Source of the DNA: Leuctra nigra
Lineage: Eukaryota > Arthropoda > Insecta > Plecoptera > Leuctridae
DNA length: 64,000 nucleotides
Assembly (NCBI GenBank): GCA_934045905.1
Contig: OW203765.1
Location: 25,757,151-25,821,150 of the forward strand
Reading direction: 5' to 3'
Position 1 is the stretch's first letter, and each line of letters begins with the position of its first letter. The translations under genes were made by a program, and so were the position numbers. The notes below the pieces were generated by a model. It was not told where the DNA came from and searched no databases. It saw only the letters and a list, made by a program, of their open reading frames with translations. Positions 1 through 64,000 of this stretch are shown one piece after another.

Positions 1-772
1 CATTTGGTTGGATTTTCTTCCTTGCTATTATCCAAAGTCTATTTTAGAGCTACAAAGAGCGTTTTCCTAGTTTATAGAAAAGCGAATAAAGTCCTGATTT
101 TAAGAGGCATTTAATATCTCACAGGGTCCATGGTAACGCACAGGATTATAAATTATAAATCAACAAATTGCAACTTTAACTACAGATCATATATGGTAAA
201 GGTAAGATAAAATCATCCTCATTGCATCACTCTAAACTTTTACGACATCGTAGATATTCCGTGTCTATTTCAACCATAAACAAGCTTGGTAGGTAACTAT
301 AAAATCAATTCCGATATAAAAAGAAATGTTTTATATCTTAATAAATATTGGTCTCCGCGTTGAATGACGATGTGATGCAATATCTTGGACGTGTTAAAAG
401 TAACAGGTAGCTGGGACGTGAGTTAGCACGTACATGAGAATCTAACACGTTAAGTTGACAAGGTTTTATAATAAGACTCGCATTACACTGAGCATGGCGG
501 AGTCGTTGAATAAATGGAATTAATTGCGGATAAACCAAATGCCGAATGTTTCGCTTCAAATGTTGGTTTTGTTTCAAAATGATTTATAAATAATTTTAAA
601 TTAAATCACAGCCAAATGGCTTCATTAGGATTTGATGTTTTTCACGAACAATCATAGTATACCATACAATTTATATTGAGTATTGTCCATAAGACGCGAA
701 TAATTCAAGAATGTTTGAAAATAAACTAAATGAAAAGTAAGTAAAAATTATATTTCTTATACTATTTTGAAT
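1..772. other. No recognisable gene; AT-rich unique-looking sequence
   Basis: I see no splice-supported exon, repeat structure or conserved motif. Short reading frames here have no recognisable domain. Confidence 0.5.
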
Positions 773-2137
773 CTAGTGGAGCGGTCGCTCCACCCAGCCA
801 AGTCGTACTGTACACTCACAATCACTCAACATACCGTAAATGCCTAATAAACCGAGGAGCAGACCAAACACTTTTACTGTAAGCAACAACATGGCATTTT
901 CGGTCTACTGGATCATAAAATTGGAAAATCTCACATTGTTGTGAAATATCCTAATTTCGAGCTATGGCCCACCCCACCACATATACCAAATTTGGGAACA
1001 ATAGGTTATGCCATTTGCGAGCTAGAGGGCCGTGAAAACAGTGAAATTACATCACTTTCATCTTCTTCTTCTTCTTCTTCTTCTTCTTCTTCTTCTTCTT
1101 CTTCTTCTTTAGATGATGATGATGATTCAGATATCAGGAAACACCGCTATCACCGCCACAGCCTAAACGGCTGAACCGATCGATCTGAAATTTTTACCAC
1201 ATGTGCACTTTTGGCGTCTGAGGTGCCTTTTTATAAAACCAACCGGAAGTCGCCATTTTGAAACCGGAAATGACGTCATATATCGAAACCGGCTGAACCG
1301 ATCGGAACGAAACTAGCGTCAAACTATTCGGACGGTCATATATATGAAAATACAATAGTCTAAACAGAAATGTACTATTACTGAAACCGGAAATGACGTC
1401 ATAAAAATGAAAAATCAGACTTTAATTACCTCTTACTACAATAACTACTTATTCACAAGGTTTATAATGATACAAAACATTTATATAAACAAATTCTACG
1501 TGGTGTGTTTTCAGCCGCCATTTTGATAACCGGAAGTGATGCCATATCTCGAAAACGGCTGGACCGATTGGAACAAATCTTTCGCTTTTCTTCATGGAAT
1601 ATCACTTTAAGCATATTTTGGTACCAAACGCAACTTTTCTTAGTAACCAAATTGGAACTGGCTTTTTTTTTTAAAGGAATTAGTCATTGTTGTTTCGATA
1701 TGTGTTACAAATTGTTTAAATAAACTAAAAAAAATTGTGATATCCCCATAAAAAACACTCCGTGTAAAAATACCAGCCAAGTCTCTTTAACTATAAAAAA
1801 AATAGAAGAAATCTAAAAATTCAGCACTGAAAAGTAGTGATATCAAAAAATTGGCCAAGTCAAACTTAATTTGAAAAACCAAAATATACTTGGCGCATCG
1901 TTTTTAAGGGCATTATAGATATATTTTATATATTTAGGTACATATGATTTTTGGCATATACTTCTATACTAGATTAATACCCGATGCGCCAAGTATATTT
2001 TGGTTTTTCAAATTAAGTTTGACTTGGCCAATTTTTTGATATCACTACTTTTCAGTGCTGAATTTTTAGATTTCTTCTATTTTTTTTATAGTTAAAGAGA
2101 CTTGGCTGGTATTCTTACACGGAGTGTTTTTTATGGG
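773..2137 (+). mobile_element. Non-autonomous element with terminal palindrome and foldback arms, copy 1
   Basis: The left end is CTAG followed by the palindrome GTGGAGCGGTCGCTCCAC. The right end is a pair of 156-bp inverted arms (1745-1900 and 1982-2137) ending in CCCATAAAAAA / TTTTTTATGGG. The middle holds repeated modules that contain CCGGAAATGACGTCAT and the phrase CTGAACCGATCG, plus a TTC microsatellite. A second full-length copy lies at 46195-47484 and a partial reversed one ends at 52830, so the ends are defined by comparison. No transposase frame is present. The hairpin next to CTAG recalls Helitron or Helentron 3' ends, but the flanking base is A rather than the T expected for a Helitron, so the class is left open. 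Confidence 0.7.
1060..1109 (+). repeat. (TTC)n microsatellite
   Basis: An almost pure TTC run is followed by (GAT)n. It lies inside the element at 773-2137. The second copy of that element lacks the expanded run and keeps only the GATGATGATGATT part, so the expansion is recent. Confidence 0.9.
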
Positions 2138-4318
2138 TTAATGTTAGTTTAAAAGAATCATTTTCAGAATGTTCATTTAGAAATGACATGATTTATTTAA
2201 TTTACATAAATAATATTATTTATTTATATTTTAATGTCATGGTTGTAAATATACAGACTATTCTTTGCATTAATTTTAATGTATATTCTCATATATACAT
2301 CACAAAAGTAATAAAACTGATTGTTTGAAAGATGCTTTTGAAAGTGTAAAAGTGTAAAGTGGTCTTGGGAGTAATCGTTTGATTGCTGTGCAAGTGGCGA
2401 ACGCTTTACACCTGCCGACACTCGGTACATAAACTATCAAGATTCTTCTCCAGCTTCTTTCTTCGTGCATCAGAGAGTATGTTTAATGGACCCACATTTA
2501 TTGTTGTTAAGCTAATGATGGATTTCGATAGAGAATTCCATGGAAACCTACAGAATCAGCTCTGAACAGATTTAGTCGGTTTTACATGATCGTTAGTCGA
2601 GAAAGAAAAATAAACAACTTGTCATGGTATGTAATCAATTTAATCCTGGGAAATTTGACGACCAACAAATGACCGTTTTTGGGCCATTTCTAAGATAAAA
2701 AATTGGTCTCCGTTGTTACATTTGAGGCATGGGACAAATTTAATCATCTTACAAAATTATAGTGTGAATTACACGGAATAATTTTTGGGAACAAGGCTCG
2801 AGATGAAAGTATATAACATGTTTTAAATAAAATCTTCTAGTATAATATAAGATTCACTCATGATGTTTTCTCTCAGTTAGTAACCCTCTGGAGTAACCCT
2901 CCAGGTTCTCATCCTTCCTCGTAAGTTGTCCGTGAGCCCTCAGCTGATGCAAATGCTGGGAGGGTTCCCGACTAATAGGACACGACCGCCTCCTTCGCAT
3001 CTACATTATCACAATCATTCGTCTGTATTCTGTATGTATAGGTAGCCATAAGGTACCATCTTTCTTTGCAGTACAATACGACGTTATAAACACTGTAAAA
3101 CCAAGTGGACTTTTGACAGCTTTAAAGTTGTTAAAACTTATATCCATATTTTAAACTAAAAGCTAAAAGCTACATTTGCTGAGAAAATGCTTCTCAGCAT
3201 TGATTTTTTCATTCCCTTCTCTTGTGGTACCTCTACTTCAGAGGTAGAAGGTCCGATGTCCATTTCCTTATTATGCGTTGCACACTTTTGTAATTTTTGT
3301 ACACTTGCTTGTTCTATCATTGCATAGTTTGACTGAAGTCAACAATTCCAGTTATAAATTGAAGTTCTCTTAAAAACCGATTTCACTCTTGAATTACTTG
3401 ATTTCGCTCACCTCCAGAGCCACTGCCATGGACATCGGGCCTTCTACCTCTACATACGTCTAACTCATCGCATGAAAACGCATTGGTCACTGCGTCTAAT
3501 GACAGAGATTCTCACAGTAACACGTGACATAAGCTCGAGAGTCCGGGTTCATATCGCGGTCGATGCACACATGTCAGGTGTCAGTGGAGAGTGAAGCCAC
3601 GCTGGATTAGCATTGCGATGATCCATTGTCGAGATGGTTTGTTTCATAGCAAATCTCTACGCGGATGACAAGTTGATGATGACGGGGGAATTGAGTGGTG
3701 AACGCACTTAGTATTGAAGGGGCATAAGTGCGGAGGAAGAATTGGTCAGCAACTCTCCGAAAACTAATATTTTTAATGTTGGATCCGTTAGGTATTTGCT
3801 CTGGTTTCCTCTGATGGCCCTGAAAAGGGCCGTTGTGTTGATTAACTTTTAAGTTGAAGAGAATCAAAACTATTTGAACAATAAAACCTAAAGTTTGTAT
3901 TCTGTACAACATACATTGAATCTTTTGTGTTGATTTAATATCTATTTTCTCGTCCTACCGTACAAATATAGAACTGGTTTTATAAACTTGGCACTAATTA
4001 ATTAATTAATTGTATTTACTTTTGATCACTAATGAATGTTTATGGCATATAATATTAATTTATTTTTATTGTGAACCGTCAAGAACTTCATTAAATTCAG
4101 ACAACGTAAGAATATATTTTATACATTTCTACCATACCAGTTCATTAATATTCAAAACAACTAACAGTAAAATTAAAATTCAAAACAAACCAAACATGTT
4201 CCCACTAAATAATCAAAATCACGCCTGCCAAAAAACATAATGTCTATCCATTTCCTGTTGTCACCTAAGATGAGATAGAACCCCCAGCATCTCTGTACAG
4301 GATCCGCTTCATGTCACC
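2138..4318. other. No gene recognised
   Basis: The stretch between about 2880 and 3720 is less AT-rich than its surroundings, but no reading frame longer than about 100 codons or clear exon could be supported. It may be intronic or intergenic. Confidence 0.4.
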
Positions 4319-4321
4319 TTG

Positions 4322-4342
4322 CCCCCCCCCCCCCCCCCCCCC
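4322..4342. repeat. Poly-C tract
   Basis: An uninterrupted run of 21 C. Similar C or G runs recur at 17787-17816, 33939-33957, 34099-34135, 41106-41127, 43897-43911, 55545-55562 and 59605-59618. The run lengths may include sequencing error. Confidence 0.9.
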
Positions 4343-4644
4343 AACTCCACATAAACCTGTCCTATTAGTTTTCACCAAATTTGGCGACGGCGGTTCGTTC
4401 AACTCTACTATATCCAAGCCAGACTTTAAACAAAGAGAGAAAAATCGAACTATATTGTAAACCGCTTTTGCGATAGAATAAGAGAGAGATGGATGTATGA
4501 TATTAGCGTATCTCATTGTATTATATGTATAAAAGGGAGTCTATACAATACTTATAATGCACTTGCATTAATTCCATGTCATCACATCTGTAGAAACATG
4601 TATCATTGTATCTGACACCTGCATCTATTATAATAACTACTTAT

Positions 4645-4700
4645 AGAACGCTTGTTGTAACGCGTTGATAAGCGTGACCGTATGCATGCAAATAATACAC
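4645..4700 (-). mobile_element. Diverged remnant of the Helitron-like family (3' end)
   Basis: The stretch TGTAACGCGTTGATAAGCG is a mutated version of the 3' hairpin region seen in the copies at 51851, 53966 and 62154 (TGTAACGCGTTGATGAGCG). The opposite end cannot be defined. Confidence 0.35.
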
Positions 4701-7700
4701 TGATGTGTACAGTTTCTGTAGACCGTGGATGCGAGTTGAAAATCAAGGTGCATAGATGCACCTTGCATGGATGCATCTCTCAAAGTGTTGGGAGAATAAT
4801 ATTATAAGGATAAGAAAGTTACCGATGGCCTATTCTTACAATTACTGACGAAATGTACTCAAATTATGTAATAAAATAACTGGTCTCTAAAACAAGATCC
4901 ATTTTTAGTTTGTTTACGAGACATAAAAACAATTTTTTACACACATTAAAAAATTCAAATGATTTCAAATGATCAAATGATTCAATGATTCAAATGATTT
5001 TGTTTAAGAATAACAGGTGTTTCCGGAATTGATAGGTGTTCCCATGCCCATTTTAAATAGTCTGATCTGTTGTTGCTTATTGAAATAAGTATTTCACGTT
5101 TTTTAATAATAATAAAAAATATTGCGTGTTACCAAAATTAGAAAATTGCTATTTATAATTAGTAACTCACGAAAACCATGTGGTACAAAAAATCGGTATG
5201 TGTAAAAAATAAGTAAGTGGCACGCTTCGTCTTTTCAAAGGTGACCTTTCAATTTAGGTATAGATAAACGATATACGATAAACGGTATAGATAGGTACGA
5301 TAAAAACAGTATAATTCTTATACCATGTTCGCACTATCAAATTAATCACAGTTGAAAATTAATCCTGTTAAATTCTTCAATGTGAGCACGTGGTTAAATT
5401 AAAACTCTTTTAGAAGAACTAAATTAACTAACTAAATAGACAGTTCTGACAAACCCAAACACAAAAATAGAGAATTATGAAGTATTTTTGTGGAATGTTG
5501 AATAATTTGCATATTTAAATGAAGGTAGCATAAAGTACAGCCAGAAGATTGTCGTTAAAGTTGGAGGTAAGTCATAATAGCGCTGATGCTGAGTTGAAAG
5601 CTTTTTAAAGCTCATGTCATGCCATATATTAATTTTTAATGAATTCATTCAGATCTAACATAGAAAGTTAATGGATATCAAAATATACACTGTGAACACA
5701 TAATATTACGCATGGTATATAATTTAAAATGTGCCTACATTCTTCATTTGTCCAGCCAAGATATTTACGATAACGGTGCACAAATCGATAGCAAAATCCA
5801 GGACACAAATTATGACCCAAAGACTTAATATAAAAAAATAGTCAGCAAATTATCGCAATTTGCGTTGGACAAATAACGGTCAATGTGCAGTCATTAGCCT
5901 AGTTCAGAGTAATAAACTAGTCGGTAAGTGAGCATTTTGAACGACCACATCTCCAAAAATCAACATCACTAAGTGCATATGTGTGTTCAAAGTGGTGGGA
6001 CGGTTAACTGTATAAACAAGATCGTTTGTAGTTAGCTTAGCGTGTTGGGTTTATTGTTGTAATTGAATTGTTTACCGTTGACAGATCGACAATGTGTAGG
6101 TGGTGTTCACATTCTTGAGGGGATTTTAGTTTCAAATGCAACAATTGACTCATCTTTTCATCTTTCAAGCCAGGTTAATCCGATTGGCTGAACTCTTGAC
6201 AATAGCTGTAAAAACGCGCAAATCGTTTTGTCTGGATTATTTCTGCCATAGTTTTTTATTATTGAAAAACTTGATTTATACTAAAGTTTCACTTTCAGAA
6301 GAAAAAAATTTAAACTAAAATTAATCGAAATCTGAATCCGTTTTTCACTCTGGGAATGCAATAATTTCCCAACCACATTCCCAACACAAGTTAACAAGAA
6401 AAATCATCCACCACCACAAATTACACTTCACCAATAAACAACTTTTTTCCATTACCCTTCTGACAGGCACCACGTTTCATGACAGCTTTATGTAAAAACC
6501 TCGCACAACATCGACGAATTGCAAGAAGAAATCGACAACTTACACTGATCGTGTTCTCTGCTCTCTTCCACACACAATCGGAGATCATTCATCATTCTAG
6601 TAATTGAAACGAGAGGTCAAAAGCTCCTGCAGTGTGCTGCTGGCGTTTAGAGATCTTGAATACAGATAGAAATGCTGAGTAAAGTGCTAAGATATCTCAT
6701 TATCATGCTACGTTTGATAGTGATTTATTGAATAAAAAGCTATTGATTGGAACGAAGTTATACTTTGTGAAGGATTAGGTAATATATTTCGCGCTAAATT
6801 AATTACTTAAATGGAAAATTACGATTAAAGCGACGTTAGTTATCTGACGAACATTTCCGTTTGATACATCTGGTATTATTTCGTTTCTAAAGAGATTTAA
6901 TCACACAAAATGCTTCATATCTGAGATTATGATGCATTTAAGTTGTCCGAAGTAAGCAAAAAGCCGAACCAATGCCTTTGATAGTTACTTTGACAATTCA
7001 ATAAAGAATACTACAAAAAAAACACTTAAAGTCAAAAAAAATCTGGACTACCTGCAAAACCCACTCTAAGGACAAAAAGCTCAATCTCCGTGTTTTCTGC
7101 CCATAGTTACTATAATAATAATTTAATAAATAATAATTTTAAAATAAAATCCACTTGAGTTAAAAAAAACTCAACCAATAATGTTTATGAATTCAATAGT
7201 CACTGCCGTTGACTTAATATTACTGTAACACATACATACATACATTCCAAAAAATTAACCATTTGTGGAGATCTCTTCCCACTCTCTTGATAAAGAAAAC
7301 CCGAATAAAAATAAATCTGTAATTCCATACAACATTCAATCATCAATGTACAACTATTAGCGCAATGACAGTTTAATTTTTTGCTATGCATAATCTCGAT
7401 TGCCTTCACAGTGTGTACATGAGTGGTACAAGTATTTAAAATTAAACGTGTCATCACAACATTGTACCGACGAATGAGTTACAATGGATCCGCAAGAGAA
7501 CTTTCAATCGAAAACACACTTAAACATCATCACCTTGAACTCTGACTCGTGGTTTTAACTTGCCAAATCATTCATGTGTGAGGCACTTTTATACTGGTAA
7601 TGAAATGTGTGCAGTTTAGACGGGAATTGATTGATGCTTTTGCGAAAGGGCAAACGCTCAGCTCATCTATTAATAATACTCTTAAATTGATTAGTGGCTA

Positions 7701-7709
7701 AATTAAGAG
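4700..7709. other. No gene recognised; AT-rich
   Basis: It contains only low-complexity sequence, such as a short degenerate CAAATGATT tandem array at about 4957-5000 and GATAAACGATA-like runs at about 5260-5300. No exon is supported. Confidence 0.4.
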
Positions 7710-8093
7710 GGCTTGGTAGTGAGCGTGGCCTTGACGAGTTTTTTAATCGATTTTTATCAATATCTTTTTCCAGTGTATTTGTTAACAAAATAGGGCTATG
7801 GACGTGAATTGAGAACAGTTTAATAAAAATAATTTCATAGTTTGGAATAAGCTATTAGTTTTATTGTGTCCAACAGGTGTTTAGAACCCGAAAATTTAGT
7901 AATTTTCTGGTTCGAAACACCTGCTGGACAAAATAAAACTAATAACTTATTCCAAACTATGAAATTATTTTCAGTGAACTGTTCTGAATTCACGTCCATA
8001 GCCCTATTTTGTCAACAATTACACTGGAAAAAGATATTGATAAAAATTAAAAATCGATTGAAAAACTCTTCAAGGTCAAACTCACTACCCAGC
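7710..8093. repeat. Near-perfect palindrome (foldback element), arms about 190 bp
   Basis: The left arm, from GGCTTGGTAGTGAGCG to the centre near 7902, is the reverse complement of the right arm, which ends in CTCACTACCCAGCC, with scattered mismatches. The loop is only a few bases. Transcribed, it would form a long hairpin. No transposase is present and no target duplication was identified. Confidence 0.75.
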
Positions 8094-11000
8094 CGTCTTA
8101 ACAAGGTTTTGTACCAGGAAGTCGGAATAAAATGTCTGCGCTAATATTTCAATTTGCACAAAAGGAGTAAAAAATGATAATTGGATGAGAAAATTAGGGG
8201 GAAAAGGAGGTTTAACATTCATTTTGAGAATAACGTAGATTAAAAGTGTTTATAATTGCGCTGAAATACTTTTTTTTTGCATTTTAGGAGCCTAAAATGG
8301 CCGTCCGATTTTTTGCGGATTTCAAAGTGATGAAAAGGGGGAAAATTTCCTATAAGAAATTGCCAAAGAAAAAATTCGTATAACATTTTGAAATATTCTG
8401 CCAATTTTATGTGATAACAGCCCTCACTAAAATAGATGAAATGTGTTGAAATCTTTCACAGAGAATTGACAAAAACACACGCAAACACTTTTAGTCACTT
8501 CTCGACCAATTAGAATCTTAATTTTGATACCAATCGTCCATGTCTAATGCAGTGTAAAAGCTTCGACATTCATTTTTGGCAGGGTAATATGGACTTGATG
8601 TGTTGTTAAAATAATATTTATATTATTTTGCTTGAATAATTTGCATATCAATCTATCTGAGTGTCTGTTACTACAGTACAATGTCAACAAGTCTGTGCCT
8701 AAACCAACACAATATCCATTTAATTATCTGTTGATTGCGTATTCATGCCAAAAAACATATTGTAAATTTTAAAGTGATTTTAAAGAGTATGCATATTTAA
8801 TGTGTCTGTGAGATATAAAAACTGAATGCTATTTGAATTTATGAATATTCAAATTATAATTAAATTAAATGGCTAATATAATATTTGTCCATTTCTTCTG
8901 CCTTTACCAGGATTTTTAAAGATAGTTTTATTATGAGAAGGGAATGGAATCTACAGTGTGTGCTTCATCTTCAGGGGCTGCGTTTTAAAATCATTAAAGA
9001 TGACAAATATCTACCTAATTCCTGCAAATCTAAATGGGTAGCTTCCTTTCCTTTAATTGCAATTTTAACAACTTGAAAACAGCTCCTAAAACCTACGAAT
9101 ATCCATCGAAAACTGTGGAAATAAATTTACACAAACGTAAAATTTACATCGTAATGTAATTTTTAAAGTAAACATTCGAAGAACAACTTTCTAAATCATC
9201 TTCCCATCTAATATCATAAACGCCTGTGGGAAGTGTCAATCTTCATCAAGTAAAAGTGCTCCTTGTCATACTTATCTGTCATACCAACTCAAAGTATGAC
9301 TCGTCTTCATGTCAAACATGATCACGTTCTTCGCCCGCAGACTTGTTCCAACATGCCAACTTGATGTTGCTCACACGATCGTATCATCCGTGATTACCAT
9401 AATAATTATCCGGATATTTAATTATACACTTCGGCAAGAGTCGGAGAGGACTATCGACTATTGTTCAACTCAATACAAGTCGATACATCGTGATCGGAAC
9501 ATTAGTTGCGTTCACATCGATTCAAGACACTGACATTCTTTTCACACAGTCTCGATTTGGAGGTTATGAAGAGTTTGAAATGGTTCGAATGGTCTACGTT
9601 TCAAAATTGAAACATGTTCTATTTTCGAGTTTGGAACGTTTCGTGTTGTTTGAATCTGACACAGCCTTCTTGATTTGGCGACAATTTGAAATACTTTCTT
9701 CGAAAATGAAATTTTGCACGATTCCAAATTTTAAACTTTTTGGAATGTTTAAAACTGAATTTGAATATGACACCGCCTTCTAGAACTAATCTGTCTACTT
9801 CAAAAACTTTTTTTGAATGTTTCGTTTAATTAAATATGACACCGCCTTCTCGATGTCTTATTTTAGAGGTTGGAATTTCAACTTATGAAATGTTCTATAT
9901 TCGGTTTGGAACCTTTCGAAAGGTTTGAAGATTTGAATTTAAAACAGATATTTGGAAGTTTTCTAGTGGTATCGTGATGGAAACATTATAGACGCGTTCA
10001 CATTGAAGGTATACGGACATAAGCTGACATTCTTTTGAAAGAATTTGAAGAGTCTTAGTTCGAGAATGTAGTGTAATACGAATCAATGAAGCAAGTAAAT
10101 CTGAATCATATTTTAGAAGAAAATGTGTCACAGCCTGAAGCTATTTGTCAGCCAAATGCCATGTGACTCCGAAGACAAAATAATAACCACAATTAAATTT
10201 TATGGTGTTTATGGAATCTTCTGAATATACCTTCCAAACAACCGGAGTAATTTGGCAAATACGCCTGGCGTCATTGATATACGGGAATATTGCGACAGAA
10301 ACCTGATTCTGGTTGTCAAACTTCTTTTCTCTCGTATGTCCTGACCACGGGCGGTCATCCTGGGAATCCGCATGTAATTAATTCCAGGAGACGATTTCAA
10401 GACAAATTACAACACAGACGAGTAATTAGTGAAGCTGGAGAGAAGAGAAGCAGATTTGTTTGAAGTTGTGGCGCTAAGCAATCTGTAGTTACATGGAGAC
10501 ATAGCTTAGAGTACACACGTTGTCAGCCAAAACGATAGCATCATTTCTTATCTTTTAAAACCATATCAATAATAAAATCAATATATTTATTTAATTTGAT
10601 CGTTTCACCTCTATATCATGTTTCCAGATCAAGTTCTGAGCCAACTTTTTGTTTTTACAAATGTTTTCAAGTGGGGTTGGTTTCATCCCAAAATATTATT
10701 AGTATGTGTTATTCAATTATTTCTGTTATGTAAATCTCCTGTTGAAATTGTAAAATTTTGTCTCGATCTTTAGGATTTGGACTTTCTAACAAAAATAGTA
10801 GTAAAATTTGCAGAATTAAGAAAACCGTGCTTATTTCGAATCGAATACATGCCGAATGAAATGAACCTATGTGTTTAAAACGTGTAGCGTGCAAGAAGTG
10901 TCACTATATCTTCACCATCTCTATTGTTGTAAGGTGTGATTATTATTGAAAAAGCCTACTTCCCGTGTGACAAAAACCACGGCCTACTTTATCATTTCCA

Positions 11001-13167
11001 GTTCCATCAGAACATTCCATCTTCAGATATGATCGTACGGACCGTGGAAATATGACCTTGACATAAACACGGCTAAAATTACCTCCTCCCTCGCCATCTA
11101 AACAATTACAATTTAGACTCAATATACTAATTCTATTGTTCAGAACAAATAGGTAACAAAAATATGTGAGAATAGAATCTACAAAGAAAATGCTCTTTTT
11201 TACTGAATTATTTGACAGCTTAAAAGTTGTCTCCAGTACATAAAGCCAAACTTAAAGTTAACTTTTGACAACGTAATATATACAACGCAAGATATGTACG
11301 TATATCAATAAATGGAACCCTTTGTGGATGGATTTTGTTTTCCCTTTCTCTCGCAGAATGGATGGTATAAAAGATTTTTGTGGTCATAGTTTTAAAATGA
11401 GTTTGAATAAAAGAATAGTTGTAAACACTTTCTGACCATGTGTCTGAGTGTGAGAATGAGTACAAGAGAGGACCTTCCAAAACAATGAGAGTTCTAAAAT
11501 ACACTTTGATGTGGATTAGTAAACCAGTGAAATAAGACGACAAATAAAAAAACGTGACTGCTTTTATTTTTCGCCTTATCAGATGTTTTAGTTACTAATA
11601 AAAAGCAGAAAAGTAATTTAAAGATAATTTTTAATGATAGAAACAATTTGAATGAGGTTTACTTAAAATGTAAACCGCGGTTAAGGAATGTTGATAAGTG
11701 TGAAACAGGTTCAAATTAAACAGCGCATCACTCAATTATCTATAATTTCTCTCGATGTAATCACGTTAGCCATTTTAAAATAATTTGAAGCTGTTCACAA
11801 CACATGATGCAAATTGAGCAAAATTACTCAATTTGCACTCTTGAAATTGTTAGAAAACATTTTTAGAAATGTACGAGCTTTATGATACGAGCATAATAGA
11901 ATAATTGCATAAACGAGTGTTATAAAAACATAAATTTTTACTTATTATGGCTCTATATTTAGAAATGAATTGTTTTTCATGTCACTGGGCAATGACCTTT
12001 TTGCAAAACTTGATAATTGTGACATGCCTTAATTCTCGCCAAACGTAATTGGACATTTGACACATTCTTTAGAACTCAATAATTATTAAAATTTTTAGAA
12101 ATTAACTTAGTCTCATATTTATTCATAATTTACTATGAAAATTGCTGTGAAACTTTATAATTGTAAAACTAATTGATATGCTCCCGAGACCTCATATACT
12201 TTCAAAATTGTGATTTGTAAATTTTAACATTCCAATTTTTTGCGAATTTGTTTATATTTTTATTTTTAGAACATCAATTTTTAAATCAAAGTTGTAGTAA
12301 ATTTCACTAATAGTACCTTATCTAGAACTTTGTCGTCTCAACAGTCTAAAAATGTCTTGAGGTCTCAATTAATGATAATTCTCCTGAATTCACAAGTATT
12401 TCTAAACATTTAAATATCCGAAACCCCCCAATGTAATTCTCTTTCGCGAAACATGTAATTGTGTAGTTCCTTGATTTCGGCCCATATAATTGGGCATGAA
12501 TCGGCCGGCTAAACCTCCTGGGAACCTCGTGTTTAGCAGATGTTATCTCCCATAAACACGAGAGAGCAAGAACATGACATGGTACAGAAATAACACAGGC
12601 AGAGGATCAACAGAATCTCTAATTATTTCCCGAATTCATTTTCACATTTTCGTGCGAGTCGATTGCGTGGGATTTCTTCCTAAAGCAGAGTCTGTTTTTA
12701 GCATGAAGACGCGATTAGACTAGGTGAATAAATGTATACTTCGGTATAAGATATTTGAAAACGCATTAATAACGAGCATTTGTAGAGCAAGCAGTAATAT
12801 TCAGTCACTATCTGTGAGCCTTGCAAATATGTATTTTTGTCATCGACTTCTGTAAAAATTGGACTTATCTAAAATGTATCTAGATAGGTAGGTACTTTAA
12901 AAGATCTTCATCGATATCGCTCTAGATTAGGAATAATTAATTTAAGTTATGGTCTGAATAACATACGCAAAATGTCAATTTATCTGTTTACAGGGTGTGA
13001 ATTAGGGTGTACCAATTAGCCAATTATCTACTTTTAATTCTGGAATAAATGTTTATAAGTTAACCAAAATTTCAGCTTGATCAGAAGTACGATTTGAGTA
13101 ACAAAAACAAGTGTTTCGTTGCAGTGTTTTGAGGCATGAATTATTTGCCAAAAGTGTACTCTGGGCC
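8094..13167. other. No gene recognised; AT-rich
   Basis: No exon could be supported. Between about 9650 and 9865 the phrase TATGACACCGCCTTCT recurs three times in diverged form at roughly 75-115-bp intervals, suggesting a decayed tandem repeat. Confidence 0.4.
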
Positions 13168-13285
13168 AGTTTTTCAATGCTCTGCTAAATTTTAAACAAT
13201 TAATTAGGACCAGATTACCATGGCAACAACCAATGACATTCCTTGAATTCCTGATGGTTTAGTTTAAACAGAGCATTGAAAAACT
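13168..13285. mobile_element. Small MITE with 17-bp terminal inverted repeats
   Basis: The ends AGTTTTTCAATGCTCTG (13168-13184) and its exact reverse complement (13269-13285) bound a 118-bp element. Its core TTGTTGCCATGGTAA (minus strand) reappears in a diverged copy at about 32363-32480. Confidence 0.7.
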
Positions 13286-16200
13286 CCGTATTTCTTCTTA
13301 TAAGTATACCCTGATTATGGAACCTTATTATGTGGAATTATTCACCCTCTCGGTCACATGTACTCTGACATAAATGAAAATGATATTGTAAATTTTCTCC
13401 CTTCTCTCCCTAACTCTTCTAGTGTAATCCATCCTTGATAACATCGGACATGTCGTACAGAGAGGTGTGATGTTAGCGGATAAATTATGCACATTACACG
13501 CCATGCGATTCCTCGGATTGTTTTTCACTTTGAGGATGTTCGGAGTGTTCGGAGTGTTCAGAGGGTGTGTTGAACTCTTTGCAATGGTTCGCGTCTTCTT
13601 GGCGGCTAAACGTCACGACGGAACAATTATTATGAGAGTAAATCCACTTAGGTGTGTACAAAGTTGTTGACTGGTTTGTTTAGTTGGGGAGAGTGTGTAG
13701 GGTTTGGGTTGACAAGTATTGGAAATTGTGACAATTTAAATAACATCTTCTAACAAGGGTACTGGCATGGGGGGAAAAGTGGGCTCTATTCTTCCCTTGT
13801 AGGCTTTGAGTTTTTATAATTTAGGAGATTTGAGATATTTCTTTTATAAATAAGCTTAAAACTCTCTAGCGGAGGGTTTTTTACCCGGGAAATTATCTAT
13901 ATTATTTAAATAGCTATTCAAATAAAAATTTGATTTTACCCTATATACCTACGCTATATTTTAATTTTTTTTCTATTATCTAGAAATTAATTAGTTAGTT
14001 AATTAATTAGGCCCTTGTATTTTACCTCCTTTACCCACTGTAATTTGGAAAAAAGGATTAAAGATTATAAATATTATCTAGAAATAATTATTTTAATTTA
14101 TTTTGGTACTTGCTTATGAACTGTCAGAAATTCAGTTCAACACAATTTTTTTACTTTATTGATTGGTTTTTGACAACTTAAAATCAGATAAAACTTATAA
14201 ATTACCCCCCAAATTGGACCCTCAGTCATATCCAATCCCTTTTCTCGTCGTAAACCATTTAAAAAAAAATTAATTCCATTTTACAACAAAAGCAGATTTA
14301 CACGTAAAATCTCTTTCACCTTGAACTTCGAGACATCATTCCAGCTCAAGTCAAAGCCACCAATGAATAAAATATGATATTCTCCATCCGAACACTTTAA
14401 TTACCGTACGTTCTATTCTCTTGCAAATCTTCCGCCGCTATTAATTACTCCTCTATGAATCAACTGATGATGAACGGGATCCTAGATCGCGCTGCATGCA
14501 AGGGATCTGCTATTCAAAGTCCCGCGTTACTCGGCATCTTCGTATTCGCAATGTGCAATTACCGACAACAATGGAGAGAATAATGATGTGTGATTTTATA
14601 GCGGCGTTGTCTATTGTACTTGTTGTGTGGGTTACACTAGGTGGTTGTCGGGTGATGGCAAGATGGCAAGTGTAACTGGGACGTTGCTTTGGAAGTGATT
14701 AAAAGTTCTGTTGATTGGGGTGGGTTTTTATGTTATCAGAAGTCCACTTTCAAATTCAGTATACGTGAATGTTTTCTCAAAGTATTAAAAAGGACTTTTG
14801 ACAAGTTAAAAACCGTTAAAACGTAAATGAATTGAGCCTTATAAGAAGATTATCTCTTTGGATCTGATGGTAAAATGTGTTGTATGTATGAACTTTGTTT
14901 TCGATTCTTGTCCAAAGATGCCCTCTAAGATATCGTTTTATTTTGAAGCAATAAATGCACTTAAATATAGAGAAAATTAACAATATAATCAGTAGGTATT
15001 TCAATATATATTTTACATTTTATTAAGTCTATTATGAAATCACTTCGGTATTTTAGGAGAGACATACATTAATACCATCACAGATTTTGACAGCCAATGT
15101 TAGTACAAATTGTGGTCCGAGAATTAGAATTGGAATTGGGGATTCTTTTGCCGTACGTCGATGGTAAAAAACGTTTTCATGTCGTTTGATATATTTTCTT
15201 TTAAATCACCTCATTGTGCACATTTCATGAGCAAATTATCATATTGGTACAAACACATTATTTAGTTAATTGAAACATTTGGGCAGATACTATCTATTTT
15301 TATTTTATATATTTTTAAAAACCTGCTGACATGGCCCTCTTACACTAGCTATACTCTCCAGCAATCCCCCACTAGTGTAACACGATCTCGACAATGGTCC
15401 ATATCTGTATGTGGGAAGCTGTGTGTATCCGAGCATATGGTCTGCAATACAATGACATCGCTTGACTTTGCTACTGCTTCAGCATGCGATATTGTTCTGG
15501 TTTCTGCAGGACTTGTATGGACACTCGTGATCCCAATCACTAGCGACATTATGCTGTGTTGTGACCAGCTATAACGTCAGTTTCAATGCAACACCGTTGG
15601 GGATTGTTCACGAAATATTTCACAGTTCACTTTTTGAACAATGGGGAAAAATATTAAAATAGTTTTTGATGATTGAAAAATTCTGATTTGGGTTTCGAGG
15701 TTTCCAACGGTGTTTGGAGATACAAATACTTTCTGACATAAATTCTTTTGAATGTTTTGATTTTTTTGTTATTTAAAAATGCTTTTTTACTGAGTTATGA
15801 GATTATTGTGTTGCTGAATGATTTTGAGCATTGTAATGGGGTGATTTCCTGCTTCTGTGATGAAAATATTAAGAATTTTTTAAAAACATGTTTTGATTGA
15901 AAAGGAGTCTCAGAACATTTCAAAACATCGCATAATTATTAATTTTTGTTCAATCCATCAAATATATTTTATTTTGTATATTTTTAAATGAAATGTATCG
16001 ACATAATACCTACAATTTGTACCACGAGGAAAGAAGAATTCAAACAATTGGCTCAATTTTTAGAACCTTTGTGCAATTTTACTGTTTTTACGATTACAAA
16101 AGAGTGGGTGTTTGACAATTTATAAACTGATACATTCACACTATTCCAGGAAAAATAGCATTTTTGTATCAATCTGTTCCCTTCACTCAAGTTATCAATT

Positions 16201-19200
16201 ATTTATTGATACATTTTCTCTATTATTTAATACTAGCGTTCTAAAATTATTTTTTAGAATTTGTCGTAGTACTTTTCTGTAATAATTCACAACTCCTATC
16301 ACAATTATTTTTAAAAAATCTTTTTTCTGTCTGATTCAGTCAGACACCTTTATTATAATCTCACCTTCACCGGAAATCATAAAACCATTCTTTACAAATA
16401 ATTTAAAAAACCAACACTCCCTGACATTGTTGTTATAACTAATAACCATGAACAAACATTTCTCCAGCAACTTCTGCTGCACATTCCTATTATTCTCCCA
16501 TGGAAGGACTCTAAATCGTGAAAGTACATTTCATTGCACATCCAGAAAACACCTTCGGCGAAGAATTCTACAGCATAAATAAGGTAAGTAACTCTATAAT
16601 CATAGAATCACGATCCTTAAACTAATCTTCTTTTCCCCCATCTTAAGAAGTTCTAACAACCATTGGATTATTACATGGATATAAACTATCATAAATCAAG
16701 ATAGGTTGGACGCATAATTACCTTGTTACTCCAGACATTTTCTTAAACCGATGGAGTTATAAAGTCACTTCGATTATCTTCACTCTTTTTCTATCACTTT
16801 TTCTTCTACTTGTAGACGGGAATGTAATTGTTAAATGAATTTGTTCATCATTTGTCACCGAAGAAAAGTGATCTACCGCATTACCACAGGCGGCAAAACA
16901 AGTGTTTGTAAACAATTGTAAACAAGTGGACAAAAAACACTTTTGAACTGAGAAGAAAAACACCGAGGAAAATTATTTATGACACGGAATTAAATTAGTT
17001 AAAAATTGATCGAATGTTCACTTGACGTCTTGGATTGTCGAGTCTCGTTCGAAGTCTTCTAGACGAGGATGCGAAGAGACGTGTGTACGGAGCGGGAGAT
17101 GTTGACGATCTGACCTGTGTGTCGGCTCACCCGGTTCATGTCAGACGGGTACGAGAGTACGACACGCACGATCCTGGCGGGGCATTAAGACCCCTCCCCC
17201 ACGATCCACGATCACAACTGCATCGTCCCCACTCGAGATGGAAACTGCACCGGAGGTAATTCTAAACTAGGGGAATCTGCCCCTGTCCACCTCCTGGCGT
17301 ATAAGGGACTTTAGGGACACCTTGCCCCCTCCCCCTCCCCCCCACGTACAGAGCACCTGTCGATTCAGAAGGGCACCTTGCTCCGCGAAGGAGAACCTGA
17401 CGGCTGCTTCAAATTTTCAAAAAATACGGTATGTCCAAGGATCATTATTTACATCACTGTGATGCAATTTTGGGAGGTAGTTTTGATACCATTTTCTCGG
17501 AATACTTACTAAAAAAATGTTATGCATTATTTAAAGGGGAAAAAGTTTTATTTTTCATTTATTTCATGAAAAAAAACGATAATTTACCTTTTTATTTTAA
17601 GGTATTTTTAAAAAACGAAAATGGGTATCAAAACTACTCAAAGTTGCATAACAGTGGAGTAAATAGTGAGCCTTGGAGATGACCGTTTTTTTTGGAAAAT
17701 TTTACGCGCAGCAGTCAGTTTCCCCACTGCTGTCCCCGGCACCTTGCCCCCTCCCACACGCACGGGAATGCAGGACATTAAGGGCACCCCCCCCCCCCCC
17801 CCCCCCCGCCCCCCCCTCGTCACGGTATTGTGTGATGGACACGGAATGAGGCGGTAATTATTGACAATGGTATTATTGAACATGAGAGAGGTATTTAGCA
17901 ACGTGTCGCGGCTTATAACAATGGAGGGAAGAAAAAAGGAAGAAATACTTTTCCAAGAAGATCGTGGAGAGAAAATAGCTCTCTTGAAGACTAGTCTATG
18001 AACATCGAGTAAGATTGCAGCTAGAATGTAGGCTCATTGGAATCAAAGGGGGTTTAATACTGTAAGACCACGATTGCTATCGGTAATTTTGTAATCTTAA
18101 TGATTATACTGACTTTTCTATTTATTTTGTAGCTAATAGGCAACGGAAATATAGAATTAATTTTATTAAAGTTATTTTTAGCCGTGTTGAAAAAAGATGA
18201 GGGCAGGTGAATGGACCCTGAAAGATAATTTCTGCTCCGCGAGCTTAATCATTTAAAATGACACGCAATTCTGGGACCTAGAATTATATGCCAGTTGGTC
18301 TTCCTGCCACATTTTCAACTTCGTCTTCTTCTACTTTTCTTCCTCCAGCTGCTTCTACTCCACTATTCTACTTTTACTTCTACTTCGTTACTCCAACATC
18401 TCACGAAAAATATAAAAATGCCGTTAGGTTTCTTTATTAATAGTCCACGACCTCCCCTTCTGACCTTCCACCCGTCCCCTTTGTTCGTCACCTCTCAATC
18501 AAATTGACGTAAAATTGCAAAGCTGTCAAGTTGTCTATAATTTTGAAATATCACGAATGTATATATTTTTTTTAAATCGTGCACGCATGTTTCTAGCTCA
18601 AACATGATATCGTACAAGTATTTGCGGTAACCGAACATATTATTATCATTCCATCACACTTGGTTCCATTTAGGAAATCGGATTAAACAAACTTTTCAAT
18701 CACTTTGAGATATTCGATTGGCTTTGGCGGAGAGCTGAACTAGAATTTGCTGTTCGTCCAAATTGCAAACCACAAACAGATAATCGTAAATTAGTTCCAA
18801 TATTTAAATGGAGCAAACAAATTTTGAAGTTAATTGATACTAATTTATATATACAGAGAAGGGAAGTAGAATCTACATAAAAAGGCTTGATCATTTCATA
18901 GAGATTGCACAGCTTTTGTCAAATGTCGAATAGAAAAAAAAGTGTAACAATGGAACCAAATTATTATTTCTTCTTCTAAGATTCTAAGATTCTTCTAGAT
19001 TTGTTCTAGGTTGGTATTTTCGTGAATGAAAGTATCAAGTCAAGAACAATCATGGAACTACGCCCATGGGCTGTGTCTCGACGTTTCTCAATCAAATCTA
19101 TTAGCCTGTTTCTATTTGGAAAACAAGAGGGGGTGAAATGGAATGAAGGGATGATGGCTGATCTGGCGTGATCGCAATGGCATTACGTCCCCCAAGGAAA

Positions 19201-19800
19201 CAACACCCTTGCGGTCATTTGCCCCCCTCCCCTCCCCCCTTTCTTCATGAGGGTGCGGACGTTCTTTGATGTTTCGAACTTGGAACATGTTGTTCATGGA
19301 TTCAATCATAGGGTGATAAGACTTTCTTTTACGTACACATAACACGATTTATAAAATTTATTTTCGATTTTCTTTTTGGTAGTAATCCATATTATGATCT
19401 ATTATCGTGATCCTACTCCAGAGGCCCTCAGATGCCTGAAGATATTAATGCAATTTATCTCGTAATTATACTTTTTTGCAGATCATTATTCTTTTTAAAC
19501 ATAAAAATTATTATTTACAGTAGTCCAGCTAAAAATGTCTTGTACCTTTATATACCTACATTTTTGTCTCATCGAATAATTTTTGCTCCTAATCCGCTGT
19601 TAATTTATGCAGAAGTTTGTCTAGACATGGACCAATTATTATTCAGAATTGCATTGCTATGGTTCAGTTATATTCTAAATGCAACAATACGTATTTATAA
19701 GCTATTGTTTAACAAAATCTGACCATTAGGTAGGTGGCTCAAAATTAGCATATCTATACAAATTTGTTAGCCTTAATTATTTTGTGATGATGGTAATATC
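13286..19800. other. No gene recognised; GC-richer patches and poly-C
   Basis: Patches at 14400-14600, 15350-15560 and 17035-17420 are less AT-rich than their surroundings. The phrase CACCTTGCCCCCTCCC occurs near 17320 and 17740. One spot at 16585 (AAG followed by GTAAGT) resembles a splice donor after a short open stretch, but nothing confirms an exon. There may be long introns or regulatory DNA here. Confidence 0.35.
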
Positions 19801-20076
19801 CTGTCCTAGAAAATAATTATCTAGTCGGGCGCTAGCTCGACGCTGCCAAGCACCGCTCTAATACAACGTGCGAGCTACTACCAGACTTATACTGCAAGCG
19901 CTTCGGGCCCGATTTCGGGGTGTCAGTACGCATGCAAGCATTTAGAAATGAAAGTTGAAAACCATGGTTATCGGGTATATTTAGCCACCTGACAACACCT
20001 AACCAAATATCAAAGTGCTGCGATCATCCCTTCGGGGTGAATTTTGGGCCTCAAACATGCAAGGATTGACTTTCAT

Positions 20077-20105
20077 GTTAGTTAGTTAGTTAGTTAGTTA
20101 GTTAG
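20077..20105 (+). repeat. (GTTA)n microsatellite
   Basis: About seven perfect GTTA units, followed by a diverged repeat containing TTGAACGGTTTGTCCTAGAG, a phrase of the kind found in several other repeats of this window. Confidence 0.85.
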
Positions 20106-20398
20106 GCACGGTCAATTTGTTTGCCCCTCTCCACAGGTTGAACGGTTTGTCCTAGAGAGTTGAAATTTGGCAGAGACATAGAGTCATATTTATAGCAGTG
20201 CCCTTTGAAAGAAAATCTGAAACATTTTGACCGGAAGTGAAGTTATTACAATTTTAAATTTTAAATATTTTAAAAGTCAAACGGGTCCATCGAGAGTTTT
20301 GAAATTTGGCAACAATAAAGACAATGTATTGCTAGACACTCCACTTCAAGAAAAATCAATAAATTTAAACCGGAAGTGGGAAAATTATCAATATTTAC

Positions 20399-20600
20399 GT
20401 TCCGCCCTTCTTCTTTGATACACTAAACAGCGGCTCTAATTCCCATCGGACTGATAGCTCATGTTAGGAAGGCAGCTGGCTTCGACATCTGCATAACACG
20501 TTCGATTCCCGATCCCGGAAAACTTTTTTTTTCATATATTATTTTTTAATTTGTATAAGCGATGATACCTTCATGGATATATATTCAAATGAGAGGTCCA
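20399..20600 (+). mobile_element. tRNA-like SINE module, first of three
   Basis: A leader containing CTTCTTCTTTGATACACT is followed by a tRNA-like block with an A-box-like GATAGCTCATGTTAGG, a B-box-like CGTTCGATTCCCG and then a T run. The same leader and layout recur at 20708-20900 and 21657-21860 with a different tRNA-like block. No anticodon stem of a functional tRNA is convincing. Confidence 0.55.
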
Positions 20601-20601
20601 G

Positions 20602-21480
20602 GGATGCTGTGAAGATCATCAATAGACCGAAACATCGCAATCGCGGCACGCCAGTTGCCATCGTGAACACTGAAGATATCAGGGAATCAGGAATTGCGCA
20701 CGTCGTTTTACGCTCCACCTTTCTTCTTTGATATACTACACAGGTTTATATTTCAGTGTGGCGAATTGGCTCGGTCACATGAGGCAAGTGACTTCGATCA
20801 CGGCGTTGCCGGGTTCGATCCCCGTAACAAACGTTTTATTTTTTATCTTTTTATTTACTTAAAAAATGTTTAACCTTCTTGTGTATATATTCAAAATGTT
20901 AATCCGAATACATTCAACGATTACATAGCTACTCTTTTTAATATTATACTCATTGGACTCTAGTAATGATTGTCAATGTACACGTTGTACGTAAAGTTGT
21001 GCAATAAAACAATTCGTGGTCATGCTAATCAACAGAATCTTGGTGGCTCAGTTACTAAACTAGAAACCACACAAAAAAGGTTCCATTACTGGGTGCATAA
21101 GGTTGTCACAGCTTTTAATTTATCCGAATTATTTAATTATGTAAAATACAGTTAATTAAGTAAATAGTACAATTCAGTGAAGGCTCCATAACTAATATTC
21201 AGAGTATTAGGTGTTTACAACTTTTCATTTGTCACACTTATTTAATTATTTAAAATAGAGTTAATTTGTCAATATTGGTGGCTCAACAAGAAACAAGAAC
21301 ATTACGAAACAAGAAACCAGACAAAAAGGCTCCATTACGTGCATCCATTACGTGCATTAGGTTCTAAAATTAATTTAATTATTTTAATTATGCTAATTTG
21401 TCAATCTTGATGGCTCAGTTACGAAACAATAAACCACACAAAAAGGCTCCATTACTAGGTATATTAGGTGCTCTTTGCTC
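20602..21480 (+). repeat. Tandemly duplicated segment, copy 1 (carries the empty site of the LTR element)
   Basis: This segment runs from GATGCTGTGAAGATCATC through a SINE module, TTATACTCATTGGACTC (about 20945), and then imperfect ~100-bp subrepeats containing CACACAAAAAGGCTCCATTA. The same order is found at 21550-21894 continuing at 27282-27905, where it is interrupted by the LTR retrotransposon. Copy 1 is thus the uninterrupted version. Confidence 0.8.
20708..20900 (+). mobile_element. tRNA-like SINE module, second of three
   Basis: The leader CTTCTTTGATATACTACACAGG precedes TTGGCTCGGTCACATGAGG (A-box-like), GGGTTCGATCCCCGTAAC (B-box-like) and a T-rich tail, which reads on into CTTCTTGTGTATATATTCAA. 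It is nearly identical to the module at 21657-21860 because both lie in a tandem duplication. Confidence 0.6.
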
Positions 21481-21656
21481 CTAATACTCTAAGAGACTAA
21501 TGCTCTGGTGCTCTGGTACATTTTTAATAAATGAGACTACCAATGGATGCTGTGAAGATCATCAATAGACCGAAACATCGCCATCGCGGCACGCCGGTTG
21601 CCATCGTGAACATAGAAGATATCAGGGAAACAGGAATTGCGCACGTCGTTTTACGC

Positions 21657-21860
21657 TCTACCTTTCTTCTTTGATATACTTCACAGGTTTAATTTCAGTG
21701 TGGCGAATTGGCTCGGTCACATGAGGCAAGTGACTTCGATCACGGCGTTGCCGGGTTCGATCCCCGTAACAAATGTTTTATTTTTTTATCTTTTTCTTTA
21801 CTTAAAAAATGTTTAACCTTCTTGTGTATATATTCAAAATGTTAATCCGAATACATTCAA
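21657..21860 (+). mobile_element. tRNA-like SINE module, third of three
   Basis: Almost identical to the module at 20708-20900, with the same A-box-like and B-box-like blocks and T-rich tail. It lies immediately left of the LTR retrotransposon insertion point. Confidence 0.6.
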
Positions 21861-21894
21861 CGATTACATAGCAACTCTTTTTAATATTATACTC

Positions 21895-22295
21895 TATAAC
21901 GTTTGCCCCTTCTTAACGGTGGAATGGGGTGGGTGGGGGAACGCTGGCGGACGGGGATGGGCGCCACGTGCTTCTGGGGTACGAGGAAGCACGAAGCTCG
22001 TAAAACAAACACCTTGAACACAATCACACTTGAACAACACTTTTAATAACTCTTAATCCCACAGCACAAGTCGTCGTAAGACAGTCCGACAAATAATAAT
22101 CATCAACACTCTTTCTCTGTACAAAAATCAGTTGCCTGCGTCGGCTTCTAGAAACGTCTCTCTCTCTGACAACACACAACACAACCAGTTCCGTCGCTCG
22201 CCGGTCAACCACCCCCGAGCCCCTGCTCGAGCGCGTGAGGGGTGGTATGACCGGTTGACCTCGGGCGGCCGCCCTCCCTCAGTTTACATGTTACA
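21895..22295 (-). repeat. 3' LTR (401 bp)
   Basis: On the minus strand it begins TGTAAC and ends GTTATA, an imperfect 6-bp terminal inverted repeat. It holds an internal inverted repeat (22201-22216 with 22239-22254; CCGGTCAACCACCCC against GGGGTGGTATGACCGG) able to form a stable GC-rich hairpin near its start. No difference from the 5' LTR was seen. Confidence 0.95.
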
Positions 22296-22299
22296 AACT

Positions 22300-22317
22300 C
22301 CACCTTTTCCTCTTTTA
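22300..22317 (-). other. Polypurine tract
   Basis: On the minus strand a purine-rich run, AAAAGAGGAAAAGGTGGA, lies just before the 3' LTR, the expected plus-strand primer position. It follows the pol stop codon directly. Confidence 0.7.
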
Positions 22318-22327
22318 AGAATTTATT

Positions 22328-25300
22328 TTATAAATTATCTTCTGCTTCGGGCGTCGCATCCGGCTTGAGATCTTGTACGTGCCACCTGGTTGGAAGTACT
22401 CGCCCATCTTCCTCCCGCAGCTCGTAGACTAGGTTGGACACCCGCTTGTGGATGAAGCACCGCGTATACTTCGGTGCTAACTTCGCCGTGAAGTAGCGCG
22501 CGGCATCTGATTGGGGAAAAGTCTTTCTCCAAACAACATCTCCTGGTTGAAATTGCAGTGGACGGCGACGGAGGTTGTAGATCCGGCTGTTCTTCTCGTG
22601 GGCTCTTTGGAGTCTATCAGTAACCTCGGCGTAGAGTGCGGGAAGTTCCTTTAATAGCTTGGCCCGAGGTTCACGTGGACCCATCCTCGGAGCGTAACCA
22701 TCTTCTTCCAACTTGCGGTACGACGTCCCGGACAAGAAGAGTTCTCGGCCAAAGTTGAGAAAAGCGGGTGTGAAACCCGTCGCTTCGTGTGTCGCCGTAC
22801 AGATGGCGTGCCTCAACTGTGGTAAATTCTTGTCCCAACTCCGATGGTTATCCTTCACGTACGACGCTATCATCGTCTTCAGGACGCGATTGATTCTCTC
22901 TGTCGGGTTCGCTTGCGGGTGGTAATTTGGGTTGTAAAGGATTTTCCCCCCATAGCCGGTAACTTTATCCACAAACTGTTTACTGGTGTACTGAGTTCCG
23001 TTGTCGCAGATCACATATTGGGGAGCTCCATACACGAGAAACACTTCATGCTCCATGATTTGGGCTATCTTCTCTGCAGTTGCAGTTCGTAACGGGAAGA
23101 GTAAGGTATATTTGGTGAAACAGTCGGCAATCACTAACAGGAACCGGTTTTGTTTAGAGGAAACCGGGAAAGGGCCCATCAAATCTGTGGAGATCATTTG
23201 CCAAGGATTGGTGACTTCCCGTTGGCTTCCCATCAACCCCGCTGGTAGTTGTTGCACAGGCTTGAGGGATTGGCAGACCTTGCACTTCTGGACATAACGA
23301 CTGATGTCGGCGGCCATGCCTGGCCAGTAGTACGTTTCGGATATCCTCTTGATAGTCTTAAAGGTTCCCAGATGCCCGGCTGTCGGCTGATCATGGTATT
23401 CTACTAGAAGACTTTTCCGCAGTGATCTCGGAACTACCATCCTCCAGCCTTCGTCTTCTGGAGTTAGTAGGAACTGTTTTTTTCTTCGTAGTAAACGCTT
23501 CCACAACTTATCATCTTCAGCCTTCCAGTTCGGATAATTTTGAGGATAATCCATTACTTTCTTGAGTTGGGCCGTATACCAGTCATCATGGTCGTCCTTG
23601 GTGATTTCAATAGACTCCAGAAGTCCCACGGATCTCGACAAGGCATCCGGTACAGCATGGTTCCTCCCGGGTCTATGCAGAATTTCGAACGAGTACTGTT
23701 GCAGCCTTATCGCCCAACGAGCGAGCCGTCCTCTCGGGTCTTTGAGGTTATGTAGCCAGATTAAGGAATGATGGTCCGTGATGACTGTGAATGGAGAGCC
23801 TTCCACATACGGTCTAAATTTCTCCACTGCCCAGACCACCGCTAAGCACTCCAATTCCGTGGTGGTGTAGACCCGTTCACTCTTTGTCAATGACCGGCTG
23901 GCATACGCAATGACCTTTTCTCCATCTTCAAACTCTTGTGAGATAACTGCTCCCAGACCCACTTCTGAAGCGTCAGTTTGTATCAGAAATGGCCGGTTGA
24001 AGTCGGGACAGGTGAGGAGGGGAGCTTCTACTAAATGGCTCTTGATTTGTCGAAAAGCCAGATCATGCTTTTCCTCCCACTTCCAGGGCGGATTTCTTTG
24101 GCCCTTTCGCACCCCTTTAGTCAACTCATTCAGTGGTACCATTTTCGTGGCGAAATCTGGTACGAAACGTCGGTACCAACTTGCCAGTCCAATGAAACGT
24201 CTAACTTCAGTAACATTCTTGGGCGTCGGGTAGTTAATCATCGCCGTAACCTTTTCAGTGTTCACGCGTAAACCCCCCTCATCAACCATGTACCCAAGGT
24301 ACTTCAACTCTGAACGGCCAAATTGACATTTGTCCTTATTTAATGTCAGGCCCGCCGCCTTCAACTTCTGCAACACCTTCTGTAGAACCTCGAAGTGTGC
24401 TTCAAAAGTAGGAGTAACAATTATCACGTCATCTAGATACACAAATACGTGGGGATCTAGTTCTGGGCCTAATACTCGGTCTATTAAACGTTGCCACGTT
24501 GCTGGAGAATTATGCAACCCGAAGGGCATCCGCCGGAATTGGAAAAGACCCCGGCCCGCCACTGCAAATGCCGTCTTTTCCTTGCTCTCTTCTTCCAGGG
24601 GCACTTGCCAATACGCCGTTTTCAGGTCTAGGGAGGACATGTACGTTGCATTCCTTAACCGGTCCAAGATAGCTGACACGTACGGCAAAGGATATGCGTC
24701 ACGTTTGGTCACTGCATTCACTCTTCTGAAGTCTATGCATACCCTAAAGGCCTTGGAATCTGGTTTCTCTACTAGCATAATAGGTGAACTCCATGCACTG
24801 GTTGAAGGTTCGACTACTCCGTCCCTTAACATTTCGTCGAGTTCCTTATTAATCTGCTTCTGTATGACCGGTGAATAAGGGTAGTACCGTTGTTTGATGG
24901 GAGCCGCATCTCCTGTATCGATCTTATGATGCACTAAACCTGTTACCCCTAGCTTATCCTGTGGGAGAGCCATCAAATCTGTCACCATCTTCTCCAACTG
25001 AATTCTTTCCTTGGGTGAGAGTCTGTCCTTGATTTGAGTACACTCGGCTACCCGGGGTATTTCTCCACTATCACTAAAGGTCCAGGTACCCTGCGCTACA
25101 TCGGGGACAAACCTCATTGTCTTCCAAAAGTCGATCCCTAAGTATAAGGCACGCTCCAGTAATGGGACTACCAAAATTGGTAAAACTTTTACTCTCCCAT
25201 CTAATTCAATCGGCAGATCAGCCTCTCCTAACACTTGACAAGAACGTCCATCAGCAACGCGCACCATACCTGCTTCCATTTTCCGAAGAGGAGGATGAAG

Positions 25301-25541
25301 TGCTTTGATCTTCTCCCAGCCGCCCCGACCAAGAATCGTTCTTGATGCTCCGGAATCCAGAAGACCCTGCATTGCTATCCCCAACACGTGTACCTTCAGG
25401 CTAGGCCGACTATCATTCCCTGCCGATGCCAGGATATGGTCCAGCTTGGCTCGAAGACTATGATTGGCTACCACGTCTAACCAGTCACACCACTCTTCGT
25501 TAGGAGGCGAACATATCAGCTTTGCAGGAGGAGTCCGCCCT
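22328..25541 (-). CDS. pol: Pol polyprotein (protease, RT, RNase H, integrase), -1 frame relative to gag
   Basis: This polyprotein makes the enzymes that copy the element's RNA and insert the DNA. No ATG is needed: the frame is open back into the end of gag and is probably reached by -1 frameshifting at 25561-25567. Counting from a GTG codon at 25474 (1048 codons), the protease motif LDSGAS has its Asp at residue 40. RT shows SLDLKTAYWQ (281-290) and YLDD (346-349). RNase H has Asp501, Glu540 and Asp567. The integrase zinc finger is His694, His701, Cys731, Cys734, and its core triad is Asp764, Asp824, Glu859, with 34 residues by my count between the last two. The C-terminus carries a GPY/F-like region (QPGDVVWRK near 976-984) and ends in an acidic tail. 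No stop or frameshift interrupts it. Confidence 0.95.
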
Positions 25542-26847
25542 ACACTCGACCCGCTGCTGCTTTTCCCGCACGTTCACGGCAAGGGATACAATTTGGCTTC
25601 AAAACGTTTGCTGCACCACAACCATAACAGAACACTGACCTTTTTGCCAAACAATCGCGATAGGTGTGGTCGGTACCTTGACAGTTCCAACATGGCCCTC
25701 TGCTGCCTCTCGAGGTCGCTGTGGAGACGTCCGCTAGATTCTCTTCCTGCACCGCACCGACGTTCGGGCCTGGACGATCTGGCAGTCTTCGGCGTCCATG
25801 GTAGGCCAGGTCAGGTTCGATAGAATCCTTCTGCTGCACGGGATGCTGAAATTTGCGTACCCGTTGCCGGCTGTACTCCAGCTTCCGTCCCAGGCTAAGA
25901 AGGTCGGCCACGGACTCGATCTGCTGCAAACTTAACCTGTCCACATAAAACGGGTCTAAGTTTTTCCGAATTATACTTAGCTGGACGGATTCGGCCACAG
26001 GTGTCTGCAGCCGCGCCATGTAGTTCCTCATGAAGGCGACGTAGATTCCAATGGTTTCCTCCGGTCCTTGAGTTCGCTTCTTAATTTCGTCGAGTAACTC
26101 CTCGTCATAGTCGGGTGATAGGAACTCTTCTCGTAGTTTTTGCGTGAGGTCTTCCCAGGAGCCGAGCTGCCGCCTAATGGATCGGTACCATACTAATGCT
26201 GAGCCGTCGAATAAATCCATTGCTTCCACTAGTAAGTCTTCCTTCGATCGTAGTCTGGACTCACATAATTCTTCTATGCGTTCCAGGAAGGCGCTTACAC
26301 TCAACCCACGGCCGTCCCCCGTAAAGGTAACTCCCCAGTCTCTGGCTGGAACATACTTTTTCCTGGCACTGGTCTCGCCGGTTGCTAACTTAGCCAAGGC
26401 ATCTGACAAAGTTTTATTGGCCGCCAATATAGCTAACGGGTCTGAAAGCAGTTTTTCCTTAAGCTTGTCCCCGCACTTGGCTGCTTCCTGTATCAGCTCC
26501 GTTCGTCTTGTACACACGTCCGCGATGAGTGCACTCACCCTTCCGAGCCGGCGCAAGATGTGTCCCAAACGTGTTTCTATTCGTTTGTACTCCGAATCCG
26601 CCTTGGACGAACCGCTGTAGTTGGTAATCGCTGTATTCAGGTCCGCTATTTTCATCTTGCACGTTTCAAGCTCCTCTTCCGGATCCAGAGTGGTTTCTTG
26701 CGGGCAGGTGCTCTTCCCCTCCTTCTCGGTCTTGAGGGCCTGGGCGAGGACGGTTTTCATTTCGGCAACGGTGGTCAGTCCCTCGCCTAGTCCGCGTATC
26801 TTCAACTCATACTCGATCTCGTCACGCGTCAGTCGTGTGTAATCCAT
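25540..26847 (-). CDS. gag: Gag polyprotein, 435 aa
   Basis: This is the structural protein of the retrotransposon particle. I chose the ATG at 26847, just below the primer site; an in-frame TTG lies two codons upstream. Residues 1-40 look like a SAP-type helix-turn motif (LTRDEIEYELKIRGL). Residues about 165-325 resemble a retrotransposon Gag/capsid domain. Two zinc knuckles follow. The first, Cys386, Cys389, His394, Cys399, is canonical. The second, Cys407, Cys410, Val415, Cys420, has Val where His is expected. The stop TAG (25540-25542) lies 18 nt after the GGGAAAA heptamer that would send ribosomes into pol. The family assignment follows from its position and the knuckles; sequence similarity was not tested. 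Confidence 0.92.
   Translation of the reverse strand: MDYTRLTRDEIEYELKIRGLGEGLTTVAEMKTVLAQALKTEKEGKSTCPQETTLDPEEELETCKMKIADLNTAITNYSGSSKADSEYKRIETRLGHILRRLGRVSALIADVCTRRTELIQEAAKCGDKLKEKLLSDPLAILAANKTLSDALAKLATGETSARKKYVPARDWGVTFTGDGRGLSVSAFLERIEELCESRLRSKEDLLVEAMDLFDGSALVWYRSIRRQLGSWEDLTQKLREEFLSPDYDEELLDEIKKRTQGPEETIGIYVAFMRNYMARLQTPVAESVQLSIIRKNLDPFYVDRLSLQQIESVADLLSLGRKLEYSRQRVRKFQHPVQQKDSIEPDLAYHGRRRLPDRPGPNVGAVQEENLADVSTATSRGSRGPCWNCQGTDHTYRDCLAKRSVFCYGCGAANVLKPNCIPCRERAGKAAAGRV
25561..25567 (-). promoter_or_regulatory. Putative -1 ribosomal frameshift heptamer GGGAAAA
   Basis: Read in the gag frame it is G GGA AAA, the classical X XXY YYZ arrangement. Pol lies in exactly the -1 frame and is open from here on. 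The gag stop follows 18 nt later. A GC-rich stretch with possible pairing (GCAGCAG against CTCCTGC) follows, but I have not folded it. Confidence 0.75.
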
Positions 26848-26860
26848 TTTCAAAATTTCG

Positions 26861-26878
26861 GCCCCACGTCGGGCGCCA
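26861..26878 (-). other. Primer binding site, tRNA-Lys-like
   Basis: On the minus strand TGGCGCCCGACGTGGGGC starts 2 nt after the 5' LTR. From memory it matches the 3' end of animal tRNA-Lys(CUU) with one difference. Confidence 0.75.
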
Positions 26879-26880
26879 GT

Positions 26881-27281
26881 TATAACGTTTGCCCCTTCTT
26901 AACGGTGGAATGGGGTGGGTGGGGGAACGCTGGCGGACGGGGATGGGCGCCACGTGCTTCTGGGGTACGAGGAAGCACGAAGCTCGTAAAACAAACACCT
27001 TGAACACAATCACACTTGAACAACACTTTTAATAACTCTTAATCCCACAGCACAAGTCGTCGTAAGACAGTCCGACAAATAATAATCATCAACACTCTTT
27101 CTCTGTACAAAAATCAGTTGCCTGCGTCGGCTTCTAGAAACGTCTCTCTCTCTGACAACACACAACACAACCAGTTCCGTCGCTCGCCGGTCAACCACCC
27201 CCGAGCCCCTGCTCGAGCGCGTGAGGGGTGGTATGACCGGTTGACCTCGGGCGGCCGCCCTCCCTCAGTTTACATGTTACA
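26881..27281 (-). repeat. 5' LTR (401 bp)
   Basis: It appears identical to the 3' LTR, including the shared 62-codon chance frame. It would carry the promoter of the element; no clear TATA box was seen. Confidence 0.95.
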
Positions 27282-27285
27282 ACTC

Positions 27286-27905
27286 ATTGGACTCTAATAA
27301 TGATTGTCAATGTACACGTTGTGTGTGCAATAAAACAATTCGTGGTCATGCTAATCAACAGAATCTTGGTGGCCTCAGTTACTAAACTAGAAACCACACA
27401 AAAAATGCTCCATTACTGGGTGCATAAGGTTGTCACAGCTTTTAATTTATCCGAATTATTTAATTATGTAAAATTCAGGTAATTTAGTAAATAGTAAAAT
27501 TCAGTAAAGGCTCCATTACTTATATTCAGTGTATTACGTGTTTACAACTTTTCATTTGTCACACTTATATATTATTTAAAATAGAGTTAATTTGTCAATA
27601 TTGGTGGCTCAACAAGAAACAAGAACAACACGAAACAAGAAACCACACAAAAAGGCTCCATTACGTGCATCCATTACGTGATCACAACTTTAAGTTTCTA
27701 AAATAAATTTAATTATTTTAATTATGCAAATTTGTCGATCTTGATGGTTCAGATACGAAACAAGAAACCACACAAAATGGCTCCATTACTAGGTTTATTA
27801 GGTGTTTTCAACTTAGTAAAAATTATTTCATTATTTCAGATGTTGTAATCTGTCAATCTTAGAAGCTCGGTTACAATAAACAAGAAACTACACTAAATGG
27901 TCCAT
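27286..27905 (+). repeat. Tandemly duplicated segment, copy 2, right part
   Basis: This continues the segment interrupted by the LTR element. It starts ATTGGACTCTAATAATG and consists of imperfect ~100-bp subrepeats with CAAGAAACCACACAAAA and GGCTCCATTAC, matching 20945-21480. Confidence 0.8.
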
Positions 27906-29070
27906 GATAATTAATGGAAATCTGTGGGTATGAGAGATTTAAATTTCATTTCATCATCCAACAATGCTTACGTTAAAAAGTTAGAATAATAAAACGCTTT
28001 TAAATTGTCATGATTTATTTCCAAACTGTGAGTCAAAGTCTCATCAAGTGACATTGTTTAATGGAAATAAATGAAACTGAAACTGATGTTCCTCCTAATC
28101 TGACACTAATAAAATAAACATTGGTTTTGATGCGAACGTTATATACGAAAGTGGTCTGGCTTGCTTACATCGGCAATACAATAATATTCTTCAAGTATCT
28201 AGGCAATAGCACGAAGTTGTTTCCTGGTTTGAAAATATGAAAATATTATCTTCCACAGCAACATCACAAAACAATATAATAATCACTAAATAAGATCAGT
28301 GGACTAATTAAAATGCAAGCTCGATAACTGTTTACAAGTACCTATAGAAGAAGACAACAATACTAAATGGACATCGATCGTATTTGCCATGAACAAACAA
28401 ATGTAAACATTAAGTTGACCTGACAGGGAGAGGCAGAGAGGTGGAGATGCCAGGTATAGGCCGGCCCATGCTATCCGTGTACATAGGCGAGTAAGGCGGG
28501 TAGCGTAAATTTCATCACCCGTCATACTCCTTCCCACCAGCACTATAAACACCAGGTGGCTCAGCTAGTTAATCTTAACTAAGTTCCTTTTAAGTTACAT
28601 TGCCTTCCAAAAACCATCCGGATTTTATTTAAAATGTGTTGTAAACATCTGTAAGCCTGCACGCTTTACCAATTGAGTTTATACTTCGGAACTTTGACAT
28701 AAAAGAGTGAACATGGGAGAATTTAAAAATGAGGAAACGCATTTGCAATAATCTTTCGTGTACCTTTCAGTTTACCTAGTGGCGACAAATACGCGTTTTA
28801 CGAGATGAACGCACAAATTCCGGTTTACACCGGAACAATACACCTACAATTTACGTTATTCACATGACTCAAAGCTGTGAACTTTTAACAAATTATAATT
28901 TGATATAACTCAAATTCAACCAAAAGAAATGGACCCTTTCGTTATAGGGAGTATTCACGACAATTCTCACAGTTGTTATCGTCCTGTGAAAGTAACGGGC
29001 GGGCCATGTTTGATATGTGTTGTGGTTCTTGAGCACACGGCTGTATGGTTTATCTGGTGTTTTTTTTTTG
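27906..29070. other. No gene recognised
   Basis: The 28304-28552 minus-strand frame (82 codons) has no recognised domain, start context or splice support. No repeat was seen here. Confidence 0.4.
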
Positions 29071-29808
29071 CGAATTTTAGGCTGATAATAGTGGTTTAAT
29101 GTAATATTTTGCTATATTAGGCGTAAATAACTGTTGCTCAGTGTTTTTTTGTCAGAGATTATATTGTTTTGGTATCATAGTGAGTATTTTGAACATCTTT
29201 TCCGCGTGTTTATTTTGATGCAAATAGGCTGATACCTTGGAATCCATACAGCCTTTTGCCAGGCTACAAAAGTGAATTAGTATGAAGTGACTTTCTGCAA
29301 TATGATTAAAGAGAATGAAAGTGTATTGTTATTGATCCTTATGTATTTTTCTCGTCATAATTCGTTGCTAAACTCGACTTTTTCTTGACAGTCACGCCCC
29401 CGCCTTGCCGTCAGGTGTATTGAATTTTCACATAAATTCAATAAAGTTGTCGAATTTTTGGCTGATAATAGTGGTTTAATGTAATATTTTGCTATATTAG
29501 GCGTAAACAACTGTTGTTCAGTGTTTATTTATCAGATATTACATTGTTTTGGTATCACAGTGAATATTTTGAACATCTCTCTCGCGTGTTTATTATGATG
29601 CAAATAGGCTGATACCTTGGAATCCATACAGCCTTTTGCCAGGCTACAAAAGTGAATTAGTATGAAGTGACTTACTGCAATATGATTAAAGAGAATGAAA
29701 GTGTATTGTTATTGATCCTTATGTATTTTTCTCGACATAATTCGTTGCTAAGCTCGACTTATTCTTGACAGTCACGCCCCCGCCCTGCCGTCAGGTGTAT
29801 TGAATTTA
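29071..29808 (+). repeat. Direct tandem duplication, two ~355-bp copies
   Basis: The segment 29071-29428, starting near GAATTTTAGGCTGATAATAG and ending CGTCAGGTGTATTGAATTT, is repeated at 29452-29808 with scattered substitutions. There is no coding potential. Confidence 0.85.
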
Positions 29809-30360
29809 TTGGGATATTGTTTGGATATTGATAGATCGTGATTGTTTTATCTCTGTTACGTTTCCTACTACACTACGTCCAATTATCGCACAATTGAACA
29901 TTTTGTTAGTAATTAATGCCACTCAAACTTGATCATTAAAGAGTGTTAAACCTACCCACTGGCAAGAAAAGGTAGCCTCCTATTTATGCAGTTTAAGCAT
30001 CTTTATTCTAAGTAGACTCCCGTGTCATGTTCTAGGAACAATTAAAATGTATTTGGGGAATGCATTATGTTGGTTTGTGTAAGTAAACTCGGATATAACT
30101 GCATATAAACTTGAACTAAACAACGTCGTATTGCACGGGTAGCTGCCATGAAACGATCACCTGCATATCCATCATGGCCGCCGAGAGGCTGAGGGGTATT
30201 TTGACGTCACGAGAATACTAGCTATACTAACTTCGGAACTATTGAAATAAAAACAGAAAATTTTAGACAAGAAGTGACGTTGTTGGCGTTAACTGTAATG
30301 ATAGGTAACACTTAATGATCAGTGAAAGCTGCTATAAACTTATACCCCATATTACATGTT
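29809..30360. other. No gene recognised
   Basis: Nothing beyond low-complexity AT-rich sequence was seen. Confidence 0.4.
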
Positions 30361-31082
30361 GTACAAAAACAAAAACTTGTAAAAAAAACTGCCAAGCACC
30401 TTCCCACTTAAAACAATTGAGATCTAAAAGAAGGGCCAAGCAATAATATATTGTTTAAACATTTTCGCACTTAAAATTCGTGAAATCATTTCGCCCAGTT
30501 ACTGCCGCCAAGCACAACACTAAAAACCTAATGTTGTGTCCAAATTTGAAGAATACAATCTAAGTGAACCATCATTGTAAATTTAACAAAATTATAAAAA
30601 TTAAAAACGACTTCAAAATAAATTTAAAATTGAAATTAAAAAAATTAAAAATAAAGCTTGGCGCATTGAATTTGCACCGACCATATTGTAGACTTCCTCT
30701 ATCTTCTTCCTACTTTCTGTCTTTCTCGGCTCCTTTATCGTCATCTTCTTTCTTATGTTGCCTTCTTCTTGACACAATGCGCCTAGCTTTATTTTTAATT
30801 TTTTTAATTTCAATTTTAAATTTATTTTGAAGTCGTTATTAATTTTTATAATTTTGTTAAATTTACAATGATGGTTCACTTAGATTGTATTCTTCAAATT
30901 TGGACACAACATTAGGTTTTTAGTGTTGTGCCTGGCGGCAGTAACTGGGCGAAATGATTTCACGAATTTTAAGTGCGAAAATGTTTAAACAATATATTAT
31001 TGCTTGGCCCTTCTTTTAGATCTCAATTGTTTTAAGTGGGAAGGTGCTTGGCAGTTTTTTTTACAAGTTTTTGTTTTTGTAC
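30361..31082. repeat. Long inverted repeat: two 308-bp arms, 106-bp loop
   Basis: The arms 30361-30668 and 30775-31082 are the same length and nearly exact reverse complements, so that both strands can encode the same start and end of an 88-codon chance frame. It contains GCCAAGCACC and AGCTTGGCGC motifs. It looks like a foldback or MITE-like element; no target duplication was identified. Confidence 0.85.
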
Positions 31083-32362
31083 TTCTTTTGCAAATGGATT
31101 AATGTACTGAAATAAAAGTATTTTAATATCCTTGTACTAAACCACTTACATTTAATTAATTCCAACTTGAATTTTATAGCATTTTGTTTGTCACAGTGAT
31201 CAATTTTGAATCTATGTCACTATAATTTCACTGATCCCCTATTCTATAAAGAAAATCAAATCATTTCGGTCTGAAATGATTTCAGAATGTCGTTTTCATT
31301 ACAGAATACAATGTCTGGTTTCTGCACAAGGAAATCGATCAGTATAACACAATCATTGATTAAACGAGCCTTCGTATTGCATGCGAATTATATTCCTTGG
31401 AAAGTTGCTGCTGCATACTAATTGGAATTAAGGAAACAAATATCATAGAATGCGTCTTAAAGGTTCAGTGATAATTTTAGTCTTTGAATTTTCTTGCATA
31501 CATTTGTGAAACATTTTTAAAAATGCATAAAATATCCGTACATTTTCAATTGTTGAAATTCTCTACAGATTTGTCTGAAAATTTAAAAAAAAAAAATATA
31601 TATTATATTAATGTCCCAATGACAAAGCAAAGTTTTGAGTTGATCGATGAAACTGTTCCATTTTTATTTATTTTCCAACCAATCACATGATCTCGTTCAA
31701 ATACAATACAAGAGTACAGTCTTATGACATTAGTGTGTGGGCAAAATTTCATATCGATTGGTTGAACAACCGGTGTGACCTGGGAAATGCAGGCAAAATT
31801 ACAAAAAACGAAAGTAAATAGCAAATATGACGCTCACTATAGCGCCATACAATGAACGAAAGGATGATGCTATCAATGAAATAGATCCAAGGGTGGATAC
31901 TTTTGAAAGCAACTCACAATCTCATCTCTAATTCCCCCAACAGACACAAATGCTTGTACCCTATTAGTTCGACACACAACACACCCTTCCAAGTCAATAA
32001 ATAATAAATGTCTGGACGCATTGATTCGAACAGGCGGCGTGGAACGAAGATCAAAGATTAGTTCAGTCAAGAAAGTTGCATCGAGAACTGATGGACCAAA
32101 TGCAGAACTTACCTCCAGAGAACAGGAATTGGATCTATATAAATAGGATCCACTTTTTGATCATTGTCTATGATCCCTATGTTAAATAAGTCCAAAAATA
32201 TTAACAAAATGACTCTACTTAAATTGGCACACACTATTTGAGTGCACAGAAAAAATTAAACCAGGAATTCTATCCAGCCAAACCTGAGAAAAATGTAGGG
32301 AGTGCACATTTAATTTAATAAGTAAATTATAGCTTTGAGATAACGTCTAAAGTTTACAAGGG
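31083..32362. other. No gene recognised
   Basis: At about 31620-31800 there is a diverged repeat containing CATATCGATTGGTTGAAC, resembling 41990-42015. No exon is supported. Confidence 0.4.
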
Positions 32363-32480
32363 GCAGTTTGATACTCTAAAACCAGTAATTAAGTTTACAC
32401 GGTCATTCAAGGAATTTTATTGGTTGTTGCCATGGCAATATAGTCCCAATCAACTGTTTCTAATCTAATTAATACCAACT
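32363..32480. mobile_element. Diverged copy of the MITE at 13168-13285
   Basis: It shares the core TTGGTTGTTGCCATGGCAAT and flanking blocks with the reverse strand of 13168-13285. Its terminal repeats are eroded. Confidence 0.45.
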
Positions 32481-34787
32481 GTGTATTGAAAGATGTTGCC
32501 AAAGAATAAGATAATATAATTAAAGTTCGTGATAATTGATAAAGGCAAGTTAAATTATTTATTTTTTAAGAAATGGAACCATTTAGTTTATGTATTTTAT
32601 TTTATGTTATGTATTGTACCATTCTATATCCTCATTCCCTGCTCTCATGGTGCAAATAGTAAATGAACATGCGACGGCAATTTGCACGTATTTATTTCAT
32701 TAATTAAATGCACTAATTCTCATCTAAAGTGTAATTAATTAAGCGAGTGAAGCGAGAGGTTGTGTGATTTACAAGCTGATTCTTGCTCTTGATCTCAATC
32801 CTACATACGTTTTAGCTCCATCTTAGTAAATACTTCTTAAGTTCATTATGTGTCTTATCTAGATGGAATTGCTTTGAGAAATAAGCGCTATTAAAGATAA
32901 TGAAACTCACATCTAGTTTGGGAATTGTTTTATTTGTAAAATGTAATATTTATATTTTAATTAGCATTGTCAAGTTATAGCATCCTAAAATTTCTGAACA
33001 TTGTAGCTTTTACAATCTGCTCCTAAGGATATTGTATTTTACTCTACAATCGATATTGGAAAGGAATCCACGTAAAAGGCTCTATTTTGTGGATGTAGGT
33101 ACGCATTTTTTTAATTGTCAGTGTCCAAAACCGTCTCTGAGCGCTATTTCTGTGAATGATTTTTTACAATTCCTATAGGTAGAAACATTTAAAACACGCC
33201 AGTAAATGGAGCCTATTTATGTAGATTCTATTCACGACTCACGTGATAGTAGATCATTAGGCAAAACAAATTAATTTAAAATTTAAAATTTGTTTGAAAT
33301 TTAAAAATTCTTCATAAAGTCACATTTTTATACATGATTTGGATTTCACACATTGTAAGCAGTAATTTTGCAAGACGTCTCATAGCTGTCTATTGTAAGA
33401 GTTAGACAATTGTACCATAGCGCAGACCGGAAGCCGGATGTAGTCTAACGGAATCGGTGCTAAAATCAGATCTGCTCCTCCTTGCGTTACGTTTACCTTG
33501 CTTACGCTTACGCTAACGCTTCTGCATATTATGCTTCACGCTTCGTAAGAGATTGCTAATGAATTCAGTGTTTATTATCATTCTACTCACGACCATTCGA
33601 TTTTATACATCATAATTCTCTATAAACATGTGCAATATATTATCATGATAATGGCAATGCAAGCGCTAATCACTTTTCCTTGTAGCTACCTTAATGGCAG
33701 TTCGCGTTTATGAAATAAATCAATCGATGATAGGGCACTCACCCCGCACAAACAAAATTGTCCTGTTTTGATCCAAAATACTTTGTATACCGGGATTTTA
33801 TAAATTGGCTAATTATTTGTATTTTTCCTTTTTAACTGAGTCACATAATCACCAGTGAATCCATGCCCCTCCCCTGTCAAACTTATTCACTCTTTCCGAA
33901 ACGATCTCCCCTAAAAGGACATCACAAAACGATATCTACCCCCCCCCCCCCCCCCCCTCCCACCTGCACCCCACACAAAAATTTCATATTTCTGACCGCG
34001 AAATTAATCAAAATGCTTTAAAATTTCTATCAAGACGTGACAAATCCCACTATCTTTAGGCCCCCTTTCCTCTCTTCACATATTGGTGCACACTGAATCC
34101 CCCCCCCCCCCAACCCCCCCCCCCCCCCCCCCCCCGAAGAGTGACGGTCCACAGCCCCAAATGTGTATTATTTCATTAAGTGAATCACACTTTTAAACTT
34201 AGAAATGCTTTTTTTAACAGGGATTGAATTTTAATTTTTAATTACATTTTGTATTTCCTATAAATAGATAATAATAAATTAAACTTACTACCTATATACC
34301 TCAAAAGTCTAACTGTACAAAACATATAAAATAATTTATAGTACTAGTATTAACAGTATTTTTATTAATTAATATTCTCCTCAAATAACGTTCTTCGTTT
34401 CAGCTAGAGCTGTTTTGATGGATTTTCGACACGTATTTAGCAAGTTAATTACGCAATCCTTTAAATAGAAGAAACAAATGTACCTAATTTACAATTCAAC
34501 GAACCTGAGATAACCTCTAAATGAATGTAAATCCGTGATAAGGATGAAGCGTGCACGAAGCTACCGTTGTGTTTGTTGTTAAATGAAGATATTTTCAACT
34601 CCGATGCGTTTGAGGCTGATAAAGTGTTTGACTGATAATTGGGGTGTGACACAAAGTCAATGACCAACTAACATAACATCACAACTGCAAACAGTTAGAT
34701 CGTTAAAACTTAACTGGGCCAGCAAGATTGATTTGTTTTTAACTTTAAACAAATAATGTGAGTATAAAATTATGGAAATTCAAACAT
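32481..34787. other. No gene recognised; two poly-C tracts
   Basis: The C runs are at 33939-33957 and 34099-34135. Otherwise the sequence is AT-rich without supportable exons. Confidence 0.4.
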
Positions 34788-36027
34788 TTAGACCATGAGC
34801 CAGCCGTAGTGGACCCTCCCCCCCCCCTGCTCCATGAGGTCTGAAAGTGGTTTTGGGTACCTCAAGGTACGCAGATTACACTTTCACTTGTTTGACATCT
34901 GCCCGGTGGTGAAACAACCCCCCAGGGGGGCGCAAAGGGTGATTTTTGGGGTATTTTGTCACACGTTTGATTTTTTTGTGGGCTAACGGGACACGATAAT
35001 TACAATCAGTTTGCATATTTGTATGTAGGTTGACATAAGTAATTTTATCCATATTTGTTTGTAAGGGCAATACCCTTAAATCAAAATTTTGGATTTTTTG
35101 GAAATCGGGGGGGAATTACCCAAAAATGTTTTTTTGGTATTCAATCGATTTGTATTTAAAAGTTGTTCATGAATGTATTCCATCAATTTTGCAAAATTTT
35201 ATGTTTACAACCTGTTTTAACGGGATTAAGTGTCTCTTATGGGTTTATAATGTTAAATATTTAATTTTGTTTAGGGTCAAGAGTAAAAATTTAATCAATT
35301 TTTTTTCAACATTATTAATTGGTATGACATAAGTCAATATATGTATATATTTTTGTTGAAGTGAAACCATTATTTCAAAAATTTCAAAAATTTTAACTTT
35401 TTTAATGGTAATTTTGTAAAATTTTGTAAATTTTGTAAAAATATTGGGTTTGCCTCAACAAAAATATGTAAATATATTAACGTATGCCATACCAATACAT
35501 AATGTTGAAAAAAAAAATGATTAAATTATTACTTAAGACCCTAAAAAAATTCAAATATTTAACATTATAAACCCATAAGAGACACTTAATCCCGTTAAAA
35601 CAGGTTGTAAACACAAAATTTTGCAAAATTGATAGAATACATTCATGAACAACTTTTAAATACGAATCGATTGACACCCAAAAAACATTTTTGAGCAATT
35701 CCCCCCCGATTTCCAAAAAATCCAAAATTTTGATTTAAGGGTATTGCCCTTACAAACAAATATGGATAAAATTACTTATGTCAACCTACATACAAATATG
35801 CAAACTGATTGTAATTATCGTGTCCCGTTAGCCCACAAAAAAATCAAACGTGTGACAAAATACCCCAAAAATCACCCTTTGCGCCCCCCTGGGGGGTTGT
35901 TCCACCACCGGGCAGATGTCAAACAAGTGAAAGTGTAATGTGCGTACCTTGAGGTACCCAAAACCACTTTCAGACCTCATGGAGCAGGGGGGGGGGAGAG
36001 GGTCCACTACGGCTGGCTCATGGTCTA
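34788..36027. mobile_element. 1.24-kb foldback element, arms ~570 bp, TA flanks
   Basis: The ends GACCATGAGCCAGCCGTAG (34790) and its reverse complement (to 36025) are each flanked by TA. The arms 34790-35361 and 35453-36025 are complementary almost throughout, so one 64-codon chance frame is encoded identically from both arms. The loop is about 90 bp. No transposase is visible. The TA flanks suggest, but do not prove, mobilisation by a TA-targeting transposase. Confidence 0.8.
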
Positions 36028-36113
36028 ATTATATTCTGTGCGTTTGAGACGAATGTTTGGATGCTTTACAAAAATTACTTTAACCTTCGAACGATTCTTC
36101 AGAAAACTTATCC

Positions 36114-36454
36114 GTTAAAAATTAACACTCTTTTGACTTGATTCCACATTATCAGTCTCGTTCAGAATTAGGGTGGCCAAAGGTCCGGATTTTATCCGGA
36201 CTCTCAGGAATTTGACAACATTGTCCGGATGATAGAATTTCCTCACCGGACAGCATAATGTCCGGAATTGTTGAAAATATGAAACTAACACTATATTTAA
36301 TTCAATTTTCAGTGAATCAATAAAATTTTCAAATGAATTAAAAATTGTATCGCTCAATTCCTGAGCCGGATAAAATCCGGACCTATGGCAACCCTAATCC
36401 TGAACGAGACTGGATAATGTGCTATAAAGTCCAAAAAAGTTTAATTTTTAACAA
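36114..36454. repeat. Nested inverted repeat with TCCGGA motifs
   Basis: The outer arms (36114-36200 and 36367-36454) pair with some mismatches and include GGTCCGGATTTTATCCGGA. Further TCCGGA and CCGGA words lie inside. Probably a small MITE inserted in, or forming, a foldback. Confidence 0.6.
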
Positions 36455-36946
36455 AACAAGCGAAATATTTTGTGAAGAATTGTTTGAAGGATAAAATTGG
36501 TTTTTGTAGTCGTTAGTCAAGTCGTTATTCTAGAAGTGAAGATATTTTCAAAATTACCCCATTTCAAATCGCCGAAGATTGTAGCCATGAACGCATAAAA
36601 ATGGCTCAAATTCACTTTTGCGAAATTTAAACTTTTTCCGGGCCGATGGGGCCCGGACTCTCATGGTACGGGGGGGGGGCAGGCTCCCCCCATCACCCCC
36701 CCCCCCCCATTGATTTCGTGCGAGACCGTCTTTTCATACGCATACTACTTGTTTCCCCCAAAATACCGTTCTTGTGAGACATTTTTTTACCCAAGATTTT
36801 TAGACCTTATGTCCTGAATTAGATTTTTGTAAAGTTGGCAACCCTATTCAGGATGGTCTAATCTAAAGAAGTCTGGAATTTCAAGTAAGAGCAGTAACTT
36901 TTATTTGTGTCATACAGTTTTTCCATTTCGAATGAAGTATTCGTGC
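36455..36946. other. No gene; G/C homopolymer cluster
   Basis: Runs of G and C lie near 36670-36708. Otherwise nothing was recognised. Confidence 0.4.
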
Positions 36947-37771
36947 ATTCATACCAGGGACCCGAACCGGAACCGGAACCGGAACCTAGAACCGGTATGA
37001 ACCTTTATCATTTTGGAACCAGAACCGGAACCAGAACCGGAACCGGAATACTTGTTTCCCCAAGAACCGGAACCGGAACCCGAACCTTTATAATCAATAA
37101 GGTTCTTAAAGGTTCTTTAAGGTTCCTTCTTTTAATAAAAGAAACATGTACGATTTAATTTTTTGACACTTGGATATTAATATTATGATATTTTCCAAAA
37201 ATATTATTTCCAAAGTTGCAAAAAGTTTTAATTTTTGATAAAATTTCTATTACCTAGTATTTTTTGTAGATTTTTTTTAATTCTTGAAAATCCTTCATTT
37301 TCAAATGATGCTCGAGTTTTCAATTTTTGAATCTGACTACTGCGATGAGAACTGCATTGCTGACAATTATGAAGCTCTGGCAAAATGAATGTTTACGCCG
37401 TCTTATGGAGAAAATTGCCGCCATTGTCTCTTCTGCCTCTGAGATTTAGTCTGCGCACCAACCTGTGACTTCTGTACGCATATTACAGACACTACACCAG
37501 TCCTTCATTCATAGGACAAAATCAAAATCCAATAATTCCAATTAATATGACATAATACTAAAGCTGAAGTGTTATAATCTAGTTTGATTTAAAATTTGAG
37601 AACCGGAACCGGAACCCGGAACCTTTATGCAGGAACCGGAACCGGAACCGAACCTTTAAGATTATTTGTTTAAGAACCGGAACCGAAACCCGAACCTTTA
37701 TAAAGTAAAATTGTGGACCGGAACCGGAACCGGAACCTTTATTAATAAAGGTTCGGGTCCCTGATTCATAC
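36947..37771. mobile_element. hAT-like non-autonomous element with GGAACC-repeat arms
   Basis: The 8-bp direct repeat ATTCATAC (36947-36954 and 37764-37771) flanks an 809-bp element (36955-37763). Its 14-bp terminal inverted repeats are CAGGGACCCGAACC. An 8-bp duplication and CAGGG ends are typical of hAT transposons. Each arm continues as an array of GGAACC-type hexamers (to about 37085 and from about 37600), pairing over long distance. No transposase is present. It lies downstream of the stop codon of gene D, in what should be its 3' untranslated region. Confidence 0.88.
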
Positions 37772-37836
37772 ACTGTATAGCGTATTAAAACATGGTGATT
37801 CAAAAGTCAAGCTGCTTCCAGATGCAATCCTGATCC

Positions 37837-38566
37837 TTAGTTTCCAGGGAAAGGAACAGGACATGCCCCGAGACTGTAGATCCAAGAAGCTGAAATGAAT
37901 CAAACAGAATCGATTTACGGCGTATTATTTATAACAATTAAATCCATATAGTTCAAGTATTTCATAATGCCACTTCCCGTATACAAAATTTAAATCGTTT
38001 AAATCATTGGAGAAATTCACTGGAGAAATTCATTTGGACGCATTTTGATCAAAAATGACGAAAGTTGATTGATGTTCACTAAGAGGCAGATCAGAGAAGA
38101 TGAAAGGAAAAAGGGTGCGAAAAGGTCAATATCGTAATTCATAAAAATCGTTCAAAAAAACTTTATACTTACAACCACCCTGTGCGCAAATGGATGTCGT
38201 CAGTTCACAGTAAGATAACACAGAAGCAATAGTTATTAGTACCAGGTGCCAACAGAAGACATCTGGTTTCCAGGTATCACTACCTCTTTAAGTGCAAATA
38301 ATAATTTCTATAGGAACGCTGGCTCTATACGATATAGTTTTGCTCTGCTTTCAGACAAAGTGACTGTACTAAAAAGAGTATTAAAAAACTGTTATTTTAC
38401 CCTTATAAAAGTAAGTATTGCTTTATATATGGCATTTCCTATTTTTCTTAATTCTTTATTTAACACGTAAGCTATATAAATCAATTTAAATGCTAAATAA
38501 AACCTTGTTATGTTTTGATAAAAACTTAGTGAACTTACCAAGACCAATGACAACGAAGGCTTTCAT
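37837..38566 (-). pseudogene. Kazal-like secreted protein gene D, probably a pseudogene
   Basis: Exon 1 (38566-38539) encodes MKAFVVIGL and ends with a GTAAGT donor in phase 1, as in the paralogues. Exon 3 (37889-37837) follows a good acceptor and encodes SWIYSLGACPVPFPGN with the final cysteine. The middle exon is damaged. From the equivalent acceptor (38368) to the donor after 38173 it is 196 nt instead of 201, and its frame meets TAG at 38325-38327. The frame that carries the family cysteines (FCWHLVLITIASVLSYCELT) meets TAA at 38288-38290. A later acceptor at about 38296 could skip the stop but would remove the first two cysteines and most of the signal peptide. I therefore call it decayed, with a small chance of an altered but working structure. 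Confidence 0.65.
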
Positions 38567-38639
38567 GTTGATTTGCAGAATTTTAGTTGATTTCCTGAGT
38601 ACTGGGCTCGTTTTGACACTTTACAGCGTATCAAGCAAA

Positions 38640-38660
38640 CTTAAACCTAATTACTATCAG
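38640..38660 (-). promoter_or_regulatory. Promoter-like block of gene D (GATA motif + degenerate TATA)
   Basis: On the minus strand CTGATAGTAATTAGGTTTAAG lies about 74 nt above the start codon, aligning with GATAA...TATAAAT in genes A and B. Confidence 0.4.
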
Positions 38661-38719
38661 TGGACGAGGCCATACTTCCAGTACATCGGCGGCCTCGGCC
38701 TATATCGTCATGTATAAAT

Positions 38720-39282
38720 TTAGTAAATTTTCAAAAGCTTGGAATAGGTAAGGTATACTCGTGATTATAGTAATCACTTGCTAAATATAATAAAACTAGC
38801 ATAATTTAAAATTGTGACTGTAAGTTACCGTAAGAGATAACGTGCCTTTAAATTCAAGCAGCCAAGTTGGAAGAAAAAAATGCCACTTTAAAATTGTATA
38901 ATGCAAAAATGTGAAAATTTAGTTTTAGAGTATTGATGAAACGTTCAAATTTGAAATGCTTTTTCAAAACGGTTATTACGTACCTCAACATCCAATCACC
39001 AGATATATATTTTACTTTTAGATGCATTTTGACATATAGAAACGATAATAGGTTGGTTATGTTCTTGATCGATTTATATACAATTTTGTATTGTATGATA
39101 ACATGTTGAACTGATGAGAAGATTTTTTTAAGTAACCAATAAGAGGAATTAGTTGAAAATGTGTGAAACGTAATTAAATATTCGTCTCTGTGACCTACGC
39201 AAAATTTCAAGTTCATCTGACAAATTTTCGAACAATCGCCAGATTTTCTTTAGATTTCGTTCTTCACCTCAGTAGGTGAAGA
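38720..39282. other. Intergenic region upstream of gene D
   Basis: AT-rich; no exon or repeat was recognised before the minisatellite. Confidence 0.4.
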
Positions 39283-39897
39283 CCTTCTCCTCAGTCTCCT
39301 CAGTCATCAGAAGGTCTTCACATAGTCTCCTCAGTCATCAGAAGATCTTCACATAGTCTCCTCAGTCTCCTCAGTCATCAAAAGATCTTCACATAGTCTC
39401 CTCAGTCTCCTCAGTCATCAGAAGATCTTCACATAGTCTCCTCAGTCTCCTCAGTCATCAGAAGATCTTCACATAGTCTCCTCAGTCTCCTCAGTCATCA
39501 GAAGGTCTTCGCATAGTCTCCTCAGTCTCCTCAGTCATCAGAAGATCTTCACATAGTCTCCTCAGTCTCCTCAGTCATCAGAAGATCTTCACATAGTCTC
39601 CTCAGTCTCCTCAGTCATCAGAAGATCTTCACATAGTCTCCTCAGTCTCCTCAGTCATCAGAAGATCTTCACATAGTCTCCTCAGTCTCCTCAGTCATCA
39701 GAAGATCTTCACATAGTCTCCTCAGTCTCCTCAGTCTTCAGAAGATCTTCACATAGTCTCCTCAGTCTCCTCAGTCATCAGAAGATCTTCACATAGTCTC
39801 CTCAGTCTCCTCAGTCATCAGAAGGTCTTCACATAGTCTCCTCAGTCTCCTCAGTCATCAGAAGGTCTTCACATAGTCTCCTCAGTCTCCTCAGTCA
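39283..39897 (+). repeat. 40-bp minisatellite, about 15 copies
   Basis: The unit has two CTCAGTCTCC words, CAGTCATCA, and the palindrome GAAGATCTTC (sometimes GAAGGTCTTC), then ACATAGTCTC. Most units are identical; an early unit is 30 bp because one CTCAGTCTCC is missing. It lies between gene D and gene C. Confidence 0.95.
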
Positions 39898-40156
39898 GCT
39901 CTAGATCGAAGAAACGGTGCGACCTGTAGATATCGCGTAAGAGACAGGCAAATAAACATACCAAAATAAACAAGGTCATGATCACCATGTTGATAAGGGA
40001 AACTGGTTAACAACTTCTGAATATTACTGTACAGCATTTACAAACGCAACTGTCAGTGATACAAAATATCTTTCATCCACATGTGTAAAATTTGATGTAT
40101 GGAATTGGTTCAATATGAATTTATTAAAAGTCTACAAGATAATTATTGTTCATATA

Positions 40157-40162
40157 TTTATT
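40157..40162 (-). terminator. Polyadenylation signal AATAAA of gene C
   Basis: AATAAA on the minus strand, 133 nt beyond the stop codon of gene C. Confidence 0.5.
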
Positions 40163-40294
40163 TTATGATTGATGTGCTACAAATTCAGTATCATCACAGT
40201 ATTCAATGCATACACAGTGCATAAAAACAATCGCCAAGTGCATTTAAATCGCATTCGAACTTTTGCCACTCTCCAGTTTATGGATTTTGTATCA

Positions 40295-43247
40295 TTATTT
40301 TCCTGGAGGACATGGCCCAACAATGTAGTTCCAAGAATCTGAAATATAAAAAAGTGTAGTCGATTGTAAGGAAATAGAGTAATTAGAACTATAATAGGTA
40401 CTGAATATTTCTACTATAAATTCTTTGTCACTCCTGTGTGTGCATAAGTTTTCTTACATTTGTACAGTTATGTACAAACACTTCTTATTATATTTCTAAT
40501 AATTGGGTTAGTTCTCCAAGCTTTAAAATAACATATTATTGCAAAGCGAGGGCAAACTTTATTGACTCGATATCAACAATTGAACTTTAGCAAATATCTA
40601 ACTAATTGTAATCGTTGGCCATCATTAGAAGAAAAAATGCGGAAAGAATAAGTCGGAGGGATGTTATCTGGTACTGTGTCATGTAAATACAAAATAATAA
40701 CTGCATGCCTGCATCGAAGGGTCGAAAAAGGGATTTCATATTCCTGAACCACAGTCTTCAGGTCAAGTGTTCCTAGAGAAATCAAGTAATACATGATGTA
40801 GAGGCACTTGAAAATGGTGTTCACGAAATCGCGAAAATTTTAAAAGTATTTTTTTCCATCATTTCTGGTCATAGTTTTGCACTAATAACAAATATGCAAG
40901 AATTAAATCGCGAAATATCGAGATTTTTTTTCATTTTACCACTATTTGAAAAAATTGGCTTAAAACGCGAAATTGGCACCGACATCCAGAGGTTATAATA
41001 ATAAAAAAAATAAAAATTGAAAGAAAAACACAATTTTTTAAACTTATTTTAAATGAGTGGAGATTGTTTTGAGCTATGTCATTGTCCTGAGAGAATTGTA
41101 GAATTTAACCTACCCCCCCCCCCCCCCCACTACTAGCCCGCTTTTGGGACAAGAATGTCAGGGAGAAATTGGTATTGATTTTTAAAAATGTGATCTCAAT
41201 ACCTGGATTGAGAACATCTAGAACAGAGATATCCATTTTTAATATGATAACATCAATTGAAATAAGTGTCAATGATTGTTTTCATCAAAATTTGGGAGTA
41301 TGTGTAAATTTTAACAAAATAAAACGAAATTAACACCGAAATTTTACTTTATGCACAGCTTTTAAACCCAATATTAGCATCCAGTAATCACCGACATTCT
41401 GATTTTCAAAACACAATTTTCAAGTGCCTCTAAATAATTGATGATACGTACAACCCGTTGGGCAGAGTTTAGCCACCATGCTGCAATACGTGGAGAATGT
41501 GAATGAAGTGAGGATGGACATCAGAGGCGTCGTGTACGAAGTGACACACACGGGCCCGGCCACGATGTTAACACAGGGGGGAGTGCAAGTGACGGTACGA
41601 AGTTTGCCGATTACTTGGACAGCGTTGCCCTCATCAGCAACGACAGCCAGCACTAGAATCAAACAATACGAATACTTTTAATGTTTTGGAACTATTTATC
41701 GATAAATAGTTTGGATAGATACAATAATATTCTCTCTTTTGAACGATTCTCAAATAAATATAGTTCGTGAATCGTTCAAAAGAGAGATGTTGTAAGATAC
41801 GAATATACTAAGTTACGTTTTATTTTGTTTTGATATAGCGAGAGTCACCAACGTACTCTTACTGCATTTTCTCTGTACTTTTTTTGCTAAACCGTTCAAT
41901 TGATTGATCTGAAATGTTGTACACAAACTAATGTCATATTAGTTGTCTCGTGTAAAGTTTTTGAACAAGATTATCGTTCCTCGTTATTCAGATCGATTGG
42001 TTGAACGGTGTGTGGGCGTTGAAGGCAAAACAAAAATCAAAATATAGCAGATTAAGAGCAGATTAAATAATACTTAATTAAGAGTACCGTGGGGACACGC
42101 CGCTAGCGTCTTTCCATACCCTAATCGAGCCCAACTCATTGATTTGAATATTTGCATTTTACGCGCTTTTAACGCCGAATCTATTCAGGATAATCAAACA
42201 TTCTAACACTCTCATTCATAATGAAGCAGCTAAGTGAGGTGTCTCCGCAATATTGAAAGTCTTACTCGCGTAATTGTTGACCGTTTGAAAATAAAAACAA
42301 TGTTCGGAAAGTAGATTTTAACATTTTATAAGGATACAAATTTCTGGATAACAAAATTCTGACGCGAGACAAAAATGCATTTGATTATAAGCAAGGCGAA
42401 ACAAAATGAGCAGAACAGGTTGGGTTTAATCAATAATTATAATAATCATGAATATTAAATTATGACCAATATTTCAGGTCAACCCCATTGGCCTACGCAA
42501 AAGTACCATTCGATCATTTGGATTTCGCGAATGTTTAGACAGGTTTAGATCAGACTAGATTCTCTAATATTGTCAGCTAGGTTTATTGTATAGGTCCAAT
42601 ATACCAATTTAAGATGGTTGTTAATAAGTGTTTTTGTGTTACAAAACAGGTACCAGTTTTTTAGGTGCTTAGGTACTAAGGTACTAAGATACCTAAGGTA
42701 CTAAGAATATACAGTAGGAAGTCACTGAAGGACGACATAAAATAATTTGAATTGCTAGAAAATATTTTGTTCAGTTCTTTAGTCTTTAAAGAGTTGTATC
42801 ATACGTCAATGGTTGTATTGAGTTGGGCTCGATTAGGGTATGGAAAGACGCACTCCGCTACGCTCGTTTATATAAAAACAGAGCCAAGATATTTCTTAAA
42901 TCAAAAGAATTGTGTTTTGACACTGTGACACATGTCATGTGACAGATCAATAAATATGTTTTTGTAGATGCTTTGAAAGAGTTTAGAAAAATTAATTAGA
43001 AGGTTTAAAATTTACTCTATATCACTGTGTCGCATGACGTATCGGACGAAACATGTACAATGTCAATGGAGGAATATTTTCATTTGTTTTAATTTTTTTA
43101 TTTTGACAGCTGTGTGTTTACAAATGTATAAAAACTTATACGTCATTGAAGATGTGATAGTACTTATGGATTCATAAATAAGTCCTCAATATTAAAGCAA
43201 TCTCTTCTGAAATACTTACCAAGACAGAAGACAACGAAAGCTTTCAT
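40295..43247 (-). CDS. Kazal-like secreted cysteine-rich protein, gene C (90 aa)
   Basis: Exons on the minus strand: 43247-43220 (28 nt), 41652-41452 (201 nt), 40338-40295 (44 nt). They join in phase 1 into a 90-codon frame ending in TAA. Donors are GTAAGT and GTACGT; acceptors end TTCTAG and TTTCAG. Residues 1-19 are a signal peptide (MKAFVVFCLVLAVVADEGNA begins it), so the protein is secreted. The six cysteines, 32, 36, 45, 66, 73 and 86, are spaced 3-8-20-6-12. Arthropod Kazal domains use about 3-7-10-6-12, and GPVC before C3 and a Tyr just before C4 also fit that family. The C3-C4 loop is about 10 residues longer. The second residue after C2, normally the inhibitor P1 site, is Asn, so protease inhibition is uncertain. 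It is the most diverged of the intact copies. Confidence 0.85.
41106..41127. repeat. Poly-C tract in intron 2 of gene C
   Basis: A run of about 20 C with no other associated structure. Confidence 0.85.
41731..41787. repeat. 19-bp perfect inverted repeat, 19-bp loop, in intron 1 of gene C
   Basis: TCTCTCTTTTGAACGATTC and its exact reverse complement lie about 80 nt before exon 2. It could be a small MITE end pair or a hairpin in the pre-mRNA. Confidence 0.75.
42106..42851. mobile_element. Candidate element with 33-bp perfect terminal inverted repeats, intron 1 of gene C
   Basis: Arms 42106-42138 and 42819-42851 are exact reverse complements, containing CCATACCCTAATCGAGCCC. The 680-bp interior has no transposase. 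No target duplication was found, so it could be an old element. Confidence 0.6.
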
Positions 43248-43308
43248 GTTGACTTGTTGATTGTTGAAAAATTGTGTTGGCTTCAACCGTTTTCATTCGT
43301 CCACATAA

Positions 43309-43327
43309 ATTTAAACCAAACATTATC
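43309..43327 (-). promoter_or_regulatory. Promoter-like block of gene C (GATAA + TTTAAAT)
   Basis: On the minus strand CTGATAATGTTTGGTTTAAAT lies about 62 nt above the start codon, aligned with the block in genes A and B. Confidence 0.5.
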
Positions 43328-44529
43328 AGTTTATGTAAATAAAGTAACAGCTATCAAAAGGTTGAAAAATGCAAAGAACGCGTTTTTAGTTATCATTTCC
43401 ATGACAAAAACGAATAAAATAGTTGATAACAAATCTTTACGGTTGTGAATCATAATTGCGATAGAATAAGCTTTTTAAATAAAGCAGAAAGTTGCGAGAA
43501 CGCCACTGAAATGTTTGCCCTAAATTTTGAGCTTTTATCGATGAACATAATATGAAACCTGCACATTTTGTAATAATGTTTATTCCTGGATATTATATTA
43601 ATATTCATGGGGTGCCTCTACTCCAGTCACTTTAACTTTTGACCCCAAACTAATTATTTATACAAATGTTTTTTGACGATATTTTGTAGGTCTCCACATA
43701 ACTCATAAACGAAAGAATGAACGAAAGAATGAAAGAATACGAAACGAAAGAATGCACTAACATTCTAGTCAAATTAAAACGATTTAAAATAGCATTTCTA
43801 CGCCATCTCGCAACCTCTAATTTCCCAAAACAAGAAGGGCTTGCCACTTACTCCTTCTTTGTTGACGAGAATTTCTTTTATGGCGTGAAATTCTTGCCCC
43901 CCCCCCCCCCCTATCCTTAACTTCAATAACATTCCTACGCCACTGCCCAGATACATGATATTTAATATGAACGGTGACCCACCAAATACAAATTACAATT
44001 GTTAATCTTTCATAACCCGGACACCGGGCTGTAAAACATTCTTATAACTTCACATGAATTAACGAATTCAAAGTATGTAATATAATGTATGGGTAATTTA
44101 ATTTAAAATTAGAAAAGGAACATTGAAAAGTTTTGCGTTAATCTTTTGCATGTACCTATGAGAACAGTTTTCACGTTATCGCTCCAACCTTGGTTGTAAT
44201 TCTTTAGGTGTAATTTCTTCTTTTCAAGGCAGAAGAAACCATATAACCAGCACTTTTTAGAAATTTTGTAGAAATTGATTATGAAAGTTGGCAAAAGGGT
44301 TTTGGTCATTTACCAAGATGATGAAATTGCTGGCGTTGGAGAAGGTCAAAGAACAAATTCATTGCAAATCAAAAAAAAATTGTGTTTCATGCATTTTTAA
44401 TACGACATCTTGTTACATTTCTGCACTGTCTCGTAAGAAGTGACTTCAGTGCATACAAATCATCACACGATCATGCACAGTGCAATAGTGCAATAGTGCA
44501 TTTAATGTCAAGATGTTCTGTTATGCTTA
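43328..44529. other. Intergenic region between genes B and C
   Basis: It holds a poly-C run (43897-43911). From about 43970 on it matches 55640 and following, the start of the duplicated unit, including CAAATACAA...CTAATCTTTCATAAC. No other gene was seen. Confidence 0.5.
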
Positions 44530-47500
44530 TTATCCATTTTTCTTTACACGAGAACATGCACCAGCGGTGAACGTCCACGACACTGAAATACAGAAATAAT
44601 TTAAATAGCGTTGGGTATTGATTGAAAATTAGGATTAGATATAAAACTATAGGCATTAGTACCAAATATCAACTCATAATAATTTATGTTTCACTTCATA
44701 CACAAAATGTAAGATTATATTAGTTTAATGTAAGTCTATAAATAATGTCCGGTCGAACAGGGGCTTGAACCCAGGATCGCTCAATCGCCGGACGAGAACT
44801 CTACCAACTGAGCTACCCGGCCTGACTGACGGTTAGAGATCTCCTAGGAGAATGGAATGAAGGTAGAATGCTCATCTACGAACTGTCATACTGGTGATGA
44901 TACTGTCACCATGTCTCACTGCACAAGCGTGCACTACCATTATTTTAACATTAGATGAGAAACAATTTTTAAATGCAAATTCATTATTAATCTATGTAAT
45001 CAATGATGACACAAAGGGTTCAAGTAAACTAAGTATAGTGTATCCCTAAGTCATCAGATGTTGGTAGAAAGTCAAAATATTGAAAAAAGTTATAACGCTT
45101 ACCAAGGTTCGCTTCATTGCAAACTGTTATCATCAAGCCACAGTAATCGGTATAAGTCAGATTCGGGGCAGAACTGTAGACCGTTGTCTTGTATGTTTTA
45201 AGACACATCTGACCCCAGCCTGGGGGAGTGCAACATGGGATGGTGCACTGATTCTTATCGTATGTATATATTATCTGCCCATGAGCAGTTCCAATAGCGA
45301 GCACTGGAATCAAACAAGACACGTAGTTAGGTGACGTCCATTCTTAGTCTTGTGACATTTGGAGCACAAAATTAAAATAACTTCGCTTTTGTTATTTGCT
45401 TTATTTGAATGAAATATATATATATTGAAATTGATAAAAATGCAATATTATCTTAATACCATAACTTAAATGAAATTATATTTTATTAAAGTTATGGCAT
45501 CCTGTCATATTATGACAGGATTCAATTGAAAATAGATGATGAATGTTTTCTTAGTCTTGTGACAAAAACGCCGCCATTTCAGCAAAAGAATGACAAAACC
45601 AAGGTGTTAACAACCTAACAATTTAGGGTCCACCATTTTTTTTTTTTTAAATTACATTATTTTTATTTTTGTCAATTATTTGTTTTTTTAATATTTTTTT
45701 GTTATTTTTTTGTTTTCTATTTTAATTTTAATTTTTTGTTTATTTTTATATTTTTAAATTATTTTTTGTTCCTTCAAATATTTTAACTTGATTTTTTTTA
45801 TTTTTTATTATATTTCAGATTTAGATTTTTTTATGATTTTGATTTAATTTTTTAATTTTTGTTTATTTTATTAAAGTGTACATTGATTCTTTTCGTTGTT
45901 CACCCCTCGGACAAAACTCATATGTTTCCTCTCCTGATCCATGATTCAGCTTAATGTTATCTCACTTGATTCTAGAAACTCTTCTGAATTCAATGGTACA
46001 TTCAAAAATACTCTACGACAAATAGTTTAGATTTTGTTCAAAATGTAAATCATTTGAAGGGAAAACAAATCTTAGCCTTGTGACCGTAGTCTTGTGACTA
46101 GCAAATTCACAACGTTAAAATATTTTTCACAGTACCAAGACAAAATATATTTGATGTGAAGAATGCCAGAAGTATCTGAAAGCTATTACATCATCTAGTG
46201 GAGCGGTCGCTCCACCCAGCCAAGTCGTACTATACACTCACACTCACTCAACATACCGTAAATGCATAATAAACTGAGGAGCAGACCAAACACTTTTACT
46301 GTAAGCAACAACATGGCATTTTCGGCCTACTGGATCTCAAAATTGGGAAATCTCACATTGTTGCGAAATAACTTAATTTCGAGCTAGGGCCCACCTGACA
46401 ACATATACCAAATTTGGGAACAATACGTTATGCCGTTTGGGTGCTAGAGGGCCGTGAAAACAGTGAAATTACACCCCTTTTAAAAGCTATCTGATGATGA
46501 TGATTCAGATATCAGGAAACGTTGCTATCACCGCCACAGCCTAAACGGCTGAACCGATCGATATGAAAATTTTACCACATGTGCACTTTTGGCGTCTGAT
46601 GATACCTTTGTTCTTATAAATTTTTTGTGCCGCCATTTTTAAACCGGAAGTGACGTCATATATCAAAAACGGCTGGACCGATTAGAACGAAATTAGCGCC
46701 ATTCGATTTAGAAGGTCATCTTTAAGGAATACCAATAGTGAAAGAAGAAATGTTCTATAACCTAAACCGGAAATGACGTCATAAAAATGACAAATCTGAC
46801 TAAAATCATCTCTTATATCAATAACTACATATTCAGAAGGCTTATAATGTTACATAACATTTATAGATACAAATTGTAGGTGGCAGTGATGTCAACCGCC
46901 ATTTTGAAAACCGGAAGTGATGCCGTAACTCGAGAACGGCTGGACCGATTGGAACGAAACTTTTGCTATACTTTGTAACATATCATTTATAGCATTAACA
47001 CAGTAACAAGCACAACTTTTCTTAGCAACCAAATCACAAAATCTTATTTTTTAAAAGAATTATAATCTTTGGTGCCACAATATGTTACAAGTTGTAATAA
47101 TAAACTGAAAAAAGGAGTGATATCCCCATAAAAAACACTCCGTGTAAAAATACCAGCCAAGTCTCTTCAATTAAAAAAAAATAGAAGAAATCTAAAAATT
47201 CAGCACTGAAAAGTAGTGATATCAAAAAATTGGCCAAGTCAAAACTTTTCAAAAAATACTTGGCGCATCGTTTTTTTTAGGACATGTGTAGATGAGTACA
47301 TTTCATTTCCTGCCTACTTCTATACTATTTATATGCACGAGGCGCCAAGTATTTTTTGAAAAGTTTTGACTTGGCCAATTTTTTGATATCACTACTTTTC
47401 AGTGCTGAATTTTTAGATTTCTTCTATTTTTTTTTAATTAAAGAGACTTGGCTGGTATTTTTACACGGAGTGTTTTTTATGGGGATTAAAATAATACAGA

Positions 47501-47693
47501 AATATAAAAAATGAAATAAAATAAGATTATTTTAATATGAAGACTTAAATTATTTAACATTATTATTACCGTCATAAATACTTCTAAAAGCTCATTCAAA
47601 CCAATACGATATGAAACATCTATCTCATTTTCTCCTTAAATGCCGGAATCTTGTAAACTTACCAAGAAGACAGCAGACGACGAAGACCTTCAT
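44530..47693 (-). CDS. Kazal-like secreted cysteine-rich protein, gene B (94 aa)
   Basis: Exons on the minus strand: 47693-47663 (31 nt), 45303-45103 (201 nt), 44582-44530 (53 nt), all joined in phase 1, giving 94 codons to TAA. Donors are GTAAGT and GTAAGC; acceptors are TTCCAG and TTTCAG. The signal peptide is MKVFVVCCLLVLAIGTAHG. The mature part has cysteines 30, 34, 35, 44, 65, 72, 87. Omitting Cys34, the spacing is 4-8-20-6-14, the same framework as gene C, with LTYTDYC at the fourth cysteine as in Kazal domains. Seven mature cysteines leave one unpaired, so a dimer is possible. It differs from gene A mainly in the tail after the last cysteine (SRVKKNG against SGVNGSG). Intron 1 carries the palindrome element 46195-47484 and intron 2 a tRNA-like repeat. 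Confidence 0.88.
44757..44826 (-). repeat. tRNA-like sequence in intron 2 of gene B
   Basis: On the minus strand GGTAGCTCAGTTGGTAGAG (D-arm, A-box) and CTGGGTTCAAGCCC (T-arm, B-box) are recognisable. The anticodon arm is not convincing, so I take it as a tRNA-derived SINE or tRNA relic. It is duplicated with its gene at 56453-56523. Confidence 0.6.
45640..45880. repeat. T-rich low-complexity stretch in intron 1 of gene B
   Basis: Long runs of T with ATTTTT words, matched by a similar stretch at 57830-58060 in gene A. Confidence 0.8.
46195..47484 (+). mobile_element. Terminal-palindrome foldback element, copy 2
   Basis: It starts CTAGTGGAGCGG, like 773-2137, and ends with 147-bp inverted arms (47124-47270 and 47338-47484). 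In the duplicated unit of gene A the same host sequence, CTATTACATCAT (58344-58355), runs on without it, so it inserted after the duplication. There is no coding capacity. Confidence 0.8.
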
Positions 47694-47765
47694 TTTGACT
47701 TGTAGATTTCAAGTTGATTTCTTGAAGGGTGTGTTGGTTTTGAAATTCTATATTCGTCGACGGCA

Positions 47766-47785
47766 ATTTATACCAAAATGTTATC
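47766..47785 (-). promoter_or_regulatory. Promoter of gene B: TATAAAT with upstream GATAA
   Basis: The TATAAAT (47772-47766) lies 73-79 nt above the start codon, with GATAA (47785-47781) about 9 nt further upstream. The block is identical in gene A. Confidence 0.6.
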
Positions 47786-48725
47786 ACTCAATGTGATTAT
47801 TGTGAATATGAAAAGCAGTTGCCATACTAATTACTGCTGCTCAAAAATTATCACTTCCGCGATTATAAAAGTAGTAAAAAAAATAATCTAAACCCTACCT
47901 TGGGGCTGTAAATCATCGTTATAGTGTTTGCTGGCATAAAGATAAACAAAATAATTAGGTACCAGTGCTGAGCTTTTGTTTTCGAGTATCCTGCACATTA
48001 CGGCTATTCTAGTGGTACCACGTGACTAAACATATAAAACACGAAATTGGCCAAACTATTGCACATTAGAGGAAGATAATGTATTTTCCTCATTCTATAA
48101 GTGATTCACACTTGACATTTTTCGCCTCCAAAATTTTGGCCCGAAATGTTTTGACGAAATATTGATTTTGCTTTTAAAAAAATCTCAGAGACCGTAATTT
48201 TCATTATACAGACTTGCTAGTGGGCTCGTTGTCTTCGTTATGAAAATGCGAAGAGGCCAATAAGATTATTTTGGTTAATAACTTGTTTTTTAGCCTGGTC
48301 ACAGGCACCAATGAATTGACGAAATTTGCGGTATACCGAATTTATTTTAGAAAAATTGCAATAAAAATTCCGTAAAAGGACTTGAGTAGGTATACTTACC
48401 AGGTATATATATTAACATTATTCATGCCAAGTTTCAGCTTTCTATGTTCAACGGTTATTTAGTTTAGACTTTTTCTGTGAATCGTCTTTGACCCGTTTGG
48501 ATCGTCCCGGATATTTTGTGATTTTCCAAAATGGGTTGATTTCGCTAAATATCGATCTCAGCTGACATCTACTTACATTTGCCCTGAAATTAAAATCTCA
48601 TACCTCTCCTAGAATCCTCTTACCTCGTCATAGATTATTTTATTTTAGTATTGATACTGATATTGAAAAATCATCTACATCCATACGAAGATTTTCGACG
48701 AAGAAAACAAAATGCCAGCTATATA
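47786..48725. other. Region upstream of gene B
   Basis: Up to about 48010 it matches 58640-58860 of the other unit. From 48610 to 48720 it matches the flanks of the Helitron-like insertion at 58874 and is its uninterrupted version. No exon was seen. Confidence 0.5.
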
Positions 48726-48900
48726 CAGTTCGTTTTTCCTATGTTTGAACTCTCACCAGATGGAGCCACAGTCAGTTGTTCTGCTAGGCCGAGAAAGACT
48801 TCATTGCGCGCTCACCTTGCAATGTTGTCTTTCTCGGCCTAACAGAACAACTGACTGTGTCTCGGTCTGTAGAGAGTTCAAACATAGAAAAAACGAACTG
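48726..48900. mobile_element. 175-bp palindromic element with TA flanks
   Basis: The ends CAGTTCG and CGAACTG lie between TA dinucleotides (48724-48725 and 48901-48902). The whole element is a near palindrome centred on the GTCTTTCTCGGCC words. The other unit carries a hAT-like element at the same host position. Confidence 0.75.
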
Positions 48901-48947
48901 TACACCTCCATGATGTTAGTACTAGTAATGAAATAGCAGTTTTCAGA

Positions 48948-49031
48948 ACCCATAAAAAACGCTCCATGTAAAAATGGTAGCCAAGTCTCCTTCAACTAAT
49001 AAAAAATTAGATTCTAAAATTTCAGCACTGG
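48948..49031 (+). repeat. Solo foldback arm fragment
   Basis: CCCATAAAAAACGCTCCATG and what follows match the arm of the 773-2137 family. A second copy in the duplicated unit is at 60073-60160 and another solo arm is at 53513-53662. Confidence 0.6.
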
Positions 49032-49491
49032 AATAGATTTTGAGTTAATTTTTAAAGTAAGCAATAAGAAGGTAATCAGTGTCTATGGCCATGATATAAA
49101 CGAATATTTGACATAATAAAATAATGTTAAGATTATTTTCTGAGTCACATAAAACCTGTGGATAAGAAGCGAGTATGAGTTAAGTTATAGCTCTGTTTAG
49201 GTGACAGTATATTACTTAATCAGTGTTTCATGTCAAATGTCACGTAGGCACAAAGTATTACGTTTTGGTTGTACATAATGCCGGTTACTAAGATTAAGTT
49301 TTGGCTGATTTTGTTATTACATTGAACTGATTCAACATTGAAGTATCTGCCAATTTATAATCCGAAAGTCAGATAATCCGCCTAAACCTAATCTTTGGTA
49401 AATACAGGCCATCATTATCACTATCACTTTAGGATAACGCCTTCATAATCGAATGACTGATCGCCAACTAGTACCGGCACCCTATATGAAA
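49032..49491 (+). repeat. Duplicated block, matches 60420-60811
   Basis: It is the same sequence as 60420-60811, with small differences, ending at GGCACCCTATATGAAACA. This is the right part of the duplicated gene unit. Confidence 0.75.
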
Positions 49492-49534
49492 CAATACAAA
49501 TTTACTGTTTTATTATCTTAATCAGTCCAGTACA

Positions 49535-51840
49535 GTGTGGAACTACAAAAAGGCAGATATTCCAGGAATCACAGAGTACCTCTTCTCCGCTTTCCAAGAT
49601 TGGAGTTCGCAAAATGGTGATATTCACACCTACTGGTCGAGTCTCAAGACCTTACTAATGGACGCACGAACGAAGTTTGTTCCACAACGCACCGTCAGGA
49701 GGAGGAATGATCCGCACTACTACAACCAAGAGGTCAGAAGACTAAAGAAAAAATGTCGCGCAGCCTACTCTACGAGAAAAGATCCCAACTCCAAGTTTAA
49801 GAATCTGTCCCGTCAATTGAAGATATCCAAAGAAAATGCTCTGGATAAACACATGGTTGGACTTTTAGACGCCGACAAATCCGATAACTGGAGAAAATTT
49901 TACAGACACATAAACTCTCAGAAAGGGAATTTTAACTCGGTACTCGCTTTGAAAAAGGAAGATGGATCTCTAGCTGCATCTGATGTTGAAAAAGCCATCG
50001 AACTCAACTCGAAGTACGAGAAAGTCTTCAATTCCGACCCACGCTGGTCCATAGGTAGTGGTGCAATTCCTAACTCTTCATGTTCTCCTAACTCTGATCC
50101 CAGCTTCACGTTCACTAATGCAAAAATCAAATCTATAATTGATAAACTGAAATTCAACACTGCTCAAGGCCCTGATTGCATCCCCTCACAGTTACTGAAA
50201 CTTGCCCGAGTTGCAATCTGCCCCTTTCTTAATATGTTATTCTCCATGTCAATAAACAACTGTCAGCTACCTGATGATTGGAAAACCGCCATTATCCACC
50301 CAATCTTCAAGAAGGGAGCGCGAAGTGACGCATCAAACTACCGGCCGATAAGCAACACGTCCATCATTTGCAAGATTTTTGAAAGAGTAATAACAGACTA
50401 CATCCACGACACCTGGAGAAGGAACAACTGGCTTAGTAACGTACAGCACGGCTTCCGCAAAGGATTTTCATGCGAATCGCAACTCATTGGATTCTCCCAA
50501 CAACTGACTAGCTGCCTCGACAATAGAGATCAAATAGATGGAATTTTCCTTGATTTTCTAAGGCGTTTGATGTTGTCCCCCACAAGCGTCTGATCGAAAA
50601 ATTCTCTAACATGGATCTTGATAATCGAGTTGTTAAGTGGATTGCTGAATTCCTAAACAACAGGTCCCAGGTAGTACGAGTTGGAGGAGCCATGTCCCCA
50701 CCAGTCGAAGTGAAATCAGGTGTACCCCAAGGCACAGTCCTGGGCCCGGCTCTCTTCATTGGTTTTATCAACTATATTGTCGATAAAACCACAAGCCACG
50801 TACGTCTTTTTGCAGACGACTGTATAGTCTACTCAGTAGTCAAAAATAAAGCAGATGAGCAGATACTTCAACATGACCTTAATGAAATTTTCAATTGGAC
50901 TGATGAGAATGGGATGAAACTCAATGAGGGGAAAACATGCTTCATCAGTTTCTCAAAGAGTAGAAACCCCATTGACTCTCAGTACACGCTGAACGGACAC
51001 ATCCTTCCTAAATCCGAATCATGCAAGTACTTGGGCATCAACTTCCAGCGCGATTTATCTTGGAAAGGACACATCCACAGTGTATTGTCAAATGCAAGGA
51101 GGAAGATGCACTTTGTGATGAGAAATCTGAAGGGTAGCCTGCCACAGACAAGAGACCACGCATTCAAGTGCCTCATTAGACCCCTTGTGGAATACTGCAG
51201 TGCAGTGTGGGATCCTCACAGGAAGAACCTGATAACATCACTCGAGAGCATCCAGAATAAGGCGGTTCGATATGTGCTCATAACCACCGTCGTTGGTGTA
51301 AGTCTACCAACAGGCCGGCCTTCAGCGTGAGCAAAGCAAAAGAAATTCGCAAATGGGAACCACTACGCCTGCGCCGAGCTCGAGCAAGTCTCCGATGCCT
51401 GTTTAAGGCCATGTCAGGACATCCAGCTTGGTCAGATGTTGCCGAACTCACAGCGCCAGCAACGTTCCGGGGAAGAAAGGGCCATTCCAAGAAAATCTTC
51501 ATCTCCAGAAACAAGACGGACTTGGGACGTCACTCATTCCTGGGACGGACATCGAGGCTATGGAATGAACTGCCACTTGAGATATCTGAAGCTAATGACA
51601 TTAACGCATTCAATCAAATAATTCTCGATCATCCATTAGAACTGGTAGCTCAAATCCTTCATTAGAAATGTTCATTAATAGATTAGAATCTGATCATAGC
51701 ACTGAACTGAAACTTGATGCTACAACAGCTGACTAGCAGCCACTGGAAAAATTTACATGTGTATTTTAATATCTTATTAATAATGTACATTGTATTCCTA
51801 AGCTGTTAATAAAATTATATTATATTCTAATTTTAAAAAA
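49535..51840 (+). pseudogene. 5'-truncated CR1/L2-type LINE, reverse transcriptase with two frameshifts
   Basis: The readable protein lies in three consecutive frames: 49535-50593, then from about 50560 to 51330, then about 51300 to 51665. The first break is one missing T in the run at 50554-50558; the second is near 51280-51330. RT motifs in order are NYRPIS (near 50340), the fourth motif SGVPQGTVLGP (near 50720-50750) and FADD (50809-50820), followed by the C-terminal region ending with LWNELP. No endonuclease domain precedes RT, so the copy is truncated at its 5' end. The 3' tail ends in a short A run (to about 51840). Assignment to the CR1/L2/Jockey side of LINEs is by motif style only. 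Confidence 0.85.
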
Positions 51841-51850
51841 AATGATATAA

Positions 51851-52210
51851 CTAGGAAAACGCTCTGTGTAACGCGTTGATGAGCGAGCACCGACACGCGC
51901 AATGTCGCCAATCGAGCACGATCCATTCAATCAAAGATAACTAACTATACATCATTAGGTAGTACTGATTTTCATCGAAACTTTCCATAAACATTCTGGA
52001 CAAATTAAATAACAGATCAGTGTAACATGAATTTGATACTTCTCCATCAATCTCTGCGAACAGATATTCAGCAATAAGTCTTTAAATTCTTGACCGATTG
52101 GGCAAGAAATGTGTAAATATGAGATGTCACATGTGCTATTATCTAGTAGAAACGTTCATTCTAACAATAACTGTGAAACACGATCCACATATTCAAAAAA
52201 AAATGTAAGT
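51851..52210 (-). mobile_element. Helitron-like non-autonomous element, partial
   Basis: On the minus strand it ends with the family 3' end GCGTTTTCCTAG followed by T. Its 3' hairpin region matches the copies at 53966 and 58874, but the interior is diverged and its 5' end is not clear. Confidence 0.5.
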
Positions 52211-52539
52211 AAACATATGGGCTGTTCAAAAAATACGCGGACTGATTTTTTGCAAATGTGGTCTGCAACCAGTAGGAGCTGAAAGTTGCGATAGGTGCCA
52301 AATGTGGTAGTGAACCTTACTGCACATGCGTGATTTTTTTCATCCTCGCCTGATAGTTGGGCGCCATCAGGCAGCCAGTGAACGATGTTGCCTAGCAGCC
52401 GCTCGTAAGATTCAGCAGACTTTCGGCAATGATGCTTTGGAGGTTACACAATTAAAATAATGGTTTAACCTAGTTTAACCGGTTTAAAAATGACCGAACT
52501 TCAGTTGACACTGAGACAGGCATTTATTGGATGATGCAT

Positions 52540-52830
52540 CTGAATCATCATTATTATCTGAAAGCCGTACAATTCCACGATTTTCACGGTCCTCAAGCTC
52601 GCAAACGGCATAACGTATTATTGCCAAACTTGGAATATATGGTAGCGTGGGCCATAGCTCTAAATTAAAATATTTCGCTACAATGTGAATTTTCCATTTT
52701 TAAGATCCATTAGGCCGTAAATGCCACTTTGATGCCTACAGTAAAAGTGGTGGGTTGCTCCGGTATGTTGTGTGAGAGTGTGCGTGGCGTGCCGTACGAC
52801 TTGGCTGGCGTGGAGCGACCGCTCCACTAG
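52540..52830 (-). mobile_element. Terminal-palindrome element, copy 3 (truncated)
   Basis: It is reversed relative to copies 1 and 2. It ends at 52830 with GCGACCGCTCCACTAG and contains the block CGGCATAACGTATTATTGCC. The foldback end is missing. Confidence 0.65.
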
Positions 52831-53002
52831 ATTGCACAATAAAGAATAAATTATTATAGCTGAGTTTTGTATCAATTCAAAATTCCAACACCATTCAAGT
52901 CAGTAATGATTTTTAATTTTAAATTGTTGTCAAATATTTGTTTATCTAGTAGGGTTGGCATTATAATTCCTTTGAATAAACAGTTATTTTACATGTCAAA
53001 TA

Positions 53003-53325
53003 AACCAATGTCGCAAAACCAGGAGAAGGGCACAAATCAACATAATTCTGATAATTTGTTAGATAATTTTTACTATAATGTCGCAAAAACACGACTAGGT
53101 AAAAAATAATAATCTTCTGATTATTTGTTTGATAATTATTTTAAACTAACCAATCAGGTCACTCCGCGAGAAGGGCACGAATTAACATAATTCTGATAAT
53201 TTTGTTGATAATGTTTTTGACTATCCAATGACGCAAACCCCGAGAAGGTCACGAATAATAATCATTATGATAATGTGTTCTAAAAATGTTTTCTACTGAC
53301 CAATGGGGTGACTCCGCGTATCATC
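53003..53325 (+). repeat. Imperfect tandem repeat, three to four ~75-145-bp units
   Basis: Units begin with AACCAAT and contain GAGAAGGGCACGAAT (or a variant) and ATTCTGATAAT. They are diverged and non-coding. Confidence 0.65.
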
Positions 53326-53512
53326 GGTAAATTTTATAATAATATTAAGTGTGGATTGGATTTTGTGGATAATATATTGTAACATAATTGTAAACTGAAA
53401 TTAAGTATTGCTCTTACATTTCCACGCGGAAATTTCTTATGGCTCGAAATGTACCCGCAAGTTTTATTCAAAATAATCAAGTAGGTATTGGCTATACTGT
53501 ATTTCAGGAAAA

Positions 53513-53662
53513 AAAACACTCCGTGTAAAAAGGGCAACCAAGTCCCTTCAACTAAGAAAAAAGAATTAAATCTTAAATTCAGCACTATAAATAATATAGT
53601 GATATCAAAAAATGGGCCAAGTCAAACTTATTTAAAAAATTAAAAAATAGCTTGACGCATCG
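53513..53662 (+). repeat. Solo foldback arm
   Basis: It matches one arm (CACTCCGTGTAAAAA ... CTTGACGCATCG) of the family at 1745-2137 without its partner arm. Confidence 0.7.
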
Positions 53663-53965
53663 TACATTTGTTTATTAGGTATAGATAGGTATATTATAGA
53701 GGAGGGCTTAGTTTAAAAAGTGTCGAAGTCCCCTTTTGTAGTTCTGAGTTGAAAAAAAGATTGAAAAGTTTTCGTTATATCTACATGTTGTGTATTGTCT
53801 TAAGTGATAAAAAAGCAAAATATATTTAAGATGAAACGGAGTATACTTACTAAATTGTTATCAAAGAATTAAGAAATGGACTTAGAGCCTTTTTAATTAG
53901 GGACACTAAATCCAGCTAAATCGAAGCCTTTTTACTTGGGATAGACCATGATAGACTAATAAACA

Positions 53966-54570
53966 CTAGGAAAACGCTCAGAGTACCGCGTTGATGAGCG
54001 AGCACGGGTACGTGCAATGTCTCGATCCGGAAATGCGCACACAACGCACAGAAAACATATACATCCGTGTTGAATTGAAATGATCCACTCATCAACATAA
54101 ATGTATCTGCTTTTCATTGAAACTTGAAAATAGCATCACTCTGGGTAGTACATGAAGCAAATCAGATTCAGTTGAGTGGTTTTTCGATACTTGTTTTCTG
54201 ACTGCTATTAAAAATGTCAATAAGTTCACCTTATTAACTGATTAGGATGAAAAATTTTTAAAATAAGAGACAGTTTGTCTTAATGACCATGCAAAATATG
54301 AGTTTAATCAGATTTATGGAAGACCATTTTAATTTTTCAATCTATCAGGAGACATTTATTTAAATTTGAACAAATGAACGGATTTAAAAAACATTAGAGT
54401 CTGAAACGCCCGGAAATTGTCCGTAGTAGTACACGTGTGCACAATTTCAGCTCCATCGAAGTAAAAACTGTGACCAGCTGTAAAGCCTCAGTAACAGAAA
54501 AAAAGAAACAAATAAACCAAATAAACCGTACCAAAAGAGACAAATGGTGTTGCTCGATTTAATCGCTCAA
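53966..54570 (-). mobile_element. Helitron-like non-autonomous element (605 bp)
   Basis: On the minus strand it begins TTGAGCGATTAAATCGAGC after an A and ends GCGTTTTCCTAG before a T. The 3' end has a hairpin close to CTAG. No Rep/helicase gene is present. Confidence 0.7.
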
Positions 54571-55271
54571 TTAGCAGCGCAGTTTTATTTTAAGATGCCA
54601 CATAATAATGGAAATATGTGTTTAAATGTAAGCCCAAAAAGTTAGTATATCAAAGGTTGATTTTATAGTACATTTGACGAATTTTTACATTTGATCATTA
54701 ATGTATGTATACACTTGGCACAACTAAAAACGGTATTGGAGAAAACAAATTGGCTGCTGGTGAGGTCCCTTGACACTCAATCCTTGTTATTATCAATGAA
54801 ACCAGAGCTCATCTACAAGAGTTAGATGACTCATGGGATGATGCCATCAAATCTTTTTGAGCCAATCCGTTTTTTTCGAATACTTACATAGCGTTTTTAG
54901 TTTGGCCAAGTGTTCATATTATTTGACTAGACGTGTCTACATCACGGAAAATGGTCTAAAGATACATAAAATAAATAATTTAATCTAAAATAATCTCAAC
55001 CTTCTTTTGTCTAAATTCAGGACTGCCCACTTTTAGCGTGCCTTATGTTGTCAACTTTAACTTCAAGTGGGGGGGCTGCCAACTTCACGGACATTGTTGT
55101 CAGTTCCTCACAGCCCAGTTCAAGATTATACGTTATAAGAACTGTACTGATTACATTAGACTAATTCTAAAACAACTTCGTCTTAAAAGATACCGATGCT
55201 ACCATCCAGTACAATAATTATGTTCCTTGTTCTCAAATATCTCATATTTCCTAGACTCTGAAAGCATCAGC
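54571..55271. other. Duplicated unit flank, no gene
   Basis: 54690-55040 matches 62730-63060, and 55150-55271 matches 63640-63750. The left part of the gene A unit is thus repeated at the right edge of the window. No exon was seen. Confidence 0.55.
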
Positions 55272-55598
55272 CAGGTTTAGGCGATTAGGAAGGGAGGGGG
55301 GGGGGGGGAATGAGGGGGGATCCCCCCCCCCACTCGAGCAGGTAACCCCCCATTCACTATACAAAATTAAGTTTAGTGTCCAAAAATCACTTAAAAATTG
55401 TTTAATCTAAAAAAAACTGCCGTGCGGGGCAACAATTGGAGGGTTTCTTGCTTCAGTTTGGGCATTTTATAGCCCCAGAATCACTTTTAAATGGTTTATA
55501 TTCTCAAAAACGCCCTGCGGGACTAAAACTGGCAATCCCCCCCCCTCCCCCCCCCCCCCCCCATGACAAAAGTAGTTCCTACGCGCCTGGCCAGGTTT
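55272..55598. mobile_element. Probable hAT-like insertion with G/C runs (311 bp)
   Basis: CCAGGTTT stands at 55272-55279 and 55591-55598, while the related sequence at about 63752 has a single CCAGGTTT without the insert. The ends (AGGCGATTAGGAA against AGGCGCGTAGGAA) are imperfect inverted repeats. There is no transposase. Confidence 0.65.
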
Positions 55599-56138
55599 CT
55601 CACTATTCGCCATTGTGTCCCTCCTATACATGTAACGATGGCCTACCAAATATAAATACAACTGCTAATCTTTCATAACTCGGACACAGCGGTTATTCAA
55701 CATTCGTATAACTTCACATATTTACTAATTCGAATTATCTAATATATGATGGCTAATAAAAATTTAATTCAAAATTAGTAAAGGAACTTTGAAAAGTTTT
55801 GCGTTAACCTTTGTCAAATGCCTGCAGTTTTCATGTTATCGCTTTAACCTTGGATGTAATTCTTTATAAATTTTGGGTCATTTCTTCTTTTCATCCTAGC
55901 TACTGTTTTTAAATTAGATGAATTCGTTGCTAGGCAGAAGAAACCGTGTAACCAACAGTTTTTAGAAATTTTGTAGAAAATGATAATGAAAGGTGGCAAA
56001 CGGGTTTTGGTCATTTTCCACGACGATGAAATTGCTGGCGTTGGAGAAGGTCAAAGAACAAATTCATTGCAAATCAAATCACGCATTTTTAATAAGTCAT
56101 CTTGTTACATTTCTTCACCATCTCGTCAGAGGTAACTT

Positions 56139-56158
56139 CAGTGCATACACAGTGCATA
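56139..56158 (-). promoter_or_regulatory. Conserved motif in the 3' untranslated region of gene A
   Basis: TATGCACTGTGTATGCACTG on the minus strand. Near-identical TATGCACTGTGTATGCATTG occurs after gene C (about 40203-40222), and a weaker form occurs after gene D where the hAT-like element has landed. Confidence 0.45.
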
Positions 56159-56211
56159 CAAATCGTAAAGTGCAATAGTGCATTTAATGTCAAGATGTTT
56201 TGTTATGTTCT

Positions 56212-58546
56212 TCAACCAGATCCATTGACACCAGAACATGCACCAGCGGTGAACGTCCACGACACTGAAAAATAGAGGAATAGTTTAATTGATTGTTGGT
56301 ATTTGTTGGTAATTGGTAATTGGTAATTGATAATTGGTAATTCGTTAGTAATTGATTGAAAATTAGGATTAGATATAAAAAGCATTATTTTCGAATATTG
56401 ATTCACTTCATACACAAAATGTAAGATTATATTATTATATAAATAATGTCCGGCCGAACATGGGGGTCAAACCAGGGATCGCTCAATCGCCGGACGAGAA
56501 CTCGACCAACTGAGCTACCCGGTCCGACTTACGAACAACGCGCGATAGGGTTAGAGATCTCCTAGGAGAATGGTATGAAGGTAGAGAATGCTCACTACGA
56601 ACTGTCATACTGGTGACGATACTGTCACCATGTCTCATTGCACAAGCATGCACTACCATTATTTTAACATTAGAAGAGAAACAATTTATAAAAGGCAAAT
56701 TCATTTTGTAATCAATGATGACACAAAGGGTTCAAGCAAACTACAGTGTATCCCTAAGCAATTCGTCAGATGTTGGTAGAAAGTCAAAATATTGAAAAAA
56801 GTTATAACACTTACCAAGGTTCGCTTCATTGCAAATTATTATCATCAAGCCACAGTAATCGGTATAAGTCAGATTCGGGGCAGAACTGTAGACCGTTGTC
56901 TTGTATGTTTTAAGACACATCTCATTCCAGCCTGGGGGAGTGCAACATGGGATGGTGCACTGATTCTTATAGTATGTATACAATATCTGCCCGTGAGCAG
57001 TTCCAATAGCGAGCACTGGAATCAAACAAGACGCGTAATTAGGTGACGTCCATTCTTAGTCTTTTGACATATGGAGCACAAAATTATAATAACTTCGCTG
57101 TTTGAAATATGCTTTTTTACTGAATCCCTCAGTTAGGTGAATGTTAATAAATACCAACTGCAATGTGAAAAGATTTTCCTCGAGTGGGACTCGAACCCAC
57201 GACCTTCCGATATCCAGTCAGATGCTCTACCAACTGAGCTACCGAGGCAGTTCACATTGCAGCGGCTGTGTTCCAATATAAGCTGCGTTAGCAACTTACC
57301 GATTTTGATTATAGGGTCAGAAGACCGTGAATTTCATCCACGTTTGACAACTGACTAACTTCATTCGACTTGGATTTCTCATAAGCAGATGAGTGCGCAT
57401 ATGTATGAAATATTTATTTACTGATTCCCTCAATCAGTAAAGCAGTAAAAAATCATTAAAAAAATCAGTAGCTCGGTAGCTCAGCTGGTAGAGCATCTGA
57501 CTGGATATCGGAAGGTTGTGGGTTCGAGTCAGACTCGAGGAAAATCTTTTCACATTGCAGTTGGTATTTATTAACTTCGCTGTTGTTTGCTTTAATTGAA
57601 TGAAATATTATAATATTGAAATTGAGAGCAATGCATTCATATTTTTTTTTAGCAATAATATAATACCGTAACATCAAAGAAATGATATTTCATTAAAGTT
57701 ATACATCATGTCATACTTTGACAGAGATGACGACTGTTTTCTTAGTCTTGTGACAAAAACGCCGCCATTTCAGCAAAAGAATGACAAAACCGAGGTGTTA
57801 ACAACTCGACATTTTAGTGTACCTACACCTGAATAATTTTATTTTATGAGTTATTTTTTTCGTTTTTTATTTTTATGGTTATTTATGATTTTTTCCCCTT
57901 TTTTCTTATTCTTTATTATTTTTTTAATGATTTTTTGTTTCTTCAAATATTTAAAAAAAAAATATTATTATTTTTGAAACCTCTTTTTTTTACATACTTA
58001 ATTTTTTAGTTTTTTAAATAATTAAGATGTGATTTTTTTATTTTTTATTTTATTTTTTTAAAGTGTACATTGATTCTTTTAGTTGTTCACCCCTCGGACA
58101 AAACTCATATTTTTCCTCTCCTTATCCATGATTCCACTTGATTCTAGAAACTCTTCTGAATTCAATGGACCATTCAAAAATACTGTACGACAAATGTTTA
58201 GATTTTGTTATCAATTGAAGAGAAGAAAATCATAGTCTTGTGACCTTAGTCTTGCGACTTGCAGATTCACAACGTTCAAATATTTTTCACAGTCAAGACA
58301 GTATGTATTTGATGTTGTGAAGAATGCCAGAAGTAGCTAAGAGCTATTACATCATAAAAAAATATAAAAAAAAATTAGATTATTTTAATATGAAGACTTA
58401 AATTATTTAACATTTTTAGTACCGTCATAAATACTTCTAAAGGCTCATTCAACCCAATACGATATGAAACATCTATCTCATTTTCTCCTTAAATGCCGGA
58501 ATCTTGTAAACTTACCAAGAAGACAGCAGACAACGAAGACCTTCAT
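56212..58546 (-). CDS. Kazal-like secreted cysteine-rich protein, gene A (94 aa)
   Basis: Exons on the minus strand: 58546-58516 (31 nt), 57015-56815 (201 nt), 56264-56212 (53 nt). They join in phase 1 into 94 codons ending in TGA. Donors are GTAAGT; acceptors end TTCCAG and TTTCAG. The signal peptide MKVFVVCCLLVLAIGTAHG implies secretion. Mature cysteines are at 30, 34, 35, 44, 65, 72, 87; leaving out Cys34 gives spacing 4-8-20-6-14, a Kazal-like order with a long C3-C4 loop. LTYTDYC at C4 parallels the TYxNxC of Kazal domains. The residue two after C2 is Pro if Cys35 is C2, which is atypical for an inhibitor. Compared with gene B it has substitutions in exon 2 and a different tail. Other small cysteine-rich families cannot be excluded. 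Intron 1 holds the composite SINE 57101-57571. Confidence 0.9.
56453..56523 (-). repeat. tRNA-like sequence in intron 2 of gene A
   Basis: This is the counterpart of 44757-44826, sharing the D-arm-like GGGTAGCTCAGTTGGT; the T-arm-like part is more mutated. A SINE or tRNA relic duplicated with the gene. Confidence 0.6.
57090..57582. mobile_element. Composite SINE-like insertion with two opposed tRNA-like heads, intron 1 of gene A
   Basis: The 11-bp direct repeat TAACTTCGCTG (57090-57100 and 57572-57582) flanks a 471-bp insertion that is absent from the same place in gene B (near 45390). Inside, tRNA-like sequences lie in opposite orientation: 57178-57250 on the minus strand and 57471-57543 on the plus strand. 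Arms 57143-57246 and 57472-57575 are complementary over 104 bp. The D-arm GGTAGCTCAG and T-arm GGGTTCGAGTC are clear. The anticodon loop would read GGA (Ser), but there is no long variable arm, so they are not functional tRNA-Ser genes. Confidence 0.75.
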
Positions 58547-58618
58547 TTTGACTTGTAGATTTCAAGTTGATTTCTTGAAGGGTGTGTTGGTTTTGAAATT
58601 CTATATTCGTCGACGGCA

Positions 58619-58638
58619 ATTTATACCAAAATGTTATC
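58619..58638 (-). promoter_or_regulatory. Promoter of gene A: TATAAAT with upstream GATAA
   Basis: TATAAAT (58625-58619) lies 73-79 nt above the start codon; GATAA (58638-58634) stands about 9 nt further upstream. Transcription would start about 45 nt before the ATG. Confidence 0.6.
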
Positions 58639-58873
58639 ACTCAATGTGATTATTGTGAATATGAAAAGCAGTTGCCATACTAATTACTGCTGCTCAAAAA
58701 TTATCACTTCCGCGATTATAAAAGTAGTAAAAAAAAATAATCTAAACCTACCTTGGGGCTGTAAATCATCGTTATAGTGTTTGCTGGCATAAAGATAAAC
58801 AAAATAATTAGGTACCAGTGCTGAGCTTTTGTTTTCGAGAATCCTGCACATTACCTCGTCATAGATTATTTTA

Positions 58874-59495
58874 TTGAGCGAGCGAAGCGAGCGTCTTCTT
58901 TTGGCTCTTTTGGCACGGAATTCTGTTTGTTTTTGTTTGTTTTTGTTTGTTTTTCTGCTATTAACCGATACTCAGGTTGCACCGTTTCATCGATCGATCT
59001 AAAATTTTGCACACATGTAATACCATACCTTCTCTGTTTGCAGACCCTTTTTTTGAAATCCATTAATTGGTTAAAATTTAGATAAATCTCCTGATAGGCT
59101 GAAAAATGAAAATGGTATTCGATAAATGTGATCAAACTCATATTTTGCATGATCATTAAGACCAGCATTATCTCTTATTTTAAAAATTTTCATCCCAATC
59201 AGTTAAGAACGCATGAACTTATTGACATTTTTAATATCTGTCAGAATGAAGTATCGAAATGAATGTTTTCCAGTGCCAATTGAATGAATCTGATTTGGTG
59301 TATGCACCAGGGTGCTAAGATGATATTTTCAAGTTTCGATGAAAATCATAATACTGTTATGTTGATATGAGTGGATCATATTTCAATTCAATATGGATGT
59401 ATATGTTTTCTGTGCGTTGTGTACGCATTTCCGGTTCGAGAATTTGCACGTACCCGTGCTCGCTCATCAACGCGTTACACTGAGCGTTTTCCTAG
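58874..59495 (+). mobile_element. Helitron-like non-autonomous element (622 bp), exact empty site known
   Basis: It begins TTGAGCGAGCGAAGCGAGCG after an A and ends TTTTCCTAG before a T. Removing it gives GATTATTTTATTTTAG, exactly the sequence in the other unit (about 48629-48650). Thus it inserted between A and T with no target duplication, the Helitron mode. A stem CGCTCA/TGAGCG lies 9 nt from the 3' end. The canonical 5' TC is replaced by TT. No Rep/helicase. Confidence 0.8.
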
Positions 59496-59566
59496 TTTTA
59501 GTATTGATACTGATATTGAAAAATCATCTACACCTACAAAGATTTTCGACGAAGAAAACATAATGC

Positions 59567-60025
59567 CAGCTATGCAAGGGCGTATCCAGAATGACATTTT
59601 GGGCAGGGGGGGGGGGGGGCCGGACATTACTATTATTTAAAAAATGCACAGTGTGAAACAGGGGGTTCGGGGGCACAGCCCCCGCGAAAATTTTGGACCA
59701 AGGTCATTCATTTAGGTGCAATTTTGAATCGCAGTGTATAGCTATTTTGGGGAATTCTAAATAACAGAGTATCCAAAAATTTGTCTACTCGAGGTACACC
59801 TATTAAAAGCAAGTCCGGGGCGCACAGCCCCGGATATTTTTTGGAATTTTAACTCAATTCTAACCATTTTGAAACGTTTTTGACATGATCTCTCCATTTT
59901 AAAGTTATTTTTTCACATATAAAATTAAATGTGCTTATTTTCTTAGATGAAATCCTGATTTCGGGGGGGGGGGGCATGGCCTTCTCGGCCCCCCCCCCCC
60001 CCCTGAATACGCCCTTGCAGCTATG
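59567..60025. mobile_element. hAT-like non-autonomous element (443 bp)
   Basis: The 8-bp duplication CAGCTATG (59567-59574 and 60018-60025) flanks 59575-60017. The terminal inverted repeats are CAAGGGCGTATCCAG and CAAGGGCGTATTCAG. G and C runs and the hairpin word GGGGGCACAGCCCCC lie inside, as often in hAT-derived MITEs. No transposase. Confidence 0.85.
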
Positions 60026-60072
60026 CACCTCCCTGATGTTAGTACTAGTAATGAAATAGCTGTTGACAGAAA

Positions 60073-60160
60073 CCATAAAAAAAACTCTCCGTGTAAAAAT
60101 GGTAGCCAAGTCTCCTTCAACTAATAAAAAAAAGATATTATCTAAAATTTCAGCACTGAT
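60073..60160 (+). repeat. Solo foldback arm fragment
   Basis: The counterpart of 48948-49031 in the other unit. Confidence 0.6.
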
Positions 60161-61539
60161 TAGATTATATTAGACTATTTTTTTGTTTGTGACCATTTAC
60201 ATGGTATAACACGTCAATACAATATAATATCATGATAATAAAAATAACATAGAATGTGCCATACAATTCATAATTTTAAATTCATAATTCATACATAAGC
60301 TAACAATAAACACCATGTACATAAATTAATGATCAAAAGATACAAATTCATCAAAACTATAAAAACAATTTTTAATAAGGAACATTATTAACTTATATTC
60401 TAAAAAAAAAATATGAATTAGATTTTGAGTTAATTTTGAAAGTAAACGATAAGAAGGTAATCAGTGTCCATGGCCAGATATAAAAGAATATTTGACATAA
60501 TAAAATAATGATAAGATTATTTTCTAGTCACAAAAAACCTGTGGAAAAGAAGCGATTATGAGTTAAGTTATATCTCTGTTTAGGTGACAGTATATTACTT
60601 AATCAGTGTTTCATGTCAAATGTCACGTAGGCACAAAGTATTACTTTTTGGTTGCAACAATGATGTATCTGCCAATTATTAATCCGTAAGTCAGATAATC
60701 CGCCTAAACTTAATCTTTGGTAAATACCACTTTAACCACAATACCACTTTAGGAAAACGCCTTCATAATCGAGTGACTGATCGCCAGCTAGTACCGGCAC
60801 CCTATATGAAACAGTGGGGAAAAAAATACTGGATATAATATCAATATCTAATAATGGTGTTATGCTATTGTCTGTTCAACATTATGAATCAGATAATTTA
60901 AAACTTTTTAAAATGTTAGAATTGACCAATGTAGGTGGGCGTTGCCTTATGAAAGACAAAAGTATTACCATGGTTACTCCAGGGTTCTTAGAAAAATAAC
61001 AATTTATCATTGAAACAAATGAAATTCAAAAAGATCAAAAAATTTAGCTCACACGTGTTTAATAGTTTAATTTACCACTTGAAATAGAACAATCAATATA
61101 TTTAAACTCATATAAATCATGTTTGATGATTGCTGGACAATTATTACAGTGGTACAACGAAACAAATGATATTTTGTCAGGTATGTTGCCAAATTGTTTT
61201 ACTTTTTAATGGCTTCTGTCACTGGATTGTTTCGTCAACTTAAAAAGGCTTTAGCTCTCATATGATAAGTTAATTGAGACTGAACAAGATTCAAGTAGAT
61301 AGTTTAAATCATTACTATTATTAATGGCAATTTGTAGATTGTAAAACTGTTAAATTCTGTAAGAAACAGCTGTTTGCAGTTAACTGACAGTTGTTTGGTC
61401 ACTGAAAGCTGTCAGTGACCAAACATTGACTTTTGTTTTATGACGTAGTGGGGGGAGGAGATCTACATTGGTCAATTAAAATAGATTTGTATCATTACTA
61501 TTCTCTGAGTAACTACATTTTATTTAATACTCTTTTTGA
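60161..61539. other. Duplicated block then unique AT-rich sequence, no gene
   Basis: 60420-60811 matches 49032-49491. Beyond it, a 61-codon frame at 60814-60999 has no recognised domain. A short inverted word CTGACAGTTG...CACTGAAAGCTGTCAG lies near 61383-61416. Confidence 0.45.
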
Positions 61540-61808
61540 TTGAGCGAGCGAAGCGAGCGACACATTTTGGATTTTTTAAGCACGGACCTCTGTTTCTTTG
61601 TTGGTTTCTTCTGTTACTTAATATATAGGCTCTACAGGTCACAGTTTTTCTTTGATCGAGCTGAAATTTTGCACACATGTACGGACCATGGGCATGCAAC
61701 ACTAATTTTTTCGAAATTCGCTGATTGGTTAAAATTTTAAAATTTAGTTGGAGGTTTTGCACGTGTCGGTGCTCGCTCATCAACGCTCTACACTTAGCGT
61801 TTTTCTAG
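61540..61808 (+). mobile_element. Helitron-like non-autonomous element, short copy (269 bp)
   Basis: It begins TTGAGCGAGCGAAGCGAGCG after an A and ends TTTTTCTAG before a T. It is an internally deleted relative of 58874-59495 with a partly eroded 3' stem. Confidence 0.75.
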
Positions 61809-62153
61809 TATAATAGATAATTACAAAAAACCCGACAGCATTTCTCCACGCGTTTTACTCACTCAGCAACGCTCACTCAGCGGGACTTTTTGATTTAATT
61901 TAGTTAGCAAATTTTGTCTACCCGATATTAAATTTATTTACCTTTTACAACCTAAAGTCTTATATAGTAGCCACAAATATTAACTTTTACTTGCCAAGGG
62001 CATAATGATTAGATTAGTAGCGAATTATTGCTCCAAGTTCCAGGTTAATTATTGTGGCGAACAATTGTAATCAGTGTGCGATTAGATGTTAAAGGGAAAT
62101 AAAATATGGATAGGATTAATGTCAAGTCACATGAAACCCTTGACTGATTATAA
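61809..62153. other. No gene recognised
   Basis: Short AT-rich spacer between two Helitron-like copies; nothing else was seen. Confidence 0.5.
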
Positions 62154-62730
62154 CTAGGGAAACGCTCAGTGTAACGCGTTGATGAGCAAGCACGGGTACG
62201 TGCAAATTCGAACCGGTATTTCTTACCAAACGCACAGAAAACATACACATCCATATTGAATTGAAATATGATCCACCCAATCAACATAAAAGTATAATAT
62301 GCTTCTCATTAAAACTTGTAAATAGCATCTAAACACTCGGTACATAAAGCACCTCAGATTCAGTTGCAGTGGAAACATTAATTTCGATACCTACTTCATT
62401 TCTGACAGCTATTAAAAATGTCAATAAGTTCATACGTAATTAACTGATGGGGATGAAAATTTTTCAAATAAGAGACAGTTGGTCTTAATGACCATGCAAA
62501 ATATGAGTTTAATCAGATTTATGGAAAACCATTAATATTTTTCAATATATCAGGAGACATTTATTTAAATTTGAACCAATGGACGGATTTCAAAAAATTA
62601 GGGTCTGCAACGCCCAGAAATGCAGAAATGTAGGTGCACGTGTGCACAATTTCAGCTCGATCGAAGAAAAACTGTGACCAGCAGTAAAGCCTCAGTAACA
62701 GAAAAAAACGTGCCAAAAGAGACGACAGGT
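62154..62730 (-). mobile_element. Helitron-like non-autonomous element, 5' end unclear
   Basis: On the minus strand it ends GCGTTTCCCTAG before a T. The interior matches 53966-54570, but the TTGAGCG start is missing. It begins the third copy of the large duplicated unit. Confidence 0.65.
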
Positions 62731-63069
62731 GTTTGTACACTTGACACAACTAAAAACGGTATTGGAGAAAACAAATTGGCTACCGGTGAGGTCCCTTGAC
62801 GCTCAATCCTTGTTATTATCAATGAAACCAGAGCTCATCTAAAAGAGTTAGATGACGTGTTAACACAGACTTCATGGGATGATTCCATCAAATCTCTTTC
62901 GAATACCTACCTACCGTTTTTAGTTTGGCCAAGTGTTCAGGATGTTTCCTCTTATAAATTATATTATTTGACTATGACGTGTCTACATCACGGAAAATGG
63001 TATAAAGATAAAATAAATAATTAAATCTAAACTTATCTAATCTATCAACCTTCTTCAGATTATGAAACT

Positions 63070-63345
63070 GTATAGTAACCAACCAAAAAGTTTGGTTGAG
63101 CCAACCAAACGTTTTCTTACCACAACCAAATATAATTTCGATTTAGTTCTCACAACTAAACATCTAATTTTCCCGTATGAAAAGTTTGGTTGAGACAACT
63201 AAACCTTTAGTTGCCGCAACTAAACATAGCCAACCAAAATGTTTGGTAGAGACAACTAAACCTTTAGTTGAACGTATATTGACTAAAAAGTTTGGTTGTC
63301 GCAACTAAATTTTGGTTGTCGCAACTAAACATTTTTTACTGTGTG
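63070..63345. repeat. Alternating AACCAAAC / GTTTGGTTG repeat block
   Basis: Repeated words GTTTGGTTG, CAACTAAAC and TTTAGTTG in both orientations give many small inverted repeats. It ends ATTTTTTACTGTG, which looks like a transposon end. The matching place in the other unit (about 55045-55150) lacks it. Confidence 0.6.
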
Positions 63346-63640
63346 TAATCCTAAGTTGCTAATAAAAACCATTATTGTTTTTATTATGATGATTTATTGA
63401 TCAATAGGTATAAGGTTGTGCTAATGTCAAATGGTTTTTCTTCCTGTATAAATGAGGCTACGCGTGAAGAAATTGTAAATTGTTGTAGGAGTTTTGTGGT
63501 CTTGTATTTTTCTTGTGTTTCACACCGCATTAATGGTATTGTTAATTTTTCTTATTGATATTCACCTGCAGATAAGCCTTTGCATGGCTTTGCAGGAAAT
63601 TCTTGCAGGAAATGTACATTAGATTTAAAGTAGCAGTCTA

Positions 63641-64000
63641 ATTCTAAAACAACTTCGTCTTAAAAGATACCGATGCTAGCATCCAGTGCAATAATAATGC
63701 TCCTTGTCCTCAAATATCTCATATTTCCTAGACTCTGAAAGCTTTCGCCAGGTTTCTCACTATTCGCCGTTGTGGCTTTCCTACATGCTATTTAATTATT
63801 AGAAACGAGGACCCACCAAATGCAAATACAACTGCTAATCTTTCATAACTCAGACACAGCGTTTATTCAACATTCTTATAACTTCACTTGTTCAAATTAT
63901 CTAATATATGTATGGCTAATTTAATTTAAAATTAGTAAAGTAACTTTGAAAAGTTTTGCGTTTTCCTTTGTCCCTGCAGTTTACATGTTATCGCTCCAAC
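63641..64000 (+). repeat. Start of a third duplicated gene unit, cut by the window edge
   Basis: It matches 55162-55271 and then 55591-55850, running towards what is exon 3 of gene A in that unit. The window ends before the corresponding exon. Confidence 0.7.

Follow-up and report, generated by a model that had tools for sequence, protein, structure and literature searches.

The window (the whole 64,000-nt stretch of DNA that was analysed) carries on its minus strand three intact genes, B, C and D, and one decayed copy, A, arranged in tandem. They are paralogs with a common gene structure, and the proteins of the intact genes share a common order of cysteines. The best explanation, to which we assign a probability of about 0.6, is a tandem animal gene family that arose by repeated segmental duplication and in which each gene encodes a single secreted Kazal-type domain. 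The cluster of duplicated genes is real and of a fairly ordinary kind, and by appearance its members look like distant relatives of Kazal proteins.

Gene structure and duplication

An earlier note on this DNA had described three intact genes and one decayed gene, and all four were found on the minus strand. Their exons, and a copy of the region flanking gene D, are located as follows.

58516..58546, minus strand: gene D exon 1, 31 nt; ATG and first part of the predicted signal peptide; donor gtaagt
56815..57015, minus strand: gene D exon 2, 201 nt; remaining predicted signal peptide and C1-C5
56212..56264, minus strand: gene D exon 3, 53 nt; final cysteine and stop
47663..47693, minus strand: gene C exon 1, 31 nt
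45103..45303, minus strand: gene C exon 2, 201 nt; C1-C5
44530..44582, minus strand: gene C exon 3, 53 nt; final cysteine and stop
43220..43247, minus strand: gene B exon 1, 28 nt
41452..41652, minus strand: gene B exon 2, 201 nt if donor gtacgt is used; C1-C5
40295..40338, minus strand: gene B exon 3, 44 nt; final cysteine and stop
38539..38566, minus strand: copy A exon 1, intact; donor retained; match to B
38173..38239, minus strand: copy A exon 2 remnant, 3' part; C4-C5 region, donor gtaagt; weak match (E 2.3), exact ends placed by eye
37837..37889, minus strand: copy A exon 3, 53 nt; final cysteine and stop, acceptor tttcag; weak match (E 1.3), ends placed by eye
63747..63995, no strand assigned: copy of the gene D 3' flank, 79%

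In B, C and D, exons of 28-31, 201 and 44-53 nt are separated by introns that are all GT..AG and all in phase 1 (six of six in both respects), and the three-exon, phase-1 layout that had been proposed holds for every intact gene. The last cysteine is indeed encoded by a short C-terminal exon (44 nt in B, 53 nt in C and D). The claimed size of exactly 201 nt for exon 2 likewise holds throughout; for gene B it depends on choosing the strong donor gtacgt, since a weaker in-phase donor, gttgta, located 3 nt upstream, would give 198 nt. The proteins of B, C and D are probably secreted, judging by eye from the N-terminus of the translations.

Copy A spans positions 37837-38566. Its exon 1 differs from that of B by four substitutions over 34 nt and has kept the donor, and roughly one third of exon 2, at its 3' end, is left; the part of exon 2 encoding C1-C3 was sought in this copy and not found. 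The remnants of exons 2 and 3 were identified by position and splice signals, their sequence matches being weak.

The two branches of the family, B on the one hand and C and D on the other, recognise each other through exon 2. A profile of C and D recovered exon 2 of B at E 1.6e-4 among 2904 six-frame pieces of the window, and in the same set B as query found C at E 5.2e-5 and D at E 2.1e-3. Mutual detection at such values among so many pieces makes a chance origin unlikely, in agreement with the earlier judgement that chance was very improbable. Among the best 14 matches of these cross-branch searches, neither exon 1 nor exon 3 of the opposite branch appeared. Between B and C, synonymous differences approach saturation (pS 0.72, pN 0.41), and their differences at the three codon positions number 37, 39 and 51 of 87, the third position being highest. 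Genes C and D, by comparison, are a recent segmental duplication (pN 0.062, pS 0.071).

That all these sequences are pseudogenes or exon-like pieces that are not expressed seems to us very unlikely. Such a reading would fit the decay of copy A and the C-D comparison, in which constraint after the split leaves no clear sign. Against it, three copies have kept their frames, splice sites and cysteines despite the near-saturation between B and C. Moreover, gene D has a TATAAA element 79 nt 5' of its ATG; both C and D retain the TATA box and the leader, and close to the start codon the leader is also alignable with copy A and gene B.

The duplicate of D's 3' flanking region at the right edge of the window suggests that another gene unit may lie just outside, past the right end, where its exon 3 would be expected about 0.4 kb on; no exon belonging to this flank copy was found within the window. 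On either strand of the window there were no additional convincing members among the matches listed. One candidate, at 52964-53140 on the minus strand (C and D profile, E 0.026), was rejected: it has two cysteines, neither in the family spacing, and is partly tandem repeat. A pattern search of viral contigs gave 11 matches with no relative among them.

Evidence for and against a Kazal domain

Kazal domains constitute a well-known family of protease inhibitors, folded as a three-stranded sheet with one helix, in which the successive loops between cysteines measure about 1-8, 7-9, 10, 2-6 and 12-20 residues. We tested the proteins for a Kazal-type domain in the sense of MEROPS I1 and Pfam PF00050 and PF07648. 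The cysteine spacing of the mature part is 3, 8, 20, 6, 12 in B and 3, 0, 8, 20, 6, 14 in C and D, the latter two thus having a seventh cysteine, which counts against a Kazal domain. All loops fall within the Kazal ranges except C3-C4, which has 20 residues, not 10, and lacks the usual G-x-D-G turn.

Similarity to Kazal domains extends beyond the cysteines. Resemblance to the Kazal motifs P-V-C, T-Y-x-N-x-C and G-x-C is above that of shuffled sequences and strongest in B. In BLASTP, B and the Kazal domain of follistatin FS1, a single chosen comparison, are identical at 13 of 45 positions (E 2e-4) with cysteines C1-C5 aligned. Cysteine-anchored pairwise comparisons of the three proteins with five Kazal references placed 8 of 15 scores at or below 1% of shuffles and 12 of 15 at or below 5%, as opposed to none of three for a Kunitz control; these tests are not independent, since C and D are close kin and the references are related. 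Against greglin, the anchored scores were equalled by 61, 351 and 566 of 4000 shuffles for the three proteins, none reaching 1%. A position-specific score built from 11 follistatin/agrin Kazal domains and compared with 20000 cysteine-fixed shuffles was matched by 5 shuffles for B, 139 for C and 341 for D. In absolute terms all three proteins score below zero (B -2.5, C -10.5, D -14.4), against 39.6 to 52.6 for the 11 training domains.

Database searches were less favourable. The earlier note had suggested profile searches for Kazal families together with structure prediction; the searches were run and gave no match for the family proteins in Pfam or NCBIfam at E 10, nor for mature B and C in Pfam at E 1, and no Kazal family profile matched the family above its curated cut-off. 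The Pfam cut-off is, however, an insensitive test, because greglin, an atypical Kazal, also falls under it (Kazal_1 at E 3.3 and 8.2 bits, cut-off 21). PDB sequence searches returned no Kazal and no significant match. The hits to phospholipase A2 (PDB 2wg8; E 1.3 and 1.2, the latter being the only profile match), confined to a single 37-residue stretch, to an EGF-like ligand (E 0.54) and, for B, to receptors or antibodies (E 0.55-2.2) are at chance level. An hhalign comparison of the family with seven Kazals was not significant (probability 0.2 out of 100, E 0.3). AlphaFold models, made for exon 2 alone of B and C, are too poor for use (pLDDT 46.6 and 48.8) and disagree with each other, that of C having a helix around C4-C5 and that of B strands only.

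The Kazal-like character proposed in the earlier note is backed by the anchored comparisons and the residue similarity and finds no counterpart in the profile, PDB and hhalign searches: a Kazal reading of the sequences is supported, not proven, with scores far below those of true Kazals. It is somewhat unlikely, in our view, that the proteins form a secreted, cysteine-rich family without kinship to Kazal domains that came to a similar order of six cysteines by convergence. The null searches, negative absolute scores, poor models and long C3-C4 loop without its turn all speak for such an origin. Convergence would leave unexplained the residue similarity besides the cysteines, including the stretch T-[FY]-x-x-[YE]-C around C4 and the closing G-x-C motif of C6, both common to the family and follistatin FS1. 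A degenerate Kunitz-type domain is extremely unlikely. Kunitz domains have the spacing 8, 15, 7, 12, 3, with C5-x3-C6, and the family comes near in loop lengths only (8, 20, 6, 12 versus 8, 15, 7, 12). We dropped this candidate: the sixth cysteine is missing at the required place, the anchored scores of all three proteins are at shuffle level (3682, 551 and 656 of 4000, with BPTI as the one reference), and Pfam gives no Kunitz match.

Relation to known Kazal proteins and possible role

The Kazal domains of follistatin and agrin (Pfam Kazal_2; PDB 2b0u, 8s9p) share C4-x6-C5 with the family and have C5-x13-C6, next to 12 or 14 in the family. FS1, with C1-x3-C2-x9-C3, resembles the family further, and B and FS1 have C-x-P-x-C-x-N-I..GPVC in common. 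In all 11 domains compared, however, C3-C4 has 10 residues and the domains belong to multidomain proteins, whereas the family has 20 residues and a single domain.

Greglin is a locust protein known in complex with subtilisin. Like the family, greglin (PDB 4gi3) is a small single-domain protein with C1-x3-C2 and a lengthened C3-C4 loop (14 residues) that stays under the Pfam cut-off; its C5-C6 spacing is x13 when C5 is assigned to the cysteine at x6. Unlike the family, it has long N- and C-terminal extensions and other extra cysteines, and the sequence match is weak (BLASTP E 0.02 for B and 2.6 for C). In PMC6950245, greglin is called an atypical Kazal, and the centipede venom protein ShSPI, another atypical Kazal, is a single small secreted domain with C1-x3-C2 and C4-x6-C5 as in the family, but without C3 and C6 and with a short C3-C4 region. 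Rhodniin, infestin and vasotab, Kazals from the saliva and gut of blood-feeding insects, form secreted multigene families according to PMC8762107; they are Kazal by sequence, whereas the B, C and D proteins are missed by Pfam. Since arthropod multigene sets of this kind are known, the cluster is no surprise of principle.

A literature search with six peptide strings of the family gave no match, and such a C3-C4 loop is absent from the titles and abstract beginnings listed by searches on atypical Kazals or loop insertions. A statement on the 'third and fourth cysteine' in PMC11335235 concerns Diedel proteins.

If the genes do encode Kazal-type proteins, a precursor of 90-94 residues, with its signal peptide interrupted by intron 1, would give a secreted mature protein of about 70-75 residues. 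This would be one small disulphide domain with follistatin/agrin-like spacing (C4-x6-C5) and a C3-C4 loop longer by about ten residues, its last cysteine contributed by the separate short exon, and it would adopt the Kazal fold through the pairings C1-C5, C2-C4 and C3-C6. Outside the cell, the protein might inhibit proteases or serve as a binding protein built on a Kazal scaffold, with the long loop as a variable surface. Inhibition is a guess, because the residue at the predicted P1 site, which we take to be C2+2, is Asn in B, with Thr or Pro at this site in C and D, none of which indicates a usual trypsin or elastase target. More speculative, and rather doubtful, is the idea of a lineage-specific branch of secreted one-domain proteins in which the doubled follistatin-type C3-C4 loop became the functional surface, the inhibitory P1 was abandoned and the tandem array has been spreading and decaying at a single locus.

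Should the Kazal assignment be true, the Kazal scaffold would accept a C3-C4 loop of 20 residues, exceeding those of all the references compared (follistatin/agrin 10, greglin 14), and the family would be another set of secreted proteins invisible to Pfam. Exons as short as the 44-53 nt that carry the last cysteine may, moreover, be overlooked by gene finders.

Structure and coding character of the cluster

Rebuilding the gene models from the DNA reproduced the arrangement described in the earlier note, namely three intact genes and one decayed copy that lie on one strand and share a three-exon layout. All four copies are on the minus strand and follow one another head to tail, D first, then C, B and A:

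58.5-56.2 kb, minus strand: gene D, exons of 31, 201 and 53 nt
47.7-44.5 kb, minus strand: gene C, exons of 31, 201 and 53 nt
43.2-40.3 kb, minus strand: gene B, exons of 28, 201 and 44 nt
38.6-37.8 kb, minus strand: decayed copy A

In B, C and D, introns 1 and 2 alike are phase 1. The six donors read gtaagt (four), gtaagc (one) and gtacgt (one), and the six acceptors consist of a T-rich stretch followed by cag (five) or tag (one). The uniform length of 201 nt claimed for exon 2 holds in B, C and D, in B only if, of two in-frame donors separated by 3 nt, the stronger is used. After splicing, the product of B is 90 residues long and those of C and D 94, each precursor starting with hydrophobic residues (MKAFVVFCLVLAVVA / MKVFVVCCLLVLAIGTAHG) that look, by eye, like a signal peptide. 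TATAAA lies 79 nt upstream of the ATG in both C and D, and no TATA match was found in the 250 nt upstream of B. AATAAA occurs about 132 and 169 nt past the stop codon of B; within 500 nt past the stop, C and D have ATTAAA only.

That so repeated a layout is unlikely to be due to chance is borne out by the two branches of the cluster, B and C+D, which detect each other's exon 2 in a search of the window's 2904 six-frame pieces. In this test, for which exons 1 and 3 are too short to stand out, a C+D profile built without B matches exon 2 of B (E 1.6e-4), and B alone matches C (E 5.2e-5) and D (E 2.1e-3). Between B and C, pS is near synonymous saturation (0.72), pN is lower (0.41) and third codon positions are the most changed (51 of 87, versus 37 and 39 at the others), the pattern that coding sequence would show. 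In the part adjoining the start codon, the 5' leaders of A, B, C and D are alignable. Copy A retains exon 1, exon 3 and roughly the final third of exon 2, with a splice signal on each; the part of exon 2 carrying cysteines C1-C3 was not found in it, and its exon 2 and exon 3 remnants are weak matches (E 2.3 and 1.3).

Probable relationship to Kazal domains and possible function

The mature parts have cysteine spacings of 3, 8, 20, 6, 12 (B) and 3, 0, 8, 20, 6, 14 (C and D). The order is like that of the follistatin Kazal domain FS1 (3, 9, 10, 6, 13), but the C3-C4 loop is twice as long as in Kazals of the follistatin/agrin kind. This cysteine order, on which the earlier Kazal-like assignment was based, stands, and shuffles with the cysteines held fixed speak for the assignment too, whereas database searches are silent: the proteins had no match in Pfam or NCBIfam, no match of note among PDB sequences, and no signal in profile-profile comparison with Kazals. 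The silence of Pfam says little, because greglin, a locust protein of solved structure termed an atypical Kazal in PMC6950245, also scores below the cut-off (8.2 bits versus 21, E 3.3). It does indicate that the cluster proteins are more remote than greglin.

With scoring derived from 11 follistatin/agrin domains, the shuffles that reached the observed score numbered, out of 20000, 5 for B, 139 for C and 341 for D, although the absolute scores are negative (B -2.5, C -10.5, D -14.4; training domains 39.6 to 52.6). Against five single Kazal domains, 8 of 15 tests fell at or below 1% and 12 at or below 5%. Gaps were left free for the real sequences and for the shuffles; the tests are non-independent, C and D being close relatives and the references related to each other. 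With greglin as reference, none of B, C and D reached 1% (61, 351 and 566 of 4000 shuffles). BLASTP of B against FS1, one chosen comparison, gave E 2e-4. Structural models of exon 2 alone were of low confidence and mutually contradictory, and they speak neither for nor against the fold. Kunitz domains were tried as well and rejected, the control with BPTI failing in all three proteins.

Overall, we put the probability of a Kazal-type fold at about two thirds. Most likely, the protein would be secreted and would fold as a Kazal-type domain. That it inhibits a protease is predicted with somewhat less than even confidence. In B the second residue after C2, which we take to be the inhibitory P1 place of Kazal numbering, is Asn; in C and D it is Thr or Pro. 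None of these would be a usual target-defining residue, and the C3-C4 loop is the part most altered relative to the Kazals compared; together these leave inhibition in doubt. Among arthropods, multigene sets of secreted Kazals are reported from the saliva of blood-feeding bugs (PMC8762107) and an atypical Kazal from centipede venom (PMC6950245); Kazals of a termite defence gland and of Nasonia venom are reported as well. We regard the cluster as, most plausibly, a divergent variant of such known secreted Kazals.

Duplication history and surrounding repeats

Genes C and D are, judging from their alignment, products of a recent segmental duplication. Their identity is 97.3% in the upstream 300 nt, 96.8% in exon 1, 95.5% in exon 2, 90.9% in intron 2 (aligned positions), 83.0% in exon 3 and 84.9% downstream; the first introns differ by a repeat and tRNA-like inserts. 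All 10 amino-acid differences lie downstream of the stretch taken by eye for a signal peptide, and pN (0.062) and pS (0.071) give no sign of strong constraint, although the counts behind them are small. Since a copy of the C/D 3' flank occupies the window's very end (63747-64000), a further gene unit probably lies just outside its right end. Colinear repeated segments, in pieces 76-93% identical, adjoin the 3' end of gene D (53954-55843) and the window's right end (62142-63995), consistent with a larger duplicated unit running past that end.

Other elements in the window are:

21895-27282, minus strand: Ty3/gypsy-like LTR retrotransposon with gag (25540-26898) and pol (22328-25573; reverse transcriptase, RNase H and integrase domains)
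49490-51665, plus strand: LINE-like reverse transcriptase in overlapping frames, between C and D
39278-39897: 40-bp unit repeated in tandem about 14 times with 98% matches, located between A and B
57175-57249 and 57469-57543: pair of oppositely oriented tRNA-Ser(GGA)-like sequences, first intron of D
44750-44822: tRNA-Ala-like sequence, second intron of C
34788-36028, 1745-2137 and 47122-47486: long palindromes (fold-back elements), 89-93% self-complementary

The Ty3/gypsy-like element has a 402-bp direct repeat at either end; the two copies show 100% identity, so its insertion is probably recent. The tRNA-like sequences in the introns of D and C are perhaps SINE-related. The palindrome at 47122-47486, inside the first intron of C, is part of a longer repeat (46193-47483) with a second copy at 771-2137. 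Many arthropods have little CpG methylation; here, a CpG observed/expected ratio of 0.91 at about 36% G+C suggests, as a weak pointer, a genome with low CpG methylation.
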